From contig JAYMNP010000001.1 in the NCBI GenBank assembly GCA_036941025.1, positions 4,148,296-4,212,295 on the forward strand: a DNA stretch of 64,000 nt. The letters are read 5' to 3'. The notes below the pieces were generated by a model that was not told the origin of the DNA, did no database searches, and saw nothing but the letters and a program-made list of their open reading frames with translations. This document shows, piece after piece, positions 1 to 64,000 of this stretch. Made by a program: the position numbers and the translations under genes. Numbering within the stretch: the stretch's first letter is position 1; the number at the start of each line of letters is the position of its first letter. The DNA is from Lachnospiraceae bacterium JLR.KK002. Lineage in GTDB: Bacteria > Bacillota > Clostridia > Lachnospirales > Lachnospiraceae.

Positions 1-576
1 GAGGAGAAAGGTACTGTTTCTCCAAAAGACATGACGCTGGATGAGTATAAGGCATATTTTGATGAAAAGATGAACAGCCTGTATACACACCCTTCACAGA
101 GAGGCATGAATTGGACAATCGACATAACGGATGCGGCTTATAAGAAAATGCAGGAAGACCCGGAATATGAGAAGAAGATACTGGATGCACTGGCAAAGAA
201 CAAAGCCGTTGATTTCGGGGGAAATATCCCGGTGGCTGCGTATACCCATATAGATGATACTTATGAGAAATGCTACGGCTATACGCAGGGCATGAAGGAG
301 AATGTGGGGTATTCCGGGAGTTCTTCCGCAAAGAGGACTGATGCCGGACGGGAGAAAAAGGCAAGGCAGAAAGAACTGCTGGAAGAATATCTGGAAAAGC
401 GGGCGCAGGCTAAGAGGCAGCAGCAGGAGCTGTTGGATGAAAAGGTTGCTAAGGCGGAACAGGAGAGAAGCAGGCTGGCAAGGGCATGGAGCAGTAAGCA
501 GCAGATGGCGAAGGCTTCCAGTGCTTATGAAGCTAATGTCATGACGGAAACTATGGCAGGCGGTGAGATAAAGTAA
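1..576 (+). CDS. Array protein, coiled-coil family A (5' end outside window)
   Basis: The frame is open from the first base of the window, so the N-terminus is missing; the first in-frame ATG (position 31) lies where its paralogues are already well inside the protein. The 191 visible residues have a globular part (about 1-115) and an Arg/Glu/Gln-rich tail (KELLEEYLEKRAQAKRQQQ and onward) that reads as a coiled coil. Genes at 2880, 3645 and 16529 carry the same tail. No signal peptide or membrane segment is visible in this portion. The stop is one base before the next ATG, suggesting translational coupling. Function unknown. Confidence 0.8.
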   Translation, partial: EEKGTVSPKDMTLDEYKAYFDEKMNSLYTHPSQRGMNWTIDITDAAYKKMQEDPEYEKKILDALAKNKAVDFGGNIPVAAYTHIDDTYEKCYGYTQGMKENVGYSGSSSAKRTDAGREKKARQKELLEEYLEKRAQAKRQQQELLDEKVAKAEQERSRLARAWSSKQQMAKASSAYEANVMTETMAGGEIK

Positions 577-577
577 A

Positions 578-1972
578 ATGAATAACGTATCATTATCGAA
601 CAAAGTAATATATTGGAATCCCAGGGATTTTGCCGTGAGCCAGAATTTCAACAAGGTTATCCGGGAGAATGAAAAGATTTCCAATGATTATTACTGGAAA
701 AGCAATAAGTCTGAGGGTGCGGACTGTTTCGGGAGGACGCTTGACCTGACCACGCTTATCAACAAGCCGGACGGATATTTGCAGGGGCGGCTGTCGGATG
801 TGGACGATGCCGACTATTATCAGTTCAATATAGCGGAATACAGGATTTTAGGAACCGTGTCCGACAAGCGAAACCTTGACATAACAGTGACTCTTGACCA
901 TATCCCGGAGGGCTGTGATTATGACCTTGTTCTGTATGACGGTGACGGGAACCAGGTGGGGATTGGCAGGGATAATGGAAATGGCGGCAAGAGTGTGACC
1001 GTGCCGAACTGGAATCTGGAAAACCGGGAATATACGGTGAAGGTACTGGCAAAGGATGGCTCTCCGGTAAATGCAGAGGAATATTACCACCTTTCATTCC
1101 AAACGAAGCAGGCCGCAAATGATAACGTACTGAGGCAGCAGGCAAAGGAAATGCAGGAATATGCCTATGCACTGCGTAAAAAACTGCATGACGGCGGCGA
1201 TGCCACGGAAGAAAAGCTGGCGCTCCAGCAGATCAGGGAGAAGTACGGGGCATATTATACACAGCAGATGGATGAGCTGCATAACAAACAGGCAGCAGAA
1301 TATCTGGCAGAAGGGGAAGTTTTTGACGAGAGCAGGAAAGAGGAACTTCTTTCCAGAATGGCGGCGGGTGGGGAACTGACGGAGCAGGAGAAAGGGCTTG
1401 TCAGAGTTTTTGCATCCGCGCATGAGATTGACGGTGCAATGGCTTCCGCAAAACTGCGGACAGATATAAGTGAAAAAATCTTTCAGCAGATGGAGCAGTC
1501 CGGCGTTTCCCCCATACCTTCTTTTGAGGTCAGCATTGGCATAGACGGAAAGGCGGAAGTAAAGGGGATTGAAGATGCGGCTGTGAAGGAAAAAGTGGAG
1601 GACATCCTGAACGGTTTTTCCGGGGAACTGATGGATACTTATATTTCCATAAATGCCAGTATGCAAGGGATGACTAAGCAGGAGCAGTACATATTGAAAG
1701 CTGCAATGGGGATTGAGGCATTTTTGCAGAAAGCAATGGGCGGTAATGTGGCACTGTCAGATATCATGGTGGAGAACGGCAGGATAAAAGGGCTGGATGC
1801 GCCCCTTGACAGACTGCTTAATGATCCGGGGCAGAACCAGACATACCTTGATTACAGGGCAGACATACTTGCGATTAAGGATTATGAAAAGATGAATGGA
1901 AACAGTCTGCTGGGAGGATTCAGTGCAAGATATGCTGTTGACGGGGAAACAATCCGTATAATCGGTATATAA
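578..1972 (+). CDS. Large array protein with pre-peptidase C-like (PPC) domain
   Basis: 464 aa, starting one base after the preceding stop and probably coupled to it. Residues about 60-175 show the pattern of bacterial pre-peptidase C-terminal beta domains (DADYYQFNI, then a YDLVLYDGDGNQVG strand-turn and a YTVKV strand), normally a calcium- or carbohydrate-binding beta sandwich on secreted proteins. The remaining 290 residues are helical and include a DISEKIF...GKAEVKGIEDAAVKEKV segment shared with the paralogue at 14370. No signal peptide is present, so if it is exported it uses another route. The PPC assignment is from pattern recognition; biological role unknown. Confidence 0.75.
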   Translation: MNNVSLSNKVIYWNPRDFAVSQNFNKVIRENEKISNDYYWKSNKSEGADCFGRTLDLTTLINKPDGYLQGRLSDVDDADYYQFNIAEYRILGTVSDKRNLDITVTLDHIPEGCDYDLVLYDGDGNQVGIGRDNGNGGKSVTVPNWNLENREYTVKVLAKDGSPVNAEEYYHLSFQTKQAANDNVLRQQAKEMQEYAYALRKKLHDGGDATEEKLALQQIREKYGAYYTQQMDELHNKQAAEYLAEGEVFDESRKEELLSRMAAGGELTEQEKGLVRVFASAHEIDGAMASAKLRTDISEKIFQQMEQSGVSPIPSFEVSIGIDGKAEVKGIEDAAVKEKVEDILNGFSGELMDTYISINASMQGMTKQEQYILKAAMGIEAFLQKAMGGNVALSDIMVENGRIKGLDAPLDRLLNDPGQNQTYLDYRADILAIKDYEKMNGNSLLGGFSARYAVDGETIRIIGI

Positions 1973-2009
1973 AGCTGCAGGTAAGATTTTTTGAAGGAGG
2001 ATGAGAATT

Positions 2010-2783
2010 ATGTCAATGGAGATTAAGGGGAATCTTCCTGACTATGGAGTCAGGAAGCAGAATTACAGCAACTATACGGCAAATTATGTTGATACCGCGA
2101 AAAAGCCGGATAACAAGGCGGCAGCAGAGGTAAAGACAAACACATCAGCAAACAGCAAAGACAAGGTGCAGGCATATTATGAAAAGCTATGCAAGAAATT
2201 TCCGCAGATAAATTTCAATACAAATGGCGGCGTATTACCGAGTAACAGTAGCAGAGTTACGGTAAATCTTTCGTATGACTGTTTGAAGAAAATGGCAAAT
2301 GATCCTGAATTTGCAAAAGAAATCGAATGGAATCTGTCGGGAGAAGTTGCTGCAAACTCAATGGTTTATGGGTGGGCGCAGAGAGATGGTGTCGTGCTTG
2401 GCGGAAGAACTGTTACATATGATGCCAGTGGCAACAGGCAGTCATCCTGTGGTGGCATGAGGACAGCAAATACAGGAAACGGAAATAATAATACTGATAA
2501 AATACAGAAGAAGTATAAGGAAGAGGAAGAACGCCTGTTAAAAGCCAGAAAGAAACGTGAAGAAAAGGAAAAAATAGCTAAAAAGCAAGCAGAGAAAAAG
2601 GCAGAGGAAGAAAAGACGGCGGAACGTCGGGCAGAAAGAAAAGAACAGATGGAAAAACTGACAGAAGGGACATACAAGGTATCTGCCACTGGCACGGATG
2701 TGAAAAGTGTTACACAGAATATTGTTGAGGCGGTGTCAGGCACATCGTCACCGACAGGTGGAAGTTTTGACATAAAGGCATAA
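2010..2783 (+). CDS. Array protein, family B (N-module MSMEIKGNLPDYG)
   Basis: 257 aa. ATG 2010 is chosen over ATG 2001 because AGGAGG (1995-2000) lies nine bases before it and abuts 2001. The first 18 codons are almost identical at DNA level to those of the gene at 10089, after which the two diverge. A middle globular part is followed by a highly charged Lys/Glu helix (about 165-220) and a tail GTDVKSVTQNIVEA...FDIKA shared with genes at 5723 and 10089. No signal peptide or transmembrane segment. Unknown function; member of the co-oriented array. Confidence 0.8.
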   Translation: MSMEIKGNLPDYGVRKQNYSNYTANYVDTAKKPDNKAAAEVKTNTSANSKDKVQAYYEKLCKKFPQINFNTNGGVLPSNSSRVTVNLSYDCLKKMANDPEFAKEIEWNLSGEVAANSMVYGWAQRDGVVLGGRTVTYDASGNRQSSCGGMRTANTGNGNNNTDKIQKKYKEEEERLLKARKKREEKEKIAKKQAEKKAEEEKTAERRAERKEQMEKLTEGTYKVSATGTDVKSVTQNIVEAVSGTSSPTGGSFDIKA

Positions 2784-2879
2784 AGTTTGATATTGACAGC
2801 CATGTTGCAGCAGGAGAAAGTGGGAGAAGATAAGTAAATGACTTTGTATTAAATAAAGCTTAAAATGGAGGATTTGAAA

Positions 2880-3557
2880 ATGGCTATCAGTGGAGTAGGA
2901 CAAAATTATTACCAGAACAATGTGGAAACAAAGAGAAACACAAAGAATGTGAACGGTATGGAAAAAATTTGCACTGGAAAAGCAGGGAGTACGCAGGGCT
3001 TATCGGAAGCGGAAGAAATGGAACTGTTTAAGAAGGAATTTTATGCTGAACTTGAGAGGATACCACGAGATAAAACAATAGCAAATGTAGCGGTTAATAT
3101 ATCAGAGGAAGCGTTTAAAAATATGAAAGCTGATCCAAAGTACAGGGAACAAATGTTGTCTGTAATCAGGCGAGATATGACGGGTTCCGTTGCCCCGGCT
3201 CCGGACTGTTCTCTGGTGATTACGGTAGGAGCTACTGCCAAAGATTATAGGGCAGATGGCTGGTCTGTCAATAATGATTCAGAATTTTATGCCCGTTCAC
3301 AAAACAGTTTTTATAAAAAGACAAGTGGTAAACAAAATAATAAAAAGAAGCTGTTGGAAGAATATCTGGAAAAGCGGGCGCAGGCCAAGAGACAGCAACA
3401 GGAGCTGTTGGATGAAAAGGTTGCAAAGGCGGAGCAGGAGAGAAGCAGGCTGGAAAAGGCGTGGGATAGTAGGCGGCAGATGGCAAAGGCTTCCAGTGTT
3501 TATGATGCAAATATCATGACGGACACTGTGGCAGGTGGTGATTCGTTGCTCGGATAA
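2880..3557 (+). CDS. Array protein, coiled-coil family A (N-module SGVGQNYYQNN)
   Basis: 225 aa. GGAGG at 2866-2870 sets the start at ATG 2880. It opens with MAISGVGQNYYQNNVETKR, followed by an alpha/beta-looking middle (VAVNISEEAFKNMKADP, LVITVGA) and the family A coiled-coil tail (about 155-205) ending in MTDTVAGGDSLLG. It is very close to the following gene (3645), so this is a recent tandem duplication. No export signal is visible. Function unknown. Confidence 0.85.
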   Translation: MAISGVGQNYYQNNVETKRNTKNVNGMEKICTGKAGSTQGLSEAEEMELFKKEFYAELERIPRDKTIANVAVNISEEAFKNMKADPKYREQMLSVIRRDMTGSVAPAPDCSLVITVGATAKDYRADGWSVNNDSEFYARSQNSFYKKTSGKQNNKKKLLEEYLEKRAQAKRQQQELLDEKVAKAEQERSRLEKAWDSRRQMAKASSVYDANIMTDTVAGGDSLLG

Positions 3558-3569
3558 ATGCGGGTATCA

Positions 3570-3626
3570 TGCCCGGACTTCCAGCAAGGGAGCAAGAGCG
3601 GCCTGAACAACAGAGGCGCCGTAGTA
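3570..3626 (+). repeat. Type I intergenic element, copy 1 (degenerate)
   Basis: Begins TGCCCGGACTT, passes AAGGGAGCA and ends in a weakened hairpin (lower strand GCGG at 3598, CAGAG at 3611) just before the ribosome site of the next array gene. It is the least well-paired of the long copies. Confidence 0.6.
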
Positions 3627-3644
3627 TCAAAGGAGGATTTGAAA

Positions 3645-4322
3645 ATGGTTATCAGTGGGGTGGGACAAAATTATTATCAGAACAATGTGGAAACAAAGAG
3701 AAACACAAAGAATGTGAACGGTACGGAAAAAATTGACACTGGAAAAGCAGAGAGTACGCAGGAATTATCGGAAGCGGAAGAAATGGAACTGTTTAAGAAG
3801 GAATTTTATGCTGAACTTGAGAGGATACCAAAGAATAGAACAATTACCAATCTGGCAGTCAATATATCGGAGGAGGCATTTAAAAATATGAAAGCCGATC
3901 CGGAATATAGGGCAAAGATAATGTCGGCGCTTCAGCGTGATCTGACGTCATCGTTTGCTCCGTTAAAAGCATCATTACTTATAACGGTAGGAGCGACCGA
4001 GAAAGATTATAGAGGAGATTCATGGTCTGGCCCTAATAATGATTCGGAGTTTTTTGCACGTTCGCAGGATAGTTTTTATAAGAAAACAAGCGGGAAGAAA
4101 GACAGGAATAAGGAATTGCTGGAAGAATATCTGGAAAAGCGGGCGCAGGCCAAGAGACAGCAACAGGAGCTGTTGGATGAAAAGGTTGCTAAGGCGGAAC
4201 AGGAGAGAAGCAGACTGGCAAAGGCATGGAGTAGTAAGCAGCAGATGGCGAAGGCTTCCAGTGTTTATGATGCAAATATCATGACAGAAACTATGGCAGG
4301 CGGTGATTCGTTGCTCGGATAA
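3645..4322 (+). CDS. Array protein, coiled-coil family A, tandem duplicate
   Basis: 225 aa. The AGGAGG at 3631-3636 and alignment with the previous gene place the start at ATG 3645 rather than in the repeat upstream. It has the same layout as the gene at 2880: N-module MVISGVGQNYYQNN, a middle domain (LAVNISEEAFKNMKADPEY), an LLITVGATEKDY strand, and the coiled-coil tail. The N- and C-terminal parts are nearly unchanged while residues about 85-150 differ, so the variable part is the middle. Function unknown. Confidence 0.85.
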   Translation: MVISGVGQNYYQNNVETKRNTKNVNGTEKIDTGKAESTQELSEAEEMELFKKEFYAELERIPKNRTITNLAVNISEEAFKNMKADPEYRAKIMSALQRDLTSSFAPLKASLLITVGATEKDYRGDSWSGPNNDSEFFARSQDSFYKKTSGKKDRNKELLEEYLEKRAQAKRQQQELLDEKVAKAEQERSRLAKAWSSKQQMAKASSVYDANIMTETMAGGDSLLG

Positions 4323-4334
4323 ATGCGGGCATCA

Positions 4335-4389
4335 TGCCCGGACTTATTATAAGGGGGCATTGGCGGTTCTGAACGACAGAAGAACCGCC
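4335..4389 (+). repeat. Type I intergenic element, copy 2
   Basis: TGCCCGGACTTA is followed by AAGGGGGCA (arms can pair) and then a hairpin with lower stem GCGG/CCGC, upper stem TTCTG/CAGAA, loop AACGA and bulge GAA. It is almost identical to the copy at 5022. It lies 30 bases before the GGAGG of the next gene. Confidence 0.8.
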
Positions 4390-4422
4390 AATAAATATTG
4401 ATAACAATGGAGGATTTGAAAA

Positions 4423-5019
4423 ATGAGTATTAGCGGAATTGGAACAGCAGGCTACCCGGTGGCGGGGTATGAAACAAGAAAGACAGGAAGAAATGTGGCA
4501 GGCGGGAGCTTTGCAAAACAGGCGGCGGAAGCGGCGCAGGCAACAGGACAGACTTCAACAGCTACATTGCATGGCTCTAAGGAAGAAACGGGAGATATTG
4601 CAATTTGCTCTAATGTTGATGTAGTAAACAATTCATCTATTACTGTATATAAGACGCAGGATTTTGATCCGGGTAATCCGGTTTATAAAGTGAAAACATG
4701 GGATAAGGACGGGAATGTAACAGAACGAATGATAGATGTTTCTAAGGTAGACCCGAAAAATTGTGATACGGCTGAAATGTATGCGTACACTTCCCATTTG
4801 AAAGAAAGCGGGAAAGGCAGTTTTGAAGATACAGTACTGAAAGCCGCAGTTGCAAAAGCCGTAAAAAATGCGGAGCAGAGAAATTCCGGCTCCTGGGGTT
4901 TTTCAACAAAGATGAATTGGGTGGATATTGTCAAAGATATTATGCAGTCAGAGTATAGTTATGGGGACTTGAAAGGCTATATGGAATGGCAGAAGTTTTT
5001 AGGGCTTCTCGATAAGTAA
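4423..5019 (+). CDS. Array protein, family C (N-module SGIGTAGYP)
   Basis: 198 aa, ATG preceded by ATGGAGGATTTGAAAA. After MSISGIGTAGYPVAGYETRK and a low-complexity linker comes the family C body: DFDPGNPVYKVKTWDKDGN, then VTERMIDVSKVDPKNCD, EMYAYTSHL, and a C-terminal DIVKDIMQSEY...GYMEWQKFLGLLDK helix. Paralogues lie at 8952, 17235 and 28484 (broken). From memory such proteins may be annotated as a DUF (possibly DUF6033) in Lachnospiraceae; that is unchecked. No export signal. Function unknown. Confidence 0.85.
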   Translation: MSISGIGTAGYPVAGYETRKTGRNVAGGSFAKQAAEAAQATGQTSTATLHGSKEETGDIAICSNVDVVNNSSITVYKTQDFDPGNPVYKVKTWDKDGNVTERMIDVSKVDPKNCDTAEMYAYTSHLKESGKGSFEDTVLKAAVAKAVKNAEQRNSGSWGFSTKMNWVDIVKDIMQSEYSYGDLKGYMEWQKFLGLLDK

Positions 5020-5021
5020 AT

Positions 5022-5076
5022 TGCCCGGACTTAACATAAGGGGGCAAAGGCGGTTCTGAACGACAGAAGAACCGCC
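5022..5076 (+). repeat. Type I intergenic element, copy 3
   Basis: Same layout as copy 2, differing at only a few bases. Hairpin arms are GGCGGTTCT (5049-5057) and AGAACCGCC (5068-5076). The leader downstream, including the ribosome site, is also the same as at 4390-4422. Confidence 0.8.
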
Positions 5077-5109
5077 AATAAATATTGATAACAATGGAGG
5101 ATTTGAAAA

Positions 5110-5571
5110 ATGAGCGTTAGCGGAATAGGACATAATTATTATCAAAACAATGTAGCAACAAATAAACACAACAAGAGCAGGGTCGGACAATTTTCCCCAC
5201 AAAAACAGGAAACAGAGGTGTCTGCACCCGAAGATACAAGGCAGAATGCCAATGTGCAGGATATTTATAAGGCGCTTAAATCAACAAATCCATTATTGGA
5301 GCAGGAGGATAATGACGTATCAGATGAAGAATTGAAGCAGGAAGATAAACAAGAATCTGAATCAAAGACAGAAATTATTGTTAAGCCAGACGGTTCAAGA
5401 GTGCTTGTAATGACAATGAGTATCGGCGGAATGGAAACAACCATGAGCTTAGAAATTTCTAAACCGACAGAAGCACCCAATGAAAATGCAAAGCAGGAGA
5501 CCGATAATACGCCTACGGCTGAAAATGATACTGTATCAAATGAAATGTCGAATGTTTCAAGTGAAGTATAG
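5110..5571 (+). CDS. Array protein with SGIGHNYYQNN N-module and acidic body
   Basis: 153 aa, ATG eight bases after GGAGG. The N-terminus MSVSGIGHNYYQNNVATNK matches the family A N-module, but there is no coiled-coil tail. Instead there is an acidic, Gln/Glu/Asp-rich linker, one short beta-like stretch (TEIIVKPDGSRVLVMTMSIGG) and a disordered tail. This is a clear case of the N-module on an unrelated body. Function unknown. Confidence 0.75.
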   Translation: MSVSGIGHNYYQNNVATNKHNKSRVGQFSPQKQETEVSAPEDTRQNANVQDIYKALKSTNPLLEQEDNDVSDEELKQEDKQESESKTEIIVKPDGSRVLVMTMSIGGMETTMSLEISKPTEAPNENAKQETDNTPTAENDTVSNEMSNVSSEV

Positions 5572-5621
5572 AAAATGCGCATAATTTTAAGGGTATTGGT
5601 AGGTCTGCATGATGAAATAAA

Positions 5622-5678
5622 TTGCCCGGACTTACCACAAGGGGGCATGGGCGGCTCTGAATGACGGATGAGTTGCCG
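5622..5678 (+). repeat. Type I intergenic element, copy 4
   Basis: TGCCCGGACTTACCACAAGG then GGGCATGGGCGGCTCTGA; the 3' arm has drifted (GATGAGTTGCCG), so the hairpin is weaker. It precedes the family B gene at 5723. Confidence 0.65.
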
Positions 5679-5722
5679 TTAGGATTAGCATAATAATTTT
5701 AGCAATCAGGAGGATAAAGATT

Positions 5723-6391
5723 ATGGCAATTTCAGGAGTAACAGATTACACAAACGCTTATGCAGGTTACACAAATTCTGCAAATGGCAAAAGGCAGGCG
5801 GCAGAGGGAGCGGGTACAGCAAAGGAAACAGCGGTCAGAAAGACGGCAAAGGATGAATTGTCCTATCTTACTGAAAAGTACGAATGTATGAAAAGCAAAG
5901 ATTATTCAGTAAATATAAACAGTTCTCTTTTAGCGAAAGCTGCAAGTGATGAAAAAACATCTGAATGGCTGGAATATAATTTATCTTTGATTCCGAAAGT
6001 AGTTGATAATATAAAGTCAGCGGCGGCATCGCGTGGCGCAAAAATGATAAGCTGTGATATTACCATGAATGGATATGACAGTATGACTACAGAAGTTGTT
6101 ACTCAGGTAGAAGTTGATCCGGGAACAGAAAAAGCAGGGGAAGAACTGGAAGAAAAGATTAAGGAGAGAAAGGAAGAAAAGAAGGCGCAGGAGGAAAAAG
6201 CGGCTAAAAGACGGGATGAGAAAAAGGCAGAAGAAAAGGCTGCGGAAAAACGGGCAGAGGGGAAAGAACTGACGGAAATGTTTACAGTATCTGCTGCTGG
6301 CAGTGATGTAAAAAGTGTTACACAGAACCTCATAGCAACGATTTCTGGCACATCGGAACCCAAAGGGGCGGGTTTTGACATAAAGGTATAA
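5723..6391 (+). CDS. Array protein, family B
   Basis: 222 aa, start supported by AGGAGG at 5708-5713. N-terminus MAISGVTDYTNAYAGYTNS is a variant of the shared motif. The middle (VNINSSLLAKAASDEKTSEWLE) is close to that of the gene at 10089. A Lys/Glu/Ala helix (about 140-185) leads to the family B tail (SVTQNLIATISG...GAGFDIKV). No signal peptide or membrane helix. Function unknown. Confidence 0.8.
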   Translation: MAISGVTDYTNAYAGYTNSANGKRQAAEGAGTAKETAVRKTAKDELSYLTEKYECMKSKDYSVNINSSLLAKAASDEKTSEWLEYNLSLIPKVVDNIKSAAASRGAKMISCDITMNGYDSMTTEVVTQVEVDPGTEKAGEELEEKIKERKEEKKAQEEKAAKRRDEKKAEEKAAEKRAEGKELTEMFTVSAAGSDVKSVTQNLIATISGTSEPKGAGFDIKV

Positions 6392-6529
6392 GGAGATATT
6401 GCTTATATCATATTCCGCAAAGGCGCATAAACTTTGCTTCTGCGGATTGAACAGACATATTGTAAGGGAGCAGAGGTGGCTTTGATTAGCAGGTGGCTGT
6501 TACATCAAACAAATTGGAGAACTTGGAAA

Positions 6530-6811
6530 ATGCGTGTTAGTGAAATATGGAAAAGCAGATTATTGACATTATTTGTTATAGCAATAATGATTCCTGCAAT
6601 CAGCGGATGTACCACACAGGGAGATGATTCGTCAAGCTCCGCCCCGGATGCGGTGCATCAGATTGAAGATGACGGCACGGCAATCTATGATGACGATCCC
6701 ATAGCGGAGGAACTGCAGCTTGATGTCGGTGAACTGGACGGATCTTCGGAGAATTCTTACGGACAAGGGGAGATTATTTCGGCAGAACCGCATAAAGGGA
6801 GTGCAGACTGA
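6530..6811 (+). CDS. Small array lipoprotein
   Basis: 93 aa. GGAGA at 6516-6520 fixes ATG 6530. A short basic start (MRVSEIWKSR) precedes a hydrophobic stretch and the lipobox ISGC, with cysteine near residue 27, so it is a predicted lipoprotein attached outside the membrane. The mature part is Asp/Ser/Glu-rich and probably disordered. The last 14 codons lie inside a 40-base sequence repeated without coding at 7673-7714. It is the only array member here with a standard export signal. Function unknown. Confidence 0.7.
   Translation: MRVSEIWKSRLLTLFVIAIMIPAISGCTTQGDDSSSSAPDAVHQIEDDGTAIYDDDPIAEELQLDVGELDGSSENSYGQGEIISAEPHKGSAD
6767..6807 (+). repeat. 40-bp direct repeat, copy 1 (coding)
   Basis: Contains ATTATTTCGGCAGAACCGCA and continues into AAAGGGAGTGCAGA. 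It is nearly identical to 7673-7714; a shorter third relative lies at 6841-6863 (GGGAGATTGTTTCGGCAGAT). Confidence 0.8.
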
Positions 6812-6909
6812 AACAGGAGTTGGAATGACACCGACGTGCAAAGGGAGATTGTTTCGGCAGATGGCAAGCATAATAATAAGTTAAGATAAAGGAAAGGGAA
6901 ATGCAGATT

Positions 6910-7641
6910 ATGAATGTTAAAATGAATCGTTATATGAATCAGGCATCATATACGGCGGCAGCAGGCGAAAGAGCGTCAGAGTCTCATGTTGACGGCAGGG
7001 TTGAGAATGAAACGAAGTCTGGCGCAAACAGGGATACTGTATCAATTTCTGCCGCAGGACAGCAGTTTTACGCTGAAAAAACGGAAACAAATACTGATAT
7101 GGACTTGATACATATCGGTTCTGATATAGATGAATTCAGAAACGCTGTATCCTCTATGAATGAAAAACTGCCCGTTAGTTGGAAGGCAATGGTTGACCCA
7201 TACAATACGATTACAAATCTGGCTAAAGCAGAGTTCCGCCTGAAACAGTTAGCAGATCCGGCGGCTTCTCATAAAGATGAAGACATAGAGAAAGGTGCAG
7301 AGGCGTACGCGAAGGAAAAGATTGATGAATTGATAGAAAAGAAAAAAGCTATGATTGCTGACGGAACGGCAAAAACCGCAGCCGAGGAGTACGAAGAATA
7401 CAAAACGGCATACGATGCTTACCATTCAGAAAACGGCAGCAGCCTGATCGAAAAGATGACAGGAGATACAAAGAAAGCATATGACATATACAAAAATATC
7501 ATTGATGGAACAAAAATATCAATGAATGACGAGAAGTTTCTTATTTTCCATAATTGGACAATGTACAGAGCAGCAAAAGACGAATACATTCGGAAAACCG
7601 ACGAACTATATAATACAATGAATGGTATTCCTTTAAAATAG
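6910..7641 (+). CDS. Array protein of unknown family (VSISAAG motif)
   Basis: 243 aa from ATG 6910; ATG 6901 would leave only about two bases after the purine-rich AGGAAAGGG. N-terminus MNVKMNRYMNQASY. A DTVSISAAGQQFY segment (about 50-62) resembles NLSISDEG in the gene at 10814. The remainder is predicted helical (EEYEEYKTAYDAYHSENG, TKKAYDIYKNIIDG). No signal peptide or membrane segment. No family recognised. Confidence 0.75.
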   Translation: MNVKMNRYMNQASYTAAAGERASESHVDGRVENETKSGANRDTVSISAAGQQFYAEKTETNTDMDLIHIGSDIDEFRNAVSSMNEKLPVSWKAMVDPYNTITNLAKAEFRLKQLADPAASHKDEDIEKGAEAYAKEKIDELIEKKKAMIADGTAKTAAEEYEEYKTAYDAYHSENGSSLIEKMTGDTKKAYDIYKNIIDGTKISMNDEKFLIFHNWTMYRAAKDEYIRKTDELYNTMNGIPLK

Positions 7642-7672
7642 CAATTTGTGACAAGGGAACATCCACCGTGCA

Positions 7673-7714
7673 GGGAGAGGTTATTTCGGCAGAACCGCAT
7701 AAAGGGAGTGCGGA
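7673..7714 (+). repeat. 40-bp direct repeat, copy 2 (noncoding)
   Basis: Near-identical to 6767-6807 with a few substitutions. It sits in the leader of the next gene, 78 bases before its GTG start. Confidence 0.8.
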
Positions 7715-7791
7715 TTAAAGAAAGCGTATTCTTTGGATTTATTTATACAGCAAACAGATTTCCACGGTTATATAAAAGGAGAGTGCAGATT

Positions 7792-8838
7792 GTGAATATT
7801 GATTATAGACAGTTTTACAGAGGGACAACAAATATCCCCTTATATGGAAGTGGTGCATATAAGAAAGACACCCTTGTAAAATATGAGTTTAACACCACGG
7901 ATGAGCATGGCAACAAGATCATGGATAAGATGTCAAAGGAGGAAACCTTGCAGGCGATGAAAGACATCCGTTCACAGTATGGGGATTCGGTTATCGTGGA
8001 GTTTTCCGGCGATGGACTGGCGGCTCTTGCGGAGGACAGGAGGGATAGCATGTCGCCGGAAGATCGGGAAGCAATGGAGGAGAGAAATGCAGCATTCCAA
8101 AAGGATATTGTGCAGATTGACAAATCCTTAAATAATTTTCCGGCATATTCGGGGATGTACGGCGCAGACAAGGCGGTTGCGTCTGCGTTGGAGAACTGTG
8201 GCAAGGAGGATCAGGGATTTGTGTATGACATCATCCGGCAGAACTTCCTTGTCGGGAACAGCGGCTCCATGACGGAGGAGGAACGTCAGGCGAACATATC
8301 GCTCGGCATGAAGAAAGCAGAATATGCGGCGGAGAACTTTATCCCGGAGGAAAGTCGGAAGTCATTCATGGAGGCGATGGAATCCATTGCGAAGCTGGCA
8401 AGCGCAGGAAAAGCAGATCCAAGTGGAAACATGGATTACGGTATGGCGCAGGGCAGGTATTTAGGGCATGGGAGCGGACTTGTCAGGACAACAAGTGCGC
8501 TTGACATGATGCGGACAATGGATAAGGACGCATACGCAGAGTACCAGAAGATGGGGAAAAACGATGACGGCGGGCTTAGCTCGTTGAAATACCTTACAAA
8601 CTGGTATGCAGGCGCAGTAAAGAAGAATCCTTTGATGGTTGATAATTACGAAAAGCAGTCGGATGAATATGTGGAGAAGAATGTGAAAAATCAGAAGTTG
8701 GATAAAACTTTTGCGGGCTTAAAGACAGGGAGCAAGGCCGCTTTCTTTGAAAGCCTGAAAATGTTCCAGAGCAACAATCCCAATTTTCTCTCATCCATCG
8801 TAAACCAGGAGCTGACATCGAAGTTTTGGGGATTTTAG
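7792..8838 (+). CDS. Array protein, 348 aa, unknown family
   Basis: GTG 7792 is chosen because AGGAG (7778-7782) is well spaced and the upstream in-frame codons are the noncoding repeat. The protein starts MNIDYRQFYRGTTNIPLYG. It is soluble and mostly helical after a KDTLVKYEFNTTDEHGNKI beta-like region, with a conserved-looking GMAQGRYLGHGSGLVRTTSA segment (about 220-240). No catalytic motif could be assigned. Confidence 0.75.
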   Translation: MNIDYRQFYRGTTNIPLYGSGAYKKDTLVKYEFNTTDEHGNKIMDKMSKEETLQAMKDIRSQYGDSVIVEFSGDGLAALAEDRRDSMSPEDREAMEERNAAFQKDIVQIDKSLNNFPAYSGMYGADKAVASALENCGKEDQGFVYDIIRQNFLVGNSGSMTEEERQANISLGMKKAEYAAENFIPEESRKSFMEAMESIAKLASAGKADPSGNMDYGMAQGRYLGHGSGLVRTTSALDMMRTMDKDAYAEYQKMGKNDDGGLSSLKYLTNWYAGAVKKNPLMVDNYEKQSDEYVEKNVKNQKLDKTFAGLKTGSKAAFFESLKMFQSNNPNFLSSIVNQELTSKFWGF

Positions 8839-8867
8839 GATTGTGGTGGAGGTTGCTTAGAGGTGCA

Positions 8868-8915
8868 TATTACCAATATGGCACAGAGGGCGGCTCTGAA
8901 TGACAGAGGGGCTGC
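8868..8915 (+). repeat. Type I intergenic element, copy 5
   Basis: Hairpin with lower stem GCGG/CTGC (8890, 8912), upper stem CTCTG/CAGAG, loop AATGA and bulge GGG. It precedes the family C gene at 8952. Confidence 0.7.
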
Positions 8916-8951
8916 TATTAAAATAATGGATAGTAATGGAGGTTTTGAGAA

Positions 8952-9488
8952 ATGAATGTAAATGGAATAGGGGCAGCAGGGTATCCGGCATGGCAGGGAG
9001 CGAGAAAGGCAGAAAGCAGTACGAAAGGCGGCTTTGGGGCAAATGTGCAGGGTGCAAAAAATGTAGTACATATTGACCCTGACGCAGTATTTTCTATCCA
9101 TCATGTAAAGACAGGAGAAAGCGCAAATGTATACCGGGCGGATGATTATTCAGAAGATAATCCGGTTTACCTCGTGAAAGGCACTGACAAAAACGGAAAT
9201 GAATACGAGCAGACGGTGGATGTGAGCAAGGTAAATCCAAATAGCTGCTCTTATACGGAGCTGCTTGCGTTAAATGCGCATACAGGGAATAGATCGGACA
9301 GTAATTTTATGACCATGTCGATATTAAAGGATAAGATGGGCGGTACTTCCTACCACGAAAAAACGGATTATATGACGATGGCACACGAACTTATGAATGA
9401 TATGAAAACGCTTGGAAATTGGGACGGATATTTGCGGTATAACAAATGGATCAATGACATTATGACTTTCTGCAAAAGCAAATTATAA
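8952..9488 (+). CDS. Array protein, family C (N-module MNVNGIGAAGYP)
   Basis: 178 aa, ATG eight bases after the TGGAGG at 8938-8943. N-module MNVNGIGAAGYPAWQGARK, then the family C core in divergent form: DDYSEDNPVYLVKGTDKNGN, VDVSKVNPNSCSYTELLALN, and a C-terminal MNDMKTLGNWDGYLRYNKW helix. It is shorter than the 192-198 aa paralogues. Unknown function. Confidence 0.8.
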   Translation: MNVNGIGAAGYPAWQGARKAESSTKGGFGANVQGAKNVVHIDPDAVFSIHHVKTGESANVYRADDYSEDNPVYLVKGTDKNGNEYEQTVDVSKVNPNSCSYTELLALNAHTGNRSDSNFMTMSILKDKMGGTSYHEKTDYMTMAHELMNDMKTLGNWDGYLRYNKWINDIMTFCKSKL

Positions 9489-9516
9489 TTGAAAACAGCC
9501 TGCCCACGGACACGTA

Positions 9517-9588
9517 TTCCCGATAAACTACAGCCTGACAAAGCAGGTCGGACATCCCCGGCGTTCCGATAAGTTAGGGAATCGGGGA
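9517..9588 (+). repeat. Type II structured intergenic element, copy a
   Basis: Outer arms CCCGAT and ATCGGG pair; between them lie CCTGACAAAGCAGG (small hairpin) and CATCCCCGG. Compare 12980, 13866, 14249, 27925 and 28264. Confidence 0.75.
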
Positions 9589-9607
9589 GCCGGGAGAGGA
9601 TATATCT

Positions 9608-10033
9608 ATGAAAGAATGTATAAAGAACCGGGTACATGAATTGTACTGGAATGATGATGTAAATTGTGCCAGGACAGCAATCATATGTTTGAGTGAATTA
9701 TTTGAAACTGCCATTGAACAGCAAATTATCTGGTCTGCGGTTGGATTGCATGGTGCCGGAGGTTATAGGGCACAGTGCGGCTTAGTTGAAGGCACACTTA
9801 TGTTTATAGGCATTTATCTTCATAAGATGGGGAAAACAGAAGATGAAATTGTATCTGCCTGCTATAACTTTGCGTCTGATTTTGAAAAAACATTTTGTTC
9901 ATTAAGATGTTTTGAACTACGCCCTATGGGATTTTCAGAAAATGATCCGCCACATATGTGTGAAAATTTGACTTGTAGAGGGATTGAATTTGCGCACCAA
10001 TATATTTTGGAGATTACACAAAGGGGCATATGA
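9608..10033 (+). CDS. C_GCAxxG_C_C family redox protein
   Basis: 141 aa. NCARTAI near the start, the glycine-rich GLHGAGGYRAQCGLVEGTL block, and later cysteines (SACYN, CSLRC, CENLTC) match the probable redox-active C_GCAxxG_C_C family, small cytosolic proteins whose cysteines are thought to bind metal or cycle as disulfides. The length is normal for the family. It is unrelated to its neighbours and is preceded by a type II element, so it sits in the array as an independent unit. The exact substrate is unknown even for the family. Confidence 0.8.
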   Translation: MKECIKNRVHELYWNDDVNCARTAIICLSELFETAIEQQIIWSAVGLHGAGGYRAQCGLVEGTLMFIGIYLHKMGKTEDEIVSACYNFASDFEKTFCSLRCFELRPMGFSENDPPHMCENLTCRGIEFAHQYILEITQRGI

Positions 10034-10056
10034 GGCTTTGAATGATAGAGGAACTA
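10022..10056 (+). repeat. Type I element, degenerate copy
   Basis: GGGGCATATGAGGCTTTGAA followed by TGATAGAGGAACTACAG follows the type I consensus with the paired arms largely lost. It overlaps the end of the preceding gene. Confidence 0.5.
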
Positions 10057-10088
10057 CAGGTAAGATTTTTGTAGAGGAGGATGATATT

Positions 10089-10781
10089 ATGGCAATGGAG
10101 ATTAAGGGGAATCTTCCTGACTATGGAGTCAGGAAGCAGAATTACAGCAATTTGGAACAGGTTAATACAGATAAAGAAGTGCGGACAAAAGCAGTAAAGA
10201 AGGAAACGGAAAAGAAAAGCACATACGGGAGCAGACGGGAATATTCAGAATATCTGAATCATAAATATGCCTGCCTGACACCAACAAAGGACAGTTCCGT
10301 GACAATCAATTCCAGCCTGCTTTCAAAGGCGGCATCTAATCCCAAAACGGCTGAATGGCTGGAGAATACGCTTTCCCAAATGCCGGACTGTATCAATAAG
10401 ATATGTGAAAATTCTGCTAAAAATGGGGCGAGGCTGGTCAGTCTGGAAATCAGCATAGACAGCGAGGACTGTATTACGACAAAGTGCGTAGGTGTTTTTG
10501 AAGCTGACCCCGGTACAGAGGAGTCCAAGAAAATGGCAGAGGAGGCGAGAGCCAGAAATAAAGAGCGTAAAGAGGAATGGGAAAAGCTGCTTGAAAAGAA
10601 TAAGGAAAAGAAGGCTGGGCAGGAGAAGCTGGAAGAAAAGAAAGATGGCAGGCAGTATGATATTACTGTAATGGGAACGGATATGGGAAAAGTTACAGAG
10701 AACTTGATAAGTAAAATTGGCAGGGGTAATAGTTCCATATCCACAGTACCGACAGTGACAGGCTTTGATTTAAAAGTGTAA
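10089..10781 (+). CDS. Array protein, family B (N-module MAMEIKGNLPDYG)
   Basis: 230 aa. AGGAGG at 10075-10080 supports ATG 10089. The first 18 codons and the leader (CTACAGGTAAGATTTTT) repeat those of the gene at 2010. The body (VTINSSLLSKAASNPKTAEW) matches the gene at 5723 instead. A charged helix KERKEEWEKLLEKNKEKK precedes the tail GTDMGKVTENLIS...VTGFDLKV. It therefore looks like a recombinant of two relatives. Function unknown. Confidence 0.8.
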   Translation: MAMEIKGNLPDYGVRKQNYSNLEQVNTDKEVRTKAVKKETEKKSTYGSRREYSEYLNHKYACLTPTKDSSVTINSSLLSKAASNPKTAEWLENTLSQMPDCINKICENSAKNGARLVSLEISIDSEDCITTKCVGVFEADPGTEESKKMAEEARARNKERKEEWEKLLEKNKEKKAGQEKLEEKKDGRQYDITVMGTDMGKVTENLISKIGRGNSSISTVPTVTGFDLKV

Positions 10782-10813
10782 ATATTATATCAAAAAATGG
10801 AGGATATTTGAAA

Positions 10814-11578
10814 ATGAGTGTGAATGGAATTGGAAGCAATTATTGTTATATGGGGACTGCTGTAAATCATATGCAGGAAAAGGCATCTGATACGAATGCA
10901 GGCAGGAAAGTGACGCAACAGCCAGTTAATCTCTCTATTTCTGATGAGGGAAGAAATATGCTGCGGGAAATGGTAAATAAATTTGAACCTGATTCGGATT
11001 ATGTCAATGCAAGGGAGCTGACAATACAAAATACAAATGAGGTTGCATGGGAACATTATACGGCAATGAGGGGAATCAGCAGCCAGACATTAAAAGATGG
11101 GAACTATAATGTGGAAGATGTAATGAAATCAATCATGGATACATATGAGGCGCGTTATAATGAAATCGTAAAAAAACATGAAAAGGGAGACCGTGAAGTT
11201 TCTTACGAACTTACGGGGAAAAGGTCTCTTACGCTTGAAGAAGATTTGGCTGGGCTGGATGAGGCTTTTAAGATGCGTCTGGCAAATCTGGAAGGATATA
11301 TTACCTGTCAGCAGACAAACAAAGCCTTTGAAAATCCGGACAGTTCATGGTTTTTCAATAGAAACGGTTCTCAAAATGAAGGAGAAGAACAAGACAGGAT
11401 TCAGCTTTTTGACACAGAATACCGGGATTTGGCAGTATCAATCATGGAACAGACAAGAGAAAAGTTTTTGGCGGCTTTTAAGAGTTTTGGCTACAAAAAA
11501 GGAACAGCGTTAGACATATTCGCAAATGTATTGAAAGAGAATATAAACTTTGCGGCAAAAACAAATAATTTATTGTAG
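10814..11578 (+). CDS. Array protein with SVNGIGSNY N-module, unknown body
   Basis: 254 aa, ATG after TGGAGGATATTTGAAA. N-terminus MSVNGIGSNYCYMGTAVNH. A QPVNLSISDEGRNMLREM stretch (about 36-53) recalls the VSIS motif of the gene at 6910. The rest is helical with acidic patches (LTLEEDLAGLDEAFKMRL) and ends in FANVLKENINFAAKTNNLL. No signal peptide, no membrane helix, no known fold recognised. Confidence 0.75.
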   Translation: MSVNGIGSNYCYMGTAVNHMQEKASDTNAGRKVTQQPVNLSISDEGRNMLREMVNKFEPDSDYVNARELTIQNTNEVAWEHYTAMRGISSQTLKDGNYNVEDVMKSIMDTYEARYNEIVKKHEKGDREVSYELTGKRSLTLEEDLAGLDEAFKMRLANLEGYITCQQTNKAFENPDSSWFFNRNGSQNEGEEQDRIQLFDTEYRDLAVSIMEQTREKFLAAFKSFGYKKGTALDIFANVLKENINFAAKTNNLL

Positions 11579-11675
11579 TGCAAAGGTTATTATGAAAATG
11601 ATTATGGGCATTTATTGTTTAGCGGATGAAAGGCAGTTCCACAAATTATTTTAGAGTTTGGAGGGAAAAGAAAGT

Positions 11676-12347
11676 ATGCCAATTAGTATTTTAAATTATC
11701 CGGTACATTTGCAGGAAGGGCTTAAACTTAATAGAGAGTGCGTGAAGTCTAAGGGAAGCCAAAATGAAGACCGGAAAGTATTTCACAGGGATTCCTTAGA
11801 AGTTTCCCAATTATCGAAAAACAGGGAAATCATAACGGATAAAATAAAGCATACGGTAGTGCAGTCGGCTGCATCGTTCAGCGATATGAGAGCTGGAATC
11901 TTAAAAGAAATCAGGGAAGAAAAAGGGCAGTATGGTTATCACGATGTAGTGAATGCCTGCGGGTTGAGCTATGCAAGACTGTATTCAGAAATCGAACTGC
12001 GTCATGAAAATGAACAGTATTATAAGACAGATGGGACGCCGCTGACAAAGGAAGAAGAGACAGAATGGCTGGATATGCAGTATGGGCAGGAAGTGGAGTG
12101 GCAGAAGTCCTGTGCCAGAATAGCGGCACAAGGGCAGGCATTTCAGGGAAATATTTCGGAAACGCCGACAAAAGAGATGGAAGAATTGGAAGCTGCTTTT
12201 TATCAGGCGAAGGATGCTTATATGAAGTTGCACCATGAAAGCAAACAGGATGGGAGGCCGCTTGCTTTGCAGAATTTTGTTTTTGGGAACAGCCGGATGT
12301 ATGAAGTGCTGGACAGATTAGGAAATTTGCAGGAGAGGGTGGAATAA
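11676..12347 (+). CDS. Array protein, unknown family
   Basis: 223 aa. GGAGGG at 11660-11665 selects ATG 11676. Starts MPISILNYPVHLQEGLKLNR and has a DSLEVSQLSKNREI segment in the position where its neighbours have VSIS motifs. The remainder is helical (EIRKEE-type, then EMEELEAAFYQAKDAYMKLH). Its stop TAA shares a base with the next ATG (TAATG at 12345), implying coupled translation with the following gene. Confidence 0.75.
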   Translation: MPISILNYPVHLQEGLKLNRECVKSKGSQNEDRKVFHRDSLEVSQLSKNREIITDKIKHTVVQSAASFSDMRAGILKEIREEKGQYGYHDVVNACGLSYARLYSEIELRHENEQYYKTDGTPLTKEEETEWLDMQYGQEVEWQKSCARIAAQGQAFQGNISETPTKEMEELEAAFYQAKDAYMKLHHESKQDGRPLALQNFVFGNSRMYEVLDRLGNLQERVE

Positions 12348-12952
12348 TGCAGGTTAATTCGTCCAATGGCTCATTGCAGAACAGATACTTTTCAGGGACA
12401 GGAAGCATAGGAGGTATCCATCTGCCTGACTTTCATGATAGATATGTTTTCTCCAAAAAGAAAAGCGGCGTCAGTGATGAGGAGTACCGGAGGCAGATCA
12501 GGGAACAGGCTTATAAGGATTTTGAAAAAGGGCAGTTCCAAAACAAATCCGAAGGATTTAATAAGCTGATGAAAAGTTACACATCGGAAGTGTCCCCGGA
12601 CAGAAAGGGAATCATCACTTCCGGGCTGAAAGCCGTTTCAAAGAACAGGAAGAATGTGCCTAAGCCCATAGACATTGTGGCAACGCTGCTTGAAGGGAAA
12701 GTGAAATATCAGAAACTGCCATCAGGAAACAGCGATTACATAGAATTTTACGATAAGAATGGGGAAATGGTGGCGACTTATTCCAATAATGGGTGGACGA
12801 TGTATACCACCAATGCGGAGGCATCCAGACAGACGGAAATGTGCATGATCTATAATGAGGCATGGGGAAACGCAAAGAGGGGCATTCCGCTGGCGGGTGA
12901 AGAAGCGGTGGGTGTGGAAAATCCGCAGAATAGTTTTGACGCTAAAGCATAG
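12347..12952 (+). CDS. Array protein, unknown family, coupled to upstream gene
   Basis: 201 aa, starting inside the previous stop codon. Low-complexity N-terminus MQVNSSNGSLQNRYFSGTG, then a DEEYRRQIREQAYKDFEKGQ helix, and a compact beta-looking block YIEFYDKNGEMVATYSNNGW followed by TMYTTNAEASRQTEMCMIYN. No export signal. The coupling suggests the two products act together or must be made in equal amounts. No family recognised. Confidence 0.75.
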   Translation: MQVNSSNGSLQNRYFSGTGSIGGIHLPDFHDRYVFSKKKSGVSDEEYRRQIREQAYKDFEKGQFQNKSEGFNKLMKSYTSEVSPDRKGIITSGLKAVSKNRKNVPKPIDIVATLLEGKVKYQKLPSGNSDYIEFYDKNGEMVATYSNNGWTMYTTNAEASRQTEMCMIYNEAWGNAKRGIPLAGEEAVGVENPQNSFDAKA

Positions 12953-12979
12953 CAGAAAATAAATTTTACGGTTTCATAT

Positions 12980-13050
12980 CCCCGATAAGCTACAACCTGA
13001 CAAGGCAGGGCAGGCATCCCCGGTTTTCCGGCAGATTGGGAAATTGCGGG
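12980..13050 (+). repeat. Type II structured intergenic element, copy b
   Basis: CCCCGATAAGCTACAACCTG opens it; CCCCG can pair with CGGGG at the end, and an inner CCTGACAAGGCAGG hairpin follows. Sits between an array gene and the tautomerase gene. Confidence 0.75.
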
Positions 13051-13079
13051 GTTTTAGGACAATAGGAAGGAGAGATAAA

Positions 13080-13289
13080 ATGCCTTATATTTCAGTCGAA
13101 AGTGGAGCTTTATCAGATGGTCAAAAGGAGGAACTGATAAAACGGTTGACGGAAGTGTCTTCCGAAATTATGAAAGTGCCGCAAGAATTTTTTGTTACAA
13201 CAATTAAGGAAGTGCCGGACAAAAATTTTGGCATTGGAGGCAAAACGATTGATAAAGTAAAAGCAGAGTATATACAGACACATAAATGA
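13080..13289 (+). CDS. 4-oxalocrotonate tautomerase family protein
   Basis: 69 aa; AAGGAGAG just upstream fixes ATG 13080. It begins Met-Pro-Tyr-Ile-Ser-Val, giving the N-terminal proline that acts as the catalytic base in this family, and the LSDGQKEELIKRLTEVSSEI helix and VPQEFFVTTIKEVPDKNFGIGG strand-turn fit the 60-70 aa beta-alpha-beta tautomerase fold. These enzymes form hexamers in the cytosol and interconvert enol and keto acids; the substrate here cannot be told. It lies alone between repeat elements. Confidence 0.88.
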   Translation: MPYISVESGALSDGQKEELIKRLTEVSSEIMKVPQEFFVTTIKEVPDKNFGIGGKTIDKVKAEYIQTHK

Positions 13290-13372
13290 TTTTCGGGAGG
13301 AAAGGGCGGCTTTGTGTAAATGGATTAAGGATAGCTGGAGGAAAATAGGCGCAGAGGAATATAGGAGGGATA

Positions 13373-13840
13373 ATGAATCATACAGTTTTAGAATTTGAAT
13401 GTGTCGGCATGGATAATGGAGGGAAATTTCCAATCGAATATACCGGGCGGGGGCAGGACATATCGCCGGAATTTGTCATTAAAAATTTATCGTCAGATGC
13501 AAAGACGCTTGCTATTACATTAGAGGATATATCCCACCCGATTAAAAACTTTACGCACTGGCTTATTTGGAATATTCCTGCCGCTGACAGGATAAAGGGG
13601 GATATTCCGACAGGCAGGATTGTGCCAGCGTTAGGGAATGCCTGTCAGGGCATAGGATACGGTATTCATCGGTATGCAGGCCCGAAGCCGCCGAAAGGGA
13701 GAAAGCATACTTACCGCTTTACAGTTTATTCCTTAGACTGTGAAATGAACATAAGCGCCAATTCCATGAAAAGAAATTTTCTGAAGAAGGCAGAAAAGCA
13801 TATCATTCAAAAAGGCAGTATTGTTGGTGACTTTGAATAA
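13373..13840 (+). CDS. YbhB/YbcL-type PEBP family protein
   Basis: 155 aa. Matches bacterial phosphatidylethanolamine-binding-protein relatives: YTGRGQDISPEF near the start, LEDISHPIKNFTHWLIWNIP (the D-P / H-W ligand-pocket motifs), and YGIHRYAGPKPPKGRKHTYR. The family binds small anions or phospho-ligands; bacterial roles are poorly defined. No signal peptide, so it is cytosolic. Starts 83 bases after the tautomerase gene with AGGAGGG before the ATG. Confidence 0.9.
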   Translation: MNHTVLEFECVGMDNGGKFPIEYTGRGQDISPEFVIKNLSSDAKTLAITLEDISHPIKNFTHWLIWNIPAADRIKGDIPTGRIVPALGNACQGIGYGIHRYAGPKPPKGRKHTYRFTVYSLDCEMNISANSMKRNFLKKAEKHIIQKGSIVGDFE

Positions 13841-13865
13841 GAAATAAATTTCAACGGCTTTATAT

Positions 13866-13940
13866 CCATAATATGCTACAGCTTGGCAAGGCAGGGGCAG
13901 TCAATCCCGTCATTATGGAAGATTGGGGAATTGGGGAGCA
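13866..13940 (+). repeat. Type II structured intergenic element, copy c
   Basis: Here the outer arms are CCATAAT (13866) and ATTATGG (13912), a changed but still fully paired version, followed by the usual GATTGGGGAATTGGGGAGCA tail that runs directly into a type I hairpin. Confidence 0.7.
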
Positions 13941-13959
13941 GGGGCGGTTCTGATTGACA
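13936..13959 (+). repeat. Type I element, degenerate copy fused to type II
   Basis: GAGCAGGGGCGGTTCTGATT followed by GACAAAGAGGCG. Shows that type II and type I form one composite element. Confidence 0.5.
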
Positions 13960-14021
13960 AAGAGGCGTTTTTTCTTTGCTTGGATTGGGAATTTAAAAGG
14001 TGAGAATATCAAGGAGGTTTT

Positions 14022-14231
14022 ATGCGTAAATGTATTCGCTGTGGCAACTCAATGATTGAGGGCTGTGGGATAAAAGTAAAAGGTGGAGCATACGGGATTG
14101 TTTTGACAGATAATGAGAATAAGTGGTGGGGCGGGCGTATAGGTGAACCCAAAGTTGTAATCTGCCCTAATTGCGGTGAAGTTTCTATTTATCTGGAAAA
14201 TATGGAAAAGTTAAAAAATAATGAGAAATAA
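14022..14231 (+). CDS. Small zinc-ribbon protein
   Basis: 69 aa, with AAGGAGG before the ATG. Two knuckles CIRC (residues 4-7) and CPNC (about 48-51) form a four-cysteine zinc site around a GGAYGIVLTDNENKWWGGR strand region. Similar small zinc ribbons are common in Firmicutes, often annotated as nucleic-acid binding without proof. Flanked by type II elements on both sides. Confidence 0.75.
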   Translation: MRKCIRCGNSMIEGCGIKVKGGAYGIVLTDNENKWWGGRIGEPKVVICPNCGEVSIYLENMEKLKNNEK

Positions 14232-14248
14232 AACTATTGGCTCCATAT

Positions 14249-14320
14249 CCGCAATAAGCCACAGAGGACTGACAGGGCAGGCATCCCCGGCGTTTCGGAA
14301 GATTGGGGAATCGGGGAGCA
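14249..14320 (+). repeat. Type II structured intergenic element, copy d
   Basis: CCGCAATAAGCCACAG, inner CTGACAGGGCAG hairpin, then CATCCCCGG and GATTGGGGAATCGGGGAGCA. The outer arms pair with one mismatch. A shortened type I follows (GTGCGGCCTAATGAGCCG). Confidence 0.7.
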
Positions 14321-14369
14321 GTGCGGCCTAATGAGCCGTAATATTGAAAACAATGGAGGGATTTTAGAA

Positions 14370-15914
14370 ATGGGAATCAGTAATGTGAATGACCAGACTT
14401 TTGCATATGGAGCGGCTTTCAGGAACAAGCCAATATTCTTTATGACGGGAAAAGAGACAGAAGCATTTTTTAATGGGAAGATGCGCAGGAACATGGAGCT
14501 GCGGGAGGATACCTGTACCCTTAGCAGCAATCATACATACCGCAGGCAGCATACTGTCTATGAGGTTTCTGACAGGGATAAAGGCAGCGCATTCCTGGAT
14601 TTGAATTTTCTGATCAAGGATGAGACCAGCAGCCTAAAAGGAAACCTCAGTGATGATAAAGATGTGGATTTTTATAATTTTTCCATCCCATTTATGAGTA
14701 TGCAGAGGAATTACTTTAGCGTTGAGGCTTATCTGGATATGCCGGAGGGGTGCGATTATGACCTTACCTTGTATGACGAATACGGCAATCAGGTAGGAAA
14801 GGCAGAGTGGGACGGGGAAGGCCGGAAGAAGCTGAACATCCCGAATTGGGATATTGACACCAATAAATACTGCCTTAAAGTGGAAAAGGGAAACGGGGAG
14901 GAGGTTTCCCCGGATGATTATTACAAGATCAGTTTCCATGTTTCTGAAAATAAGGAGCATGAAAAGACGGATGCCGTCAGGGAAGCATATGGGAATCTCC
15001 ATAATGCATACAGCCGGAAGGATGAAAACTGGCGGGAGTATCTTGATAAATATAATGCCGTCTTAAAGGAGACGGAGCAGAATTACAGGAAAGAGCTGGA
15101 GCAGCTCCAACAGAAACAGTTTGACAGCCTGCCGGAAGAAAAGAAGTATAAGGGCGGGCGTACCGTGGATGAACTGCTTAAGGACATGGCGGAGGGGAAG
15201 GACTTAAACGGTGCGGAACTGGAGTATGTGAAGATTTTTGCCAACCTGAAAGACATGGAAAAGGCGCAGAATAAAGCGGAGCTGAAAAACAGCTTTTCAA
15301 ATGATTTCGTTAAGGATTTGGAGGGGTTGGGTATTTCCCGTGACGACATAGAGGGTATGCGTGTAAGGATTGGGAGCAATGGGGATGTGGCCGTGGACGG
15401 GATAGAGGATAGAGCCGTCCGGGAACAGGTACGGAAACTGATAGATGAAAAATACGGTGACCGGATGTACCAGTATTACATAGGGATTGCGGACAGCGTG
15501 GGGAATCTGCCCTCTAATGCATACAAATATGCTACGGACGTGCAGGAAGTCCGGCGTTACCTGAAAGGGGTTACGGGAGAGGATATTTCATTAGAAAATC
15601 TTTATCTGACACCAGACGGGAAGATCGGAGGGCTGCCGGAGAAAGCTGCCAGCCTGATCAATAAGACAAAGGACAATGCCAAGATCGAACGGATGAAGGA
15701 TGCGCTGGTGGATATCATAGGGAATATCAGGATAAGCGGCGGTCTGGGAATTCCCGATTTTACTTCACAGTTCCAGTTTAAGGACGGGGCGTTCTCCGTG
15801 GCGGACAGCGGTTTTGCGGTGGATATGGGCGCACTGGATGGCCGTCTGACCCCACAATCTTCTGGCAATATGTATTCCGATATGTATAAATATCAGTTCA
15901 GAAAAGTGTTGTAA
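14370..15914 (+). CDS. Large array protein with PPC-like domain, paralogue
   Basis: 514 aa. TGGAGGG at 14354-14360 supports ATG 14370 (MGISNVNDQTFAYGAAFRNK). Residues about 95-205 hold the PPC-like domain (DVDFYNFSIPF, YDLTLYDEYGNQVG, YCLKVEKGNG). A long helical part follows (ETEQNYRKELEQLQQKQFDS), then a block shared with the gene at 578 (ISRDDIEGMRVRIGSNGDV, AVDGIEDRAVREQV). The two PPC proteins sit near opposite ends of the main array. No signal peptide. Function unknown. Confidence 0.75.
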   Translation: MGISNVNDQTFAYGAAFRNKPIFFMTGKETEAFFNGKMRRNMELREDTCTLSSNHTYRRQHTVYEVSDRDKGSAFLDLNFLIKDETSSLKGNLSDDKDVDFYNFSIPFMSMQRNYFSVEAYLDMPEGCDYDLTLYDEYGNQVGKAEWDGEGRKKLNIPNWDIDTNKYCLKVEKGNGEEVSPDDYYKISFHVSENKEHEKTDAVREAYGNLHNAYSRKDENWREYLDKYNAVLKETEQNYRKELEQLQQKQFDSLPEEKKYKGGRTVDELLKDMAEGKDLNGAELEYVKIFANLKDMEKAQNKAELKNSFSNDFVKDLEGLGISRDDIEGMRVRIGSNGDVAVDGIEDRAVREQVRKLIDEKYGDRMYQYYIGIADSVGNLPSNAYKYATDVQEVRRYLKGVTGEDISLENLYLTPDGKIGGLPEKAASLINKTKDNAKIERMKDALVDIIGNIRISGGLGIPDFTSQFQFKDGAFSVADSGFAVDMGALDGRLTPQSSGNMYSDMYKYQFRKVL

Positions 15915-15938
15915 ACAGCAGGCAGGAGGATTAAAAAA

Positions 15939-16436
15939 ATGAGCATAAACGGAATAGGGACAGCAGCTTACTCGATAGAAAGGTATCCGGCGGGAAAAGC
16001 AGAAAAGAGCGCAGAATTTGGGACTGTGGGATTTATGGATATAGCGGCGGAAAAGGCAGCGCAGGATAAAGCAGCCAATCAGGATGAAAAAGCCTTTGAG
16101 ATGGTCGGCAGGGGTGCCCCGCAAGGCGTAAAGGATGCGTGGATGGATGCGGCGAAAGAAGTAAATGCAAATGGCATGGGAATCCGGGGCAACGGAATGA
16201 TGAGCCATATATCGCAGATGATGGTGCAGCGGCTCAACAAACAGCTTAGGGGTGAAACGGAGAATTTTGACATTCTTGGAAATACAGTGGAATCTGCGAT
16301 CCAGGCGACGAAACAGGCACTGTACGATTTGGAGCATCCCGTGGTATATACGCCCAGAAGCATAGAGGTTCAGCAGGCGCGCATGAAAGAAGGGGAATTT
16401 TACAGGGCATTTTTGGAGAAGCTGGAACGGTTATAG
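15939..16436 (+). CDS. Array protein with SINGIGTAAY N-module
   Basis: 165 aa, AGGAGG in the short 24-base gap. MSINGIGTAAYSIERYPAGK is the shared N-module; the body (MMSHISQMMVQRLNKQLRGE, VESAIQATKQALYDLEHP) occurs nowhere else in the window. Soluble, helical. Function unknown. Confidence 0.75.
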   Translation: MSINGIGTAAYSIERYPAGKAEKSAEFGTVGFMDIAAEKAAQDKAANQDEKAFEMVGRGAPQGVKDAWMDAAKEVNANGMGIRGNGMMSHISQMMVQRLNKQLRGETENFDILGNTVESAIQATKQALYDLEHPVVYTPRSIEVQQARMKEGEFYRAFLEKLERL

Positions 16437-16476
16437 ATGCTTTTCCCAATAAGCCACAAGGCGAATAAGACAGAGC

Positions 16477-16506
16477 AGGGGCGGCTCTGAATGCCAGAGG
16501 AGCCGC
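16477..16506 (+). repeat. Type I intergenic element, copy 6
   Basis: A truncated type II start (CCCAATAAGCCACAAG, 16445) precedes the hairpin: GCGG/CCGC, CTCTG/CAGAG, loop AATGC, bulge GAG. Confidence 0.75.
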
Positions 16507-16528
16507 AGTATCGAAGGAGGATTTTAAA

Positions 16529-17209
16529 ATGGCTGTCAGCGGAGTAGGGCAAAATTATTATCAGAACAATATGGAAACAAAGAGGAACACAAAAAATGTA
16601 AACAGTGCGGATAAGTTTGCGCTGGAAAAGACAGGAAGCACGCAGGAATTATCGGAAGCGGAAGAAATGGAACAGTTTAAGAAGGAATTTTACGAAGACC
16701 TGTCTAAAGTTACAAACCACAGGGCGGTGAGCAATGCGGCTGTCAATATCTCGGAGGCTGCATTCAAAGCGATGAAGGAAGACCCGCAATATAGGGAAAA
16801 GGTTCTTTCGCTGATCCAAAGGGATTGGGGAGATTCCTATGCGCCGAGGAACTGTTCCGTGCTGATAACTGTTGGTGCGACATTAAATGAGTACAGGGCG
16901 GATTCATGGCCAGTAGGGTATGATTCGGAATTTGATGTGCGGTCACAGAACAGTTTCTATAAAAGGACGAGTGAAAAGAAAGACAAACAGAAGGAGCTTC
17001 TGGAAGAATATCTGGAAAAGCGGGCGCAGGCTAAGAGACAGCAGCAGGAGCTGTTGGATGAAAAGGCTGCAAAAGCGGAGCAGGAGAGAAGCAGACTGGA
17101 AAAGGCGTGGGCTGGCAGCAGGCAGATGGCGGCGGCATCCAGTGCCTATGAATCAAATATGATGACAGAAACTGCTGTAAACGGCGATTCATTGTTTGGT
17201 TCGTTATAG
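16529..17209 (+). CDS. Array protein, coiled-coil family A
   Basis: 226 aa, AGGAGG nine bases before the ATG. N-module MAVSGVGQNYYQNNMETKR, a divergent middle (AVNISEAAFKAMKEDPQY, VLITVGATLNEY) and the conserved coiled-coil tail (about 155-200). It is 13 kb from the tandem pair at 2880/3645, yet the tail DNA is almost the same, which suggests gene conversion or recent exchange. Function unknown. Confidence 0.85.
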   Translation: MAVSGVGQNYYQNNMETKRNTKNVNSADKFALEKTGSTQELSEAEEMEQFKKEFYEDLSKVTNHRAVSNAAVNISEAAFKAMKEDPQYREKVLSLIQRDWGDSYAPRNCSVLITVGATLNEYRADSWPVGYDSEFDVRSQNSFYKRTSEKKDKQKELLEEYLEKRAQAKRQQQELLDEKAAKAEQERSRLEKAWAGSRQMAAASSAYESNMMTETAVNGDSLFGSL

Positions 17210-17234
17210 TAAAGCAATGGAGGAGATTAAGGAA

Positions 17235-17813
17235 ATGAATGTAAATGGAATAGGAGCAGGATATCCGGCAGCAGGGTATGAAACGAGAAAGACAGAGAGA
17301 AATGCGATGGGGAGGAATTACGCTGACCAGATGTGCAGTATGGTTCCGGCAACACAGGCATCCGGTGGCACATTTGAGTTACATATTTCAAACGATAAGG
17401 ACGGAAAAGCAATCGGCTCAATGTGTGGGACTGATTATTCCCTTACAGTCTATCAGCCAAACGATTTTGATCCTGCAAATCCAGTGTATAAGGTTAAGGT
17501 ATGGGATAAAGACGGAAATGTGACAGAACGCATGGTAGATGTGTCAAAGATTGATACAAAAAACAGTGACTATATTGATATGTTTGCATATTCCAGCCAC
17601 TTATCGGCAAGCGGGAAATGTCCGGGCGCACAGTCTGCTTTTATCAGGGCAGGGGCAAATCAGCATGGTGCTGACAATAGGACACATGATGATTTGTTCG
17701 GGATGGAAGATTGGATCAGCGTTTTAAAGGACGCTATGCAGACGCAGTATGATGCCGGGAATATGAAAGGCTATCTGGATTATAAGCAGTTTTGGGATTT
17801 TCTGGATAAGTAG
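17235..17813 (+). CDS. Array protein, family C (N-module MNVNGIGAGYP)
   Basis: 192 aa. GGAG at 17220 and alignment with paralogues select ATG 17235. N-module MNVNGIGAGYPAAGYETRK; body GGTFELHISNDKDGKAIGSM, DFDPANPVYKVKVWDKDGN, VSKIDTKNSDYIDMFAYSSH, and the GYLDYKQFWDFLDK end. It is the intact counterpart of the frameshifted copy at 28484. Followed by a hairpin shared with that copy. Confidence 0.85.
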   Translation: MNVNGIGAGYPAAGYETRKTERNAMGRNYADQMCSMVPATQASGGTFELHISNDKDGKAIGSMCGTDYSLTVYQPNDFDPANPVYKVKVWDKDGNVTERMVDVSKIDTKNSDYIDMFAYSSHLSASGKCPGAQSAFIRAGANQHGADNRTHDDLFGMEDWISVLKDAMQTQYDAGNMKGYLDYKQFWDFLDK

Positions 17814-17837
17814 GATTGCCAATGAAACACAAACGAT

Positions 17838-17873
17838 AAAAGGGAACCGGCAGGGATATGCGGTTTCCCTTAT
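17838..17873 (+). terminator. Hairpin terminator after family C gene
   Basis: AAGGGAACCG pairs with CGGTTTCCCTT around a GCAGGGATATG loop. A near-copy follows the pseudogene at 29127-29162. The trailing T-run is weak. Confidence 0.6.
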
Positions 17874-17950
17874 TCCATGTCGGTAAGGGAAAGTAATTTT
17901 TATGGATAATATTCTTTTGTTTTTTATGCGCCATTCATGATTAAAATGAT

Positions 17951-18070
17951 ATGACAACCATACCGGAGGTGAATGCAGCCATTGTACCCCTTTTAAGCGG
18001 CTTTGCAAAGCTGGAAGATGAAATATTCCATTGGAACAAAAGGCAGTTACAGTTAGAAGTGAAAAAATAG
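17951..18070 (+). CDS. Possible 39-aa ORF or gene remnant
   Basis: Codes MTTIPEVNAAIVPLLSGFAK and 19 more residues with no clear ribosome site. The composition looks protein-like and may be the end of a lost mobile-element gene. It marks the point where array sequence gives way to mobile DNA. Low certainty. Confidence 0.3.
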   Translation: MTTIPEVNAAIVPLLSGFAKLEDEIFHWNKRQLQLEVKK

Positions 18071-18082
18071 AATTGCTTTAAG

Positions 18083-18115
18083 CCCACCAAATAAAAAAAC
18101 GGCGTCTTTGGTGGG
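18083..18115 (+). promoter_or_regulatory. Hairpin in leader of truncated sigma gene
   Basis: CCCACCAA and TTGGTGGG pair perfectly across 17 bases. It is the first of several hairpins between 18083 and 18480 upstream of the ICE-type sigma gene. Confidence 0.5.
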
Positions 18116-18334
18116 TGTGATTTGGCACGCCTAAATAGCAGAACCATAGATTTCCCTTCAAACCCGTTTTGAGTTTGGAGGCATTTTTTGTTTGTAAGTA
18201 GCAGCTTTTATTTTCATATGCGTTACCGGGGCTGGGTGGATTATCCGTTAATAAAAATCCCCGCCAGCACACGGGAGCTTTCTGATTTAAAAATAGAAGC
18301 CAAAAACCAACATAATAAAATTAAATTCTCTACA

Positions 18335-18369
18335 AACCGTAAAGGTGTGACAGCCTTTGCGGTTTTTCT
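18335..18369 (+). terminator. Attenuator-like terminator upstream of sigma fragment
   Basis: AACCGTAAAGG pairs with CCTTTGCGGTT (one central mismatch) followed by TTTCTTTT, 110 bases before the start codon. Confidence 0.6.
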
Positions 18370-18415
18370 TTTGTCGTTTTTTGCTGGATTACGCCGCAGG
18401 GCGTTATTCATTGTC

Positions 18416-18476
18416 GGTTGCCGTTCACCGCCTTCCAATCTGGATTTTTAACAAAAAATTCAGATTGGAGGAAAGG
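18416..18476 (+). promoter_or_regulatory. Conserved leader motif and ribosome-site hairpin
   Basis: GTTGCCGTTCACCGCCTTC (one base different from the leader at 37506) is followed by arms CCAATCTGGATTTTT (18435) and AAAAATTCAGATTGG (18454), a 15-bp stem whose 3' arm runs into the GGAGG. Confidence 0.65.
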
Positions 18477-18479
18477 AAT

Positions 18480-18701
18480 ATGGAGGGTAACCGCCCAAAA
18501 AGAAGAAAGGATAAGTATAATCCCTATACTATATGCGAGAAAGACGGACAGTATTACGTTTCGTTTAAAGATGGACAAGGTGTTTTACATAAGCTTGAAA
18601 TCAGCAAGGCGCTGTATGACACCTTTGATTCCTTTGAATTAAGCGATCTGGTGTATCTCAACGTGGTGGACAGGCATATCGAGCAGTCCGAGGTATGGTG
18701 A
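18480..18701 (+). pseudogene. ICE-type sigma-70-like factor, 5' fragment
   Basis: 73 codons resembling the N-terminus of the small sigma-70-family proteins of clostridial conjugative elements (KYNPYTICEKDGQYYVSFKD, then LSDLVYLNVVDRHIEQSEVW). In the family the region 2/4 helix-turn-helix part should follow; here the IS21 left end supplies a stop two codons in, so the DNA-binding half is gone. ATG 18480 follows GGAGGAAAGGA. Loss of function is inferred from the truncation. Confidence 0.7.
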
Positions 18702-18820
18702 ATATTCTAACGCTTCGGAGCCACCGTTTTATCGCTTGAGAGCCATTTGATTTTGGTATTCTAATGCTTGAGAGCCACCACAACATCTGGTGGTCTTTGA
18801 TATTTGATTTTATATAGGAT

Positions 18821-18871
18821 CTCCTATAGATTTTGATAGAAAGCCTGGTGCTTTTAATAAATCTATAGGAG
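18821..18871 (+). promoter_or_regulatory. Hairpin sequestering the istA ribosome site
   Basis: CTCCTATAGATTT (18821-18833) and AAATCTATAGGAG (18859-18871) form a perfect 13-bp stem that includes most of the AGGAGG of istA. Confidence 0.75.
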
Positions 18872-18881
18872 GTCTTTTATT

Positions 18882-20420
18882 ATGTACAAAAAGACGAAAC
18901 CCAGAAGCGTAATGGAGCTTCTAAACAAAAATCTAAGCGAAAGGGAGGTGGCGGCAATGCTTGGATGCTCAAGAAACACAGTCTCTGAAATTAAAGAACT
19001 CTGCAGACAGCAGGGCATGACCTGGGATGACATTCAGGATATGACAGATGACGGGTTGTACGATATTTTATATCCTAAGAAATTCAAGCGGACAACAAAC
19101 TATGTGCCTGTCGATTATGCATACGTACATTCAGAACTCAGGAAAACTGGAGTGACTATGAAACTGCTGTGGGAAGAGTATCGGGACAAATGCGTGAGCG
19201 AGGGCAGGGAATACTGTGCGTATCCTACATTTACTGTTAATTATTACAAATACACTGGCGAGAAGAATTATACCAGCCATATACAGCACAGGCCGGGAGT
19301 CGAAGTAGAGGTGGATTGGTCTGGTCCTACAATGTCATATGTGGACGTGGATACCGGAGAAATCATAACCGCATATCTGTTTGTCGCCACACTGCCATAC
19401 AGCCAGTATGGGTATGTGGAAGCCACTACGGATATGAAAGAAAAGGCGTGGCTTGAATGCCATGTGCATATGTTTGAATTCTTCGAAGGCACTCCTGTGA
19501 AGATTGTCTGCGACAACTTGAAAACTGGTGTTGTGTCCCATCCTAAGAAGGGCGAGATCATCCTCAATGATGCATATCTGGCATTGGGGGAGTATTACGT
19601 GACCGCCATCATGCCTACAGGCGTTAAAAAGCCCAGGCAGAAAGCCAGCGTAGAAGGTTCCGCAGGCAAGATTGCGACGGCTGTTATAGCAAAGCTTAGG
19701 AATGAGATATTTACATCACCTGGATCGCTAAACTCAGCTATTCGCAAGGCTGTAAAGGAGTACAATGACAGACCGTTCCAGAAAAGGGATGGAAGCAGGA
19801 GCACTGTTTTCAATACGCAGGAAAAGGCTTATCTGAGAGCCCTGCCGTCAGTCCCTTACGAGGTGTGTGAATGGTCTTACGGACATAAGGTGGGCAGGAA
19901 CTCCCATATAAGCTTTAACAAGGGTCAATACTCTGTTCCCAGCAGATATATTGGCTGTAAGGTTGATGTCAAATACAACTCCCGCCTTGTCTTTGTCTAT
20001 TATAACAGAAGCGAAATTGCAAGACATGAAATTCTTCCCAGGGGCATAGTAAACGGTGTCAGGACAGATGAATCCCATCTTCCGTTTCCGCTTAAGAAGA
20101 ATAGGCAGGCTGAAGACCTGATTGACGCAGCCAGAGAAATCGGGCCGAATACTTTTGAGTTGATCCGAAGGATGTATGACGAGGCAAAAGTAAAGGAGCA
20201 GCCCACGCAGACGGTCGCAGCCATTCTCGCAATTGCTGACACCTTTACGCCGGACATCTTAGAAGCCGCTTGTAAAAAAAGCTTAAAGCAGTATCATATA
20301 CCTTTTTACAAAACGGTATACAAGGCTGCTGAGAATCTAAATAATCAAAAAGAGCTTGAAAAATTCAAAGAAACAAATAAAACAACCGGCATCGTAAGAG
20401 GTGCCGATTACTACGGATAG
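18882..20420 (+). CDS. istA: IS21-family transposase IstA
   Basis: 512 aa, the usual length. An N-terminal helix-turn-helix (VAAMLGCSRNTVSEIKELC) is followed by the DDE integrase core: first Asp in VEVDWSG, second Asp in IVCDNLKTG, Glu in QKASVEGS. The C-terminal part contains the strand-rich DNA-binding region (KGQYSVPSRYIG). Acts with IstB to cut and join IS21 ends. All three catalytic residues are present, so it is probably active. Confidence 0.95.
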   Translation: MYKKTKPRSVMELLNKNLSEREVAAMLGCSRNTVSEIKELCRQQGMTWDDIQDMTDDGLYDILYPKKFKRTTNYVPVDYAYVHSELRKTGVTMKLLWEEYRDKCVSEGREYCAYPTFTVNYYKYTGEKNYTSHIQHRPGVEVEVDWSGPTMSYVDVDTGEIITAYLFVATLPYSQYGYVEATTDMKEKAWLECHVHMFEFFEGTPVKIVCDNLKTGVVSHPKKGEIILNDAYLALGEYYVTAIMPTGVKKPRQKASVEGSAGKIATAVIAKLRNEIFTSPGSLNSAIRKAVKEYNDRPFQKRDGSRSTVFNTQEKAYLRALPSVPYEVCEWSYGHKVGRNSHISFNKGQYSVPSRYIGCKVDVKYNSRLVFVYYNRSEIARHEILPRGIVNGVRTDESHLPFPLKKNRQAEDLIDAAREIGPNTFELIRRMYDEAKVKEQPTQTVAAILAIADTFTPDILEAACKKSLKQYHIPFYKTVYKAAENLNNQKELEKFKETNKTTGIVRGADYYG

Positions 20421-20434
20421 GAGGAAATACCATT

Positions 20435-21202
20435 ATGAAATTTGAGTTAAAGAAAAACCTTACAAAACACGAGCCGGGTGATTTGGCCAGACTGGTGGAA
20501 AACCAGGAAAGCGATATCGCATTGGCAGATTTGAGCTTTGATGCAAGATTGGAACAACTGCTTGAGGAATTGATCTGTGAAAGAGAAAACAAGCTTATTA
20601 ACAGGCTGATAAAGGCCGCCTCATTCAAGTATCCAATGGCAGGCATTGAGTCTCTGGATTTTGACGCAAGACAAGTCAAGAAGAACACGATAATCAATCT
20701 TGCCGCAATGGGATTTGTGACTACGGCAACAAACCTTATAATCACAGGTCCGGCCGGTGCTGGCAAAACCTATCTTTCATGTGCGTTGGGAATTGAGGCA
20801 TGCAAAAAAACTTACAGGGTTTTCTACATCCGAATGCCTGATTTAATGCGCAATTTTGAGGACAGGAGGGATGACCTTAAAGAGTTGACCCGGTACAGGA
20901 AGAGATTGGGTAACTACAACATCCTCATAATCGACGAGTGGCTTAACTACAAGCTTAACGAGAGGGATGCAAAGATGCTCTATGAATTGTTTGAGCAGAG
21001 AAGCGGAAACAATTCTACTATCTTTGTCGGACAATTTCCTGTGGCAGAATGGCATGACAGGCTGGGAGGCGGAACACAGGCTGATTCCATAATGGACAGG
21101 ATTGTTCATAACGCATATGAGATTCCGAGCAGCGAAACGAATCTCAGGAAGATATACGATTCCAAAAAGCTTGCTAATCTTAAGGCCGAGATTGAGAAAT
21201 AG
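20435..21202 (+). CDS. istB: IS21-family helper ATPase IstB
   Basis: 255 aa AAA+ ATPase with Walker A (GPAGAGKTY) and Walker B-like LIIDEWLNYK, and sensor region GQFPVAEWHDRLGG. It selects target DNA and stimulates IstA. Starts 14 bases after istA with AGGAGG. Intact. Confidence 0.95.
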   Translation: MKFELKKNLTKHEPGDLARLVENQESDIALADLSFDARLEQLLEELICERENKLINRLIKAASFKYPMAGIESLDFDARQVKKNTIINLAAMGFVTTATNLIITGPAGAGKTYLSCALGIEACKKTYRVFYIRMPDLMRNFEDRRDDLKELTRYRKRLGNYNILIIDEWLNYKLNERDAKMLYELFEQRSGNNSTIFVGQFPVAEWHDRLGGGTQADSIMDRIVHNAYEIPSSETNLRKIYDSKKLANLKAEIEK

Positions 21203-21352
21203 ACACTTGTAAGACCTGTAAAAAAAGTTGGAGCTGTGAGCTCATGCTCATGGCTCCATTACTATATCTTGTGTTTGTGATGGCTCTAAAGTGTTAAAAT
21301 CCGAGGTGGCTCTCAAGCGATAAAACGGTGGCTCCGAAGCGTTAGAATATTC

Positions 21353-21583
21353 AGCCAGGCAAACAACTACATCAACAACATAGAAAACAAAAAATCACTT
21401 CCCTCCATGCCGTCCTTTTTCTATATCTGCGAATACCTGGGCGTGACACCGCAGGAATTTTTTGACGAAGGGAACCCCAACCCGGAAGCCTTAAAGGAAT
21501 TTATCGCACAGGCAAGGCAGTTGGATCCCCGGTCATTTGCATACATCCTCGGCATTATGAAGGAACTGAATACCAAAAGGTAA
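21353..21583 (+). pseudogene. XRE-type regulator, 3' fragment
   Basis: Open from the IS21 edge to TAA. The visible 76 residues (NYINNIENKKSLPSMPSFFY, EYLGVTPQEFFDEGNPNP) match the last helix of a Cro/CI-type helix-turn-helix and its C-terminal extension. The recognition-helix part is missing, so it should not bind DNA. It is a different gene from the one on the left of the IS21. Confidence 0.75.
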
Positions 21584-21614
21584 AGCGGCCGGCATCTGGC
21601 CGCTCTCTTTTATT
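21584..21614 (+). terminator. Intrinsic terminator after XRE fragment
   Basis: AGCGGCC pairs with GGCCGCT around GGCATCT, followed by CTCTTTTATT. Confidence 0.75.
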
Positions 21615-21877
21615 CTACCCGGCAATCTCCCGGATATGCCCTTTCCATATACCGGCGAAAAACCAAGATTTGTCCTTGTCTGGCAGTGTTCTCATTCCCC
21701 AGCACTATTTAATCCGAAATTCCTAACCGCATTTTATTTGTAAACGTTTCTGCCCTCTTGCATATTCCCGGCAAAGTGGATATACTAAAAGTAAGAAAGT
21801 TGGAATTTCTCACTTCAAAATCATACACCAATACCCATATGCCCCAAAACTACGGGCACAGGAAAGGAGCTGATATT

Positions 21878-22138
21878 ATGCTTGCGGAACTCCGCCAGAA
21901 GGCACAGATCACAATCCCAAAGGAAATCATTGTAAAACTCGGCCTGTCAGAAGGCGACAAACTGGATGTCTTTGAAAAGGACGGCTCCATCTGCCTCATG
22001 CCGGTTGCCGTCTATCCGAAAAAATACCTGAATGAGCTGAAAGAGGAAATCAGCGGTGTAAAAGCGAAACTGGCCTCCGGGGAACAGCCCGTCTTTGACA
22101 GCGTGGACGCCCTGTTTGATAAATTGGAGGCAGACTGA
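21878..22138 (+). CDS. AbrB/SpoVT-fold antitoxin
   Basis: 86 aa, GGAG before ATG 21878. The first 45 residues (LRQKAQITIPKEIIVKLGLS, EGDKLDVFEKDGSICLMPV) are the swapped-hairpin AbrB DNA-binding fold; the C-terminal helix would wrap the toxin. It overlaps the downstream toxin start by one base (TGATG), typical of a toxin-antitoxin operon that the antitoxin represses. Confidence 0.85.
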   Translation: MLAELRQKAQITIPKEIIVKLGLSEGDKLDVFEKDGSICLMPVAVYPKKYLNELKEEISGVKAKLASGEQPVFDSVDALFDKLEAD

Positions 22139-22404
22139 TGGCATACGAATTTACCTTCACGCCACGGTTCCAGAAGCATTTCAAGGGGCTCACCGCCCAA
22201 GAAAAGAAACAGCTAAAAAACAAACTGGAACTCCTGGCGCAGAACCCCACCCACCCGTCGCTGCGCACCAAACGGATCCAGGGCACCACGGACCTTTTCG
22301 AGTGCAGCGTCAACATGGACATCCGCATTATCTGGTACTATGAGGGCGACAAAATGATTATCCTGGTGGACGTGGGCCATCATGACATTTTAAAACAGTT
22401 CTGA
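22138..22404 (+). CDS. RelE/YafQ-type toxin
   Basis: 88 aa. Start TPRFQKHFKGLTAQEKKQLK, a middle GTTDLFECSVNMDIRIIWYY, and end LVDVGHHDILKQF fit RelE/ParE-superfamily mRNA interferases, with histidines in the VGHHD end typical of the YafQ/HigB side. Full length. It would cleave mRNA at the ribosome when freed from the AbrB-type partner; that pairing is seen in other Firmicutes. Confidence 0.85.
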   Translation: MAYEFTFTPRFQKHFKGLTAQEKKQLKNKLELLAQNPTHPSLRTKRIQGTTDLFECSVNMDIRIIWYYEGDKMIILVDVGHHDILKQF

Positions 22405-22409
22405 TTGCA

Positions 22410-22455
22410 GAAGCGGCGCCTCCCGAAAGGGTTGTGCCGCTTTCCATCCTTTTTC
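22410..22455 (+). terminator. Terminator after toxin-antitoxin pair
   Basis: AAGCGGC pairs with GCCGCTT, with a CCCGAAAGGG hairpin within, followed by CCATCCTTTTT. Confidence 0.65.
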
Positions 22456-22469
22456 TGTATTTTCCCTTA

Positions 22470-22885
22470 TCACTCCCCGGTACTCCCAAACCCTCCCGTG
22501 CCCCTTTCCTCTCCAAGCCCGGAAACAAAATCCGCAATCACCACCGGCGTTATGATAAGCTGTCCTATCCGCGCCCCTTTCTTGATGGCCTGGATCCTGC
22601 TGCTTACATTGCTGATGATCGCATGGATCTCCCCGCGGTAGCCGGAATCCACGGGGGGGGCAGCTCGCAGACAAGCCCCCTGGCCGCCATGCTGCTGCGC
22701 GGGAACACATACCCCGCATAGCCGTCCGGCACCTCAATCCCGAAGCCCAGCGGCACCTTCTCCACATCCCCAGGTTTCAGGGTACAGTCATAGGGCATAT
22801 ACACATCCGCCCCGGCGTCGTTCCCGTGGGGCCGGTAGGGGCGCCAGTCCTCCCTCACGCCGAAATCAATGAGCTTTATCTTCAT
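22470..22885 (-). pseudogene. dut: dUTPase with frameshift in a C8/G8 run
   Basis: Reading the minus strand, the first part (MKIKLIDFGVREDWRPYRPH, then GADVYMPYD, PRSSMAARGLVCELP) and a second frame (DSGYRGEIHAIISN, RIGQLIITPV, RGTGGFGSTG) together make a normal trimeric dUTPase of about 138 residues with its conserved motifs. They are split at eight cytosines (plus-strand G run near 22653-22660). dUTPase hydrolyses dUTP to dUMP, the substrate of the adjacent thymidylate synthase. The start overlaps the thyX stop (ATGA). The shift could be real, phase-variable or a sequencing error. Confidence 0.85.
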
Positions 22886-23634
22886 GTGGCGCCTCCCTTA
22901 AAAAGCGCCGGGTAATCCGCCGCCAGGATCTCCGAAGGCCCCTGGGAGGCTCCCAACTTTTTCCCGCACCCCATCTTTCCCTCCAGACACTTATCCCTCT
23001 GGCAGAAGGCTCCCGTAAGCTGCACGGAAAATAGAACCGGGCTCAACCGGTGCAGCTCCTGCCAGACCTTCAAGAGCACGATTCTTGTCTCGTCCGTGTT
23101 CCTCCGGCATATCCGCTGTCCGATGATGTGTTTCCACTGGTAGGGCGTGGCGCTTATCAGAAGCACATTTCTTAAGCCCTGGGGCGTGGCATAGCCCGCC
23201 GCGTCATGGCCGATTCCGGCGCCGCACAGTTCCCCGTAGCAGTCCATCCCCCTATGGCAGCTTTCCAGATACAGCTCCCGGACAGAACCAGAAGCAGCCA
23301 GTATCTCATAAGGTATGGCAAAATCCGCCTGTCCTGCATAATTGCTGTACTGCAGCGAAGCGCTCATAAACTTCACCTCGTTCTGATGTCTGGTGATCTG
23401 TGCAAGGAACCGCCTGCTCGCCCCCACAACCGCCACCGTGATCACCGCAAATTTTTGGACCGTAGGATGGGGAAGGCCGCCGATGGCCTCCACGGTATCC
23501 GTGCTGAACGACTTCTCATAGAGCGCCAGCAGGTCCTCCATTGTGGCGATCCGGTGCCCCCGCTGGGTAAGCCGGGCCGCAAAGACCATGTTCTTCTCCG
23601 CCTCGGCAACCGCCTGGCAGTTCAATATTTTCAC
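22882..23634 (-). CDS. thyX: FAD-dependent thymidylate synthase ThyX
   Basis: 250 aa, GTG start two bases after the stop of the upstream fragment. The ThyX signature is present in a divergent form (TRHQNEVKFMSASLQY where RHRxxSxNExSxRY is usual), with QRICRRNTDETRIV near the C-terminus corresponding to the second substrate/FAD motif. Converts dUMP to dTMP using methylene-tetrahydrofolate and FADH2. Its place beside dut and its divergence suggest a phage or ICE copy. Late cysteines (CQRDKCLEGKMGCGKK) are typical of clostridial ThyX. Confidence 0.85.
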   Translation of the reverse strand: MKILNCQAVAEAEKNMVFAARLTQRGHRIATMEDLLALYEKSFSTDTVEAIGGLPHPTVQKFAVITVAVVGASRRFLAQITRHQNEVKFMSASLQYSNYAGQADFAIPYEILAASGSVRELYLESCHRGMDCYGELCGAGIGHDAAGYATPQGLRNVLLISATPYQWKHIIGQRICRRNTDETRIVLLKVWQELHRLSPVLFSVQLTGAFCQRDKCLEGKMGCGKKLGASQGPSEILAADYPALFKGGAT

Positions 23635-23635
23635 T

Positions 23636-23842
23636 TCAATCCTGTTTATTGGTATTCCCCTCCTTTACAACCGCTTTCAGTAAGAACAGATAATTGAGGC
23701 TGTCCGTGATCTTTTCATCCCACACGCTTTCCTCATAGGAAACGCTGTCCGCAAAGCACATGTCATACAAAGACACGATATGCTTCGCCAGCATCCCTGC
23801 AAGGGCCCGCTCCGGGGTGGTGTGCTGTAAGGCCGCGGCCGC
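23636..23842 (-). pseudogene. Truncated nucleotide-metabolism-type gene, 3' end
   Basis: Minus-strand open frame from the IS3 edge: LQHTTPERALAGMLAKHIVS, LYDMCFADSVSYEES, WDEKITDSLNYLFLLKAVV, stop. The last block resembles the C-terminus of DUF1599/Nmad1-like or MazG-like phage proteins (low certainty). It abuts thyX by one base, so it was the first gene of a dNTP operon now cut by IS3. Confidence 0.5.
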
Positions 23843-23894
23843 CTTGTGATTTTGTCAAGATTAGTTGACACATTTTTCTCAAGGGTTTTGTATT

Positions 23895-24803
23895 CTATGC
23901 TGCTTCTTCCAGAGAATCATAGTATCGCTGTCGTTTGATGATGGGAGGAAGCCCTCCATTAGCAGAACAGATCCTCCGGTTATTCCAATAGCTGATGAAA
24001 TATCTCCAGATCAGGGTTTTCAGTTCATCTGTGCTCATCTTCTCAGTATCATAGCGGTCATATAACAGTTCTGATTTCATTCTGGCCCACATGCTTTCAC
24101 AGCGGGCATTATCATGGCATCTTCCACCCGCGCTGTTCATGCTTTGTCGGATGCCATATTGATTGATTGCGTCCCGATAAAGCCGGCTGGTGTACTGGCT
24201 TCCCCTGTCACTGTGGATAATTGCTCCGCGGATGCCTGGATACGCTTCCGCCGCGTTTTTCAATGTCCGCACACATAACGGAGCTTTCATGTTTGTATCC
24301 ATTGCCAGGCCAACCACGCTGGAATCGAAGCAGTCGAAAACAGCGGAAACATACAGCTTTCCATCGCTGGCTTTGATCTCTGTTATGTCTGTTACGCACT
24401 TGGACAGCGGTTCCTCTGACTTGAAATCACGTTTTAACAGATCTTCTGATTTCCGGGCTTCCCGGTCTGCTTTCGTGATTCCGTTTGGTTTACGCCTGGG
24501 ATGATGGCTGATTCCAATATCCTCCATGACACGGTAAACAGTACGTTCGCTGGGAATATCCACATTTTCAGGCTGTTTTAACATTAATGCCTGATACATG
24601 CGGATCCGGCCGTAGGTGTCATTACAATCGTCTTCCTCAAGGATCTCCATCATGGCATCTGCCAGAGCCTGGTACTTCCATGGGCGGTCTTTATTTGCAA
24701 GGTACCGGTAAAATCCCTGCCTGCTGACACGAAGGGCTCTGCAGTAAAAAGAAAGATTTCCTTTTAATTCGCCGTCTTTGGTTTTAAACGCAATAAACTT
24801 CAT
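23895..24803 (-). CDS. IS3-family transposase OrfB
   Basis: 302 aa integrase core with HTH_21-type start (LSFYCRALRVSRQGFYRYLA) and DDE residues: Asp in CVTDITEIKA, Asp in IHSDRGSQYTS, Glu in ARCESMWARMK. The start ATG overlaps the orfA stop (ATGA); in IS3 elements OrfB is usually made as an OrfAB fusion by -1 frameshifting. No obvious slippery heptamer is visible. Confidence 0.93.
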   Translation of the reverse strand: MKFIAFKTKDGELKGNLSFYCRALRVSRQGFYRYLANKDRPWKYQALADAMMEILEEDDCNDTYGRIRMYQALMLKQPENVDIPSERTVYRVMEDIGISHHPRRKPNGITKADREARKSEDLLKRDFKSEEPLSKCVTDITEIKASDGKLYVSAVFDCFDSSVVGLAMDTNMKAPLCVRTLKNAAEAYPGIRGAIIHSDRGSQYTSRLYRDAINQYGIRQSMNSAGGRCHDNARCESMWARMKSELLYDRYDTEKMSTDELKTLIWRYFISYWNNRRICSANGGLPPIIKRQRYYDSLEEAA

Positions 24804-25138
24804 TCTTTCGTTTTTGCTGACCTCAGACGGCTCGCGGCGAAAAAAGCGCTGGCTTCCTCAAGAAAGTCATTTTCCTTTTTCAAACGGCGGATTTCTTTTT
24901 CCTGTTCCTTAACCTGCTGTCGGAGCTTTAAGAGTTCCTCATTAAGCGTCATGGCGCTTTGCGGGGTCTGTGAACCTGCCCCAAGGTCGAGGCTGCCAGG
25001 GCGGTTGGCCCGTACCCAGCCATACATAGTATTCTTTGGTACCCCCAGTTCTTTGGCGGCTTTTGCTTGTCCGATTTCCTTTGCGAGTTTCACTGCCTGT
25101 ACTTTGTATTCATGGTCGTATTGCCTGTTTTCTGCCAT
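24800..25138 (-). CDS. IS3-family OrfA (helix-turn-helix)
   Basis: 112 aa. HTH_Tnp_1 (YDHEYKVQAVKLAKEIGQAK, GVPKNTMYGWVR) followed by a leucine-zipper-like helix (LLKLRQQVKEQEKEIRRLKK) for dimerisation. AAGGAGTG precedes the start. The upstream IS end and probably its promoter -35 have been lost to the neighbouring IS630. Confidence 0.93.
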   Translation of the reverse strand: MAENRQYDHEYKVQAVKLAKEIGQAKAAKELGVPKNTMYGWVRANRPGSLDLGAGSQTPQSAMTLNEELLKLRQQVKEQEKEIRRLKKENDFLEEASAFFAASRLRSAKTKE

Positions 25139-25170
25139 TTTTGTTCACTCCTTATTCTCTTGATTATATC

Positions 25171-26445
25171 TAGTATATCATAAATTAAGTTGTTGATAGT
25201 TTCGGTATCTGGTATAATAGACTTAATAAATATAATTTATGGAGGCTGATTATGCCAGCGTTATCTTATAGCATTACAATATCAGATGAAGAACGTGATT
25301 ACCTAAAATCATTGATAAAAGCCAGAACTATCCAGGCGCAGGTTGTTGACCGTGCCCGAATATTGCTATGGAAATCCGAAGCCAGGACAGACAAGGCTAT
25401 CGCAGACGGCCTGGGCATTAGTGTGAATACCGTCCGGCGCTGTATTGACCGTTATCTTAACAATGGAATTAACCTTGCCATATTTGATGACGAGCGTTCC
25501 GGCAGACCAGTTGAGATTACTGACGATGCAAAAGCATGGATTGTCAGTATAGCCTGCCAAAAACCCTGTGACCCTGGCTATGCTGCAGAATTATGGACAC
25601 TGGCTGCGTTGCACAGACATATACAGGCATATGCTGAAGAAGCCGGCTATCCACGCTTAAAGACAGTTACCAAACCATGGCTCCAAAAATATCTCAAAAA
25701 GATGGATATAAAACCATTCAGGATCAAGTATTATCTTGAACGGAAAGACCCTGATTTTGAGAATAAGATGCATGACGTCCTCCTGGTCTATAAGCAGGTC
25801 GAGATGCAGTTTGGCATTGATGGGAATATCATCATACCGGAAAACGGGCATTTGACACATACTGTTTCATATGATGAAAAACCCGGCATCCAGGCTGTTG
25901 CCAACAAATATCCCGACCATACCCCGACAGAGGAAAAAGGTTATGTCCGCCGGGATTATGAGTATGTGCGGCTTGGGACGCTGTCACTGCCTGCAGGTAT
26001 TGACCTTTTGACAGGGGAGGCAATTCCATTGGTCAGCCAGACACACAAAAGTTCTGATTTTATCGAGTTTCTAAAGATTCTTGATGTAAAATACCCGGAG
26101 GGTGACACAATACGGCTGATACTGGACAACCACTCAGCCCATACTTCAAAGGAAACCCAACAGTTTCTTGCAACGTTACCCGAAGGCCGTTTTTTGTTTG
26201 TATTTACCCCGACACACACTTCATGGCTGAATATGATTGAAAGCTTTTTCAGCAAAATGACAAAGCAGATGTTAAAAGGCATCCGCGTCAATTCAAAGGA
26301 GGAACTGTCGGAGCGGATATACCGCTACTTCGATGAGATCAATGCCGATCCAATCGTTTATCATTGGACATATAAAATGGATGAAATTAATCCCGATGAA
26401 GCAGCAACTATTTAAACTATCAACAATTTAATATTCGCTATACTA
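25171..26445 (+). mobile_element. IS630-family insertion sequence
   Basis: Imperfect terminal inverted repeats (TAGTATATCATAAATTAAGT at the left; reverse complement at right TAGTATAGCGAATATTAAAT), both continuing into TTGTTGATAGTT, flanked by TA as expected for this family. Complete. Confidence 0.92.
25252..26415 (+). CDS. IS630-family transposase
   Basis: 387 aa in one frame. Winged/HTH N-terminal half (LGISVNTVRRCIDRYLNNG) and DDE domain with Asp in TVSYDEKPGI, Asp in LILDNHSAH and Glu in LNMIESFFSKM. TATGGAGG precedes the ATG. Looks intact. Confidence 0.95.
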   Translation: MPALSYSITISDEERDYLKSLIKARTIQAQVVDRARILLWKSEARTDKAIADGLGISVNTVRRCIDRYLNNGINLAIFDDERSGRPVEITDDAKAWIVSIACQKPCDPGYAAELWTLAALHRHIQAYAEEAGYPRLKTVTKPWLQKYLKKMDIKPFRIKYYLERKDPDFENKMHDVLLVYKQVEMQFGIDGNIIIPENGHLTHTVSYDEKPGIQAVANKYPDHTPTEEKGYVRRDYEYVRLGTLSLPAGIDLLTGEAIPLVSQTHKSSDFIEFLKILDVKYPEGDTIRLILDNHSAHTSKETQQFLATLPEGRFLFVFTPTHTSWLNMIESFFSKMTKQMLKGIRVNSKEELSERIYRYFDEINADPIVYHWTYKMDEINPDEAATI

Positions 26446-26571
26446 GGGCTTTCGATGGCTGACTTGGAACTGCTTTCAATAGGATTAATCAATGATATGT
26501 ACTGTGAGAGCCGCAATGATTCCTTTTCCTACGCTGTACTGGCTGATCAGGCCGCGTATGACGCATTTTGA
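26446..26571 (+). pseudogene. Phage tail-assembly gene, 3' remnant
   Basis: 41 codons open from the IS630 edge: GLSMADLELLSIGLINDMYC, ESRNDSFSYAVLADQAAYDA. The LxxGLxxDM pattern and position before a tape-measure start fit the tail assembly chaperone (G/GT-like) region of Firmicute phages (inference). Confidence 0.5.
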
Positions 26572-26661
26572 TTGAAAAACAGCCTTTTTCTGCTATGATT
26601 GGTAGTGGAAAAGGGCTGTAAGTATGACTTACAAGTCGCAATTTATCGGAGGAAAACATTC

Positions 26662-27234
26662 ATGAAAAAGATTACTTCAATGATTGGTATTATAATTTTT
26701 TTATTCCTTATAACATCATGTAACCATAAAGATGTTGAAGATATTTCTGCTGATACAACTCAGCAGGTAGAAGAAACTAAAAATCAACATATTGAATCGC
26801 AGGAAATTATTGAAACAGATTCTTTGAGTTGGCTTGAAATTACAGAGGATGGAGTTAATGAGGAACTTTATTTGGAAAATTTAGATGCAGAAGTATTAGA
26901 AGCAGTTGCTACGAAACTTCGAGCATTAGTTGAAGAAGAAGTTGAAGCAGAGCGGGAAAATCCAGAAATAGTGATAACTGAAGGTTGGACAAGGGTATTT
27001 GACAGTGAACAATATAATGAAGTGCTGAATATGGGTGAGTCGGCTATGAAGCCGTTATATTGGATTATCTACAAAAGTCCGAATGCGGGAATGTATGAAT
27101 ATATTTGTGCAACTGCATTATATGAATTGTCTGGTTATGATTTCACAAATGAGGATGGGAGTCTTACATGGGTCAATTCCAAAGAATTTCTTGATAGATT
27201 CAATGAAAAAATTTTAAGCGATAGAAAAAGATAA
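26662..27234 (+). CDS. Lipoprotein within prophage tail remnant
   Basis: 190 aa. CGGAGG precedes ATG 26662. MKKITSMIGIIIFLFLITSC is a clear lipoprotein signal with cysteine 20; the mature part is acidic (VEDISADTTQQVEETKNQ) followed by a folded block (GESAMKPLYWIIYKSPNAGM, YEYICATALYELSGYDF). AT-richer than its surroundings. Its place between tail genes suggests a phage-borne moron; a surface role such as superinfection exclusion is speculative. Confidence 0.7.
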   Translation: MKKITSMIGIIIFLFLITSCNHKDVEDISADTTQQVEETKNQHIESQEIIETDSLSWLEITEDGVNEELYLENLDAEVLEAVATKLRALVEEEVEAERENPEIVITEGWTRVFDSEQYNEVLNMGESAMKPLYWIIYKSPNAGMYEYICATALYELSGYDFTNEDGSLTWVNSKEFLDRFNEKILSDRKR

Positions 27235-27289
27235 CTTCTCATTTGCAGGGCTGATACAACAGCAGAAAAATAGAATAGAATTCTTACAT

Positions 27290-27322
27290 AGGCACTTGCC
27301 ATAACAGCAGGTGTCTTTTTTT
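27290..27322 (+). terminator. Terminator after the lipoprotein gene
   Basis: AGGCACTTGC pairs with GCAGGTGTCT (wobbles allowed), then TTTTTT. Confidence 0.7.
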
Positions 27323-27377
27323 ACGCATTTTTTCAGGGAGCCTTTTGGCTTCTTTTTTTCGTGGGGAGGTGCTTTGG

Positions 27378-27890
27378 GTGGGAGCGTCAAGGATACAGGG
27401 CATTACGGTGGAGATCGGCGGCGACACCACAAAGCTGACCACCGCGCTGAAAGGGGTAAACGGGGAGATACGCACCACGCAGTCACAGCAGAGAAAGTGC
27501 TTAAAGGCATCCCTTGTAATGCGCCACCGCCCGGATTTGCTTGGGGAGCTGATGGACTTGGAGCCGCCCGAAGGTGAGGATGTGGAAGCCTTGAAAGCAT
27601 TTTGGGAGCAGGTACAGGAGCGGGAGAAGATGGCAGCGGAAATTGCAGATGATATCTTCCTCGTAGATTTCCATATATATGCAATTAAGTGTCCTGAAAA
27701 CTGCATGATGCAGATAGGGGTGGAAACTGTCTGGCAGGTGATAGATGGCTCATTCAGCGGAGATAAGAAAACCATGAAGCAGTTAAGGAAACTGTTTAAA
27801 AAGATATATCTGTATTATGGTGTCACTGCCGAAGATATAAAAAATGAAACGGAAAGGTATAAGTCACTTTTAGGGGTATTGTGTTCATAG
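27378..27890 (+). pseudogene. Chimeric gene: tape-measure start fused to unknown sequence
   Basis: GTG 27378 has GGGAGG eight bases before it. Residues 1-35 (SRIQGITVEIGGDTTKLTTA, LKGVNGEIRTTQSQ) are the standard N-terminus of phage tail tape measure proteins, normally over 700 aa. At about codon 36 it switches in frame to unrelated sequence (RHRPDLLGELMDLEPPEGED, IKNETERYKSLLGVLCS). The rest of the tape measure is absent. Marks the right end of the prophage remnant. Confidence 0.6.
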
Positions 27891-27924
27891 ATGCCAGTTT
27901 CCGAGCCTTACGGAAAAGCAATAT

Positions 27925-27981
27925 CCCCAATAAGCCACAGCCTGACAGGGTAGGCAGCCCCGGTTTTCCGGCAGATTGGGG
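27925..27981 (+). repeat. Type II structured intergenic element, copy e
   Basis: Perfect outer arms CCCCAAT and ATTGGGG with CAGCCTGACAGGGTAGGCAG inside. Shows array sequence resuming right of the mobile block. Confidence 0.8.
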
Positions 27982-28011
27982 AATATAATTGTGATAAGAG
28001 AGGTATTTGGG

Positions 28012-28272
28012 ATGTTAAAAAAGCTGAACCAAATTACAAATATAACAATCGGTTCTTTTGTAGGAGTTTTCATTGGATGTGGAATAAATGTATTTTGGGA
28101 TTATAAAAAACACCCTGATTTATATACTATGCAATCAGCACCGTGGTACACAAGTATTTTTGTTTATGGCATAGTTATGCTTATTTTTGTGACGGTGGCG
28201 ATTATTGCGAAGCTAATCATCCGAAAAAAGATGAAAAAGGAAATAAAGCCAATAGACGAATATCCCCAATAA
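28012..28272 (+). CDS. Small two-helix membrane protein in array
   Basis: 86 aa; AGAGAGG precedes ATG 28012. Two hydrophobic segments (ITIGSFVGVFIGCGINVF and YGIVMLIFVTVAIIAKLII) separated by an outside loop, with a Lys-rich C-terminus (RKKMKKEIK), so both ends probably face the cytoplasm. Its stop codon lies inside the next type II repeat. Function unknown. Confidence 0.7.
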   Translation: MLKKLNQITNITIGSFVGVFIGCGINVFWDYKKHPDLYTMQSAPWYTSIFVYGIVMLIFVTVAIIAKLIIRKKMKKEIKPIDEYPQ

Positions 28273-28320
28273 GCTACAGCCTGACAGGGCAGGCATCCCC
28301 GGCTTTCTGACAGATTGGGG
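28264..28320 (+). repeat. Type II structured intergenic element, copy f
   Basis: Perfect outer arms CCCCAAT and ATTGGGG and the CCTGACAGGGCAGG hairpin. The first bases overlap the end of the preceding gene. Confidence 0.8.
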
Positions 28321-28406
28321 GAGCAGGGAGAGGAGGTGAAGGTCGGTATGGAATTTGACCGTGGAACGTAAATAAAGTTTTTTGCATGGAGAAATAAACT
28401 GCTCGG

Positions 28407-28453
28407 ACTTATCACGAGAGAACAGGAGCGGTTCTGACCGACAGAGGAGCCGC
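28407..28453 (+). repeat. Type I intergenic element, copy 7
   Basis: CTCGGACTTATCACGAGAG, then the hairpin GCGG/CCGC, TTCTG/CAGAG, loop ACCGA, bulge GAG. Precedes a family C pseudogene. Confidence 0.75.
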
Positions 28454-28483
28454 AATATTAAAAATAATGGAGGATGAAAGGAA

Positions 28484-29049
28484 ATGAATGTTAATGGAAT
28501 AGGAGCAGCAGGATACCCGGCAGCAGGGTATGAAACGAGAAGGACAAGAAGGAATTACATCGACCAGATGTGCAACATGGTTCCGGCAGCACAGTCATCC
28601 GGCGGCACATTTGAGTTACATATTTCAAACGATAAGGACGGAAAGGCAATCGGCTCAATGTGCGGGGCGGATTATTCCCTTACGGTCTATCAGCCGAAGG
28701 ACTTTGATCTGCAAACCCGGTATATAAGGTGAAGGTATGGGATAAAGACGGAAATGTAACAGAACGCATGGTGGATGTGTCAAAAGTTGATACAACGGGC
28801 AGTGACTATATTGATATGTTTGCATATTCCAGCCACTTATTGGCAAGCTGGAAATGTCCGGGCGCACAGTCCGCTGTTATCAGGGCAGGGGCAAATCAGC
28901 ATGGCGCTGACAATAGGACACATGATGACCTGTTCGGGATGAATGACTGGATCAGCGTTTTAAAGGATGCTATGCAGACACAGTATGATGCCGGGAATCT
29001 GAAGGGCTATCTGGATTATAAGCAGTTTTGGGACTTCATGGATAAGTAA
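28484..29049 (+). pseudogene. Family C array gene with one-base deletion
   Basis: Begins MNVNGIGAAGYPAAGYETRR and follows the gene at 17235 closely up to the PKDFD segment, where GATCTGCAAACCC replaces GATCCTGCAAATCC; the lost C shifts the frame and gives a stop at 28732. The correct continuation (KVWDKDGNVTERMVDVSKVD to DYKQFWDFMDK) is intact in the other frame to 29049. Recent inactivation or sequencing error. Confidence 0.88.
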
Positions 29050-29126
29050 ACCATGCGGGATTTATTGCATAAGTGGTTCTTTATATATCTGAACCATACG
29101 AAGAAAACCAATAAAGCACAAACGAT

Positions 29127-29162
29127 AAAAGGGAACCGGCAGGGATAGGCTGGTTCCCTCAT
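29127..29162 (+). terminator. Hairpin terminator after family C pseudogene
   Basis: GGGAACC pairs with GGTTCCC; matches the hairpin at 17838 in sequence and position. Confidence 0.6.
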
Positions 29163-29243
29163 TGTATACCAATGAAGAAAGACGGCTGCCAGAGCAAGTG
29201 AAGCGTCTTTTCTGTACGGATTTTAGCAATACACATGGATCCC

Positions 29244-29618
29244 CTACTTTTCCTCCTCCGCTGCAAGCCTGGGACGGCACAGGTGTACTTCGCTCCATTC
29301 CTTCATCTGTTCCAGGATGGGGACGAAGCTCTCGGCCAGCTCCGTAAGAGTATATTCCACCTTGGGCGGTATCTCCTGGTAAATCTGGCGGTTGATCCAG
29401 CCATCGTTTTCCAGTTCCCGGAGCTGCTTTGTCAGCGTTGACTTCGTGATCTCGTCTCCGATCCTCCTTTGCAGCTCCCCGAACCTCTGGACCTTATATA
29501 CAGCAATATACCACACAATGAGAATCTTCCATTTTCCACCGAGGATGGACTGCAGGGTGGTCATCGGGACGCAGCTTGCCATCAGGCTCTGGCTGCGGGA
29601 AAATTTGTTGTCAGCCAT
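29244..29618 (-). CDS. HxlR-family transcriptional regulator
   Basis: 124 aa winged helix: TTLQSILGGKWKILIVWYIA, VQRFGELQRRIGDEITKSTL, LRELENDGWINRQIYQEIPP and KVEYTLTELAESFVPIL follow the family closely. The usual cysteine near the N-terminus is present (ASCVPM), allowing thiol or electrophile sensing as in HypR/YodB (known for some relatives). AAGGAGG precedes the start. Divergent from the DUF1934 gene, with a likely operator between. Confidence 0.92.
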   Translation of the reverse strand: MADNKFSRSQSLMASCVPMTTLQSILGGKWKILIVWYIAVYKVQRFGELQRRIGDEITKSTLTKQLRELENDGWINRQIYQEIPPKVEYTLTELAESFVPILEQMKEWSEVHLCRPRLAAEEEK

Positions 29619-29679
29619 AGAAAAGACCTCCTTTACATGGGGAAATTATACCGTATTTTGCGCCTGTTATCAAGATAGT

Positions 29680-29693
29680 GTATTTTTAAATAC
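29680..29693. promoter_or_regulatory. Possible HxlR operator
   Basis: GTATTTTTAAATAC: arms GTATTT and AAATAC around two bases, in the divergent gap upstream of the HxlR gene. Confidence 0.45.
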
Positions 29694-29804
29694 CGGTTTT
29701 TCAAAAGATACCAGGTGTTAAAAATACGTCCAGGACCATTAAAAGACAGTACTTGTTATATCCATTTTTTCGTTTTAGACTGTGCTTGAACGGAGGCGAA
29801 AGGG

Positions 29805-30221
29805 ATGAGGAAAGACGTTCAGGTTTCCGTCCTGGGCATCCTGGATGCAGGGGGCGGACCGGAAGCAATCCTGACAAGGACGACAGGGATCTGCTCACCC
29901 CAGGGCGGGGGATATCAGGTCAGCTACCGGGAACTGGATGAACATGGGAATGTCACGGACAATCTCCTGTTCCTGTCACAAACGGAGATAAGGCTTGACA
30001 GGAGCGGTGCTATCTCCGGCAGTTTCCGGTTCATGCCGGGGGAGAGGACAAAGGCCCTTTACTGGACGCCCTTTGGGGAGATTGGCTTTCTGGCGGAGAC
30101 GGAGAGCTGCACCATGGAGGCGGACGGGAACGGCCTGGAGGCACGGCTGGAATACCGGCTGTACGAAGGCGGGCGCCTGTTCTCACAAAACATCCTGTCC
30201 GTCCGCATAAAGTCCAGCTAA
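29805..30221 (+). CDS. DUF1934 (YwiB-like) protein
   Basis: 138 aa. GGYQVSYRELDEHGNVTDNL, an RTKALYWTPFGEIGFLAETE strand pair and LEARLEYRLYEGGRLFSQNI fit the DUF1934/YwiB lipocalin-like beta barrel of Firmicutes. Cytosolic; role unknown. GC-rich codon use compared with the array. GGAGG before the ATG. Confidence 0.82.
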   Translation: MRKDVQVSVLGILDAGGGPEAILTRTTGICSPQGGGYQVSYRELDEHGNVTDNLLFLSQTEIRLDRSGAISGSFRFMPGERTKALYWTPFGEIGFLAETESCTMEADGNGLEARLEYRLYEGGRLFSQNILSVRIKSS

Positions 30222-30341
30222 GAAATGTCAATAGGTAAAGTGAAAAATGTTAAAAAAGTTTTTTTCAAGCAGTTGATGTAAAAAAGGGTAACTTTAATAA
30301 GCCCACCCATGTGGAAATCTTTAAAATTCATGATAAACCTG

Positions 30342-31676
30342 TTAGGCTGCGTTCTGTATCTTGTCGGGATGCGCTGCCAGATACCGCTCACAGTGTTCCT
30401 GAGGAGTGATGATCTCAAATGGTTTATTATCCCGGAGCATGGCAAAAATGATATTGCAGATTTTATGCATGACAGCCCCGACAGCCACGTTTTTCTTCTT
30501 GCTTTTGCATTTGTCGGTATAATAGCCGTGGATAACTGGATTTACTGGTGTTTTTGTCCCTTTATCCACCTTAAGATTATTGATAGCCACCATATGCAGG
30601 ATACGCCTGGCAAGGCTAGAACCCCTCTTGGACATGTGGACTTTATCCCCATTGAACTTGCCGGATTGCTTCACGGCAGGATCCAAGCCGAAGTAAGCAT
30701 AAAGCTTCTTTGGGGAAGAAAACAGGTCAAAGGAGCCCATTTCAGCGATCAGGACGGCTGCACTGAGAAAACCGACACCACGTAGGGACTGGAGAAGGAA
30801 GATACGGTCATAAACCGGCGTCCCTTCCAGCTTATCAACAGCCTTATGCAGGTCCTCAAGTATATTGTCCAGATGCTCCTGGTATTCCCGGTAGGTTTTG
30901 ATATACAGCCGGATCCGGAGTGCACTGCTTTGAAGCGCACGTCCGAAAACAGCGGCGTCCTTTGCGGCAGCACGTATGGCATCATATTTGGAAACGGCAT
31001 ATTTTTCACCGAAACGTGCGGTTTTGCGTATGGTTTCCACAAGTATGTCTTTTGGGGCGGCAAGCATGTCTGCGGCAAAGGGGTAAGCTTCCAGAAGATT
31101 TAAGGAAGTTTGGGTAGTGACCGTGCTAAACACCTTCCGGTATGCGGGAAAGGACACTTTCAGTTCCGCCGTGAGCTTCAGGACGACAGCGGACTGCAGG
31201 TCTTTGAAGTAATAGTAGTCCCGTACCAGGTTGCGCAGGTCAATGACCTCATCATCTGGTATGATGGAAGTCTTAAGGGAAGCATCCAGGCCGACTTTGG
31301 CAGCTTTTTTTGAATCAAATTTATCATTATGCAGTTTCCTTACGTTCATATTTGTGCTATTCTTAGTGATGATAGGATTAATGACTGAGCAGTCAAACCC
31401 CTTATCACGAAGGAAGTACAGGAGCGGGATGTGGTAGATCCCGGTGGACTCAAGGAAGCAGCGGCTTTCGAGGGAATACATCTCTTGTGCTTCCTTTATT
31501 TTTGCGACAGCAAGCTCACGGGACTGCGGATCAGAATGAATGATCTTAAAAGGTTTCCCGGTGAGAATGCCATTGGGCAGCATGATGGACATCCAGGTGA
31601 AGTCTGCGCCGACATCAAGCCCGACTGAGAGATAAGGGATGCTTTCAAGCATCATAAGTACTTTTGGGTATTTCAT
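30342..31676 (-). CDS. IS110-family DEDD transposase/recombinase
   Basis: 444 aa from the start at 31676 (AAAGGATAAAACC just before it). RuvC-like N-terminal domain with Asp in SVGLDVGADF, Glu in FLESTGIYH and a later acidic region; C-terminal Tnp domain with SLRGVGFLSAAVLIAEMG and the SKRGSSLARR motif holding the presumed catalytic serine. Works with a bridge RNA to pair donor and target (established for IS110 relatives). Confidence 0.93.
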   Translation of the reverse strand: MKYPKVLMMLESIPYLSVGLDVGADFTWMSIMLPNGILTGKPFKIIHSDPQSRELAVAKIKEAQEMYSLESRCFLESTGIYHIPLLYFLRDKGFDCSVINPIITKNSTNMNVRKLHNDKFDSKKAAKVGLDASLKTSIIPDDEVIDLRNLVRDYYYFKDLQSAVVLKLTAELKVSFPAYRKVFSTVTTQTSLNLLEAYPFAADMLAAPKDILVETIRKTARFGEKYAVSKYDAIRAAAKDAAVFGRALQSSALRIRLYIKTYREYQEHLDNILEDLHKAVDKLEGTPVYDRIFLLQSLRGVGFLSAAVLIAEMGSFDLFSSPKKLYAYFGLDPAVKQSGKFNGDKVHMSKRGSSLARRILHMVAINNLKVDKGTKTPVNPVIHGYYTDKCKSKKKNVAVGAVMHKICNIIFAMLRDNKPFEIITPQEHCERYLAAHPDKIQNAA

Positions 31677-31960
31677 GGTTTTATCCTTTCTGGCAGGCAT
31701 CCATTTCCAGAGGGCGGATACACAACCTAGCGGTTTATACAGGTATAGCCTGGGGCTTCCCAACCAGCCAAAACATAAATCACCACCGAATGGACTGACA
31801 GACTTTCTAAGAGGTTTCACCAGCCGGAAGGCCGGTTCCCAAGGAGGTGTCGTCAATGATCCTGCCTCCAGTGATTATACCTCTATCTTTTGTCTGGTGC
31901 ATTAAGGAAACCTCAGACATGGTAAATAATGTTACTTTATAACTTCTGATGGAGGGGGAA
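31677..31960 (-). ncRNA. Candidate IS110 bridge RNA region
   Basis: About 280 noncoding bases directly 5' of the transposase on its strand. In characterised IS110-group elements this end encodes the bridge RNA. The position is the evidence; loops were not modelled. Confidence 0.4.
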
Positions 31961-32106
31961 CTCCTCCTTCCGTTATATCTATATAGATTTATTAGATTGG
32001 ACTTTGTAACTATTAACCAGTAGTCATTCTTGACTACACCATTATTATACTAGGAGGACGGAATGGCTGGCCCCGGCCTGGATCATACGACAAGGAGGAA
32101 CCACAT

Positions 32107-33294
32107 ATGAGAAAACTATTTACTTCGGAATCCGTAACGGAAGGACACCCGGACAAGCTCTGCGATCAGATCGCAGATGCCATCCTGGATGCAGTCCTTC
32201 GGAAAAAGCCCGATGCAAGGGTGGCCTGCGAGGTGTTCGCCTCGACAGGGGCAGTCTTCATCATGGGGGAGGTATCAGCCGGGGGACTGGAGGGGATCGA
32301 CATTGAGGCAGTTGCACGCGATACGATCCGTGAAATTGGGTACAGGGACAACCGTTTTGGGTTTGATGCGGACGCGGTCGCAGTGATCACCGCCATCCAC
32401 GGCCAGTCACCGGACATTGCCCAGGGTGTCAGCCGGGCGCTGGAGGTCCGGGGGAGCAAGAAGCAGGAGCTTGGGGCCGGCGACCAGGGGATGGTATTCG
32501 GGTATGCCACGGACGAAACGGACGAGCTGATGCCCATGCCGGTCTATCTGGCTCATGCCCTTACAAGGGAGCTTGCCCAGGCAAGGAAAGGCGGGGACAT
32601 CCCGTACCTGGGGCCGGACGGGAAGGCGCAGGTGACGGTGGAATATGAGGACAGCAGGCCGGTACGGGTGGATACCGTGGTAGTGTCCACCCAGCACCTC
32701 CCGGAGATTGGGCATGACACCATCGAACAGGACATCATCGGGAAAGTCATCCGCAAGGTGATCCCGGAATGCCTGATGGACGAAGACACCAGATACCTGG
32801 TCAACCCCACAGGGCGCTTCGTGATAGGAGGCCCCCAGGGGGACACCGGACTGACGGGCAGGAAGATTGTGGTGGATACTTACGGCGGGGCCGCCAGACA
32901 CGGAGGCGGCGCATTTTCGGGGAAGGACCCTACAAAGGTTGACCGGAGCGCTTCCTATGCCGCCAGGTATGTGGCAAAGAACCTTGTGGCGGCAGGGCTG
33001 GCCCGCCGCTGTGAGATACAGATAGCTTACGCTATCGGCGTGGCGAAGCCAATCTCCGTATCGGTGGACACCTTTGGCACAGGGGCGGTTCCCGATGACA
33101 GGATACTGGAGCTGGTGGAGGAACACTTTGACCTGCGCCCATCCTCCATCATAAGGGGGCTGGGGCTGCAGAAGCCGATTTACCGTTCCACGGCGGCATA
33201 CGGGCACTTCGGGCGCAAGGACCTGCAGCTTCCCTGGGAATGGACGGATAAGGCAGCAGCGCTCCGTGGGGCGCTGGCGAAAATGAGTGAATGA
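32107..33294 (+). CDS. metK: S-adenosylmethionine synthetase MetK
   Basis: 395 aa, normal length. [20 protein letters not shown] (methionine/ATP site), [17 protein letters not shown], and [17 protein letters not shown] (P-loop-like) are all present. Makes SAM from ATP and methionine in the cytosol. Strong AAGGAGG site. It heads a GC-rich, co-oriented group with a radical SAM protein, whose cofactor it could supply. Probably an accessory metK carried on the element. Confidence 0.97.
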
Positions 33295-33313
33295 ACGGAA
33301 GGAGAGATGACTT

Positions 33314-34198
33314 ATGCATTACACAGGAACGATATGGAGGCCGCCCTATGAGGCGTGCAGCGCACTGATCCAGGTGACGGCAGGCTGCACCCACCACAAA
33401 TGTAAATTCTGCACGCTCTATGAGGACGTGCCGTTCAAGTTCAGGATGTCCCCCCTGTCAGAGGTGGAGGCGGATCTGAAGGAAATGAGCCGCTATTACC
33501 GGAACGCAAAGAGGGTGTTCTTTACCGGGGCCAATCCCTTTGTATTGAGCTTCGACAAACTGAAAACGCTGGCAGGGCTGGTAAAGAAATACTACCCCAA
33601 AGTGCAGTCCATCGGTTGTTTTGCCCGCATCACGGACATCACGCCGAAGACCACGGAGCAGTTGAGGGAACTGCGGGAAATGGGGTACAACAGCCTCACC
33701 ATTGGCGTGGAGGCCGGGGACGAGGAATCCCTGTCCTTCATGCACAAGGGCTTCGGGGTAAAGGAAATCCTTACGGAGTGCCAGCGCCTGGACGAAGTGG
33801 GCATGGAGTACAATTTCTTTTACCTTGCCGGCATCTATGGTTCCGGGCACATGGAGGAAGGGGTGAAGAACACGGCGGCGGTGTTCAACCAGCTCCACCC
33901 GAAGATCATTGTTTCCTCAATGCTGACCATCTACCCATCCTCGGAGCTGTACCAGGAAATTCAGGCCGGGAACTGGGCGGAGGAAACGGAGATTGAAAAG
34001 CTGTATGAGCTGCGGATGCTGATAGAAGGGCTCGCTATTGATACCTATTTTGCCACCATGGGCGCGTCCAACTGCGTCAACGTGGAAGGGCATCTGCCGA
34101 AGGACAGGAACAGGATGATCAAGTGGCTGGATGAGGTCATCGGCTCCGTGGATGAAACGGAACTCAGGAGATACCGCGAGAACCTGCGGCATCTGTAA
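33314..34198 (+). CDS. Radical SAM protein
   Basis: 294 aa. The Fe-S motif is CTHHKCKFC, a CX4CX2C spacing rather than the common CX3CX2C, after an IQVTAGC stretch. FFTGANPF and EMGYNSLTIGVEAGDE correspond to the SAM-binding strands. Reads as a single-domain radical SAM enzyme of the kind often annotated as an Elp3/MiaB-like or coproporphyrinogen-like protein; the substrate is unknown. Starts 19 bases after metK. Confidence 0.88.
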   Translation: MHYTGTIWRPPYEACSALIQVTAGCTHHKCKFCTLYEDVPFKFRMSPLSEVEADLKEMSRYYRNAKRVFFTGANPFVLSFDKLKTLAGLVKKYYPKVQSIGCFARITDITPKTTEQLRELREMGYNSLTIGVEAGDEESLSFMHKGFGVKEILTECQRLDEVGMEYNFFYLAGIYGSGHMEEGVKNTAAVFNQLHPKIIVSSMLTIYPSSELYQEIQAGNWAEETEIEKLYELRMLIEGLAIDTYFATMGASNCVNVEGHLPKDRNRMIKWLDEVIGSVDETELRRYRENLRHL

Positions 34199-34213
34199 AG
34201 GAGGGATGGGGCA

Positions 34214-35070
34214 ATGATACAGGACATTTTCCCCTACCGCCTGGACCATGCATTCCGTGACAGGGAACCGGAGCCGGAGGATTGCTTTTTCTCCTTCCGT
34301 GGCGGAGAGGTGCTGCTGCGGGTATCGGAGGACGGCAGCAGGAGGATTCCGGTATTCCATGACCTGGGTATGCCTTTTGCAGAAGTGCGGAGGCTGGCGG
34401 TTTTCCTGTTCTGCGTGGACGGGGTGACTGTCTATCTGCTGCGGCAGCAGGGAGACGTCCTGCCCGAAAGGGAGGGCAGGAAGTATCTTCCGCTCCGGGA
34501 GCTTGACGGCATCCTGCCGAGCTGGGCGTATTTTGCCGGGGCCACTGCCCTGCACCTGGCTGGATGGTATGAGAGGAATGTCTACTGCGGAAGGTGCGGA
34601 AGTGTGAGGGCGCAGGACAGGGGGCGGCGGTCACTTAGCTGCCCGGACTGCGGGGACACCGTTTATCCGGCCATCGCCCCGGTGGTCATGGTGGCGGTCA
34701 CGGACGGGGACAGGCTTCTGATGACGAAGTACGGGGACCGTCCCCTCCCGCAATGGGTTCTGGTGTCAGGCTTTGTGGAGGCAGGGGAGACGCTGGAGGA
34801 AGCGGCAGAGAGGGAAGTCTATGAGGAAACGGGCATCCGCATCAGGGGCCTTAAATATTTTGGGAGCCAGCCCTGGGGCTTTTCCGGTTCCGTGATCGCA
34901 GGCTATACGGCGGAGCTGGACGGTTCGAACCAGCTGCACATCGACACCGGGGAACTGTCAGCGGCGGCATGCACCCACGTTCCAGTCTGCCGAAGGAGCT
35001 GACGGACATCAGCATCGCTTATGAAATGATAGAGGCAATGCGCCTGCCGGAGAAAGGAGGGGTCGGATGA
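34214..35070 (+). pseudogene. NudC-like NUDIX hydrolase with 3' frameshift
   Basis: Domain order matches NADH pyrophosphatase: N-terminal domain, four-cysteine zinc ribbon (CGRCGS...CPDCGD), then a NUDIX box GFVEAGETLEEAAEREVYEE followed by TGI. After GELSAAA (about 34965) the frame is lost; the next frame carries the expected end (RSSLPKELTDISIAYEMIEA) to a stop at 35070 that overlaps the following ATG. NudC enzymes hydrolyse NAD(H) or remove NAD caps from RNA. Only the last ~35 residues are affected, so activity might survive. Confidence 0.82.
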
Positions 35071-35834
35071 ATACCTATTGCAAGGCTGCTATAAGGAACC
35101 AGAAGGAGCTCATGACCGGAATATGGAAAATGGAACTGGAAGCGCCTGAAATCGCCCATAGTGCCAGACCGGGGCAGTTCATCCAGATGTACCCGCCGGA
35201 TGAGAGAAACCTGCTGGCACGCCCGATCAGCCTGGCGGCCATCCATGGGGAAAGTGTGGAAGTAGTGTACCGGGTGGTGGGGAAGGGCACGGAGCAGTTC
35301 TCCCGGCTGCGGGATAATGATATGGTACAGCTCATGGGGCCTCTGGGGAACGGGTTCACGTTGCCGGAGGCAGGGGAGCGGAGCGTCATCATCGGCGGCG
35401 GCCTGGGGATTCCTCCCCTTCTGGAGCTTTCCAAAAGGATTCCGGGAGAGGCGGAGGTTTTCCTGGGCTATGCGGATGCCCCGTTCATGGACGGGGATTT
35501 CCGGGGACATGGCCGGAAGGTCCATGTGGCGAGCCAGACCGGGAATGGCGGCTTTCGCGGGACGGTGCTGGAGCTTGTGGAGGCCATCGCGCCTTTTGCG
35601 GACAGGGTATATGCCTGTGGTCCCCGGCAGATGCTGCAGGCTGTGGCGGAATGGGCAGAAAGGCAGGGCATCCCGGCCCAGGTATCCATGGAGGAACGGA
35701 TGGCCTGCGGCATAGGTGCGTGTCTTGGATGTGCAGTGAAGATACAGAAGCCGGGGGAGAAGGACTGGCAGTACCTGCGGGTTTGCAGGGACGGCCCGGT
35801 CTTTTCCGGCAGGGAGGTGGTGTGGAATGGATGA
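35067..35834 (+). CDS. pyrK: Dihydroorotate dehydrogenase electron-transfer subunit PyrK
   Basis: 255 aa. FAD domain with RPISLAAI, NAD-binding GGGLGIPPLLELSK and CGPRQML, and a C-terminal [2Fe-2S] site CGIGACLGCAVK...RVCRDGPVF. Passes electrons from dihydroorotate to NAD+ in the class 1B enzyme. Start overlaps the upstream NUDIX frame (ATGA), end overlaps pyrD by 8 bases. Confidence 0.95.
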   Translation: MNTYCKAAIRNQKELMTGIWKMELEAPEIAHSARPGQFIQMYPPDERNLLARPISLAAIHGESVEVVYRVVGKGTEQFSRLRDNDMVQLMGPLGNGFTLPEAGERSVIIGGGLGIPPLLELSKRIPGEAEVFLGYADAPFMDGDFRGHGRKVHVASQTGNGGFRGTVLELVEAIAPFADRVYACGPRQMLQAVAEWAERQGIPAQVSMEERMACGIGACLGCAVKIQKPGEKDWQYLRVCRDGPVFSGREVVWNG

Positions 35835-36735
35835 CAGGATGGAGACGGTGGTTGCAGGGGTGGCGCTGAAGAACCCGGTCATTACGGCATCGGGCACATT
35901 CGGCTCCGGCCGTGAGTACGGGGAGCTGATTGACCTGAACTGCCTGGGAGCCGTCACGGTCAAAGGGGTTTCCTGTGAGCCGTGGAAAGGGAATCCGATC
36001 CCCAGGATTGCGGAAACGCAGAGCGGCATGTTAAATTCCATCGGGCTGCAGAATCCGGGAGTGGAGCATTTCATTGAGCATGACCTGCCGTTCCTCCGGC
36101 AGCATGACACAAAAATCATCGTGAATATCTGCGGGCATACGCTGGCGCAGTATTGCGCGGTTGCGGAGAGGCTGGCGGACTGTGATGTGGACATGCTGGA
36201 GCTGAACATCTCCTGTCCGAATGTGGAGGAAGGAGGGCTGGCTTTCGGGACGGCCCCACGGATGGTAGAGCGGGTAGTGCAGGCGGTACGCCATTATACC
36301 GGGCAGCCGCTGACCGTGAAACTGTCGCCGGAGGTCACGGACATAACGGAGATTGCCAGGGCAGCGGTATCGGGTGGTGCGGACGCGCTTTCCCTGATCA
36401 ACACGCTGCGGGGGATGAAGATAGACATCCACAGGCGCAGGGCGGTGCTCGCCAGTAAGACAGGGGGTTATTCCGGCCCAGGCATTATGCCGGTGGCGTT
36501 ACGGATGGTCTATGAGGTGTGTAAGACCGTTGACGTGCCAGTGATCGGCATGGGCGGCATTGCCACCTTTGAGGATGCCCTGGAGTTCATCATGGCGGGG
36601 GCTGCCGCAGTCGCGGTGGGGACGGCGAACTTCCATAACCCTTATGCCACGGTGGAGATCATAGAGGGCATCCGGGGGTATCTGGAAGAAAACGACATAG
36701 CCTCTTTGGACAAGATCAGGGGCATTGTTGATTAG
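35827..36735 (+). CDS. pyrD: Dihydroorotate dehydrogenase 1B catalytic subunit PyrD
   Basis: 302 aa TIM barrel with NPVITASGTFGSG, catalytic cysteine in LELNISCPNVE, VKLSPEVTDI and GMGGIATFEDALEFIMAGA (FMN phosphate). Oxidises dihydroorotate to orotate in pyrimidine synthesis. Overlaps pyrK, confirming a paired complex. Other pyr genes are absent, so this is accessory cargo rather than the main pathway. Confidence 0.96.
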   Translation: MDDRMETVVAGVALKNPVITASGTFGSGREYGELIDLNCLGAVTVKGVSCEPWKGNPIPRIAETQSGMLNSIGLQNPGVEHFIEHDLPFLRQHDTKIIVNICGHTLAQYCAVAERLADCDVDMLELNISCPNVEEGGLAFGTAPRMVERVVQAVRHYTGQPLTVKLSPEVTDITEIARAAVSGGADALSLINTLRGMKIDIHRRRAVLASKTGGYSGPGIMPVALRMVYEVCKTVDVPVIGMGGIATFEDALEFIMAGAAAVAVGTANFHNPYATVEIIEGIRGYLEENDIASLDKIRGIVD

Positions 36736-36806
36736 CCGGTACAGGCGGCAGAATGCTGTGGAGGATATGCTTGGGCCATTATTCATTTTATAAGGGAGGT
36801 GGACAC

Positions 36807-37157
36807 ATGGAGAACAGTTTGGCGAGCAGGGAGTGGATTGACAGTAATCTGCTGACAATCATTGATATTGGAAAGGTTCATTTCTGCCTGGAGTACCGCT
36901 CGGTAGAAGTATGCGGGCAAGAGGTGGAGCTGATCACAAAAGAATTTGATATACTGGCCCTTCTCATCATGAATCCCAGGCGCGTGTTTACCTATGAGAT
37001 GATCATGGATTTGGTATGGCATGAGGATTATGATATTTATGCCCGGAGGACGATAATCAACCATATCAGCAATATCCGTAAAAAACTGATGTCTGTGCCG
37101 GGGGTGCCGAATTATATCAAGAGCGTCCACAGTGTGGGTTATAAGTTTAATGAATAG
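36807..37157 (+). CDS. Stand-alone OmpR-type winged-helix regulator
   Basis: 116 aa. GGGAGG precedes ATG 36807. Only the DNA-binding domain is present (LITKEFDILALLIMNPRRVF, RRTIINHISNIRKKLM, YIKSVHSVGYKF), with a 35-residue N-terminal extension and no receiver domain. Probably a regulator of mobile-element genes; lacks a visible sensory partner. Confidence 0.85.
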   Translation: MENSLASREWIDSNLLTIIDIGKVHFCLEYRSVEVCGQEVELITKEFDILALLIMNPRRVFTYEMIMDLVWHEDYDIYARRTIINHISNIRKKLMSVPGVPNYIKSVHSVGYKFNE

Positions 37158-37367
37158 AAACTCTGGCGGCTGGGTCTGCCGGAGTTTTTCTTGGTTAAAA
37201 AATGAGTGTTCCATGACGGGTACTGTACATCTCCCCGTTATAATGCTTCCAAAAGGGAGGCTGGCTGCCTGGATAGTCTTCTGTTCTTCCTTATATAAGG
37301 AGGGAATCGGGGATGTTTCCGAAAGGCAGACAGCTACGAAGGAACAACTGTATATTTAAGGCCCTAT

Positions 37368-37404
37368 GCGCCGCAATCCGTGAGTTTGGGATTGCGGCGC
37401 TTTT
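37368..37404 (+). terminator. Attenuator-like terminator upstream of sigma gene
   Basis: GCGCCGCAATCC and GGATTGCGGCGC form a perfect 12-bp stem followed by TTTTCATTT, 170 bases before the sigma-like start codon. Confidence 0.75.
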
Positions 37405-37505
37405 CATTTCGACAGAATCAGATAGAGTTCGGCTTTATCCTCCTTCTTTCACGGATATCTCACATCCGTATCTGTATGTGGGACGACGGAAAATATCAGT
37501 GTTCC

Positions 37506-37567
37506 GTTGCCGTTCCCCGCCTTCTGATTTCGATTTTGCCAGTCAACTAAAAATCGAAATTGGAGGA
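37506..37567 (+). promoter_or_regulatory. Conserved leader motif and ribosome-site hairpin
   Basis: GTTGCCGTTCCCCGCCTTC is followed by ATTTCGATTTT and AAAATCGAAAT arms (11 bp) ending at the TGGAGG. Same order of parts as at 18416-18476. Confidence 0.65.
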
Positions 37568-37573
37568 TTACCC

Positions 37574-37999
37574 ATGAAGAAAATCAATCTGCGGGATTAT
37601 TACCCGTTTTATACAAAGGACACTGTTGTTGAGGTGCCGGAGGAAATTGCATTGCTGCTCCGGGAGTATGAGCTTCTGGAAGAAGCATACAGAATCCGTA
37701 CATACCGTTACAAGGCTTTTTATTCTTTGGATTATGCTGGAGGCATTGAAAGGGATATGGCAGCTTTGGACCAGAAAAATCCCTGTGATCTTGTAGAGCA
37801 GCTTTATGACAGGGAACAGCTTTATAAAGCCCTTGCCTCTCTGCCGGAAAAACAGCGAAACCGGATTTATGCGCATTATTTTCTCGGCATGAGCAAGAGC
37901 GCCATTGCCAGGGCGGAGGGAATCAATGAGAGCAATGTGAGGAAATCCATTGAACACGGTTTGAGCAATCTTCAAAAAGTTTTAGAAGAAATTTTTTAA
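37574..37999 (+). CDS. ICE-type sigma-70 region-4-like protein
   Basis: 141 aa, ATG 37574 after GGAGG. C-terminal half LYKALASLPEKQRNRIYAHY, FLGMSKSAIARAEGINESNV, RKSIEHGL is a sigma region 4 helix-turn-helix; the N-terminal half is specific to conjugative-element sigma-like proteins. It is likely to direct or modulate transcription of the element. Both this gene and the truncated relative at 18480 have terminator-plus-hairpin leaders. Confidence 0.85.
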   Translation: MKKINLRDYYPFYTKDTVVEVPEEIALLLREYELLEEAYRIRTYRYKAFYSLDYAGGIERDMAALDQKNPCDLVEQLYDREQLYKALASLPEKQRNRIYAHYFLGMSKSAIARAEGINESNVRKSIEHGLSNLQKVLEEIF

Positions 38000-38603
38000 T
38001 TCAGACGGCGAAATTGCCCTGAAAATGTACGGAATAGTAAGAAGGGCATTTCTGGCAGGACAAGCCGGGGGTGAGGCAGCAGGGCACAGGCTCTGAACCA
38101 CCCCAAGGAGTGACTAATATCTGCTCTGCCCTTTGCGGCACCTTGACAATTTCATACACATTGCTATGGGTACTTCATTCTGTGTTCCGAGCGGAGGATG
38201 GGGCGGCGCAAAGACAGACAGCCTGGGGAGGTGATGAATAAAGGCTGTCCGAGCGGTCCACGTTTCCACCGATCCGGCTGTGGCAGGCCGGACGCGATGA
38301 CGACGCAGATCATAATGGTACTTTCTCACGACCCCTCACAGACTGGAAGGGGAGTCCCTGCGGTGTTTGCTTGCTCTGGCAAAGCGGCGGCACAGGCGGG
38401 GCTATGATGCGGTGAAGCCGGCCGCAGCCTGTAGCAATCCCTTCCTATATAAATGTGTATGGGACCTGCCGGGGAGCGTGGCAAATACGGCGGACAGAAT
38501 CGAGATCAGATACAATGGGCCGGGTCTGTGACTATAAGAGCGCAGGCCCGACTTATTCATGTGGCCTTGATAAAGACATTGGGAACGGGAAGGAGGTTTT
38601 TCT
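38000..38603 (+). other. Noncoding or unassigned spacer before recombinase genes
   Basis: About 600 bases. I see a promoter-like TTGACA (38143) with TATGGG 16 bases on, and several G-rich purine tracts, but no convincing gene. Short open frames in both strands here lack ribosome sites or recognisable content. The sequence looks like the regulatory gap often found ahead of ICE recombinase modules (inference). Confidence 0.4.
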
Positions 38604-38786
38604 TTGGAGAATATGAGGACAGACAGGAATCCTGTCATGCGGTTACATATCAACAGCTCGGCGGTCACGATCATGTTCAGCGGGAGCGAGGGTACGGATG
38701 TGAAAAATAAGGTCAGGGACATACTCACGGAGGCATATGAGGAACGCTTCCAGAAAGAGTTCATCCCATGCGGCCAGGCACTATGA
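38604..38786 (+). CDS. Small mobile-element protein with TTG start
   Basis: 60 aa. AGGAGG (38591-38596) is seven bases from TTG 38604 but sixteen from ATG 38613, so TTG is the likely start. Content (MRLHINSSAVTIMFSGSEGT, DVKNKVRDILTEAYEERFQK) resembles the small TnpW-like proteins encoded just before ICE serine recombinases (low certainty). Function unknown. Confidence 0.6.
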   Translation: MENMRTDRNPVMRLHINSSAVTIMFSGSEGTDVKNKVRDILTEAYEERFQKEFIPCGQAL

Positions 38787-38951
38787 AAACAGGAGGATTG
38801 CGGTGCTTTTCCTCAAAAGACGCGTTGCCGTCAGGGGCATTTCACGGTATAATATAAGTACCGGGAGCGGTATTGCACCGGCTGCACATTGACAAGCGAA
38901 TAAGGAATAGCAGCGTGATTCCGTACAAAAAGAATGTACGGAGGTAGCGTA

Positions 38952-40565
38952 ATGAAACGGGTTTATTGTCTTTATAGAGTATCGACCAAAAAGCAGGTAG
39001 ACAAGAACGATAAGAATGAGAACGACATCCCCATGCAGAAAACAGCGTGCCGTGATTTTGCCAGCAGCCAGCAGGACTGGACGATCCTGAAAGAGTTTTC
39101 CGAAAAAGGGATTTCTGGCTATAAGGTATCGGCGGATGACAGGGACGCCATTCAGGAGCTGAAAGAGGCGGCCTTGAATAACGAGTTTGACATTCTTCTG
39201 GTATTTATGTTTGACAGGATTGGGAGGATTGACGACGAGACGCCTTTCGTGGTGGAATGGTTCGCCAAGCACGGCGTTGAGGTATGGAGTACCCAGGAGG
39301 GGCAGCAGTGCTTCAACAACCATGTGGACAAGCTGATGAATTATCTCCGGTTCTGGCAGGCGTCCGGCGAGAGTGAAAAGACTTCCATCCGGATCAAGAG
39401 CAAGATGCAGCAGATGACCCTTGACGGGTTATATACCGGCGGCCCGGTCAAGTTCGGGTACCGTCTGGTGGACAGCGGCCTTGTGAACCGGAAGGGTGCA
39501 AAGGTTAAGAAGTATGAGATTGACCCGGCGGACAGCGAAGTGCTCCACATGATCGACGAAATGACGATCCATAAGGGGTACGGCTCTTACAGGATGGCGG
39601 ACTTCCTTAATAAAAAGGGGTACAAGCCCAGCGGCGGGGGAAAGTTCACAAGCATTAAAGTAATCCGTATCCTTCGGGATTCCTTCTATTGCGGGAGGCT
39701 GGAGGACGGCTCAACTTCCCCGCAGTTGGAGGCGCTGCGGCTCCGCAGTGATGATACATACGACCAGATTCTTTACATTCTGGAGCAGAGACAGAATAAG
39801 AACGAGGAAAAGCGGCATATTGCTTTACAGACCAAAGGACAGGCAATGCTTTCCGGGAATGTGTTCTGCGCCCACTGCGGCGGGAGGCTGACAACCATCC
39901 GGTACCGCGACAGTTATACGAGGGCTGACGGCACGGAGTATTCCGTGGACCAGATCAAGTATTCCTGTTACCACAAGAGCCGCAAGCTCTGCAAGTGTGA
40001 CGGGCAGACGACCTACCAGGCGGACAGGGTGGACGAGACCATCCGGCAGATCATCCGAAAAATCTTTAGCTGCATGGATGGGGCGCCGGAGGAAGAAAAG
40101 CTGCAGGCAATGTTCAAGCGGCAGATGGCCGGGAACAGGGCCACGCAGAAGAAGCTGGATTTGGAGATTAACAAGAATAAGGAGCAGCTCACGAAGCTGC
40201 AGCTTGAAATCGCAAAGACGCTGACAGGCGACAGTATTTATTCCCCGGAGGATCTGTCCCAGGCGATCCAGACCATCAAGTCACGGGTCACCGAGGCGGA
40301 GGCAAAGCTCACGGAGCTTCGGGAGGAAGAAGCCAGGAAGAAACAGGGGATTGACCTGATCACCCCGACCTATAACCAGTTCAAGTCCTGGGCGGAGGAA
40401 TTTGACACTGCCACACTGGAGCAGAAGAAAATGATAGCCTGCCACTTGTTCAAGCGTATTGAGGTTGGGAGGGATTACAAGATCTCTGTGGAACTCAACA
40501 TGTCATACCAGCAGTTCTGCTCCGAGTGGGGCGACGGCAGCGTTTTGGTTACGGCGGCCATCTGA
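38952..40565 (+). CDS. Large serine recombinase
   Basis: 537 aa; GGAGG precedes ATG 38952. Resolvase domain 1-150 with catalytic Ser in YRVSTKKQ and the FDRIGR motif; recombinase domain about 170-280 (GYGSYRMADFLNKKGYKPSG); zinc ribbon CAHCGG...CYHKSRKLCKC; coiled coil about 400-480 that controls integration versus excision. Would insert and excise the element it sits on. Close to the junction with the broken tRNA-Asn. Confidence 0.95.
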   Translation: MKRVYCLYRVSTKKQVDKNDKNENDIPMQKTACRDFASSQQDWTILKEFSEKGISGYKVSADDRDAIQELKEAALNNEFDILLVFMFDRIGRIDDETPFVVEWFAKHGVEVWSTQEGQQCFNNHVDKLMNYLRFWQASGESEKTSIRIKSKMQQMTLDGLYTGGPVKFGYRLVDSGLVNRKGAKVKKYEIDPADSEVLHMIDEMTIHKGYGSYRMADFLNKKGYKPSGGGKFTSIKVIRILRDSFYCGRLEDGSTSPQLEALRLRSDDTYDQILYILEQRQNKNEEKRHIALQTKGQAMLSGNVFCAHCGGRLTTIRYRDSYTRADGTEYSVDQIKYSCYHKSRKLCKCDGQTTYQADRVDETIRQIIRKIFSCMDGAPEEEKLQAMFKRQMAGNRATQKKLDLEINKNKEQLTKLQLEIAKTLTGDSIYSPEDLSQAIQTIKSRVTEAEAKLTELREEEARKKQGIDLITPTYNQFKSWAEEFDTATLEQKKMIACHLFKRIEVGRDYKISVELNMSYQQFCSEWGDGSVLVTAAI

Positions 40566-40582
40566 TAAGGAGGTGGCCGGCT

Positions 40583-40756
40583 GATGTACCCTATCATTGA
40601 AAGAGACGGATTATGTTTCATTACGGATACTTATGTACTGCGTTATAAAAGAGCAAAAAATTTTCAAAAACATAAAATTCCCTCTTGCCAAATGAGAGAA
40701 GTTGTGTTAATATATTATTCGTTAGGTCACCAGTCAGATGGTAGCCGAACAGAGTG
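40583..40756 (+). CDS. Possible truncated 57-aa ORF after recombinase
   Basis: ATG 40583 has a good AGGAGG (40568). Codes MYPIIERDGLCFITDTYVLR then a basic stretch, and stops. A strong ribosome site on such a short product suggests the 5' end of a longer gene cut at the element boundary. Confidence 0.4.
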
Positions 40757-40825
40757 AAAAGTATAGCCTCGATTGTAATTTGGACATAACACTCTATCAA
40801 AGAGATTTTACGGTATGTAACCGTA

Positions 40826-40886
40826 TCAATGGTAGAGCACGCGGCTGTTAACCGCGGGGTTGTTGGTTCGAGCCCAACTCGGGGAG
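40826..40886 (+). pseudogene. tRNA-Asn(GTT) lacking its 5' acceptor strand
   Basis: From TCAATGGTAGAGC through the anticodon arm (GCGGCTGTTAACCGC) and T arm to TCGGGGAG the tRNA is perfect, but the first ~11 bases (normally TCCCCGA...) are replaced by unrelated sequence, so the acceptor stem cannot form. Likely product of an integration or deletion event. Confidence 0.85.
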
Positions 40887-40894
40887 TGAAAAGG

Positions 40895-40928
40895 AATCCT
40901 GTAGGCAGCAATGTTTACAGGATTTTGT
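40895..40928 (+). terminator. Hairpin after tRNA-Asn remnant
   Basis: AATCCTGTA and TACAGGATT pair perfectly, followed by TTGTGTAGTTT. Confidence 0.6.
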
Positions 40929-40960
40929 GTAGTTTAAATCAGGAGGTGGTATGATGAAAA

Positions 40961-41206
40961 GCGCCTGGCGATGATGACAAATGCTGCTATTTGATTCCGG
41001 TATTAAAAGATTCCATGCAGTCGGTTGGAACCTGCAGTTTTATGATAAGTGCGGATAAGAAGATTTATGATATTGCTTACTATGTGCATAAAAATTACTG
41101 GCGTCAGGGATATACAACGGAAATCGCGCAGGGAATGATTGATTATGCCAGAAGACAGGGGGCGGAAAAAGTTACAAGGGACGGATGTGGTTATAAAAGA
41201 TTATAA
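40961..41206 (+). pseudogene. GNAT acetyltransferase fragment
   Basis: 82 codons: LIPVLKDSMQSVGTCSFMIS, IYDIAYYVHKNYWRQGYTTE, IAQGMIDYARRQGAEKV. The acetyl-CoA loop (RQGYTTE) is present but the N-terminal and C-terminal parts of a normal ~170 aa enzyme are missing, and no good start is in frame with the AGGAGG at 40942. Confidence 0.65.
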
Positions 41207-41267
41207 ATATGAGATTTTGCTTTGAGTCTGATGTATGGTATAATCTGTTTTGAGGAGGTATAATCAA

Positions 41268-41900
41268 ATGAAGAAAAGTACAGTGAAAACAGGTACCTTG
41301 TTATTGTCCGGCCTTTGCTGCCTGATGTTGCTGAATGGTTGTGGCTCTCAGGGGAAAAACAAATCTTCGGATTGGCCTGCCGCAGATGAGGCCGGAAGAG
41401 AAGTGGAGAATTTGGAAGAAGGTGCATCAGCTTTTGCGGAAGAAGACCTGGGAGAATTTTCCATAAAAGATATAGAAGGTAACACATACACTCAGGAAAT
41501 GTTTGCAGATTATGACCTTACCATGGTAAATGTATTTACTACCTGGTGCTCGCCGTGTGTCAGAGAAATTCCCGATTTGGAAAAGCTGAGCAATGAGGTG
41601 AAAGATCAGGGGATTAATGTGGTGGGAATTGTTCTGGATGCCATTGACAGTTCCGGTAAAACAGATGAAGAAGTTGTGGAAAAAGCAAAACTGCTGGCTG
41701 AAATGACAGGTGCGGCCTATCCCTTTCTGATTCCGGATGAAGGGTATCTAAATGGCAGGCTTTCCGGAATTGCGGCGGTTCCTGAGACTTTTTTTGTAGA
41801 TAAAGAAGGGAATATTACAGGGGAGACTTATTCTGGCAGCCGCTCTCTGGAAGACTGGAAAACCATTGTAGAGACAGAACGGGAAGGAGCGGCAGAATGA
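41268..41900 (+). CDS. TlpA/ResA-like thioredoxin lipoprotein
   Basis: 210 aa. GAGGAGG precedes ATG 41268. Lipoprotein signal ending LNGC (cysteine about 25), then a thioredoxin fold with TTWCSPCVREIP active site, AAVPETFFVDKEGNI cis-proline region. Acts outside the membrane as a disulfide reductase or cytochrome/thiol maintenance protein. The next two genes overlap and probably supply its electrons from the cytoplasm. Confidence 0.93.
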   Translation: MKKSTVKTGTLLLSGLCCLMLLNGCGSQGKNKSSDWPAADEAGREVENLEEGASAFAEEDLGEFSIKDIEGNTYTQEMFADYDLTMVNVFTTWCSPCVREIPDLEKLSNEVKDQGINVVGIVLDAIDSSGKTDEEVVEKAKLLAEMTGAAYPFLIPDEGYLNGRLSGIAAVPETFFVDKEGNITGETYSGSRSLEDWKTIVETEREGAAE

Positions 41901-42091
41901 GCCGTCTCCGGCCTGCAGGGAAGGAATCAGATTCAGGCGGCAAAGTAAATTGCCACAGGGCTTCCCGGACAGGTATCTGTATGGCAGCGGCGGGAATTTT
42001 TATGATGGGATTTGGAGTTTACCGGGGAGAAGTGTCCGTGGTTCTGGAAAAAGCAATCAATATCTGTATGGAGTGTATTGGAATTGGATAA
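41897..42091 (+). CDS. CD1871A-type CXXC small membrane protein
   Basis: 64 aa, overlapping the previous stop (ATGA). One hydrophobic segment (GICMAAAGIFMMGFGVY) and the family ending KAINICMECIGIG with its CxxC pair. Such proteins occur between TlpA-like and 4Fe-4S genes in clostridia (established context); presumed to relay thiol electrons through the membrane. Confidence 0.85.
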   Translation: MSRLRPAGKESDSGGKVNCHRASRTGICMAAAGIFMMGFGVYRGEVSVVLEKAINICMECIGIG

Positions 42092-42923
42092 AAGAAAAAA
42101 TGCAAATGAATGGAAACGTCACGGAATACAGGCTCTCTGGGCGCTGCTTACCAACAGCTATCTGGCAGGTTTTGTTCAGGGAAAAATATACAGGGGAAAG
42201 CTGAAAAATCTGTGTGTTCCCGGATTAAACTGTTATTCCTGTCCGGGGGCTGTGGGCGCCTGTCCCATTGGAGCAATGCAGGCGGTAATCGGAAACTGGA
42301 ATTTTAAATTTGCATTTTATGTGGCAGGATTTCTGATGTTTGTGGGAGCACTGACGGGCAGATTTGTCTGCGGCTTTTTGTGTCCCTTTGGCCTGATTCA
42401 GGATTTGCTGCATAAAATTCCTTTCCTGAAAAAAATAGAAACATTCAGGGGAGATAAGCTGCTCCGAAAACTGAAATACGTTATTTTACTGGTATTTGTC
42501 ATATTTCTGCCCATGGTTCTGGTAGATGTGCTGGGTCAGGGAGCACCCTGTTTCTGTAAATTAATCTGTCCGGCAGGCACATTGGAAGGCGGTTTTCCAT
42601 TGGTTCTGTTAAATAAATCCATGCAGAGCGCTGTTGGATGGCTGTATGCCTGGAAGAACGTTATTCTGATTGTTATGGTTATATTTTCCATGATGATTTA
42701 CAGGCCTTTCTGCAAATATATATGTCCATTGGGGGCTGTTTATTCTGTTTTCAATCCCATTGCGGTATTACGGTACCGGGTGGAAAAAGAAATCTGCACC
42801 GAATGCGGCGTCTGTGCGAAAGTCTGCAAAATGCAGGTGAATCCGGTGGAGAGCCCGAATCATCCGGAATGTATCCGCTGCGGTGTATGCAGGAAGTCAT
42901 GTCCGGTAAATGCAATACATTAA
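42084..42923 (+). CDS. Membrane 4Fe-4S (NapH/YccM-like) polyferredoxin
   Basis: 279 aa from TTG 42084 (GGAG ten bases before); no ATG fits. CYSCPGAVGACPIGAMQ, CGFLCPFGLIQD, CKYICPLGAVYS and a C-terminal pair of ferredoxin sites (CTECGVCAKVCKM, CIRCGVCRKSCP) flank about five membrane helices. Likely carries electrons across the membrane to the CXXC protein and TlpA lipoprotein. Overlaps the preceding gene by 8 bases. Confidence 0.88.
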   Translation: MDKRKNANEWKRHGIQALWALLTNSYLAGFVQGKIYRGKLKNLCVPGLNCYSCPGAVGACPIGAMQAVIGNWNFKFAFYVAGFLMFVGALTGRFVCGFLCPFGLIQDLLHKIPFLKKIETFRGDKLLRKLKYVILLVFVIFLPMVLVDVLGQGAPCFCKLICPAGTLEGGFPLVLLNKSMQSAVGWLYAWKNVILIVMVIFSMMIYRPFCKYICPLGAVYSVFNPIAVLRYRVEKEICTECGVCAKVCKMQVNPVESPNHPECIRCGVCRKSCPVNAIH

Positions 42924-42924
42924 A

Positions 42925-42997
42925 GTAACAGTTCAGCCTGTATTCTGTGCGAATCATGCTGGCATGAATGAGCTCAGAATACAGGCTGAACTGTTAC
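42925..42997. repeat. Perfect 23-bp palindrome with inner hairpin
   Basis: GTAACAGTTCAGCCTGTATT (plus CTG) and its exact complement at 42975-42997 enclose a loop that itself holds CATGC/GCATG. No T-run follows, so it is not a simple terminator. Confidence 0.9.
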
Positions 42998-43027
42998 ATA
43001 TTAAATGAAATGTTATAAAAAAAGTAC

Positions 43028-43056
43028 TTGCATTTTGGAACGAACTGTGATAATAT
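43028..43056 (+). promoter_or_regulatory. Promoter of tRNA cluster
   Basis: TTGCAT, 17 bases, TAATAT, located 38 bases before the first tRNA. Confidence 0.75.
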
Positions 43057-43093
43057 TAATCCGTCGCTGAGATAACGACAGGATAAGACAACT

Positions 43094-43165
43094 GGCTCCT
43101 TGGTCAAGCGGTTAAGACATCGCCCTTTCACGGCGGTAACACGGGTTCGATTCCCGTAGGAGTCA
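43094..43165 (+). tRNA. tRNA-Glu (TTC)
   Basis: Acceptor GGCTCCT pairs with AGGAGTC; anticodon loop CTTTCAC; normal T arm GGGTTCGATTCCC. First of a seven-tRNA cluster. Confidence 0.97.
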
Positions 43166-43246
43166 TTTCATAGTTAATATTTTATTGAATGCCGGGCATT
43201 TGAGAGAGAGATTTTGTTGAGTATCGGTATTTGGTGAACATAATAT

Positions 43247-43319
43247 GCCGATGTGGCTCAATTGGCAGAGTAGCTGATTTGTAATCAGCAGGTTATCGGT
43301 TCGAGTCCGATCATCGGCT
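43247..43319 (+). tRNA. tRNA-Thr (TGT)
   Basis: Acceptor GCCGATG/CATCGGC; anticodon stem GCTGA/TCAGC with loop TTTGTAA. Confidence 0.97.
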
Positions 43320-43339
43320 TGTGTTGATTCAATCAACTT

Positions 43340-43413
43340 GGACCTTTAGCTCAGTTGGTTAGAGCAACCGGCTCATAACCGGTCGGTCCTGGGTTCGAGT
43401 CCCCGAAGGTCCA
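43340..43413 (+). tRNA. tRNA-Met (CAT), elongator-type
   Basis: Acceptor GGACCTT/AAGGTCC fully paired including the first pair, which argues against an initiator; anticodon CTCATAA. Confidence 0.93.
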
Positions 43414-43435
43414 CTTTTATTAGCTATGAGATTAT

Positions 43436-43509
43436 GGCCCAGTGGCTCAGTTGGTTAGAGCGCCGCCCTGTCACGGCGGAGGTCGAGGGTTCGAGTCCCT
43501 TCTGGGTCG
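43436..43509 (+). tRNA. tRNA-Asp (GTC)
   Basis: Acceptor GGCCCAG/CTGGGTC; anticodon stem CCGCC/GGCGG with loop CTGTCAC. Confidence 0.97.
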
Positions 43510-43597
43510 TCGATACAGTTTTATATTGTATCTTTATTGTGTGTAATGCTCAATAAAATATGATTACCGGATACAGACGTTCGGTAAGAGATTAAAT

Positions 43598-43670
43598 GGG
43601 ATCTTAGCTCAGCTGGGAGAGCATCTGCCTTACAAGCAGAGGGTCACAGGTTCGAGCCCTGTAGGTCCCA
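43598..43670 (+). tRNA. tRNA-Val (TAC)
   Basis: Acceptor GGGATCT/AGGTCCC with one wobble; anticodon stem TCTGC/GCAGA, loop CTTACAA. Confidence 0.97.
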
Positions 43671-43675
43671 TTTGT

Positions 43676-43759
43676 GCCGGCGTGGCGGAACTGGCAGACG
43701 CGCAGGACTTAAAATCCTGTGGTGGCAACATCGTACCGGTTCGATTCCGGTCGCCGGCA
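43676..43759 (+). tRNA. tRNA-Leu (TAA)
   Basis: Acceptor GCCGGCG/CGCCGGC; long variable arm (TGGTGGCAACATCGTA); anticodon loop CTTAAAA. Confidence 0.97.
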
Positions 43760-43802
43760 TTGGATGAATAGAATTTTGAAAATTTAACAGACAGATTTTA
43801 TT

Positions 43803-43873
43803 GCAGATATGGTTCATTGGTAGAACGCCAGCTTCCCAAGCTGGAAAGGCGGGTTCGATTCCCGTTATCTGCT
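43803..43873 (+). tRNA. tRNA-Gly (CCC)
   Basis: Acceptor GCAGATA/TATCTGC; anticodon stem CCAGC/GCTGG, loop TTCCCAA gives anticodon CCC. Confidence 0.93.
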
Positions 43874-43883
43874 TTTTATTTTA

Positions 43884-43924
43884 CAGAAAATACTGAGTCA
43901 CGCTAACGTGTGAAAGTATTTTCT
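43884..43924. repeat. Palindromic dispersed repeat, copy 1
   Basis: AGAAAATACT pairs with AGTATTTTCT around a loop with ACG/CGT; it ends in TATAAGAAAA. A diverged but still paired relative is at 47923-47962. Confidence 0.7.
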
Positions 43925-44036
43925 ATAAGAAAAACCATTATACGCAGGGTCTGTCCCGGCGAAGCGAGGGTACTTGTGCAAAGGGTTCAAGAATGAGGGG
44001 ACAGAACTGTTACGATTTTATAAGGAGGAAAAGCAT

Positions 44037-44360
44037 ATGGTAAAGCATATTGTAATGTTTAAACTGAAAGAAGAATTTAACGGGAAAACTGCCATGGAAA
44101 ATGCTGCGGAAGCCAGAGCCAGGGCGGAGCGGCTGAGAGATCTGGTGCCCTCTGTGGTAAAAATGAAAGCAGTATGTAATGCTCCGGCAGCAGATGGAAC
44201 CAATTATGAGCTGGCTCTGATTTGTGACTTTCAGGATATGGAAGGGCTGAATGCATATCAGAACCATCCGGAGCATATAAAGTTTGGAGCATTTATCAGT
44301 CAGATGCGGGAAAGCAGAGCCTGCATTGACTATGAATATGAAGCATCCGAATCTAAGTGA
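44037..44360 (+). CDS. Dabb-domain (stress-responsive A/B barrel) protein
   Basis: 107 aa, AAGGAGG before ATG 44037. MVKHIVMFKLKEEFNGKTAM, ELALICDFQDMEGLNAYQNH and PEHIKFGAFI match the Dabb dimeric alpha/beta barrel. Cytosolic; related proteins include olivetolic acid cyclase and stress proteins, but bacterial roles are unclear. Its last 8 bases overlap the end of the convergent GH18 gene. Confidence 0.9.
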   Translation: MVKHIVMFKLKEEFNGKTAMENAAEARARAERLRDLVPSVVKMKAVCNAPAADGTNYELALICDFQDMEGLNAYQNHPEHIKFGAFISQMRESRACIDYEYEASESK

Positions 44361-45498
44361 TGGTAAAGGTATCTGCCAGCAGCAGCCAGTTCGCCCGAAA
44401 GAGCTGCATAATCTGCCAGTAGCCCATACCGCGAAGACGGTATTCACTGACGAGGCCGAATTTGGCGGAAAGGCTTCGGACATCTTCAAACCATACTTCA
44501 TGGGTGCTCCCCTCTGAGACGTAACGAAAATAAGGGGACTGCGCAGTTTCATCAAACTGAATAACAGCATTGTGGGCAATGGCAATCTGGACGGCCTGAA
44601 CATTGCCGATGGTAGTGGCTTTTGAGGTACCCTGCCGGAAAGGCAGGGTCCAGTCATAGCCGTAATTGGGAATACCAAGGCTGATTTTGGAGGCCGGTAT
44701 TTTTGTCAGAGCGTATTCCACGACCTGGCGGACTTTATTGAGGGGAGCCACTGCCATGGGAGGGCCATATGTGTATCCCCACTCATATGTCATCAGAAGA
44801 ACGGAATCAGCAGCTTCTCCGAGCAGTCCGTAATCCTTGCCTTCGTACAGCAGACCGGTCTGGCTGTCAGAGGTTTTGGGAGCCAGCGCCACGGAAACAG
44901 GGTAACCCAGCTCATTTACGGCTGTCCGTATATCCCGGACAAAATTCACAAAAGGAATTTTATCTTCCGGCAGGATGTATTCAAAGTCAATGTCCACGCC
45001 TTCAAAGCCCCGTTCTGTTATCTGAGAAAGCAGATTTGCAATCAGATTCTGTTTAGCAGTTTCATTATTTACCACCTGGGAAATCAGGTAGTTGCTGAAC
45101 TGTCCCGAAGGACCGAAAGGGGTCAGAGTCAGAATGGGAGCGGTGCCGGAAGATTTTGCGGCAGAAATCATGAATGAGTCATCCAGAGCAGGAGGTATCA
45201 GTTCTCCCTCTGTGGTAAATCCATAAGAGAAAATAAACAGGCTGGAAAGATAAGGAAGAGTCTGTTCCAGTACCCATCTGCTGATAAAGGGATAGGCATA
45301 TCCTCCGGTGATTACTTCATAAGTTCCGGCAGATTCTGAATCCGGCTGGTTTTCCGTAGACAGAAGCAGAGCCTGCCCTACAGCCAGCGGGTAGGGGTAC
45401 GGAAGCTGATTATTGTAAATAACAGACTGGGCGGAAATTCCGTGGGAGGATGCAATGGTATCCACTGTGTCACCGGGACGTACAATATAAATTTCCAT
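44353..45498 (-). CDS. LysM-GH18 (YaaH/SafA-like) glycoside hydrolase
   Basis: 381 aa. One LysM at the N-terminus (YIVRPGDTVDTIASSHGISA) and a GH18 barrel from about residue 60 with the catalytic GFEGVDIDFEY motif (DxxDxDxE form). Similar proteins (YaaH-type) cleave N-acetylglucosamine linkages in spore cortex or peptidoglycan. No signal peptide, as is common for spore-targeted forms made in the mother cell. Suggests a spore-forming ancestry. Confidence 0.92.
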   Translation of the reverse strand: MEIYIVRPGDTVDTIASSHGISAQSVIYNNQLPYPYPLAVGQALLLSTENQPDSESAGTYEVITGGYAYPFISRWVLEQTLPYLSSLFIFSYGFTTEGELIPPALDDSFMISAAKSSGTAPILTLTPFGPSGQFSNYLISQVVNNETAKQNLIANLLSQITERGFEGVDIDFEYILPEDKIPFVNFVRDIRTAVNELGYPVSVALAPKTSDSQTGLLYEGKDYGLLGEAADSVLLMTYEWGYTYGPPMAVAPLNKVRQVVEYALTKIPASKISLGIPNYGYDWTLPFRQGTSKATTIGNVQAVQIAIAHNAVIQFDETAQSPYFRYVSEGSTHEVWFEDVRSLSAKFGLVSEYRLRGMGYWQIMQLFRANWLLLADTFTIT

Positions 45499-45833
45499 AT
45501 ATGCAGAAACCCTTTTTCTTTAAAATATGAAACGGCCGGGAAAAAGTTTCCGAAGCATGTCTGCAAAATGAACATGAAAACCGGGGCGGCCGCCCGCGGT
45601 CATTGTGGAAAAGGGCCTGCAACTTATCTGGACTGCATGGTGGGGGAAGAAATGCCGGATGTGATTCTGGAAGAAATGCCGGATGTGATTCTGGAAGAAA
45701 TGAGGGAAGTTGCTTCCTGGAATCTGTGCATTGCAGAAACAGCCTGTTCCTGACGTTGGAATTCCATATGGAAAAGGATGGAAAAGGATGGTCAGAATAA
45801 GGGAGAAAAGTAATGAAAAATGTGGAAATATGG
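45499..45833 (+). other. Spacer with 24-bp tandem repeats
   Basis: Contains two exact 24-base units (45646-45693) plus a half unit. Open frames across it show no ribosome site or family match, so I see no real gene here. Confidence 0.6.
45646..45705 (+). repeat. 24-bp tandem repeat, 2.5 copies
   Basis: Unit begins GAAGAAATGCCGGATGTGAT. The third copy diverges after twelve bases. Confidence 0.9.
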
Positions 45834-45862
45834 TTGCAAAATGCGCAGAAAAAAGCTAAAAT
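45834..45862 (+). promoter_or_regulatory. Promoter of hydrogenase-like gene
   Basis: TTGCAA, 17 bases, TAAAAT; start codon 73 bases downstream. AAATCT and AGATTT arms lie over the -10 and just after it. Confidence 0.65.
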
Positions 45863-45934
45863 CTAACTAAGATTTATACAGAGGACGGGAGATGTATAAA
45901 AATAAAATGAGGAGCGGGATGGAGGATTTGTATC

Positions 45935-47878
45935 ATGGAAATGGGTAAGTTAAATTCAGGACTGGTTTATACCAATGAAGAATGTGTTGGGTGTAATCAC
46001 TGTATTTCGGCATGTCCGGTTTTTGAGGCAAATTATTCCCTGACCAAAGATGGAAAAGACCTGATTTATGTAAACGGGGATGCATGTATCCAGTGTGGCG
46101 CATGTATTGACGCATGTCATCATCATGCAAGGGATTTTCGTGATGATACGGAGCAGTTTCTGGAAGATTTGAAGAACGGAGAGCTCATCAGCCTTCTGGT
46201 GGCGCCTGCATTTATTGCAAATTATCCCGGACAGTACGGGAAGGTTCTGGGGTACCTGAAAAACCTGGGGGCCAGGCATATTATCAGCGTGAGTTTTGGA
46301 GCGGATATTACCACTTGGGGGTATCTGAATTATATTACAAAATATAATTTTAACGGAGGGATTTCTCAGCCATGTCCTGCCATTGTGGATTATATTGAGA
46401 AGTATGTGCCGGATTTGGTTCCCAAAATAGTTCCGGTGCACAGCCCCATGATGTGCGCGGCGATTTATGCGAAAAAGTATATGAATATATCGGACAAACT
46501 GGCTTTTATCGGGCCCTGTATTGCGAAGAAATCAGAGATTATGCGCCCGGATAACCGCCCGTATGTGTCTTATAATGTGACGTTCCATCATCTGATGAAA
46601 GCGTTAAAAGGCGTGAATCTGTCTTCCTGTGAGGCTGTGGATGAACTGGAATACGGCCTTGGGAGCGTATATCCCCAGCCGGGAGGATTAAAGGAAAATG
46701 TGGAACATTTTCTGGGAAAAGATGTGATGGTACGTCAGATTGAAGGGGAAAAACATGCTTATCATTTTCTGAAAGAATACGCGAAACGCGTAAAGAGCGG
46801 GAAACAGCTTCCCTTCATGGTGGATGCTCTGAACTGTACCAGCGGATGTCTCCACGGGACAGGCGTGGAGCCGGGGACTGTGGAAAATGACGACGTGCTG
46901 TTTGAGATTAACAACCAGAGAAATAAGGCAAAATCCGCCAGACAGGACAGGAAGAAAGATAAGAACAGCCCCTGGGGAAAATGGATTACATACGAAAAGC
47001 GGCTTGAGAATTTTAATGCTCAGTTTGCAGGACTGAAACTGGAAGATTTCATCTGTAAATATGAGAATAAAAATACGGGAGTTTCCGTAAGCGAACATCA
47101 GATAGAAGCAGGCTTTGAAGACATGAAAAAAGATACCAGGGAAAAACGTGAGATTGACTGCGGCGCCTGCGGATATGAGAGCTGCCGCCAGATGGCGGAA
47201 GCCGTTGCCATGGGCCTGAACCGGAGAGAAAACTGTATGCATTATGAGAAAAGCGCATTGCAGGAAGAACAGGAGCGGATGCGTGAGGTTACGGAGCAGT
47301 TAAAAGAATCACAGAAGAGAAAACAGATTCTGTATCAGGAAATTATGGATGATTTTCAGCAGATTAAGACAGCCATGGGAGAACTGGCAGAGGGCAACCA
47401 GTGTTCTGCTGAGGATGCCACCAGAATTGCCCAGGCAGTGGGCGGCATGTCTTCCTTTACGGAAATGCTGCGTGGCTCCATGCAGCAGGTGGTAGATGCG
47501 GTGCAGGGATACGATACCATGAATGAATCCATTATAAAAATCTCCAACCAGACCGGTATGCTGGCGTTGAATGCGGGAATTGAAGCCGCAAGAAGCGGAG
47601 AAGCCGGAAAGGGCTTTGCAGTAATAGCAAACCGTGTCCGGGATTTGTCGGAGCAGACCAAAACAGCCGTTGCCACCGGTAAGGAGCAGAGTACCATCCT
47701 GATTCCTGCCATACAGAAACTGGATGATGAAACGGTCCAGTTTGTACAGAATATTGAAAGCATCAATGAAGGGACTTCTGCTCTTGCGGCCAGCAGCCAG
47801 GAAATAGCGGCTCAGACGGAGATGATTGATGAGGTGGTAAACCGTATGGCGGAAAAGATGAAAGAAGTCGTAGATTAA
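45935..47878 (+). CDS. [FeFe]-hydrogenase-like / methyl-accepting fusion protein
   Basis: 647 aa, soluble. N-terminal two [4Fe-4S] sites (CVGCNHCISACPV; CIQCGACIDACHH), an H-cluster-type domain with variant motifs (ISQPCPAIVDYIEKY, IGPCIAKKSEI, DALNCTSGCLHGTG), a third Fe-S domain (CGACGYESCRQMAEAVAMGL), then a methyl-accepting signalling helix pair with the tip TGMLALNAGIEAARSGEAGK. Such fusions are regarded as putative sensory hydrogenases. It would sense H2 or redox state and signal to CheA/CheW. No transmembrane part. Runs alone with its own promoter and terminator. Confidence 0.9.
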   Translation: MEMGKLNSGLVYTNEECVGCNHCISACPVFEANYSLTKDGKDLIYVNGDACIQCGACIDACHHHARDFRDDTEQFLEDLKNGELISLLVAPAFIANYPGQYGKVLGYLKNLGARHIISVSFGADITTWGYLNYITKYNFNGGISQPCPAIVDYIEKYVPDLVPKIVPVHSPMMCAAIYAKKYMNISDKLAFIGPCIAKKSEIMRPDNRPYVSYNVTFHHLMKALKGVNLSSCEAVDELEYGLGSVYPQPGGLKENVEHFLGKDVMVRQIEGEKHAYHFLKEYAKRVKSGKQLPFMVDALNCTSGCLHGTGVEPGTVENDDVLFEINNQRNKAKSARQDRKKDKNSPWGKWITYEKRLENFNAQFAGLKLEDFICKYENKNTGVSVSEHQIEAGFEDMKKDTREKREIDCGACGYESCRQMAEAVAMGLNRRENCMHYEKSALQEEQERMREVTEQLKESQKRKQILYQEIMDDFQQIKTAMGELAEGNQCSAEDATRIAQAVGGMSSFTEMLRGSMQQVVDAVQGYDTMNESIIKISNQTGMLALNAGIEAARSGEAGKGFAVIANRVRDLSEQTKTAVATGKEQSTILIPAIQKLDDETVQFVQNIESINEGTSALAASSQEIAAQTEMIDEVVNRMAEKMKEVVD

Positions 47879-47892
47879 TATATTTTGAAAAA

Positions 47893-47922
47893 GAATCCTG
47901 CGCGGCAGGGTTCTTTTTTTTT
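47893..47922 (+). terminator. Intrinsic terminator
   Basis: GAATCCTGC pairs with GCAGGGTTC, followed by eight T. Confidence 0.9.
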
Positions 47923-47962
47923 CAGGAAATACTGCGCTACGTTAATGTGTAAAATATTTCCT
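47923..47962. repeat. Palindromic dispersed repeat, copy 2
   Basis: AGGAAATACT... pairs with ATATTTCCT; aligns base for base with 43884-43924 (GCGCTACGTTAATGTGT against GAGTCACGCTAACGTGT). Confidence 0.7.
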
Positions 47963-48039
47963 GTAAGAGAAAATAATTATGCGTTTCGTGCGAATGGAAG
48001 ATGTCAGGAAAGGAATTTTGTTACTTTTTTATAAAAAAT

Positions 48040-48126
48040 GGAAACTTTTTTTGTTAAATTAGTTTCTTGCGATTTTTACAGCAGGATGTTACAATGGTGG
48101 AAACTAAAATAAGAAAAATAGTTTCC
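48040..48126 (+). promoter_or_regulatory. TetR-gene promoter with two operator palindromes
   Basis: -35 TTGCGA (48067) and -10 TACAAT (48090) with a 17-base spacer. Palindromes GGAAACT...AGTTTCT (48040-48067) and GGAAACTA...TAGTTTCC (48099-48126) flank it, as for an autorepressor. Confidence 0.75.
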
Positions 48127-48222
48127 GCTTTTGTTTTATGGGACCAGGATGCTCAAAGCACCGGAATCCTTATATAAATAAAGGATTCAGAAAACAGAAG
48201 TGTGCAGGCGGGAGGAACAGGA

Positions 48223-48798
48223 ATGGAATTACAGAAAAAAATTCTGGAAGGAACGCTGGAGGTATTTAATCAGAAAGGGCTGAAATTCACCATGGATGAC
48301 CTGGCCGGGCATCTGGGAACCAGTAAGAAAACCATTTACATGGTATTCCGTGATAAAGAAGCGCTGTTTCTGGCCATGGTAGATTATCTGTTTGCCACTA
48401 TTAAAGAGGCAGAACAGAATGTGGTGGAAGATGAATCCGGAAATACTCTGGAAAAAATAAGAAAGATTCTGGGAGTTCTGCCGGAGGGATACAAAGATGT
48501 GGATTTCCGCCAGTTATATATGCTGAAGGAGAAGTATCCCAGGATTTATGAAAAGGTAGAGGAGCATCTGGAAACAGGCTGGGAAACCACCATTGCTTTG
48601 CTGGAGCAGGGAATGGCGGAAGGGGTCATCCGCCCCGTTCGGATTCCCATTCTGAAAATGATGCTGGAAGCATCACTGGAACAGTTTTTCCAGCGGGATG
48701 TGCTGATACGGAACCGGATTTCCTATCAGGAAGCGTTGGACGAGGTAGTGAATATTCTGGTAGATGGCATACAACTGACTCGGGATTCACAGAAATAG
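48223..48798 (+). CDS. TetR-family transcriptional regulator
   Basis: 191 aa; GGAGG before ATG 48223. N-terminal HTH (KFTMDDLAGHLGTSKKTIYM, VFRDKEALFLAMVDYLF), C-terminal ligand domain typical of TetR. Probably represses itself and the galactoside operon that starts 94 bases downstream, through the GGAAACT palindromes (inference). TetR control of a glycosidase operon is less usual than LacI or AraC. Confidence 0.92.
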   Translation: MELQKKILEGTLEVFNQKGLKFTMDDLAGHLGTSKKTIYMVFRDKEALFLAMVDYLFATIKEAEQNVVEDESGNTLEKIRKILGVLPEGYKDVDFRQLYMLKEKYPRIYEKVEEHLETGWETTIALLEQGMAEGVIRPVRIPILKMMLEASLEQFFQRDVLIRNRISYQEALDEVVNILVDGIQLTRDSQK

Positions 48799-48892
48799 AT
48801 TTACGGATATTTTGTGATGGCATGTGCCGGAGATAACAGCCGTTTCGAGAGCAGGCAATTGTCTGGTTTCGGGAGGATGGAAAGGAGAAGTT

Positions 48893-51367
48893 ATGGCAGA
48901 ACGGATTTATATGAATGATGGCTGGAGATTTACAGAACATTTCAGTGAAAAACTCACGGAGGCAGGATTTGATGACAGTGCACTGGAAATCGTGCGTTTG
49001 CCTCATACCTGCCGGGAAGTGCCTTTTCACTATTTTGACGAGGAAATTTATCAGATGGTAAGCGGTTACCGCAGGGTACTTTCTGTTCCGGAAAGCTGGA
49101 AAGGAAAGAGGGTGCTGCTGACACTGGAAGGGGCTGCCCATGAGAGCGAAGTATTTCTGAACGGAAAAAAAGTGGGGGAACACCGCTGCGGTTACACAGC
49201 ATTTACCCTGGATGTAAGTAAAAGTCTGAATTACGGAGCAGAAAATGTACTGGCAGTCAAAGTGGACAGCCGGGAAACATTGAATATTCCGCCCTTTGGC
49301 TATGTGGTGGATTATATGACTTACGGAGGGATTTACCGGGAAGTGTATCTGGATATTAAAAATCAGAATTATCTGAAAGACGTATTTGTACACAGTCAGG
49401 TGGAAACCGGGGCGCAGCCTGAAGTACGGGCCATAACGGAGCTGGCTTTCCGTCAGGAGGCGGAAGGATGCCGTATCCGCCAGTTTATCCGGAGAAAACC
49501 CGGAAATCCGAAGATAGATACGGAAAAAAAGCGTTCTGTATATGCGAAAGCTGAGGGAGAATACCGGAGGATTCTGGAACAGGAAGTAAGAGGAAAGAAA
49601 TGGCACACGGAATTTCCGGTAGAAGGGGTGGAACTCTGGGATATTAACCATCCTGTTCTTTATGAAATCCGGACAGAACTGGTAAAAGACGGAGAAATTC
49701 TTGACGAATATGTGGTTACATACGGATTCCGGAAAGCAGAGTTCCGGGCAGACGGATTTTATCTGAACGACAGAAAACAGAAACTGCGGGGGCTGAACCG
49801 TCATCAGAGTTATCCCTATGTGGGCTATGCCATGCCCCGGTCCATGCAGGAAATGGATGCGGATATTCTGAAATGGGAACTGGGACTGAATGCGGTGCGT
49901 ACTTCTCACTATCCCCAGTCCCATTATTTTCTGAATCGCTGCGACGAGCTGGGACTTCTGGTTTTTACCGAGATGCCGGGATGGCAGTATATTGGCGATG
50001 AAGACTGGCAGAACCAGGCGCTGAAAAATGTGCGGGATATGGTAAGGCAATACCGGAATCATACGTCTGTTGTACTCTGGGGCGTCCGCATCAATGAATC
50101 TCAGGATAATGACAGTTTTTACCGGAGAACCAATGCGGCGGCCCGCAAACTGGACCCATGGAGGCCCACCGGCGGCGTGCGGTTCCATAAAAAGAGCAGT
50201 CTGCTGGAAGATGTATATACTTACAATGATTTTTCCCATGACGGAACCACCGAAGGATGTGAAAAGAAATCAGCGGTTACGCCGGATTTGTCAAAAGCCT
50301 ATCTTATTTCTGAATATAACGGGCATATGTATCCCACGAAATCTTCTGACTGCGAAGAGCACAGAACCGAACATGCCATCCGGCATGGGGCGGTGCTGAA
50401 TGCAGTTGCAGGCCAGAAAGATATTGCAGGCAGTTTTGGCTGGTGTATGTTCGATTACAATACCCACAGGGATTTTGGAAGCGGAGACCGCATCTGTTAC
50501 CACGGTGTTATGGATATGTTCCGCAATCCCAAAATTGCGGCGGATATTTATGCCTGCCAGCAGGAGCATACCCCGGTGCTGTCCATAAGTTCTTCCATGG
50601 ACATTGGGGAACATCCGGGATGCAACCGGGGAAATATCTGGATTTTTACCAACGCAGACAGTGTGCGCATGTACAAAAATGACCGTTTTATCAAAAGATA
50701 TACCAGGAAAGATTCTCCTTATAAAAATCTGAAGCATGGTCCCATTCTGATAGATGATTTTATTGGTTCTGTGATGGAAGAACAGGAACATTTCCGTCCG
50801 GCTCAGGCCAAAGCACTGAAAGACGCATTAAACGCAGTTGCCCGGTATGGCCTGACCCATCTGCCCAAATCCGTTTATCTGACAGCGGCAAAGCTGCTGG
50901 CCTGGTACCATATGAAACCGGATCAGATTGTAGAACTCTACAACCGTTATGTGGGAGACTGGGGCGGCACTTCCACAGAATACCGTTTTGAAGCAGTAAA
51001 AAACGGCAAGGTGGTGAAAACCGTTATCAGGAAGCCCATGACCTCGGTTCATCTGGAAGCAAAAGCGGATCACAGAACTCTGCTGGAAGGGCAGACCTAT
51101 GATGTGGCGGCAGTGAGAATCCGGGCGCTGGATGAGAATGGAAATCTTCTGAGCTTCTTTCACCAGCCGGTGCAGCTGGAAGTACAGGGAAATGCAGAAC
51201 TTATCGGGCCACGCGTGATTTCCCTGCAGGGAGGCATGGGCGGAACTTATGTGAAAACTGCCGGGACTCCGGGAAAAGCGGTGTTGAAAATAAAGACTGC
51301 GCAGGCGGAAGAAGTGAATCTCATCTTTGAAATAAAAATTTCTGAGAAAGACAGGAGGAAATTATGA
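48893..51367 (+). CDS. GH2 beta-galactosidase-type glycosidase
   Basis: 824 aa from ATG 48893 (AAAGGAG before it). Jelly-roll domain (HESEVFLNGKKVGEHRCGYT), immunoglobulin-like domain, TIM barrel with acid/base Glu in WGVRINESQ and nucleophile Glu in AYLISEYNG, and extra C-terminal domains. No signal peptide, so it is cytosolic and acts on imported sugar. Beta-galactosidase is likeliest; beta-glucuronidase is less likely without the usual NxKG motif. Stop overlaps the transporter start (ATGA). Confidence 0.88.
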   Translation: MAERIYMNDGWRFTEHFSEKLTEAGFDDSALEIVRLPHTCREVPFHYFDEEIYQMVSGYRRVLSVPESWKGKRVLLTLEGAAHESEVFLNGKKVGEHRCGYTAFTLDVSKSLNYGAENVLAVKVDSRETLNIPPFGYVVDYMTYGGIYREVYLDIKNQNYLKDVFVHSQVETGAQPEVRAITELAFRQEAEGCRIRQFIRRKPGNPKIDTEKKRSVYAKAEGEYRRILEQEVRGKKWHTEFPVEGVELWDINHPVLYEIRTELVKDGEILDEYVVTYGFRKAEFRADGFYLNDRKQKLRGLNRHQSYPYVGYAMPRSMQEMDADILKWELGLNAVRTSHYPQSHYFLNRCDELGLLVFTEMPGWQYIGDEDWQNQALKNVRDMVRQYRNHTSVVLWGVRINESQDNDSFYRRTNAAARKLDPWRPTGGVRFHKKSSLLEDVYTYNDFSHDGTTEGCEKKSAVTPDLSKAYLISEYNGHMYPTKSSDCEEHRTEHAIRHGAVLNAVAGQKDIAGSFGWCMFDYNTHRDFGSGDRICYHGVMDMFRNPKIAADIYACQQEHTPVLSISSSMDIGEHPGCNRGNIWIFTNADSVRMYKNDRFIKRYTRKDSPYKNLKHGPILIDDFIGSVMEEQEHFRPAQAKALKDALNAVARYGLTHLPKSVYLTAAKLLAWYHMKPDQIVELYNRYVGDWGGTSTEYRFEAVKNGKVVKTVIRKPMTSVHLEAKADHRTLLEGQTYDVAAVRIRALDENGNLLSFFHQPVQLEVQGNAELIGPRVISLQGGMGGTYVKTAGTPGKAVLKIKTAQAEEVNLIFEIKISEKDRRKL

Positions 51368-52725
51368 AATTAACAGGCAGAGAAAAAGTATCGTATGGTC
51401 TGGGAGCAGTGGGAAAAGATATGGTTTATATGCTTTCAGCCAGCTACGTTTTGTATTATTATCAGGATATTCTGGGAGTCAGTGCCATTGCCATGGGGAT
51501 GATTCTGCTGGCAGCCCGTATCTTCGATGCATTTAACGATCCTGTTATGGGAGTAATTGTGGCCAGAACCAGAACACCATGGGGAAAGTTCCGTCCGTGG
51601 CTGCTGGCCGGAACATTGCTGAATGCAGCAGTGCTGTACCTGATGTTTTCCGCCCCGCCTTCTCTGGAAGGCAGCGGTCTTGTGGCTTATGCGGCAGCTG
51701 CTTATGTGGTGTGGGGTGTGACGTATACCATGATGGACATTCCTTACTGGTCCATGATTCCGGCCTTTACCCGGAGCGGAAAAGAGCGGGAGGGCCTCTC
51801 CACACTGGCCCGTTCCTGCGCCGGCGTGGGTTCTGCGATCATTACGATTATTACCATGCTGTGCGTGCCTTTGCTGGGAAAAGGAAATGAACGTCTGGGA
51901 TTTCAGAGATTTGCGCTGCTCATAGCAGTGTTGTTTGTGATATTTATTTTGATTACCTGTATCAATATCCGGGAAAAATCCACGGTGGATGTGGAATCTC
52001 CGGGCGTGGGCCAGATGTTCCGCGCACTGGTACAGAATGACCAGGCAATGACCGTGGTATTTACCATTGTACTGATAAACTGCTCCATTTATATTACCTC
52101 CAATCTGGTGATTTATTTCTTTAAGTATGATTTTGGCGGCCCCGACTGGAATAGCAGTTACACCCTGTTCAATACGTTTGGAGGAGCCATACAGATTTTG
52201 TCCATGATGCTGTTTTTCCCCCTGCTTCGGAAGCTGCTCAGCGCCATACAGGTGTTTTATATCAGTTTTTTCATGGCTGTTGCCGGATATGCAGTGCTGC
52301 TGATTCTGTCTTTTACCAGCATGTCCAGTGTGTATTTGCTGTTTATTCCGGGATTTTTTATTTTTGCGGCCAATGGTATGCTGTCGGTGCTGACCACCGT
52401 ATTTCTGGCCAACACGGTGGATTACGGGGAATGGAAAAATCACAGAAGAGACGAGAGCGTGATTTTCTCCATGCAGACCTTTGTGGTGAAACTGGCTTCC
52501 GGTGTGGCGGCTCTGATAGCATCAGTCTGCCTGTCAGTCTGCAATCTGAGTAATGATACTTCGCTGGAAACGGAAACGGCCGCGGCTTCTTCCGTGGCGG
52601 GGCTGCGCATGACCATGACAGTAGTTCCCATTGCAGGGCTTTTACTTGCATTGCTGCTGTTTCGGAAAAAGTATATCCTTACGGATGAAAAGATGGAAGA
52701 GATATCCGGGAGGAGCTTATCATGA
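51364..52725 (+). CDS. GPH-family sugar:cation symporter
   Basis: 453 aa, about 12 membrane helices. Start REKVSYGLGAVGKDMVYML, DAFNDPVMGVIVARTRTPWG and WKNHRRDESVIFSMQTFVVK are hallmarks of the MelB/LacS (GPH) group, which imports galactosides with Na+ or H+. Overlaps both neighbours by 4 bases, so it imports the substrate for the two glycosidases. Confidence 0.95.
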   Translation: MKLTGREKVSYGLGAVGKDMVYMLSASYVLYYYQDILGVSAIAMGMILLAARIFDAFNDPVMGVIVARTRTPWGKFRPWLLAGTLLNAAVLYLMFSAPPSLEGSGLVAYAAAAYVVWGVTYTMMDIPYWSMIPAFTRSGKEREGLSTLARSCAGVGSAIITIITMLCVPLLGKGNERLGFQRFALLIAVLFVIFILITCINIREKSTVDVESPGVGQMFRALVQNDQAMTVVFTIVLINCSIYITSNLVIYFFKYDFGGPDWNSSYTLFNTFGGAIQILSMMLFFPLLRKLLSAIQVFYISFFMAVAGYAVLLILSFTSMSSVYLLFIPGFFIFAANGMLSVLTTVFLANTVDYGEWKNHRRDESVIFSMQTFVVKLASGVAALIASVCLSVCNLSNDTSLETETAAASSVAGLRMTMTVVPIAGLLLALLLFRKKYILTDEKMEEISGRSLS

Positions 52726-55109
52726 TACAGAATCTGCATCCGTTTTTTATACTTCATACCCGCCGGACTACTTATTGTTTCCGTGTACTGGAAACAGGAC
52801 ATCTGGAACATCTTTATTATGGCAGAAAAATCACCCTGCCCAAAGGGGAATCAGCGGCTGCCCTGACTGAAAAACATGTATTTGCGCCGGGCAATACCAA
52901 TATATACGACAGGGAACACGGAGAGTTTTCTCTGGAGGATATATGTCTGGAAATGTCTTCATATGGAAAAGGAGATATTCGGGAACCTTTTCTGGAAGTG
53001 GTGCATGAGGACGGCAGCAGCACGTCGGATTTTCTTTTTGAAAAAGGGGAGATTACCAGGGGAAAAGAAGAATTCTGTACATTGCCCGGTTCCTGCGGCA
53101 GGCCGGAGCAGGTGGAACATCTGTGCCTGACGTTAAAAGACAGGCAGTATGATGTAAGGCTGGAACTGCATTATTATGTATTTCCGGACTGTGATGTGAT
53201 TACCCGCAGCGCCCGGCTGATTAATGACAGTAAAGCCAGGATAAAGCTGAAGCGCCTTTTGAGCGTCCAGGTTGATTTTGACGGCGCAGACTATGTTATT
53301 ACCGGATTTCATGGGGCCTGGGCCAGAGAAATGAAGCGGACGGATACCAGAGTGACAGCAGGAAAGTATGTAAATGATTCCTGTACCGGAACTTCTTCCA
53401 GCCGGGCCAATCCTTTTGTCATGATAAGCCGGGAAGAAACAGGTGAGGACTTCGGAGACTGCTATGGATTTAATCTGATTTACAGCGGGAATCACTATGA
53501 GGCAGTGGAAGTAAGCGGATATGGGAAAACAAGGTTTGTGGCAGGTATCAATCCACGGTTCTTTTGTTATGTGCTGGAACCGGGACAGGAATTTGAAGCG
53601 CCGGAGGCAGTGATGACTTATTCCCACGAAGGATATAACGGAATGAGCCGGAATATGCATCAGTTTGTGCGGGAACATATCGTACGGGGCGAGTGGAAGC
53701 ACAAAATCCGCCCGGTGCTGCTGAACAGCTGGGAAGCCGCTTATTTCGACATTAACGAGAGAAAACTGCTGCGGCTGGCAAAAGCCGGAAAAGAGGCGGG
53801 CATTGAGCTGTTTGTCATGGATGACGGATGGTTTGGAAACCGGAATGACGATACCAGTTCTCTGGGAGACTGGCAGGTCAATAAGAAAAAGCTGCCCGGC
53901 GGACTGGAAGGTATCAGCAGGAAGATAAGGGCTATGGGGCTTGGATTCGGTATCTGGGCAGAGCCGGAAATGGTCAGTGTGGACAGCAATCTGTACAGGG
54001 CACATCCGGAATGGGTGCTGCAGATTCCGGGAAAACCCCATGCGGAAGGCCGGAATCAGAGGATTCTGGATTTGACCCGGAGGGAGGTACAGGATTATAT
54101 CATAGAGGAGATGAGCAGGACATTTTCTTCCGGAGAGATTTCCTATGTGAAATGGGATATGAACCGGACGTTTACAGATTACTTTTCCGGCAGTCTGGAG
54201 GCAGAACGACAGGGAGAAGTGGCTCACCGTTATGTACTGGGGCTGTATCGCTGTATGAAAATTCTCACAGAACGGTTTCCCCATATTCTGTTTGAAGGCT
54301 GCAGCGCCGGAGGAAATCGGTTTGATTTGGGAATCCTGTGTTATTTTCCCCAGATTTGGGCCAGTGACGACACAGACGCTCTCTGCCGGGCGGAAATTCA
54401 GACCGGGTACAGTTATGGTTATCCAATGTCTGTAATCAGCGCTCATGTTTCTGCCTGTCCCAATCATCAGACATTGCGCAGCACGCCTCTGGAGACACGG
54501 TTTCATGTGGCCTGTTTTGGGCTCTGCGGCTATGAATGTAATTTCTGCGATATGAAAAAGGAAGAACTGGACGCGGTGAAAGCACAGATTGCACTGTATA
54601 AAGAGTGGCGGGAGGTACTTCAAACAGGTAATTTCTACCGGGGAAGGACTTTTACAGGCAAATCGTCAACCGGAAGCTGTCTGAGCCAGGACACCGGAAA
54701 TATCATGGAATGGACCTGCGTGTCTCAGGATCAGACGAAAGCGGTGGGATTTCTCATGCAGAAACTGGCGTTTCCCAATACTCAGTCTGCGTATTATCGG
54801 GCCAGCGGGCTGGCGCCGGAACTGCGCTATCACTTCTATAACCGAAAACTGAAATATGACATCAGAGAGTTTGGAGATCTGGTTAATACGGTTGCGCCTC
54901 TGCACATCCGCCAGGATTCTATGCTGCACAGTCTGGCAGCAAAATTCGTCCGTCTGGAGGGAGAAACAGAAGACTGTAATGCATATGGAGATACACTGAT
55001 GTACAGCGGCGTAAAGCTGAAACAGGGCTTCAGCGGCAACGGGTATAACGAAGAAGTACGCCACTTCCCGGATTTTGCTTCCCGCATTTACTTTATGGAA
55101 AGTTTCTGA
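52722..55109 (+). CDS. GH36 alpha-galactosidase
   Basis: 795 aa. N-terminal beta domain, TIM barrel with LFVMDDGWFGNRNDD, nucleophile Asp in YVKWDMNRTFTD, acid/base Asp in WASDDTDALCRAEIQ, and a GCSAGGNRFDLGIL loop, all classic for clan GH-D family 36. Cytosolic. Removes terminal alpha-galactose from raffinose, stachyose or melibiose. Last gene of the operon. Confidence 0.96.
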   Translation: MIQNLHPFFILHTRRTTYCFRVLETGHLEHLYYGRKITLPKGESAAALTEKHVFAPGNTNIYDREHGEFSLEDICLEMSSYGKGDIREPFLEVVHEDGSSTSDFLFEKGEITRGKEEFCTLPGSCGRPEQVEHLCLTLKDRQYDVRLELHYYVFPDCDVITRSARLINDSKARIKLKRLLSVQVDFDGADYVITGFHGAWAREMKRTDTRVTAGKYVNDSCTGTSSSRANPFVMISREETGEDFGDCYGFNLIYSGNHYEAVEVSGYGKTRFVAGINPRFFCYVLEPGQEFEAPEAVMTYSHEGYNGMSRNMHQFVREHIVRGEWKHKIRPVLLNSWEAAYFDINERKLLRLAKAGKEAGIELFVMDDGWFGNRNDDTSSLGDWQVNKKKLPGGLEGISRKIRAMGLGFGIWAEPEMVSVDSNLYRAHPEWVLQIPGKPHAEGRNQRILDLTRREVQDYIIEEMSRTFSSGEISYVKWDMNRTFTDYFSGSLEAERQGEVAHRYVLGLYRCMKILTERFPHILFEGCSAGGNRFDLGILCYFPQIWASDDTDALCRAEIQTGYSYGYPMSVISAHVSACPNHQTLRSTPLETRFHVACFGLCGYECNFCDMKKEELDAVKAQIALYKEWREVLQTGNFYRGRTFTGKSSTGSCLSQDTGNIMEWTCVSQDQTKAVGFLMQKLAFPNTQSAYYRASGLAPELRYHFYNRKLKYDIREFGDLVNTVAPLHIRQDSMLHSLAAKFVRLEGETEDCNAYGDTLMYSGVKLKQGFSGNGYNEEVRHFPDFASRIYFMESF

Positions 55110-55115
55110 CTGCAG

Positions 55116-55181
55116 ATTTCGGAATATACTGCCGGAAATTTCGGAATATACTGCCGGAAATTTCGGATAACACTTCCGTAA
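55116..55181. repeat. 22-bp tandem repeat, three units
   Basis: Unit ATTTCGGAATATACTGCCGG (plus AA) at 55116 and 55138 exactly, third unit diverged (55160), then TTCCGTAAATACGGAA. Sits between two convergent genes. Confidence 0.9.
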
Positions 55182-55190
55182 ATACGGAAA

Positions 55191-56471
55191 TTATGGGATT
55201 GGGATTAATATTTTCAGAGTAAACCGGCCGTTTTCGTATCTGGTAATCAGCTCTCCTCCGTATTTTTCCGTTGCTTTCTGCATATTGGAGATGCCGAAAC
55301 CATGGAGAAATCTGTCCTGTTTCGCAGTGGAGGCCGCTCTGTCTTTCTTTATACAACTGTTTTCCAGCAGGACGAAAAAGAAATTCTGTACCCGTCCTGC
55401 TTTCATCAGAATGGCTCCCTGCCCTTTAGGGAGCTTTTCGCTTGCCTCAATGGCGTTGTCCAGGCTGTTGCCGAAAATCGTGCTGATATCCAGCGGCTCT
55501 ATAAAGTCCATACCGTTCAAATCGGCGGCAACGGAGAATTCCAGATGCTTTTCTCTGGCAAGCCGGGATTTTTCCTTCAGGATAATATCTAAAATTTCAT
55601 TGCCCGTATGGACATAGTCTTCATATAGTTCCAGTTCCCGCTGTAATTTTTCCACCATTTGCGAAGTATTCGCCGGCGGGTCAGACCGTTCCAGTACCAG
55701 CAGATGATTTTTCATATCGTGGCAGATGGACTGCACCCGTTCTTCGTCATCCAGCCGCTCCCGGTAGTATGCCTGTTTCATCTCCAGTTCCTGTGCATGG
55801 TAAGCGGTTCGGACAGAAGTACAGATATAAGAACTCAGGTACAGACAGCCAAAACCGGAAAATATGGACGCCCCGCAGATTGGGTAAACAATCAGCGGAT
55901 TTTCCGGCATAAAATAGATAATGATAAAGATTGCAATAAAGGGAGCCAGCATCAGGACGTCAACCATAAGCCACATATTTACGGTCAGGTCAGAAGTAAT
56001 CTGCTGCAGATATTTTTTCAGAATCTGCCACGCGAAAAGCCAGAATAAAAGCCTGAGCAGCAGAGACAACGTATAAAAGGCTGTGCTGAGACAAAACAGC
56101 TCCCTGGTCCATCCCGATGATTCCGGAGAAGCTCCGGTTACCAGGAAAAAACATCTGCTCCCAATATCATGCATAAGATAATTTACTGCAATCAGGGAGG
56201 GATAAAAGACCAGCACGGAAGTTATTTTCTTTGTCCGGTGTCCCTGATGAAAAATAGAAATATATACAATCATTCCCAGTAAGGTTCCCAGAAGATTGGG
56301 AAGATCGTTGGAATAAATTACCATGGTGGCCAGTATGCTGCATACAAAAAACGCGGCCAGGCGCAGGGGAAAACGTCTGCGCAGCGGCAAAAATGCGTGA
56401 ATCATCCGGAAAAATACGAATACATAGCCCCATTCCAGGAAAAAAGAACAGATTTCCAAACATCGAATCAT
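55191..56471 (-). CDS. GHKL-type (AgrC-like) sensor histidine kinase
   Basis: 426 aa. GGAGGAG before the ATG at 56471. Six or so membrane helices (1-215), a coiled linker, the phospho-acceptor region QSICHDMKNHLLVL, and an ATPase domain with NSLDNAIEAS and HGFGISNM. Resembles quorum or peptide sensors (AgrC/ComD class). No response regulator is adjacent, so its partner must be elsewhere. It follows the ABC-type genes on the same strand. Confidence 0.92.
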   Translation of the reverse strand: MIRCLEICSFFLEWGYVFVFFRMIHAFLPLRRRFPLRLAAFFVCSILATMVIYSNDLPNLLGTLLGMIVYISIFHQGHRTKKITSVLVFYPSLIAVNYLMHDIGSRCFFLVTGASPESSGWTRELFCLSTAFYTLSLLLRLLFWLFAWQILKKYLQQITSDLTVNMWLMVDVLMLAPFIAIFIIIYFMPENPLIVYPICGASIFSGFGCLYLSSYICTSVRTAYHAQELEMKQAYYRERLDDEERVQSICHDMKNHLLVLERSDPPANTSQMVEKLQRELELYEDYVHTGNEILDIILKEKSRLAREKHLEFSVAADLNGMDFIEPLDISTIFGNSLDNAIEASEKLPKGQGAILMKAGRVQNFFFVLLENSCIKKDRAASTAKQDRFLHGFGISNMQKATEKYGGELITRYENGRFTLKILIPIP

Positions 56472-56562
56472 AACAACTCTCCTCCGGCAGTATGAAAAGT
56501 CAGCAATGATGCGTAGCTCGCGGAGAGGAAATTTATTGCCAGGCAATCCGCTCGCGCGCGGA

Positions 56563-56587
56563 GAATGCGCAGTGCGCATTCTTTTTT
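56563..56587 (+). terminator. Hairpin with T-run on plus strand
   Basis: GAATGCGC and GCGCATTC around AGT, then TTTTTT. The T-run reads on the plus strand although both flanking genes are on the minus strand. Confidence 0.6.
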
Positions 56588-56612
56588 ATTATATAAAAAT
56601 ATTTACCGGAAA

Positions 56613-57302
56613 TCAAGATTCCCTGTTATCCCTGCAGCAGGCCGATGCCCGGCTGTAGGAAAAAACAGAAAGGAAGCAGAAGGTCAGAGGCCGGAAACAT
56701 CCGGTCAGATTCTGATAATAATTAATCAGAACGGGGCATTCCCGGTACCGGAAAATGGTTTCAAGCTGTGTGCCCATGGTTTCCCATAAGGTTCCCCAGC
56801 CTTCCAGATCTGACCATGCACCGGGCAGCAGCCATCGGGGAAAATCCGCCGCTTCGGCAAACAACTCCATTTTTATAAATCCCAGGAACAACAGCAGGCA
56901 GATTCCATAAAGCCATGGGCTTTGAACAGAGGGAGGGGACTTTTTGAATTTTGCAAAAAAGAACAGCATTATACCGGTAAAAAACAGAAACGATATGATA
57001 TAAACCATCCATTTCAGCAGGTTTATATCAACTGTTTCATTATAGTACGGAACAGGAAATTCTGTTTCGTGAGACGCCGGGACTTTTCGGCTGCCGGATG
57101 TCACGATAAAAAGCCCTTCTTTGTCCGCGGTAAAGATGTTCCGGTATGTGTCCCGTCTTCTGTATGCTTCTGCCAGCGTCCGGCCGGAGACGGAATCCTG
57201 CTCAAACAGGTATATCACAGCTTCTTCCCGGCTGTCCAGTTCCCGAAAGTGAATGTGAAATTGCAGAAAACTCAAAAGGAACAGAGCTGCGGACAGAAAC
57301 AT
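56613..57302 (-). CDS. Membrane protein in ABC-type operon, unknown
   Basis: 229 aa. An N-terminal hydrophobic segment (MFLSAALFLLSFLQF), an outside domain of about 70 residues (EEAVIYLFEQDSVSGRTLAE), then two close membrane helices (LLKWMVYIISFLFFTGIMLF, LYGICLLLFLGFIKM) and a further outside part. No family recognised. Last gene of the transport-like operon, 29 bases after the adaptor; a weak ribosome site. Confidence 0.7.
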   Translation of the reverse strand: MFLSAALFLLSFLQFHIHFRELDSREEAVIYLFEQDSVSGRTLAEAYRRRDTYRNIFTADKEGLFIVTSGSRKVPASHETEFPVPYYNETVDINLLKWMVYIISFLFFTGIMLFFFAKFKKSPPSVQSPWLYGICLLLFLGFIKMELFAEAADFPRWLLPGAWSDLEGWGTLWETMGTQLETIFRYRECPVLINYYQNLTGCFRPLTFCFLSVFSYSRASACCRDNRES

Positions 57303-57331
57303 ACCAAGATGGGGAAAAAAGTTGTCTTTGG

Positions 57332-58921
57332 TCAGTCTTCGATGATTCGTATGCGGTCACCTTCCTTTATGGCTTTGCTGGCGGTTACAATGATCTGGTC
57401 TGTGGGAGAAAGGCCTTCCACTGCCGCATACTCGCTGTTTTTTTCCAGAACAGTGACAGGAACGTATTCGGCGGTGGAACAAAGGCCCAAAATGGTGGGG
57501 GATTCTGTGACTTTTATGACAAAATCCCCGGATTCCCGGCTGTGCAGGGCCGACAGGGGGACGCAGCAGGGCCAGATTCTGCTTTCTCCCGTCAAATCCA
57601 GAACTGCTTCTCCGGAACGGGATATTTCCTGACCATCCAAATCAGCAGTAATACGGCAGGCGCCGCCTTCCTCCTGTGAGACGCCGGTGATTTTCACGGA
57701 CTTTTCAGGTATGCCGCCATCCTGCATACGGAGAATGCCCTCCATGTTTTCTTCCAGGAGGGGAATTCCGGTATCATTGAGGCTGCTTTCGGATGAACTG
57801 TTCTGGTATGACATATCTTCCTCTGAAACAGCTTCATTCAGTGTGCCTTCAAACCGGAAGGACTGGCTGAAATCTCCGAGGATAATCGCCGGCTCCGGGG
57901 AAGTAATACTTCCGGTGGAAATGCTGCATTCCAGAATCTGTCCGTCGTATTGGGCATAAACGCTGCCTTCTGCCTGACTCAGTTCCTTTAATTCCTGCAG
58001 GGTACGATTCTGGTTTTCCAGGTCTGCCTGCAGCAGGTCGGCAGTGTGGTCTTCCGTCAGCGGAAGGCTGGCGTCTTCTATCTGACGGGCGGCTGCTTTC
58101 AGAGATTTGTTCCGGGCAGCCACAGCTTCTTCGCAGCATTTCTGTTTTTCACGGCAGATGTCCTCCAGTTCTTCCCGTTTCCTGTTCCAGGCCTCCAGGG
58201 GACTTTCCGTTTCTGCCGGATTGTTTTCCTGTGAATCCGGGCTGTCTTCTGCCGGGCTGTTTTCCTGTGAATCCGGACTGCTTTCTGCCGGGCTGTTTTC
58301 CTGTGAATCCGAGCTGTTTTCCTGTGAATTCAGGGTATCTGCTTTCGGAGCTGATTTCTGCGAATTCAGCGTTTCCTCCGGCTTCTGGCTTTCGTGCAGG
58401 GCCAGCTCATTTTGAGCCTGTTCCAGTTCAAGATAAGCGGCGGTGACAGCGGCCTCGGATTCTGCTGCAGTATCATCGTAATCCTCCTGTGCCCGGTTTA
58501 AATCGAGTTCATGCTGACGGGTCTGGCTGTTTTGGGATGATTTCAGATCTGCGATTTGCAGCTTCAGTTTTTCCATTTCCTGTTCGGTCTTTCGGATATT
58601 GTCCTGCAGGTCTTTGGGGTCTGCGGAGAACAGCAGGTCTCCCTTTGCAACAATGTCGTTTTTCTGTACCTGTACCTGTCCGATTCTGAGATTTTCCGGG
58701 CAGTAAACAGCGTATTGATTTTCAGGAACAACGCGTCCCTGGATTTCCAGCGGGTATTGCAGTTTCATGGTTTCCGGGGAGGTTATCTGAACCTGGGGAA
58801 TCATAAAGGAATCCGCAGCTCTGGATATGACAGTCATCACTGCCATTCCCACAAGAAAAACAGAGATGGCGTGAAACTGCCGGTTCCGGAAAAATATTCT
58901 GTTTAATGGTTTCCATTTCAT
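57332..58921 (-). CDS. HlyD-like membrane-fusion adaptor with repeat insert
   Basis: 529 aa. N-terminal anchor (AISVFLVGMAVMTVISRAAD), lipoyl-like half (VYCPENLRIGQVQVQKNDIV, AKGDLLFSADPKDLQ), a coiled-coil hairpin, the second half (GSVYAQYDGQILECSISTGS) and C-terminal beta domains (IKEGDRIRIIED). The hairpin tip carries three 12-residue repeats around DSQENSPAE. Adaptors of this type normally join exporters; here it sits with importer-type permeases. Confidence 0.85.
   Translation of the reverse strand: MKWKPLNRIFFRNRQFHAISVFLVGMAVMTVISRAADSFMIPQVQITSPETMKLQYPLEIQGRVVPENQYAVYCPENLRIGQVQVQKNDIVAKGDLLFSADPKDLQDNIRKTEQEMEKLKLQIADLKSSQNSQTRQHELDLNRAQEDYDDTAAESEAAVTAAYLELEQAQNELALHESQKPEETLNSQKSAPKADTLNSQENSSDSQENSPAESSPDSQENSPAEDSPDSQENNPAETESPLEAWNRKREELEDICREKQKCCEEAVAARNKSLKAAARQIEDASLPLTEDHTADLLQADLENQNRTLQELKELSQAEGSVYAQYDGQILECSISTGSITSPEPAIILGDFSQSFRFEGTLNEAVSEEDMSYQNSSSESSLNDTGIPLLEENMEGILRMQDGGIPEKSVKITGVSQEEGGACRITADLDGQEISRSGEAVLDLTGESRIWPCCVPLSALHSRESGDFVIKVTESPTILGLCSTAEYVPVTVLEKNSEYAAVEGLSPTDQIIVTASKAIKEGDRIRIIED
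58212..58322 (-). repeat. 36-bp in-frame tandem repeats in the adaptor gene
   Basis: Three units coding S-[SP]-DSQEN-[SN]-PAE-x, with plus-strand TTTTCCTGTGAATCCG in each, plus a partial unit. Probably length-variable. Confidence 0.8.
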
Positions 58922-58926
58922 GTCGT

Positions 58927-59778
58927 TCAGCTCCTTTCCGGATGTTTCGGAACCATGGTGCCAATGCCCTTTTCCAGTTCCTCCCGTTCCTGAAAGATAA
59001 TCAGAATCATGGGAAGGAGTACCAGGAAGGAAAATACAAAGGTGTACTGGATACTGTTCTGGCTGATATTGGGAATGTAGAGGGAAAAGGGCCAGAGGGA
59101 GGGAGTTTTCAGGAAAATCAGCGGCTGCTCCAGCAGGTTCCAGTATTCCAGGACGCCCAGCAGCAGAGCGGCTTTGACGCCGGGCATGGCCAGCGGAAGG
59201 CCCATGTGCAGGAACATCCGGAGATGGCTGCTGCTGTCCAGGGAAAATGCCTCAAAAATTTCTTCCGGTATTCCGATAAAGTACTGGTAAATCAGAAACA
59301 CCGGGAAAGTGGAAAACACAGCGGGCAGAATGACGGCGCTGTGGCTGTCCATTATGCCAAGACGGTCAATGACCATATAGGCGGATACCATGGTAACCTG
59401 AAAAGGCAGCAGCATTAAAATGGTGTACAGATAAAACAGCAGGCTGCTCAGCTTTCCATGCCAGCGGGAAAATCCCCAGGCGGCGGGAACAGAACACAAT
59501 AACTGACCTGCTACAATGCAAAACGTCAGTTTGACGGAATTCCAGAACACCACATAGAATTCCGGCGTGTCCAGAAGCACTTCCAGGTAACCTCTCAGGG
59601 TGGGGAAGGCCGGGAACAGAGGAAAAAAACTCTGTCCCTGCCCTTCAAACATTCCTTTCAGGTAAAAGGCAAGTTCCTGTCTGCCGGTAATGGAGCCGGT
59701 CCACAGCAGAAATACCGGCAGACAGGCCAGAATACACAGCAGGAACAGAACCAGACGTTTAAGTATTGAGAGAATCAA
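58927..59778 (-). CDS. ABC sugar-type permease (MalG-like)
   Basis: 283 aa from TTG 59778, which has GGAGG eight bases before it; the in-frame GTG at 59787 abuts the site. Six membrane helices with the coupling loop FEAFSLDSSSHLRMFLHMGL, P (EAA motif). Overlaps the upstream permease by about 20 bases. Partner of the next gene. Confidence 0.88.
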   Translation of the reverse strand: MILSILKRLVLFLLCILACLPVFLLWTGSITGRQELAFYLKGMFEGQGQSFFPLFPAFPTLRGYLEVLLDTPEFYVVFWNSVKLTFCIVAGQLLCSVPAAWGFSRWHGKLSSLLFYLYTILMLLPFQVTMVSAYMVIDRLGIMDSHSAVILPAVFSTFPVFLIYQYFIGIPEEIFEAFSLDSSSHLRMFLHMGLPLAMPGVKAALLLGVLEYWNLLEQPLIFLKTPSLWPFSLYIPNISQNSIQYTFVFSFLVLLPMILIIFQEREELEKGIGTMVPKHPERS

Positions 59779-60610
59779 AATTTCCACCTCCTTTTTTGCG
59801 GAACGGAATGACCAGCACTGCGAACATGCATACGATGACCACAGCAGCCGCAGACATTTTGTCCATGGCCATGTCCCGGAACCAGTTGTGGAACATGTGC
59901 TGTATCATGTAAATGCTTCTGTCCGGGTATTCTCCGGACAGAAGATAGCTTTCCCGGTAGGATTTGAAAGCTCCGGTAAGAGCCAGAATCAGCACTGCGG
60001 AGGCCATGGGTTTCAGCCCCGGCAGGGTCACATACCGAAACCGGGCCAGAGGGCCGGCTCCGTCCAGAGCAGCCGCTTCGTACAGGCTTTTTGGAATACC
60101 CTGAAGGCCTGTGAGCCATAAAATCACATAATATCCCATATTTTTCCAGAGAAAGCTGAAAGTGAGCACTGCAAATGCCCAGGAGGAATGGAGCCAGTCA
60201 GCGGAAAGGTGCAGGACACTGTTCAGAATTCCGAACGGGTGAAACAGCATGTTCCAGACAAAGACCAGGGAGGCAGTGGGAACCGCCATGGGCAGCAGAC
60301 AGCATTTTTTATACCATATGCAGGATGTATCATGTCCGAAATGCACCATGTTTGCCAGCAGCAGAGACAGAGCCAGCAGAAGGGGAATGGAAACACTTAA
60401 GAATTTCAGTGTATTCCCCATGGCCAGACGGAAAGCTGCGTTTTTCCATATCATTTTGTAATTGTCAAATCCGGTGAACCTGCTGACAGTAAGACTGGTA
60501 AAGGATCTTCGTACCACATCCCCGAAGGGAAGAAATACAAAGACGGAAACGCCCAGCAGGCTGGGCAGAAGGAACAGAAAGTCCCTCTGCGCGGCGAGTA
60601 TTTTTTTCAT
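59759..60610 (-). CDS. ABC sugar-type permease (MalF-like)
   Basis: 283 aa; start at 60610 chosen because GGAG lies six bases before it. Six membrane helices; EAA loop YEAAALDGAGPLARFRYVTL, PG. Would bind an ATPase such as MsmX, but none is encoded here, as in many Firmicute sugar systems that share one ATPase. Confidence 0.88.
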   Translation of the reverse strand: MKKILAAQRDFLFLLPSLLGVSVFVFLPFGDVVRRSFTSLTVSRFTGFDNYKMIWKNAAFRLAMGNTLKFLSVSIPLLLALSLLLANMVHFGHDTSCIWYKKCCLLPMAVPTASLVFVWNMLFHPFGILNSVLHLSADWLHSSWAFAVLTFSFLWKNMGYYVILWLTGLQGIPKSLYEAAALDGAGPLARFRYVTLPGLKPMASAVLILALTGAFKSYRESYLLSGEYPDRSIYMIQHMFHNWFRDMAMDKMSAAAVVIVCMFAVLVIPFRKKGGGNFDSLNT

Positions 60611-60650
60611 GGGATGCTCCATTTCTTCCGACCGTGAGCCGGAGACAGAA

Positions 60651-62960
60651 TCACTCTGCAATGCCGGATTCTGCCAGATACAGTTCCAGTGTCTGGATGA
60701 TTTCGTTTACAGTTTCCTCCAGAGATTTGCCTCCGGACAAATATGCCCTGCCTTTTTCTGTGACGGCGGCAAGCACCAGAGCATCTTCCATGGCCGGAGT
60801 ATCCAGCCTGGAAACCTGTTGTTTCAGCCTGTCAAATTCTTCCTGAGAAGGCCAGCGAAACGTGCCGCCCAGTGTCTGGAAAAGAGTTTCGTATTCTTCC
60901 AGTTTTTCCGGGGCTGGTTCTTCGGTCATGGTTTCCCAGACTTTTTTATGGACTGGAAACGCGGGGAATACAGGCAGGGAACCGTCAATAAATTTCATCT
61001 GTTCTTCTTCGCTGAGTATAAATTCCAGAAATTCCCCGGCTAAATCTGTCTGCCTGGATGTTCCGTTGATTCCTGCCAGCAGAGAAGTAAACACATGCTC
61101 CGGAAATGATTTCCAGTTCAGGGCCTGTCCCGGCATATGGTCGGAAATGGCGGTGAAGTCCTTAACAGCGCCCATATAGCCCGCGGACGCAGCGGTATTT
61201 CCGTACACGATATTCCAGACATTTACACTGGAATAAGAGGAATCATAAGCAGGAGTGTTTTCCTCTTTGGGATATACGGAATCAAAGGGAACCCAGGGTT
61301 CACCTTCTTCCGGCTGCAGCAGGTCGTTCAGTTCTTTGTTGCATTGTAGCAGTTTCCTTACCGCTTCTCTGGAAATGGCTCCGTCTTCTTTTTGGACGTC
61401 CTGCCAGAAAATACTGAAGGTATAGGGCAGGAAGTTTTCAGCTTCCAGAATGGGCAGAGGCTCTGTGTCTCTGACCATGTTCACTAATTCTTCCGGAGAA
61501 TCCACCTGGGAAATCAGAGTTTCTTCCCCTGTCAGTATGGGCAGGGAAAAGCTGACGGGTACCGCATACTGTCTGCCTTCTGTTTCAAAAGCAGCAAAAA
61601 GGTTCTGGAACACCTGGGTTTGCGGCATGGTTTCCAGGCTGTTTAAGTCCAGAAGGATATCCTGCCGGGCATAGGAGTTCCAGGGAAGGCCGTTCAGGAA
61701 CAGAACATCCGGTCCCTTTCCGGCCATGATTTCCGTGTTCAGAATATTGATGGCGTCGGATTCGCTTTTTGCACCGGAATGTTCCATGCCTGTTTCGTAA
61801 GTTACCAGCACATTCGGGTGGGTGGAATGAAAATCGGAAATCAGTCTGTGTACGTTCCAGGTGTCATACAAAGAATAAATTTTCAGCTCCTGTTCCGGCT
61901 GGGTGGGCAAATCCGGATCGTATTCGTATCGCAGCAGCTTCAGTCCGTCAGAGGCAGTGGTTTCCAGAAACATCAGAAATACAGTTTCATCTGCCTGGCA
62001 GAAATATCGTATGGTGGAGCTGATATCGGAAAAACTGCTTACATTGCCGTCCACCAGAAGTTCTGTCAGGGACATGGTATCATCGGAACTGTAAATTCCC
62101 GTTTCGTTACAGTAATAAAATTTCTGTTTTTCCAAATCCGAATCCATCAGCCTTAAGAACATGGTTCCGGCGGGAAGTGTGGTTTCCGTCAGTTCTGCCC
62201 CGTCTGCAGGATTCAGGGTTTTGATGGTTCCGTCGTATTCATTCAGGAAGAGTGTGTTCCCGCTGCGTTTGAGTTCTGCGTTTCCTGTATCGCGCTTCCA
62301 GTTTGCAACGCCGTCGTCCGAATGAAAGGACATAATCTGCGAAGTCTGTGTTTCTCCGGTTCCGAGCTGGAGGATACCGATGAGTGTTCCGTCTTCGGAA
62401 CAGACCATGTTCCTCAGTCCATAGCCTGCTTTTAAATATGCATCCTCCGGTTTTGGAAGCTCCAGGGAGACAGGTTCTGTCCGGAGTCCTTCCGGCGTCT
62501 CCTCCAGTCTGAAATATTCGTATGCTCCTGTTGCATGATATTCATCCAGCGGGTCTTCTGATATTTTTCCGGCGGAGACGAAAATGGTGTTTTCCGGGGC
62601 AAAGCAGGCGGACACTACCCGGTAATTTTCCGGCAGCCATGAGATATCCCAGGGTTCTTGCTGCCAGGAAGCGCCTGTATCCTGGCTTTTGCAGCAGCAG
62701 AAATCCCCAGGTTTCTGCTCCAGCAGAATACGCATGGAGCCCTCCTTTTTTTCAAAATCAAATATGGTCTGTACCGGTACCGGAAATGAAATGGTTTCTT
62801 CCCGGTACCTGCCTGTGGCAGTTTCTGGCTGCGCTTTTGAATCTTCCTTTTGGGCGGCGGGTTTTTCCTGCTTTTTCAGAGGTTCGCTTCCAGGCGAGCT
62901 GCAGCCGGCAGTAAGCAGAGACAGCAGCCCGGCAAGTAAGAATGAAAGTTTTCGTTTCAT
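60651..62960 (-). CDS. Large solute-binding lipoprotein with propeller-like domain
   Basis: 769 aa, about twice a normal sugar-binding protein. Lipoprotein signal (LLSLLTAGC, cysteine 20). Residues about 50-350 contain repeated short beta blocks with sialidase/BNR-like or WD-like flavour (CCKSQDTGASWQQEPWDI, SFHSDDGVANWKRDTGN, TLFLNEYDGTIKTLNPADG). Residues about 360-769 are an extracellular solute-binding domain (HSTHPNVLVTYETGMEHSGA, IMAGKGPDVLFLNGLPWNSY). Anchored outside the cell, feeding the two permeases. Ligand unknown. Confidence 0.85.
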   Translation of the reverse strand: MKRKLSFLLAGLLSLLTAGCSSPGSEPLKKQEKPAAQKEDSKAQPETATGRYREETISFPVPVQTIFDFEKKEGSMRILLEQKPGDFCCCKSQDTGASWQQEPWDISWLPENYRVVSACFAPENTIFVSAGKISEDPLDEYHATGAYEYFRLEETPEGLRTEPVSLELPKPEDAYLKAGYGLRNMVCSEDGTLIGILQLGTGETQTSQIMSFHSDDGVANWKRDTGNAELKRSGNTLFLNEYDGTIKTLNPADGAELTETTLPAGTMFLRLMDSDLEKQKFYYCNETGIYSSDDTMSLTELLVDGNVSSFSDISSTIRYFCQADETVFLMFLETTASDGLKLLRYEYDPDLPTQPEQELKIYSLYDTWNVHRLISDFHSTHPNVLVTYETGMEHSGAKSESDAINILNTEIMAGKGPDVLFLNGLPWNSYARQDILLDLNSLETMPQTQVFQNLFAAFETEGRQYAVPVSFSLPILTGEETLISQVDSPEELVNMVRDTEPLPILEAENFLPYTFSIFWQDVQKEDGAISREAVRKLLQCNKELNDLLQPEEGEPWVPFDSVYPKEENTPAYDSSYSSVNVWNIVYGNTAASAGYMGAVKDFTAISDHMPGQALNWKSFPEHVFTSLLAGINGTSRQTDLAGEFLEFILSEEEQMKFIDGSLPVFPAFPVHKKVWETMTEEPAPEKLEEYETLFQTLGGTFRWPSQEEFDRLKQQVSRLDTPAMEDALVLAAVTEKGRAYLSGGKSLEETVNEIIQTLELYLAESGIAE

Positions 62961-63347
62961 AGAGTTGTTCTCCTTCCTCAGATGGCTTTGACTTCAGACA
63001 ATTGCGAAACTATCCGGTTATCAAAATTTCATGTATAATTTCTGCACTTTCCATGAAATATTTTCATCATACAAAAAGGCCGAAATGCATTTCTTACCTT
63101 TTGTATGAGAAAATATTTGTATTCAAATTTTTCAAATTGCACATGAAATTAGTACAATTATTGAGTTTCACAATTACCTGTATGGTTTTGACTTGCTGTC
63201 ATCTTATCACGGGGCGGCGGGAAAGTCCTCTAAGACTTCTCTAAGGGCTTTTAGAATAATAACGGGGGAATATAACCGAAAGAGTGTACGATTCCCATGG
63301 GGATTGATGTTCTGATCTGTGCATTCATACAAGGACAAGCGGAACGC
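62961..63347. other. Spacer with dispersed-repeat copy, no gene
   Basis: AT-rich. Holds the leader of the minus-strand operon and, at about 63100-63210, a sequence repeated in diverged form at 63855-63975. No convincing coding region seen. Confidence 0.55.
63100..63210 (+). repeat. Direct repeat flanking RelB module, left copy
   Basis: Matching blocks include TTTTGTATGAGAAAATATTT, ACATGAAATT and CAATTACCTGTATGGTTTTG. Right copy at 63855. Confidence 0.65.
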
Positions 63348-63376
63348 TTGCATACCGCAGGCAAAAGCGGTATACT
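63348..63376 (+). promoter_or_regulatory. relB promoter with overlapping operator
   Basis: TTGCAT, 17 bases, TATACT. ATACCGC (63352) and GCGGTAT (63367) form a perfect palindrome over the promoter, as expected for antitoxin autorepression. Confidence 0.75.
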
Positions 63377-63400
63377 ATATAGCGAAAGGATGTGGTTTAG

Positions 63401-63706
63401 ATGGCAAGGACATCAAATGTATTCGCGCGTGTGGAGCCGGAGATCAAAGAGCAGGCGGAACGGGTGCTTGAACAGCTTGGGATACCAATGTCAAATGCAG
63501 TTGGCATGTTTTTAAGGCAGGTCGTGCTCCAGCAGGGCATCCCGTTTGAAATGAAGCTGCCAAAGAAGGCGCCTCCTGCATACGGCTCTCTTACAAAGGA
63601 GCAGTTTGACACAGAGATAGGAAAAGGCATGGAGGATATACGGGAAGGCAGGGTATATTCAGCGGATGCAGTGGAAGAAGGAATGCGGCGGGACTATGGG
63701 ATATGA
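63401..63706 (+). CDS. RelB/DinJ-family antitoxin
   Basis: 101 aa. Ribbon-helix-helix N-terminus (NVFARVEPEIKEQAERVLEQ, LGIPMSNAVGMFLRQVVLQQ) typical of RelB/DinJ; C-terminal part (YGSLTKEQFDTEIGKGMEDI) wraps the toxin. Overlaps the toxin start by ATGA. Intact although its toxin is not. Confidence 0.92.
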   Translation: MARTSNVFARVEPEIKEQAERVLEQLGIPMSNAVGMFLRQVVLQQGIPFEMKLPKKAPPAYGSLTKEQFDTEIGKGMEDIREGRVYSADAVEEGMRRDYGI

Positions 63707-63867
63707 GCTGGAACATTGTGTACACGGCCAGGGCGAGGCATGATTTGAGGGATATATACGAGTATATTGCATATGAGCTGCTTGTGCCGGAAACGGCAGC
63801 GAGACAGACGCAGCGGATTATGAAGGAAATCCGCACTCTTAATGTATTTTTCAGTTTTTGTATATAA
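63703..63867 (+). pseudogene. RelE/ParE-type toxin, truncated
   Basis: 54 aa. Starts normally (SWNIVYTARARHDLRDIYEY, IAYELLVPETAARQTQRIM) but after KEIRTL (about 63840) runs into unrelated AT-rich sequence and stops; family members are about 95-105 aa and keep the catalytic residues in the missing half. Not expected to be toxic. Confidence 0.88.
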
Positions 63868-63975
63868 AAATATTTACTCTTACTTTTCTGAATTGTATAT
63901 GAAATTTTGAAAATACAGGGGTTTTGCAATTACCTGTACGGCTTTGACCTGCGTAGCAGTCCGCCTGTTATTCTG
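63855..63975 (+). repeat. Direct repeat flanking RelB module, right copy
   Basis: GTTTTTGTATATAAAAATAT, ATATGAAATT and CAATTACCTGTACGGCTTTG align with the left copy. It begins exactly where the toxin gene is broken. Confidence 0.65.
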
Positions 63976-64000
63976 ATTTGCAATAATGCTGATATAATTC

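What the first reader, a model, noticed from the sequence alone, without database searches (positions are those of the whole stretch)
1..17813. One-directional array of soluble proteins sharing a short N-terminal module on different bodies
At least nine predicted proteins (2880, 3645, 4423, 5110, 8952, 10814, 15939, 16529, 17235; looser at 5723) begin Met-x-[IV]-[SN]-Gly-[IV]-Gly with Tyr soon after, and lack a signal peptide. Bodies differ: coiled coil, VYKVK-W-DKDGN domain, acidic, helical. A conserved leader on variable bodies suggests a shared address tag, for example a secretion or partner-docking signal for a polymorphic effector or structural set. That role is inference; the motif and layout are visible.
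Basis: partly seen in the sequence, partly recalled or inferred. Interest (0 to 1): 0.82.

Follow-up and report, generated by a model that had tools for sequence, protein, structure and literature searches.

The report
Flagellum-linked tagged cargo protein array
A gut-type bacterium carries a run of about two dozen mostly unstudied genes, many of whose proteins share a short interchangeable front end on different bodies, and genome comparisons tie them to the bacterial flagellum, suggesting that the flagellum's export channel may also ship this mixed cargo out of the cell.

Summary
In detail: all nine genes start M-x-[IV]-[SN]-G-[IV]-G after a good ribosome site, on different bodies. In this genome the motif pattern occurs 12 times (reversed control 1), nine in this array. 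The genome, close to Lachnospiraceae, has flagellar genes. Three members are Pfam DUF6033. In 250 family genomes DUF6033 is almost confined to genomes with the flagellar export gate FlhA: 80 of 81, against 48 of 169 genomes without DUF6033; the type VII marker WXG100 shows no link. Canonical DUF6033 genes have sigma-28-type promoters in 14 of 21. LytTR regulators at array loci, including both own arrays, have one in 21 of 78 cases against 29 of 1732 other genes. In three other genomes DUF6033 genes sit beside flagellar genes. Residues 1-45 of two modelled proteins are disordered. Similar front ends replace the normal start of short flagellins. Best reading: a flagellar-regulon, modular protein set exported by the flagellar type III apparatus. 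The regulon link is well supported; export is inferred. A conserved leader hairpin precedes many array genes.

The parts
1..576 (+). array gene, 2880-type body; its true start lies about 100 bases before the window
   Evidence: 46-54% identity to 2880/3645/16529 over 150-177 residues; the same frame continues upstream in L011
578..1972 (+). array gene, 464 aa, relative of 14370
   Evidence: 31% identity to the 14370 protein over about 365 residues; no Pfam family over cut-off
2001..2783 (+). DUF6033 protein, N-terminal type MSMEIKGNLPDYG (from ATG 2010), C-terminus GGSFDIKA
   Evidence: PF19498 8e-14; modelled from 2010: residues 1-45 pLDDT under 50, body mixed, mean 70
2880..3557 (+). motif protein MAISGVGQNYYQNN, coiled-coil-like by eye, weak DUF6033
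   Evidence: motif; PF19498 1e-4, under cut-off
3645..4322 (+). motif protein MVISGVGQNYYQNN, paralogue of 2880
   Evidence: 81% identity
4423..5019 (+). motif protein MSISGIGTAGYP with VYKVK-W-DKDGN body
5110..5571 (+). motif protein MSVSGIGHNYYQNN with acidic body; only its first 22 residues match the 2880 type
5723..6391 (+). DUF6033 protein with looser motif MAISGVTDY, C-terminus GFDIKV
   Evidence: PF19498 7.5e-10
6901..7641 (+). array gene; a short stretch near its N-terminus weakly resembles the FlgM-like protein of this genome
   Evidence: BLASTP E 0.009 over 31 residues for the single comparison: suggestive only
7792..8838 (+). array gene, no family over cut-off
8952..9488 (+). motif protein MNVNGIGAAGYP, VYKVK-family body
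10089..10781 (+). DUF6033 protein; 65 bases at its start 98% identical to gene 2001, body about 31% identical
   Evidence: PF19498 7e-8; repeat D7
10814..11578 (+). motif protein MSVNGIGSNYCY, body without family
11676..12347 (+). array gene MPISILNYPV
12347..12952 (+). array gene MQVNSSNG, C-terminus NSFDAKA
14370..15914 (+). array gene MGISNVND, 514 aa, relative of 578
15939..16436 (+). motif protein MSINGIGTAAYS
   Evidence: 70% identity to L047 7921 in a genome of the same genus
16529..17209 (+). motif protein MAVSGVGQNYYQNN, paralogue of 2880
17235..17813 (+). motif protein MNVNGIGAGYP, VYKVK-family body
   Evidence: modelled: residues 1-45 pLDDT under 50, 114 of the other 147 residues at 90 or more
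3590..3626 (+). leader hairpin upstream of 3645
   Evidence: model R1, 25.5 bits
4355..4392 (+). leader hairpin upstream of 4423
   Evidence: R1, 51.5 bits
5042..5079 (+). leader hairpin upstream of 5110
   Evidence: R1, 54.8 bits
5643..5680 (+). leader hairpin upstream of 5723
   Evidence: R1, 38.5 bits
8882..8919 (+). leader hairpin upstream of 8952
   Evidence: R1, 40.6 bits
16473..16510 (+). leader hairpin upstream of 16529
   Evidence: R1, 46.7 bits
28420..29049 (+). leader hairpin and degenerate copy of gene 17235, split into two frames
   Evidence: R1 52.7 bits; ORFs 28484-28732 and 28729-29049

Best explanation
The array is part of the flagellar (sigma-28, late-gene) programme of a gut Lachnospiraceae-type bacterium. 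It encodes a modular set of soluble proteins, many with a disordered N-terminal module of about 25-45 residues (M-x-[IV]-[SN]-G-[IV]-G...Y and variants) on an exchangeable folded body. Proposed mechanism: sigma-28 and a linked LytTR regulator/kinase pair switch the operon on once the hook-basal body is finished; the polar, weakly charged N-terminus is threaded into the flagellar type III export gate (FlhA/FlhB/FliPQR), as with FlgM or flagellin, and the bodies leave the cell. Modules and bodies are reshuffled by recombination, giving strain-specific cargo. Shown here: array, modularity, flagellar co-occurrence, promoter enrichment, neighbourhoods, predicted disorder. Inferred: the export step, the signal role of the module, and any function outside.
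For: Co-occurrence: DUF6033 in 81 of 250 family genomes (249 genera), 80 with FlhA, against 48 of the 169 others (Fisher 5e-30, not corrected for kinship). DUF3879, also found at array loci, in 16 of 250, all 16 with FlhA. In 291 class genomes 12 pass the DUF6033 cut-off, all 12 with FlhA, against 100 of the other 279. Control: WXG100 in 26 of 81 against 45 of 169, p 0.37. Promoters: 14 of the 21 best-scoring DUF6033 genes, 0.95 expected in shuffles, threshold set after a first look; LytTR regulators 21 of 78 against 29 of 1732, both own arrays included. Neighbours: G106 flagellin C-terminal domain, LytTR, kinase, DUF6033 and FliS; G225 FlgL-like and FlgM; G511 FlhA and a sigma factor. N-termini: charged 0.137 against 0.252, STNQGY 0.53 against 0.30; residues 1-45 disordered in two models. 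17 of 20 short flagellins have a similar front end. C-terminal [FL]D-x-[KR]-x ends are shared with flagellar-locus proteins.
Against: No secretome or export assay. The TARA-N15/16-CCGATA pattern alone is weak in this genome (49 against 36 for the reversed control); one of this genome's six Flagellin_N genes showed the site within 300 bases; and no TAAA-N14-18-CGATA lies in the window, so array transcription rests on the operon-head site. None of the 20 short flagellins had such a site in the 250-300 bases examined; in 11 regions viewed they lie outside arrays, and they keep the flagellin stretch that I recall as an export signal, so the module need not be theirs. One DUF6033 genome (G235) has no FlhA match, though its gene has a TTAA-N16-CCGATA site. 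In two other-family genomes DUF6033 genes lie beside peptide, ABC-transporter and protease-like genes. 48 FlhA genomes lack DUF6033. LytTR genes were found in 22 of 35 full-length related loci, not all. Gly5 codon bias shows nucleotide-level constraint.
Confidence: 0.6

Rival explanations
1. Flagellar-regulon proteins that stay inside the cell: regulators, chaperones or anti-sigma-like factors. The shared N-terminus docks them on one partner, for example FliA, FliS, FliW/CsrA or the LytTR pair, and the bodies tune motility.
For: Same co-occurrence and promoter evidence; weak FlgM-like stretch in 6901; arrays often sit beside regulators.
Against: About nine different bodies behind one disordered N-terminus is odd for a regulator family; a similar front end also occurs on flagellin bodies; modules and bodies are reshuffled.
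Confidence: 0.2
2. Exported, but structural: array proteins are accessory parts of the hook, filament or cap rather than free cargo.
For: In some genomes adjacent to flagellin or FlgL-like genes; FlxA-domain proteins at two of the loci.
Against: No flagellar axial domain found in the array bodies scanned; 48 of 128 FlhA genomes lack DUF6033; bodies vary much for a fixed structure.
Confidence: 0.15
3. The shared start is mainly a nucleic-acid feature: a hairpin leader, ribosome site and first codons copied by gene conversion, perhaps a CsrA- or other RNA-binding control region, with no role for the peptide.
For: Leader hairpin with compensatory changes before many motif genes; Gly5 is GGA in 73 of 75; 94% and 98% identical starts between genes with different bodies.
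Against: Other motif codons vary synonymously: Ile, Val, Ser, Asn. The hairpin model matched in 7 of 27 foreign array-type loci only, while proteins there still have related N-termini.
Confidence: 0.12
4. A type VII (WXG100/ESX) or other Sec-independent effector set unrelated to flagella.
For: Soluble proteins without signal peptides, one-directional arrays.
Against: No WXG100 match in this genome (20 of its 40 first-look candidates were scored) and no association in 250 genomes.
Confidence: 0.02

Closest known systems
Pfam DUF6033 (PF19498), DUF3879 (PF12995), FlxA-like (PF14282)
   Same: Genes 2001, 5723 and 10089 pass the DUF6033 cut-off; related loci hold DUF3879 and FlxA-like proteins.
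   Different: 4423, 5110, 8952, 10814, 15939 and 17235 match none of them; the two DUF names carry no function.
Non-flagellar cargo of the flagellar type III system: Cia proteins of Campylobacter jejuni, YplA of Yersinia (passages of PMC9856085 read)
   Same: Proteins of flagellated bacteria proposed to leave by the flagellar channel, without being flagellar parts.
   Different: Those are Gram-negative proteins with tested export; here a modular array in a Gram-positive gut lineage, export untested.
FlaC-type secreted flagellin of Campylobacter (only the start of the abstract of PMC4863622 seen, in listings)
   Same: Flagellin-like protein not involved in motility but secreted; compare the short flagellins.
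   Different: Here the flagellin start is replaced by an array-like front end; secretion not tested.
FlgM, the secreted anti-sigma-28 factor (passages of PMC7911332 read)
   Same: Short N-terminal signal that can carry fused proteins through the flagellar channel; a FlgM-like gene of this genome has a sigma-28-type site (named by eye).
   Different: No FlgM domain reported in the array proteins scanned; only a weak stretch in 6901.

Membership tests
DUF6033 (PF19498) | whole-protein score over the Pfam gathering cut-off | tested here: met
   met for 2001, 5723 and 10089 only; 2880 is under the cut-off, 16529 only E 0.58; no DUF6033 match listed for 4423, 5110, 8952, 10814, 15939, 17235, so the array as a whole is not one DUF6033 family
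flagellar type III substrates | genome encodes the flagellar export gate | tested here: met
   FlhA match 1.9e-264; six Flagellin_N matches; FlgK-, FliD-, FliS-like genes seen by eye
flagellar type III substrates | sigma-28-type promoter (late genes) | tested here: met
   TAGA-N16-CCGATA at the head of the regulator-array run and a site before the regulator of the second own array; group statistics; the single-genome pattern is weak and no transcript was seen
flagellar type III substrates | disordered N-terminus without Sec signal | tested here: met
   (two proteins modelled)
flagellar type III substrates | export that depends on FlhA/FliI | not testable with these tools
   needs secretome of wild type and deletion strains
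type VII (WXG100/ESX) substrates | WXG100 proteins in the genome | tested here: not met
   no match in this genome; 20 of 40 first-look candidates scored
polymorphic toxin system | constant N-terminal part on variable C-terminal bodies | tested here: met
polymorphic toxin system | recognisable toxin domain with linked immunity gene | tested here: not met
   Pfam for 20 of 24 called genes, NCBIfam for 10 of them: no toxin family over cut-off; immunity genes were not searched for
integron-type cassette array | integrase and attC sites | not tested
   leader hairpin noted but no integrase or attC search was made

The most novel reading that the evidence does not exclude
Flagellated gut Lachnospiraceae use the flagellum as a general secretion machine. 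A sigma-28-controlled, LytTR-tuned operon makes a reshuffled set of cargo proteins, addressed by one interchangeable N-terminal module (and perhaps a C-terminal FD-x-K end), and the same kind of module has been grafted on truncated flagellins that are secreted instead of polymerised.
Probability: 0.4. Interest if true: 0.87.

Novelty: new variant of a known kind. Interest (0 to 1): 0.72.

Why it matters
If the export step holds, a group of gut commensals would have a secretion route and a variable secretome that current annotation does not show: DUF6033 and DUF3879 bear no function, and no paper in the searched library names either, nor DUF4885 or DUF6470. It would give a testable place to look for how flagellated Lachnospiraceae act on host or neighbours beyond flagellin itself, and a short peptide that could be tested as an export signal in Gram-positive bacteria.

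Tried and rejected

Limits of the counts. The related loci L077-L155 were fetched with the VYKVK family, so 72 of the 128 strict motifs belong to it. The array-family set used was chosen by me. Rows dropped: 79 of 85 distinct leaders went into A4; A5 holds 59 leaders, one of them (window 4355) not in A4; A2 holds 44 of 121 family members and A3 26 of 67, after length and identity filters. In one search I examined 27 of the 29 foreign flagellin loci fetched; 19 were short and 8 canonical (7 of those 8 with a sigma-28-type site). The pattern giving 17 of 20 was written after seeing these sequences; it matches 175 of 327 array and 14 of 1328 other proteins. The leader regex fixed most loop letters, so loop conservation is partly by construction. 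The hairpin model was not run on L077-L155; there I used the regex. The 1732 control genes include array genes. Gene calls in fetched loci come from my own simple caller; many gene names in foreign loci are by eye. Related species are not independent. Genome searches score a capped number of candidates per genome.
Full report
What was checked. The nine motif starts are all present and all have good ribosome sites. The array genes run on one strand from the start of the window to 17813, with transposase-like genes downstream (IS21-like by eye). The array starts before the window: in the upstream stretch L011 a LytTR-type response regulator (found by a profile of its relatives), a kinase-like gene and the first array gene (C1:4147463) precede it. 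The window lies at C1:4148296-4212295 of a 4.28 Mb genome.

Is it more than chance? A DNA pattern for the motif gives 12 matches in the whole genome against 1 for the reversed pattern. Nine are the array genes; the others are one gene of a second array near C1:2705843, one degenerate copy at window 28484, and one inside a transposase-like frame. In the 250-genome family sample 102 genomes have a match, mostly one or two, some beside DUF6033 genes; the reversed control is scattered too and I did not total it. So the exact spelling is concentrated in this lineage.

What the proteins are. Genes 2001, 5723 and 10089 pass Pfam's cut-off for DUF6033; 2880 is just under it. Of the 24 called genes 20 were scanned with Pfam and 10 with NCBIfam; besides DUF6033 only a redox family (9608) passed a cut-off. 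The proteins are modular. Genes 2001 and 10089 share 65 bases at their start at 98% but their proteins are about 31% identical; 5110 shares only its first 22 residues with the 2880 type; a protein of another genus (L045 7752) has the 17235-type front end on a body unlike that of 17235, and a protein with a like body (L052 9115) has a different start (by eye; the two fall with the family-10 cluster). Of 1655 called proteins of own and related loci, 128 have the strict motif, on 16 body clusters, 0.035 expected.

Link to flagella, 1: co-occurrence. In 250 genomes of the family (249 genera) DUF6033 occurs in 81 and FlhA in 128; 80 of 81 DUF6033 genomes have FlhA, against 48 of the 169 others. The exception, G235, has a DUF6033 gene with a TTAA-N16-CCGATA site upstream and is an assembly of about 200 contigs, so loss or a gap are both possible. 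DUF3879, found at foreign array loci, occurs in 16 of 250, all with FlhA. Across 291 genomes of the class, 12 pass the DUF6033 cut-off and all 12 have FlhA, against 100 of the other 279; with weaker matches counted it is 14 of 15. The type VII marker WXG100 shows no association, 26 of 81 against 45 of 169, and had no match here. These tests are not corrected for kinship.

Link to flagella, 2: promoters. Fourteen of 21 DUF6033 genes (the 20 best foreign loci and this genome's own) have a TAAA-N14..17-CCGATA-like site within 250 bases, 0.95 expected in mononucleotide shuffles; the threshold was set after a first look. In this genome the site reads TAAACGTTTCCCGTATTTATCCGATA, 46 bases before the DUF6033 gene near C1:1033390. 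LytTR regulator genes of the array loci have such a site within 400 bases in 21 of 78 cases (18 distinct sequences) against 29 of 1732 other genes, Fisher 3e-17; both own arrays (L011, L008) are among the 21. Of 35 related loci over 20 kb, 22 have a LytTR gene. Positive controls: this genome's FlgM-like gene and one of its six Flagellin_N genes have the site, and so do 7 of 8 canonical flagellins of other genomes. The counter-result is that the bare TARA-N15/16-CCGATA pattern is only mildly enriched in this genome (49 against 36).

Link to flagella, 3: neighbours. In G106 one run holds a flagellin C-terminal domain protein (1.1e-23), a LytTR regulator, a GHKL kinase, several array-type proteins including DUF6033, a canonical DUF6033 gene with a sigma-28-type site, and FliS (2.7e-14). 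In G225 DUF6033 (6.5e-14) stands next to csrA- and fliW-type genes, DUF6470, an FlgL-like protein, FlgK- and FlgN-like genes and FlgM (csrA, fliW, flgK and flgN named by eye). In G511 DUF6033 and an FlxA-like gene follow FlhA, a sigma factor and chemotaxis-like genes. Not all relatives are so placed: this genome's flagellin genes are elsewhere on the chromosome, and in two genomes of other families DUF6033 genes lie beside small Cys-rich peptide, ABC-transporter and protease-like genes (by eye).

The N-terminal module. AlphaFold models from 44 and 26 sequences give pLDDT under 50 for residues 1-45; the body that follows is confident in the VYKVK protein (pTM 0.74) and partly so in the DUF6033 protein (pTM 0.45, with a disordered C-terminal end). 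Array N-termini are poor in charge and rich in S, T, N, Q, G and Y, and none of 269 has a hydrophobic stretch of signal type. Codons of the motif vary synonymously, except Gly5, which is GGA in 73 of 75 against 53 of 75 for Gly7: selection acts on the peptide, with some nucleotide-level constraint as well.

The flagellin bridge. This genome has a short flagellin-domain protein (Flagellin_N 6.9e-31) starting MSISSIGRSQSLY. A search of 160 genomes, of which 50 matched, found similar short flagellins whose normal start is replaced by front ends such as MPISGIG, MGISAIG, MSSISGV or MSGVNGIG; 17 of 20 fit a loose pattern that 14 of 1328 unrelated proteins fit (the pattern was drawn after seeing them). 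In the 11 regions viewed these genes are not in arrays, though in one (G034) a canonical DUF6033-type gene with a sigma-28-type site lies 6.6 kb away; and none of the 20 has such a site in the 250-300 bases examined. So the bridge supports a shared kind of front end, not a shared operon.

The other end. 38 of 327 array proteins end in [FLMI]D-x-[KRTQ]-x, 0.15 expected in shuffles, and so do 11 of 1328 others: by eye eight array-like, one regulator-like frame, a flagellar-locus protein (L061) and a DUF6470 protein beside fliW. This genome's own protein at the flagellar locus L158 785 ends TGGFDMKI and its FlgN-like protein SGFDAKQ. A second tag, perhaps for a flagellar chaperone, is possible but untested.

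The leader hairpin. Upstream of many motif genes is a hairpin with loop core TCTGA-N-Y-GACAGA: 101 copies in 56 of 104 sources searched by regex, 90 with an ORF within 150 bases downstream. In the alignment of 79 leaders six of nine pairs show changes on both sides; 88% of cells pair; the covariation score is 0.354 against 0.285 in shuffles and at most 0.211 when slid, while two of the five measures (pairs with double change, pair types) do not exceed the shuffles clearly. A covariance model finds it in both own arrays and not in five own flagellar regions, and in 7 of 27 foreign array-type loci but none of 11 short-flagellin regions. Rfam has no match in 1-18900 at E up to 1.

Mechanism, with status. 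Shown: co-occurrence with the export gate, enrichment of sigma-28-type sites on canonical members and array regulators, flagellar neighbours in some genomes, modular N-termini predicted as disordered. Inferred: late expression after hook completion, entry of the N-terminus into the export gate, release of bodies outside, and any role there. Background: FlgM leaves by this route and its signal can carry fused proteins (passages of PMC7911332); non-flagellar proteins such as Cia and YplA use it in Gram-negatives (passages of PMC9856085).

Novelty. Full-text searches of the held library found no paper naming DUF6033 or any of DUF3879, DUF4885, DUF6470, PF12995 and PF19498, and I saw none describing this for Lachnospiraceae in the listings, judged from titles and abstract starts. 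Subscription papers and preprints were not searched. I file it as a new variant of a known kind: flagellar-system-linked non-flagellar proteins, here as a reshuffled, front-end-tagged array in Gram-positive gut bacteria.

Noticed in passing
window 3590-3626, 4355-4392, 5042-5079, 5643-5680, 8882-8919, 16473-16510, 28420-28457 (weaker: 10024-10061, 13936-13972): Conserved hairpin leader with compensatory changes and no Rfam match, 101 regex copies in 56 of 104 sources; candidate new RNA element.
   Followed up: partly
window 9546-9592, 13008-13054, 13895-13941, 14275-14321: A second repeat (GGCAGGCATCCCCGG...) stands before the genes at 9608, 13083, 14022 and 14370.
   Followed up: no
window 28484-29049: Degenerate copy of gene 17235 with its leader, split into two overlapping frames, beyond the transposase-like genes.
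   Followed up: partly
window 18882-31856: Several transposase-like genes (IS21-like pair at 18882-21202, others to 31856, by eye) next to the array, and transposase-like genes inside the matching array of L077: a possible source of reshuffling.
   Followed up: no
window 6536-6811, 9608-10033, 13083-13840, 14022-14231: Genes that look like outsiders in the array: a small lipoprotein-like gene (6536, by eye), a C_GCAxxG_C_C redox protein (Pfam 1.7e-12), and by eye a tautomerase-like, a YbhB-like and a zinc-ribbon protein.
   Followed up: no
L071 5021-15368, L072 9209-16557: In two genomes of other families DUF6033-type proteins sit beside Cys-rich small peptides, ABC transporters and subtilase-like genes, resembling a modified-peptide cluster (names by eye).
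   Followed up: no
L044, L049, L051, L055: By eye, BlaI/BlaR1-like repressor and M56-like membrane protease genes stand next to DUF6033-type genes in several genomes.
   Followed up: no
L156 8953-9765; L192-L208, L210, L212: A class of short flagellins lacking the normal N-terminal 25-30 residues, with array-like starts, scattered in Lachnospiraceae-type genomes.
   Followed up: partly
L158 785-1099, L190 619-1131: A protein at a flagellar locus and the FlgN-like protein of this genome end in FDMKI and FDAKQ, like many array proteins.
   Followed up: no
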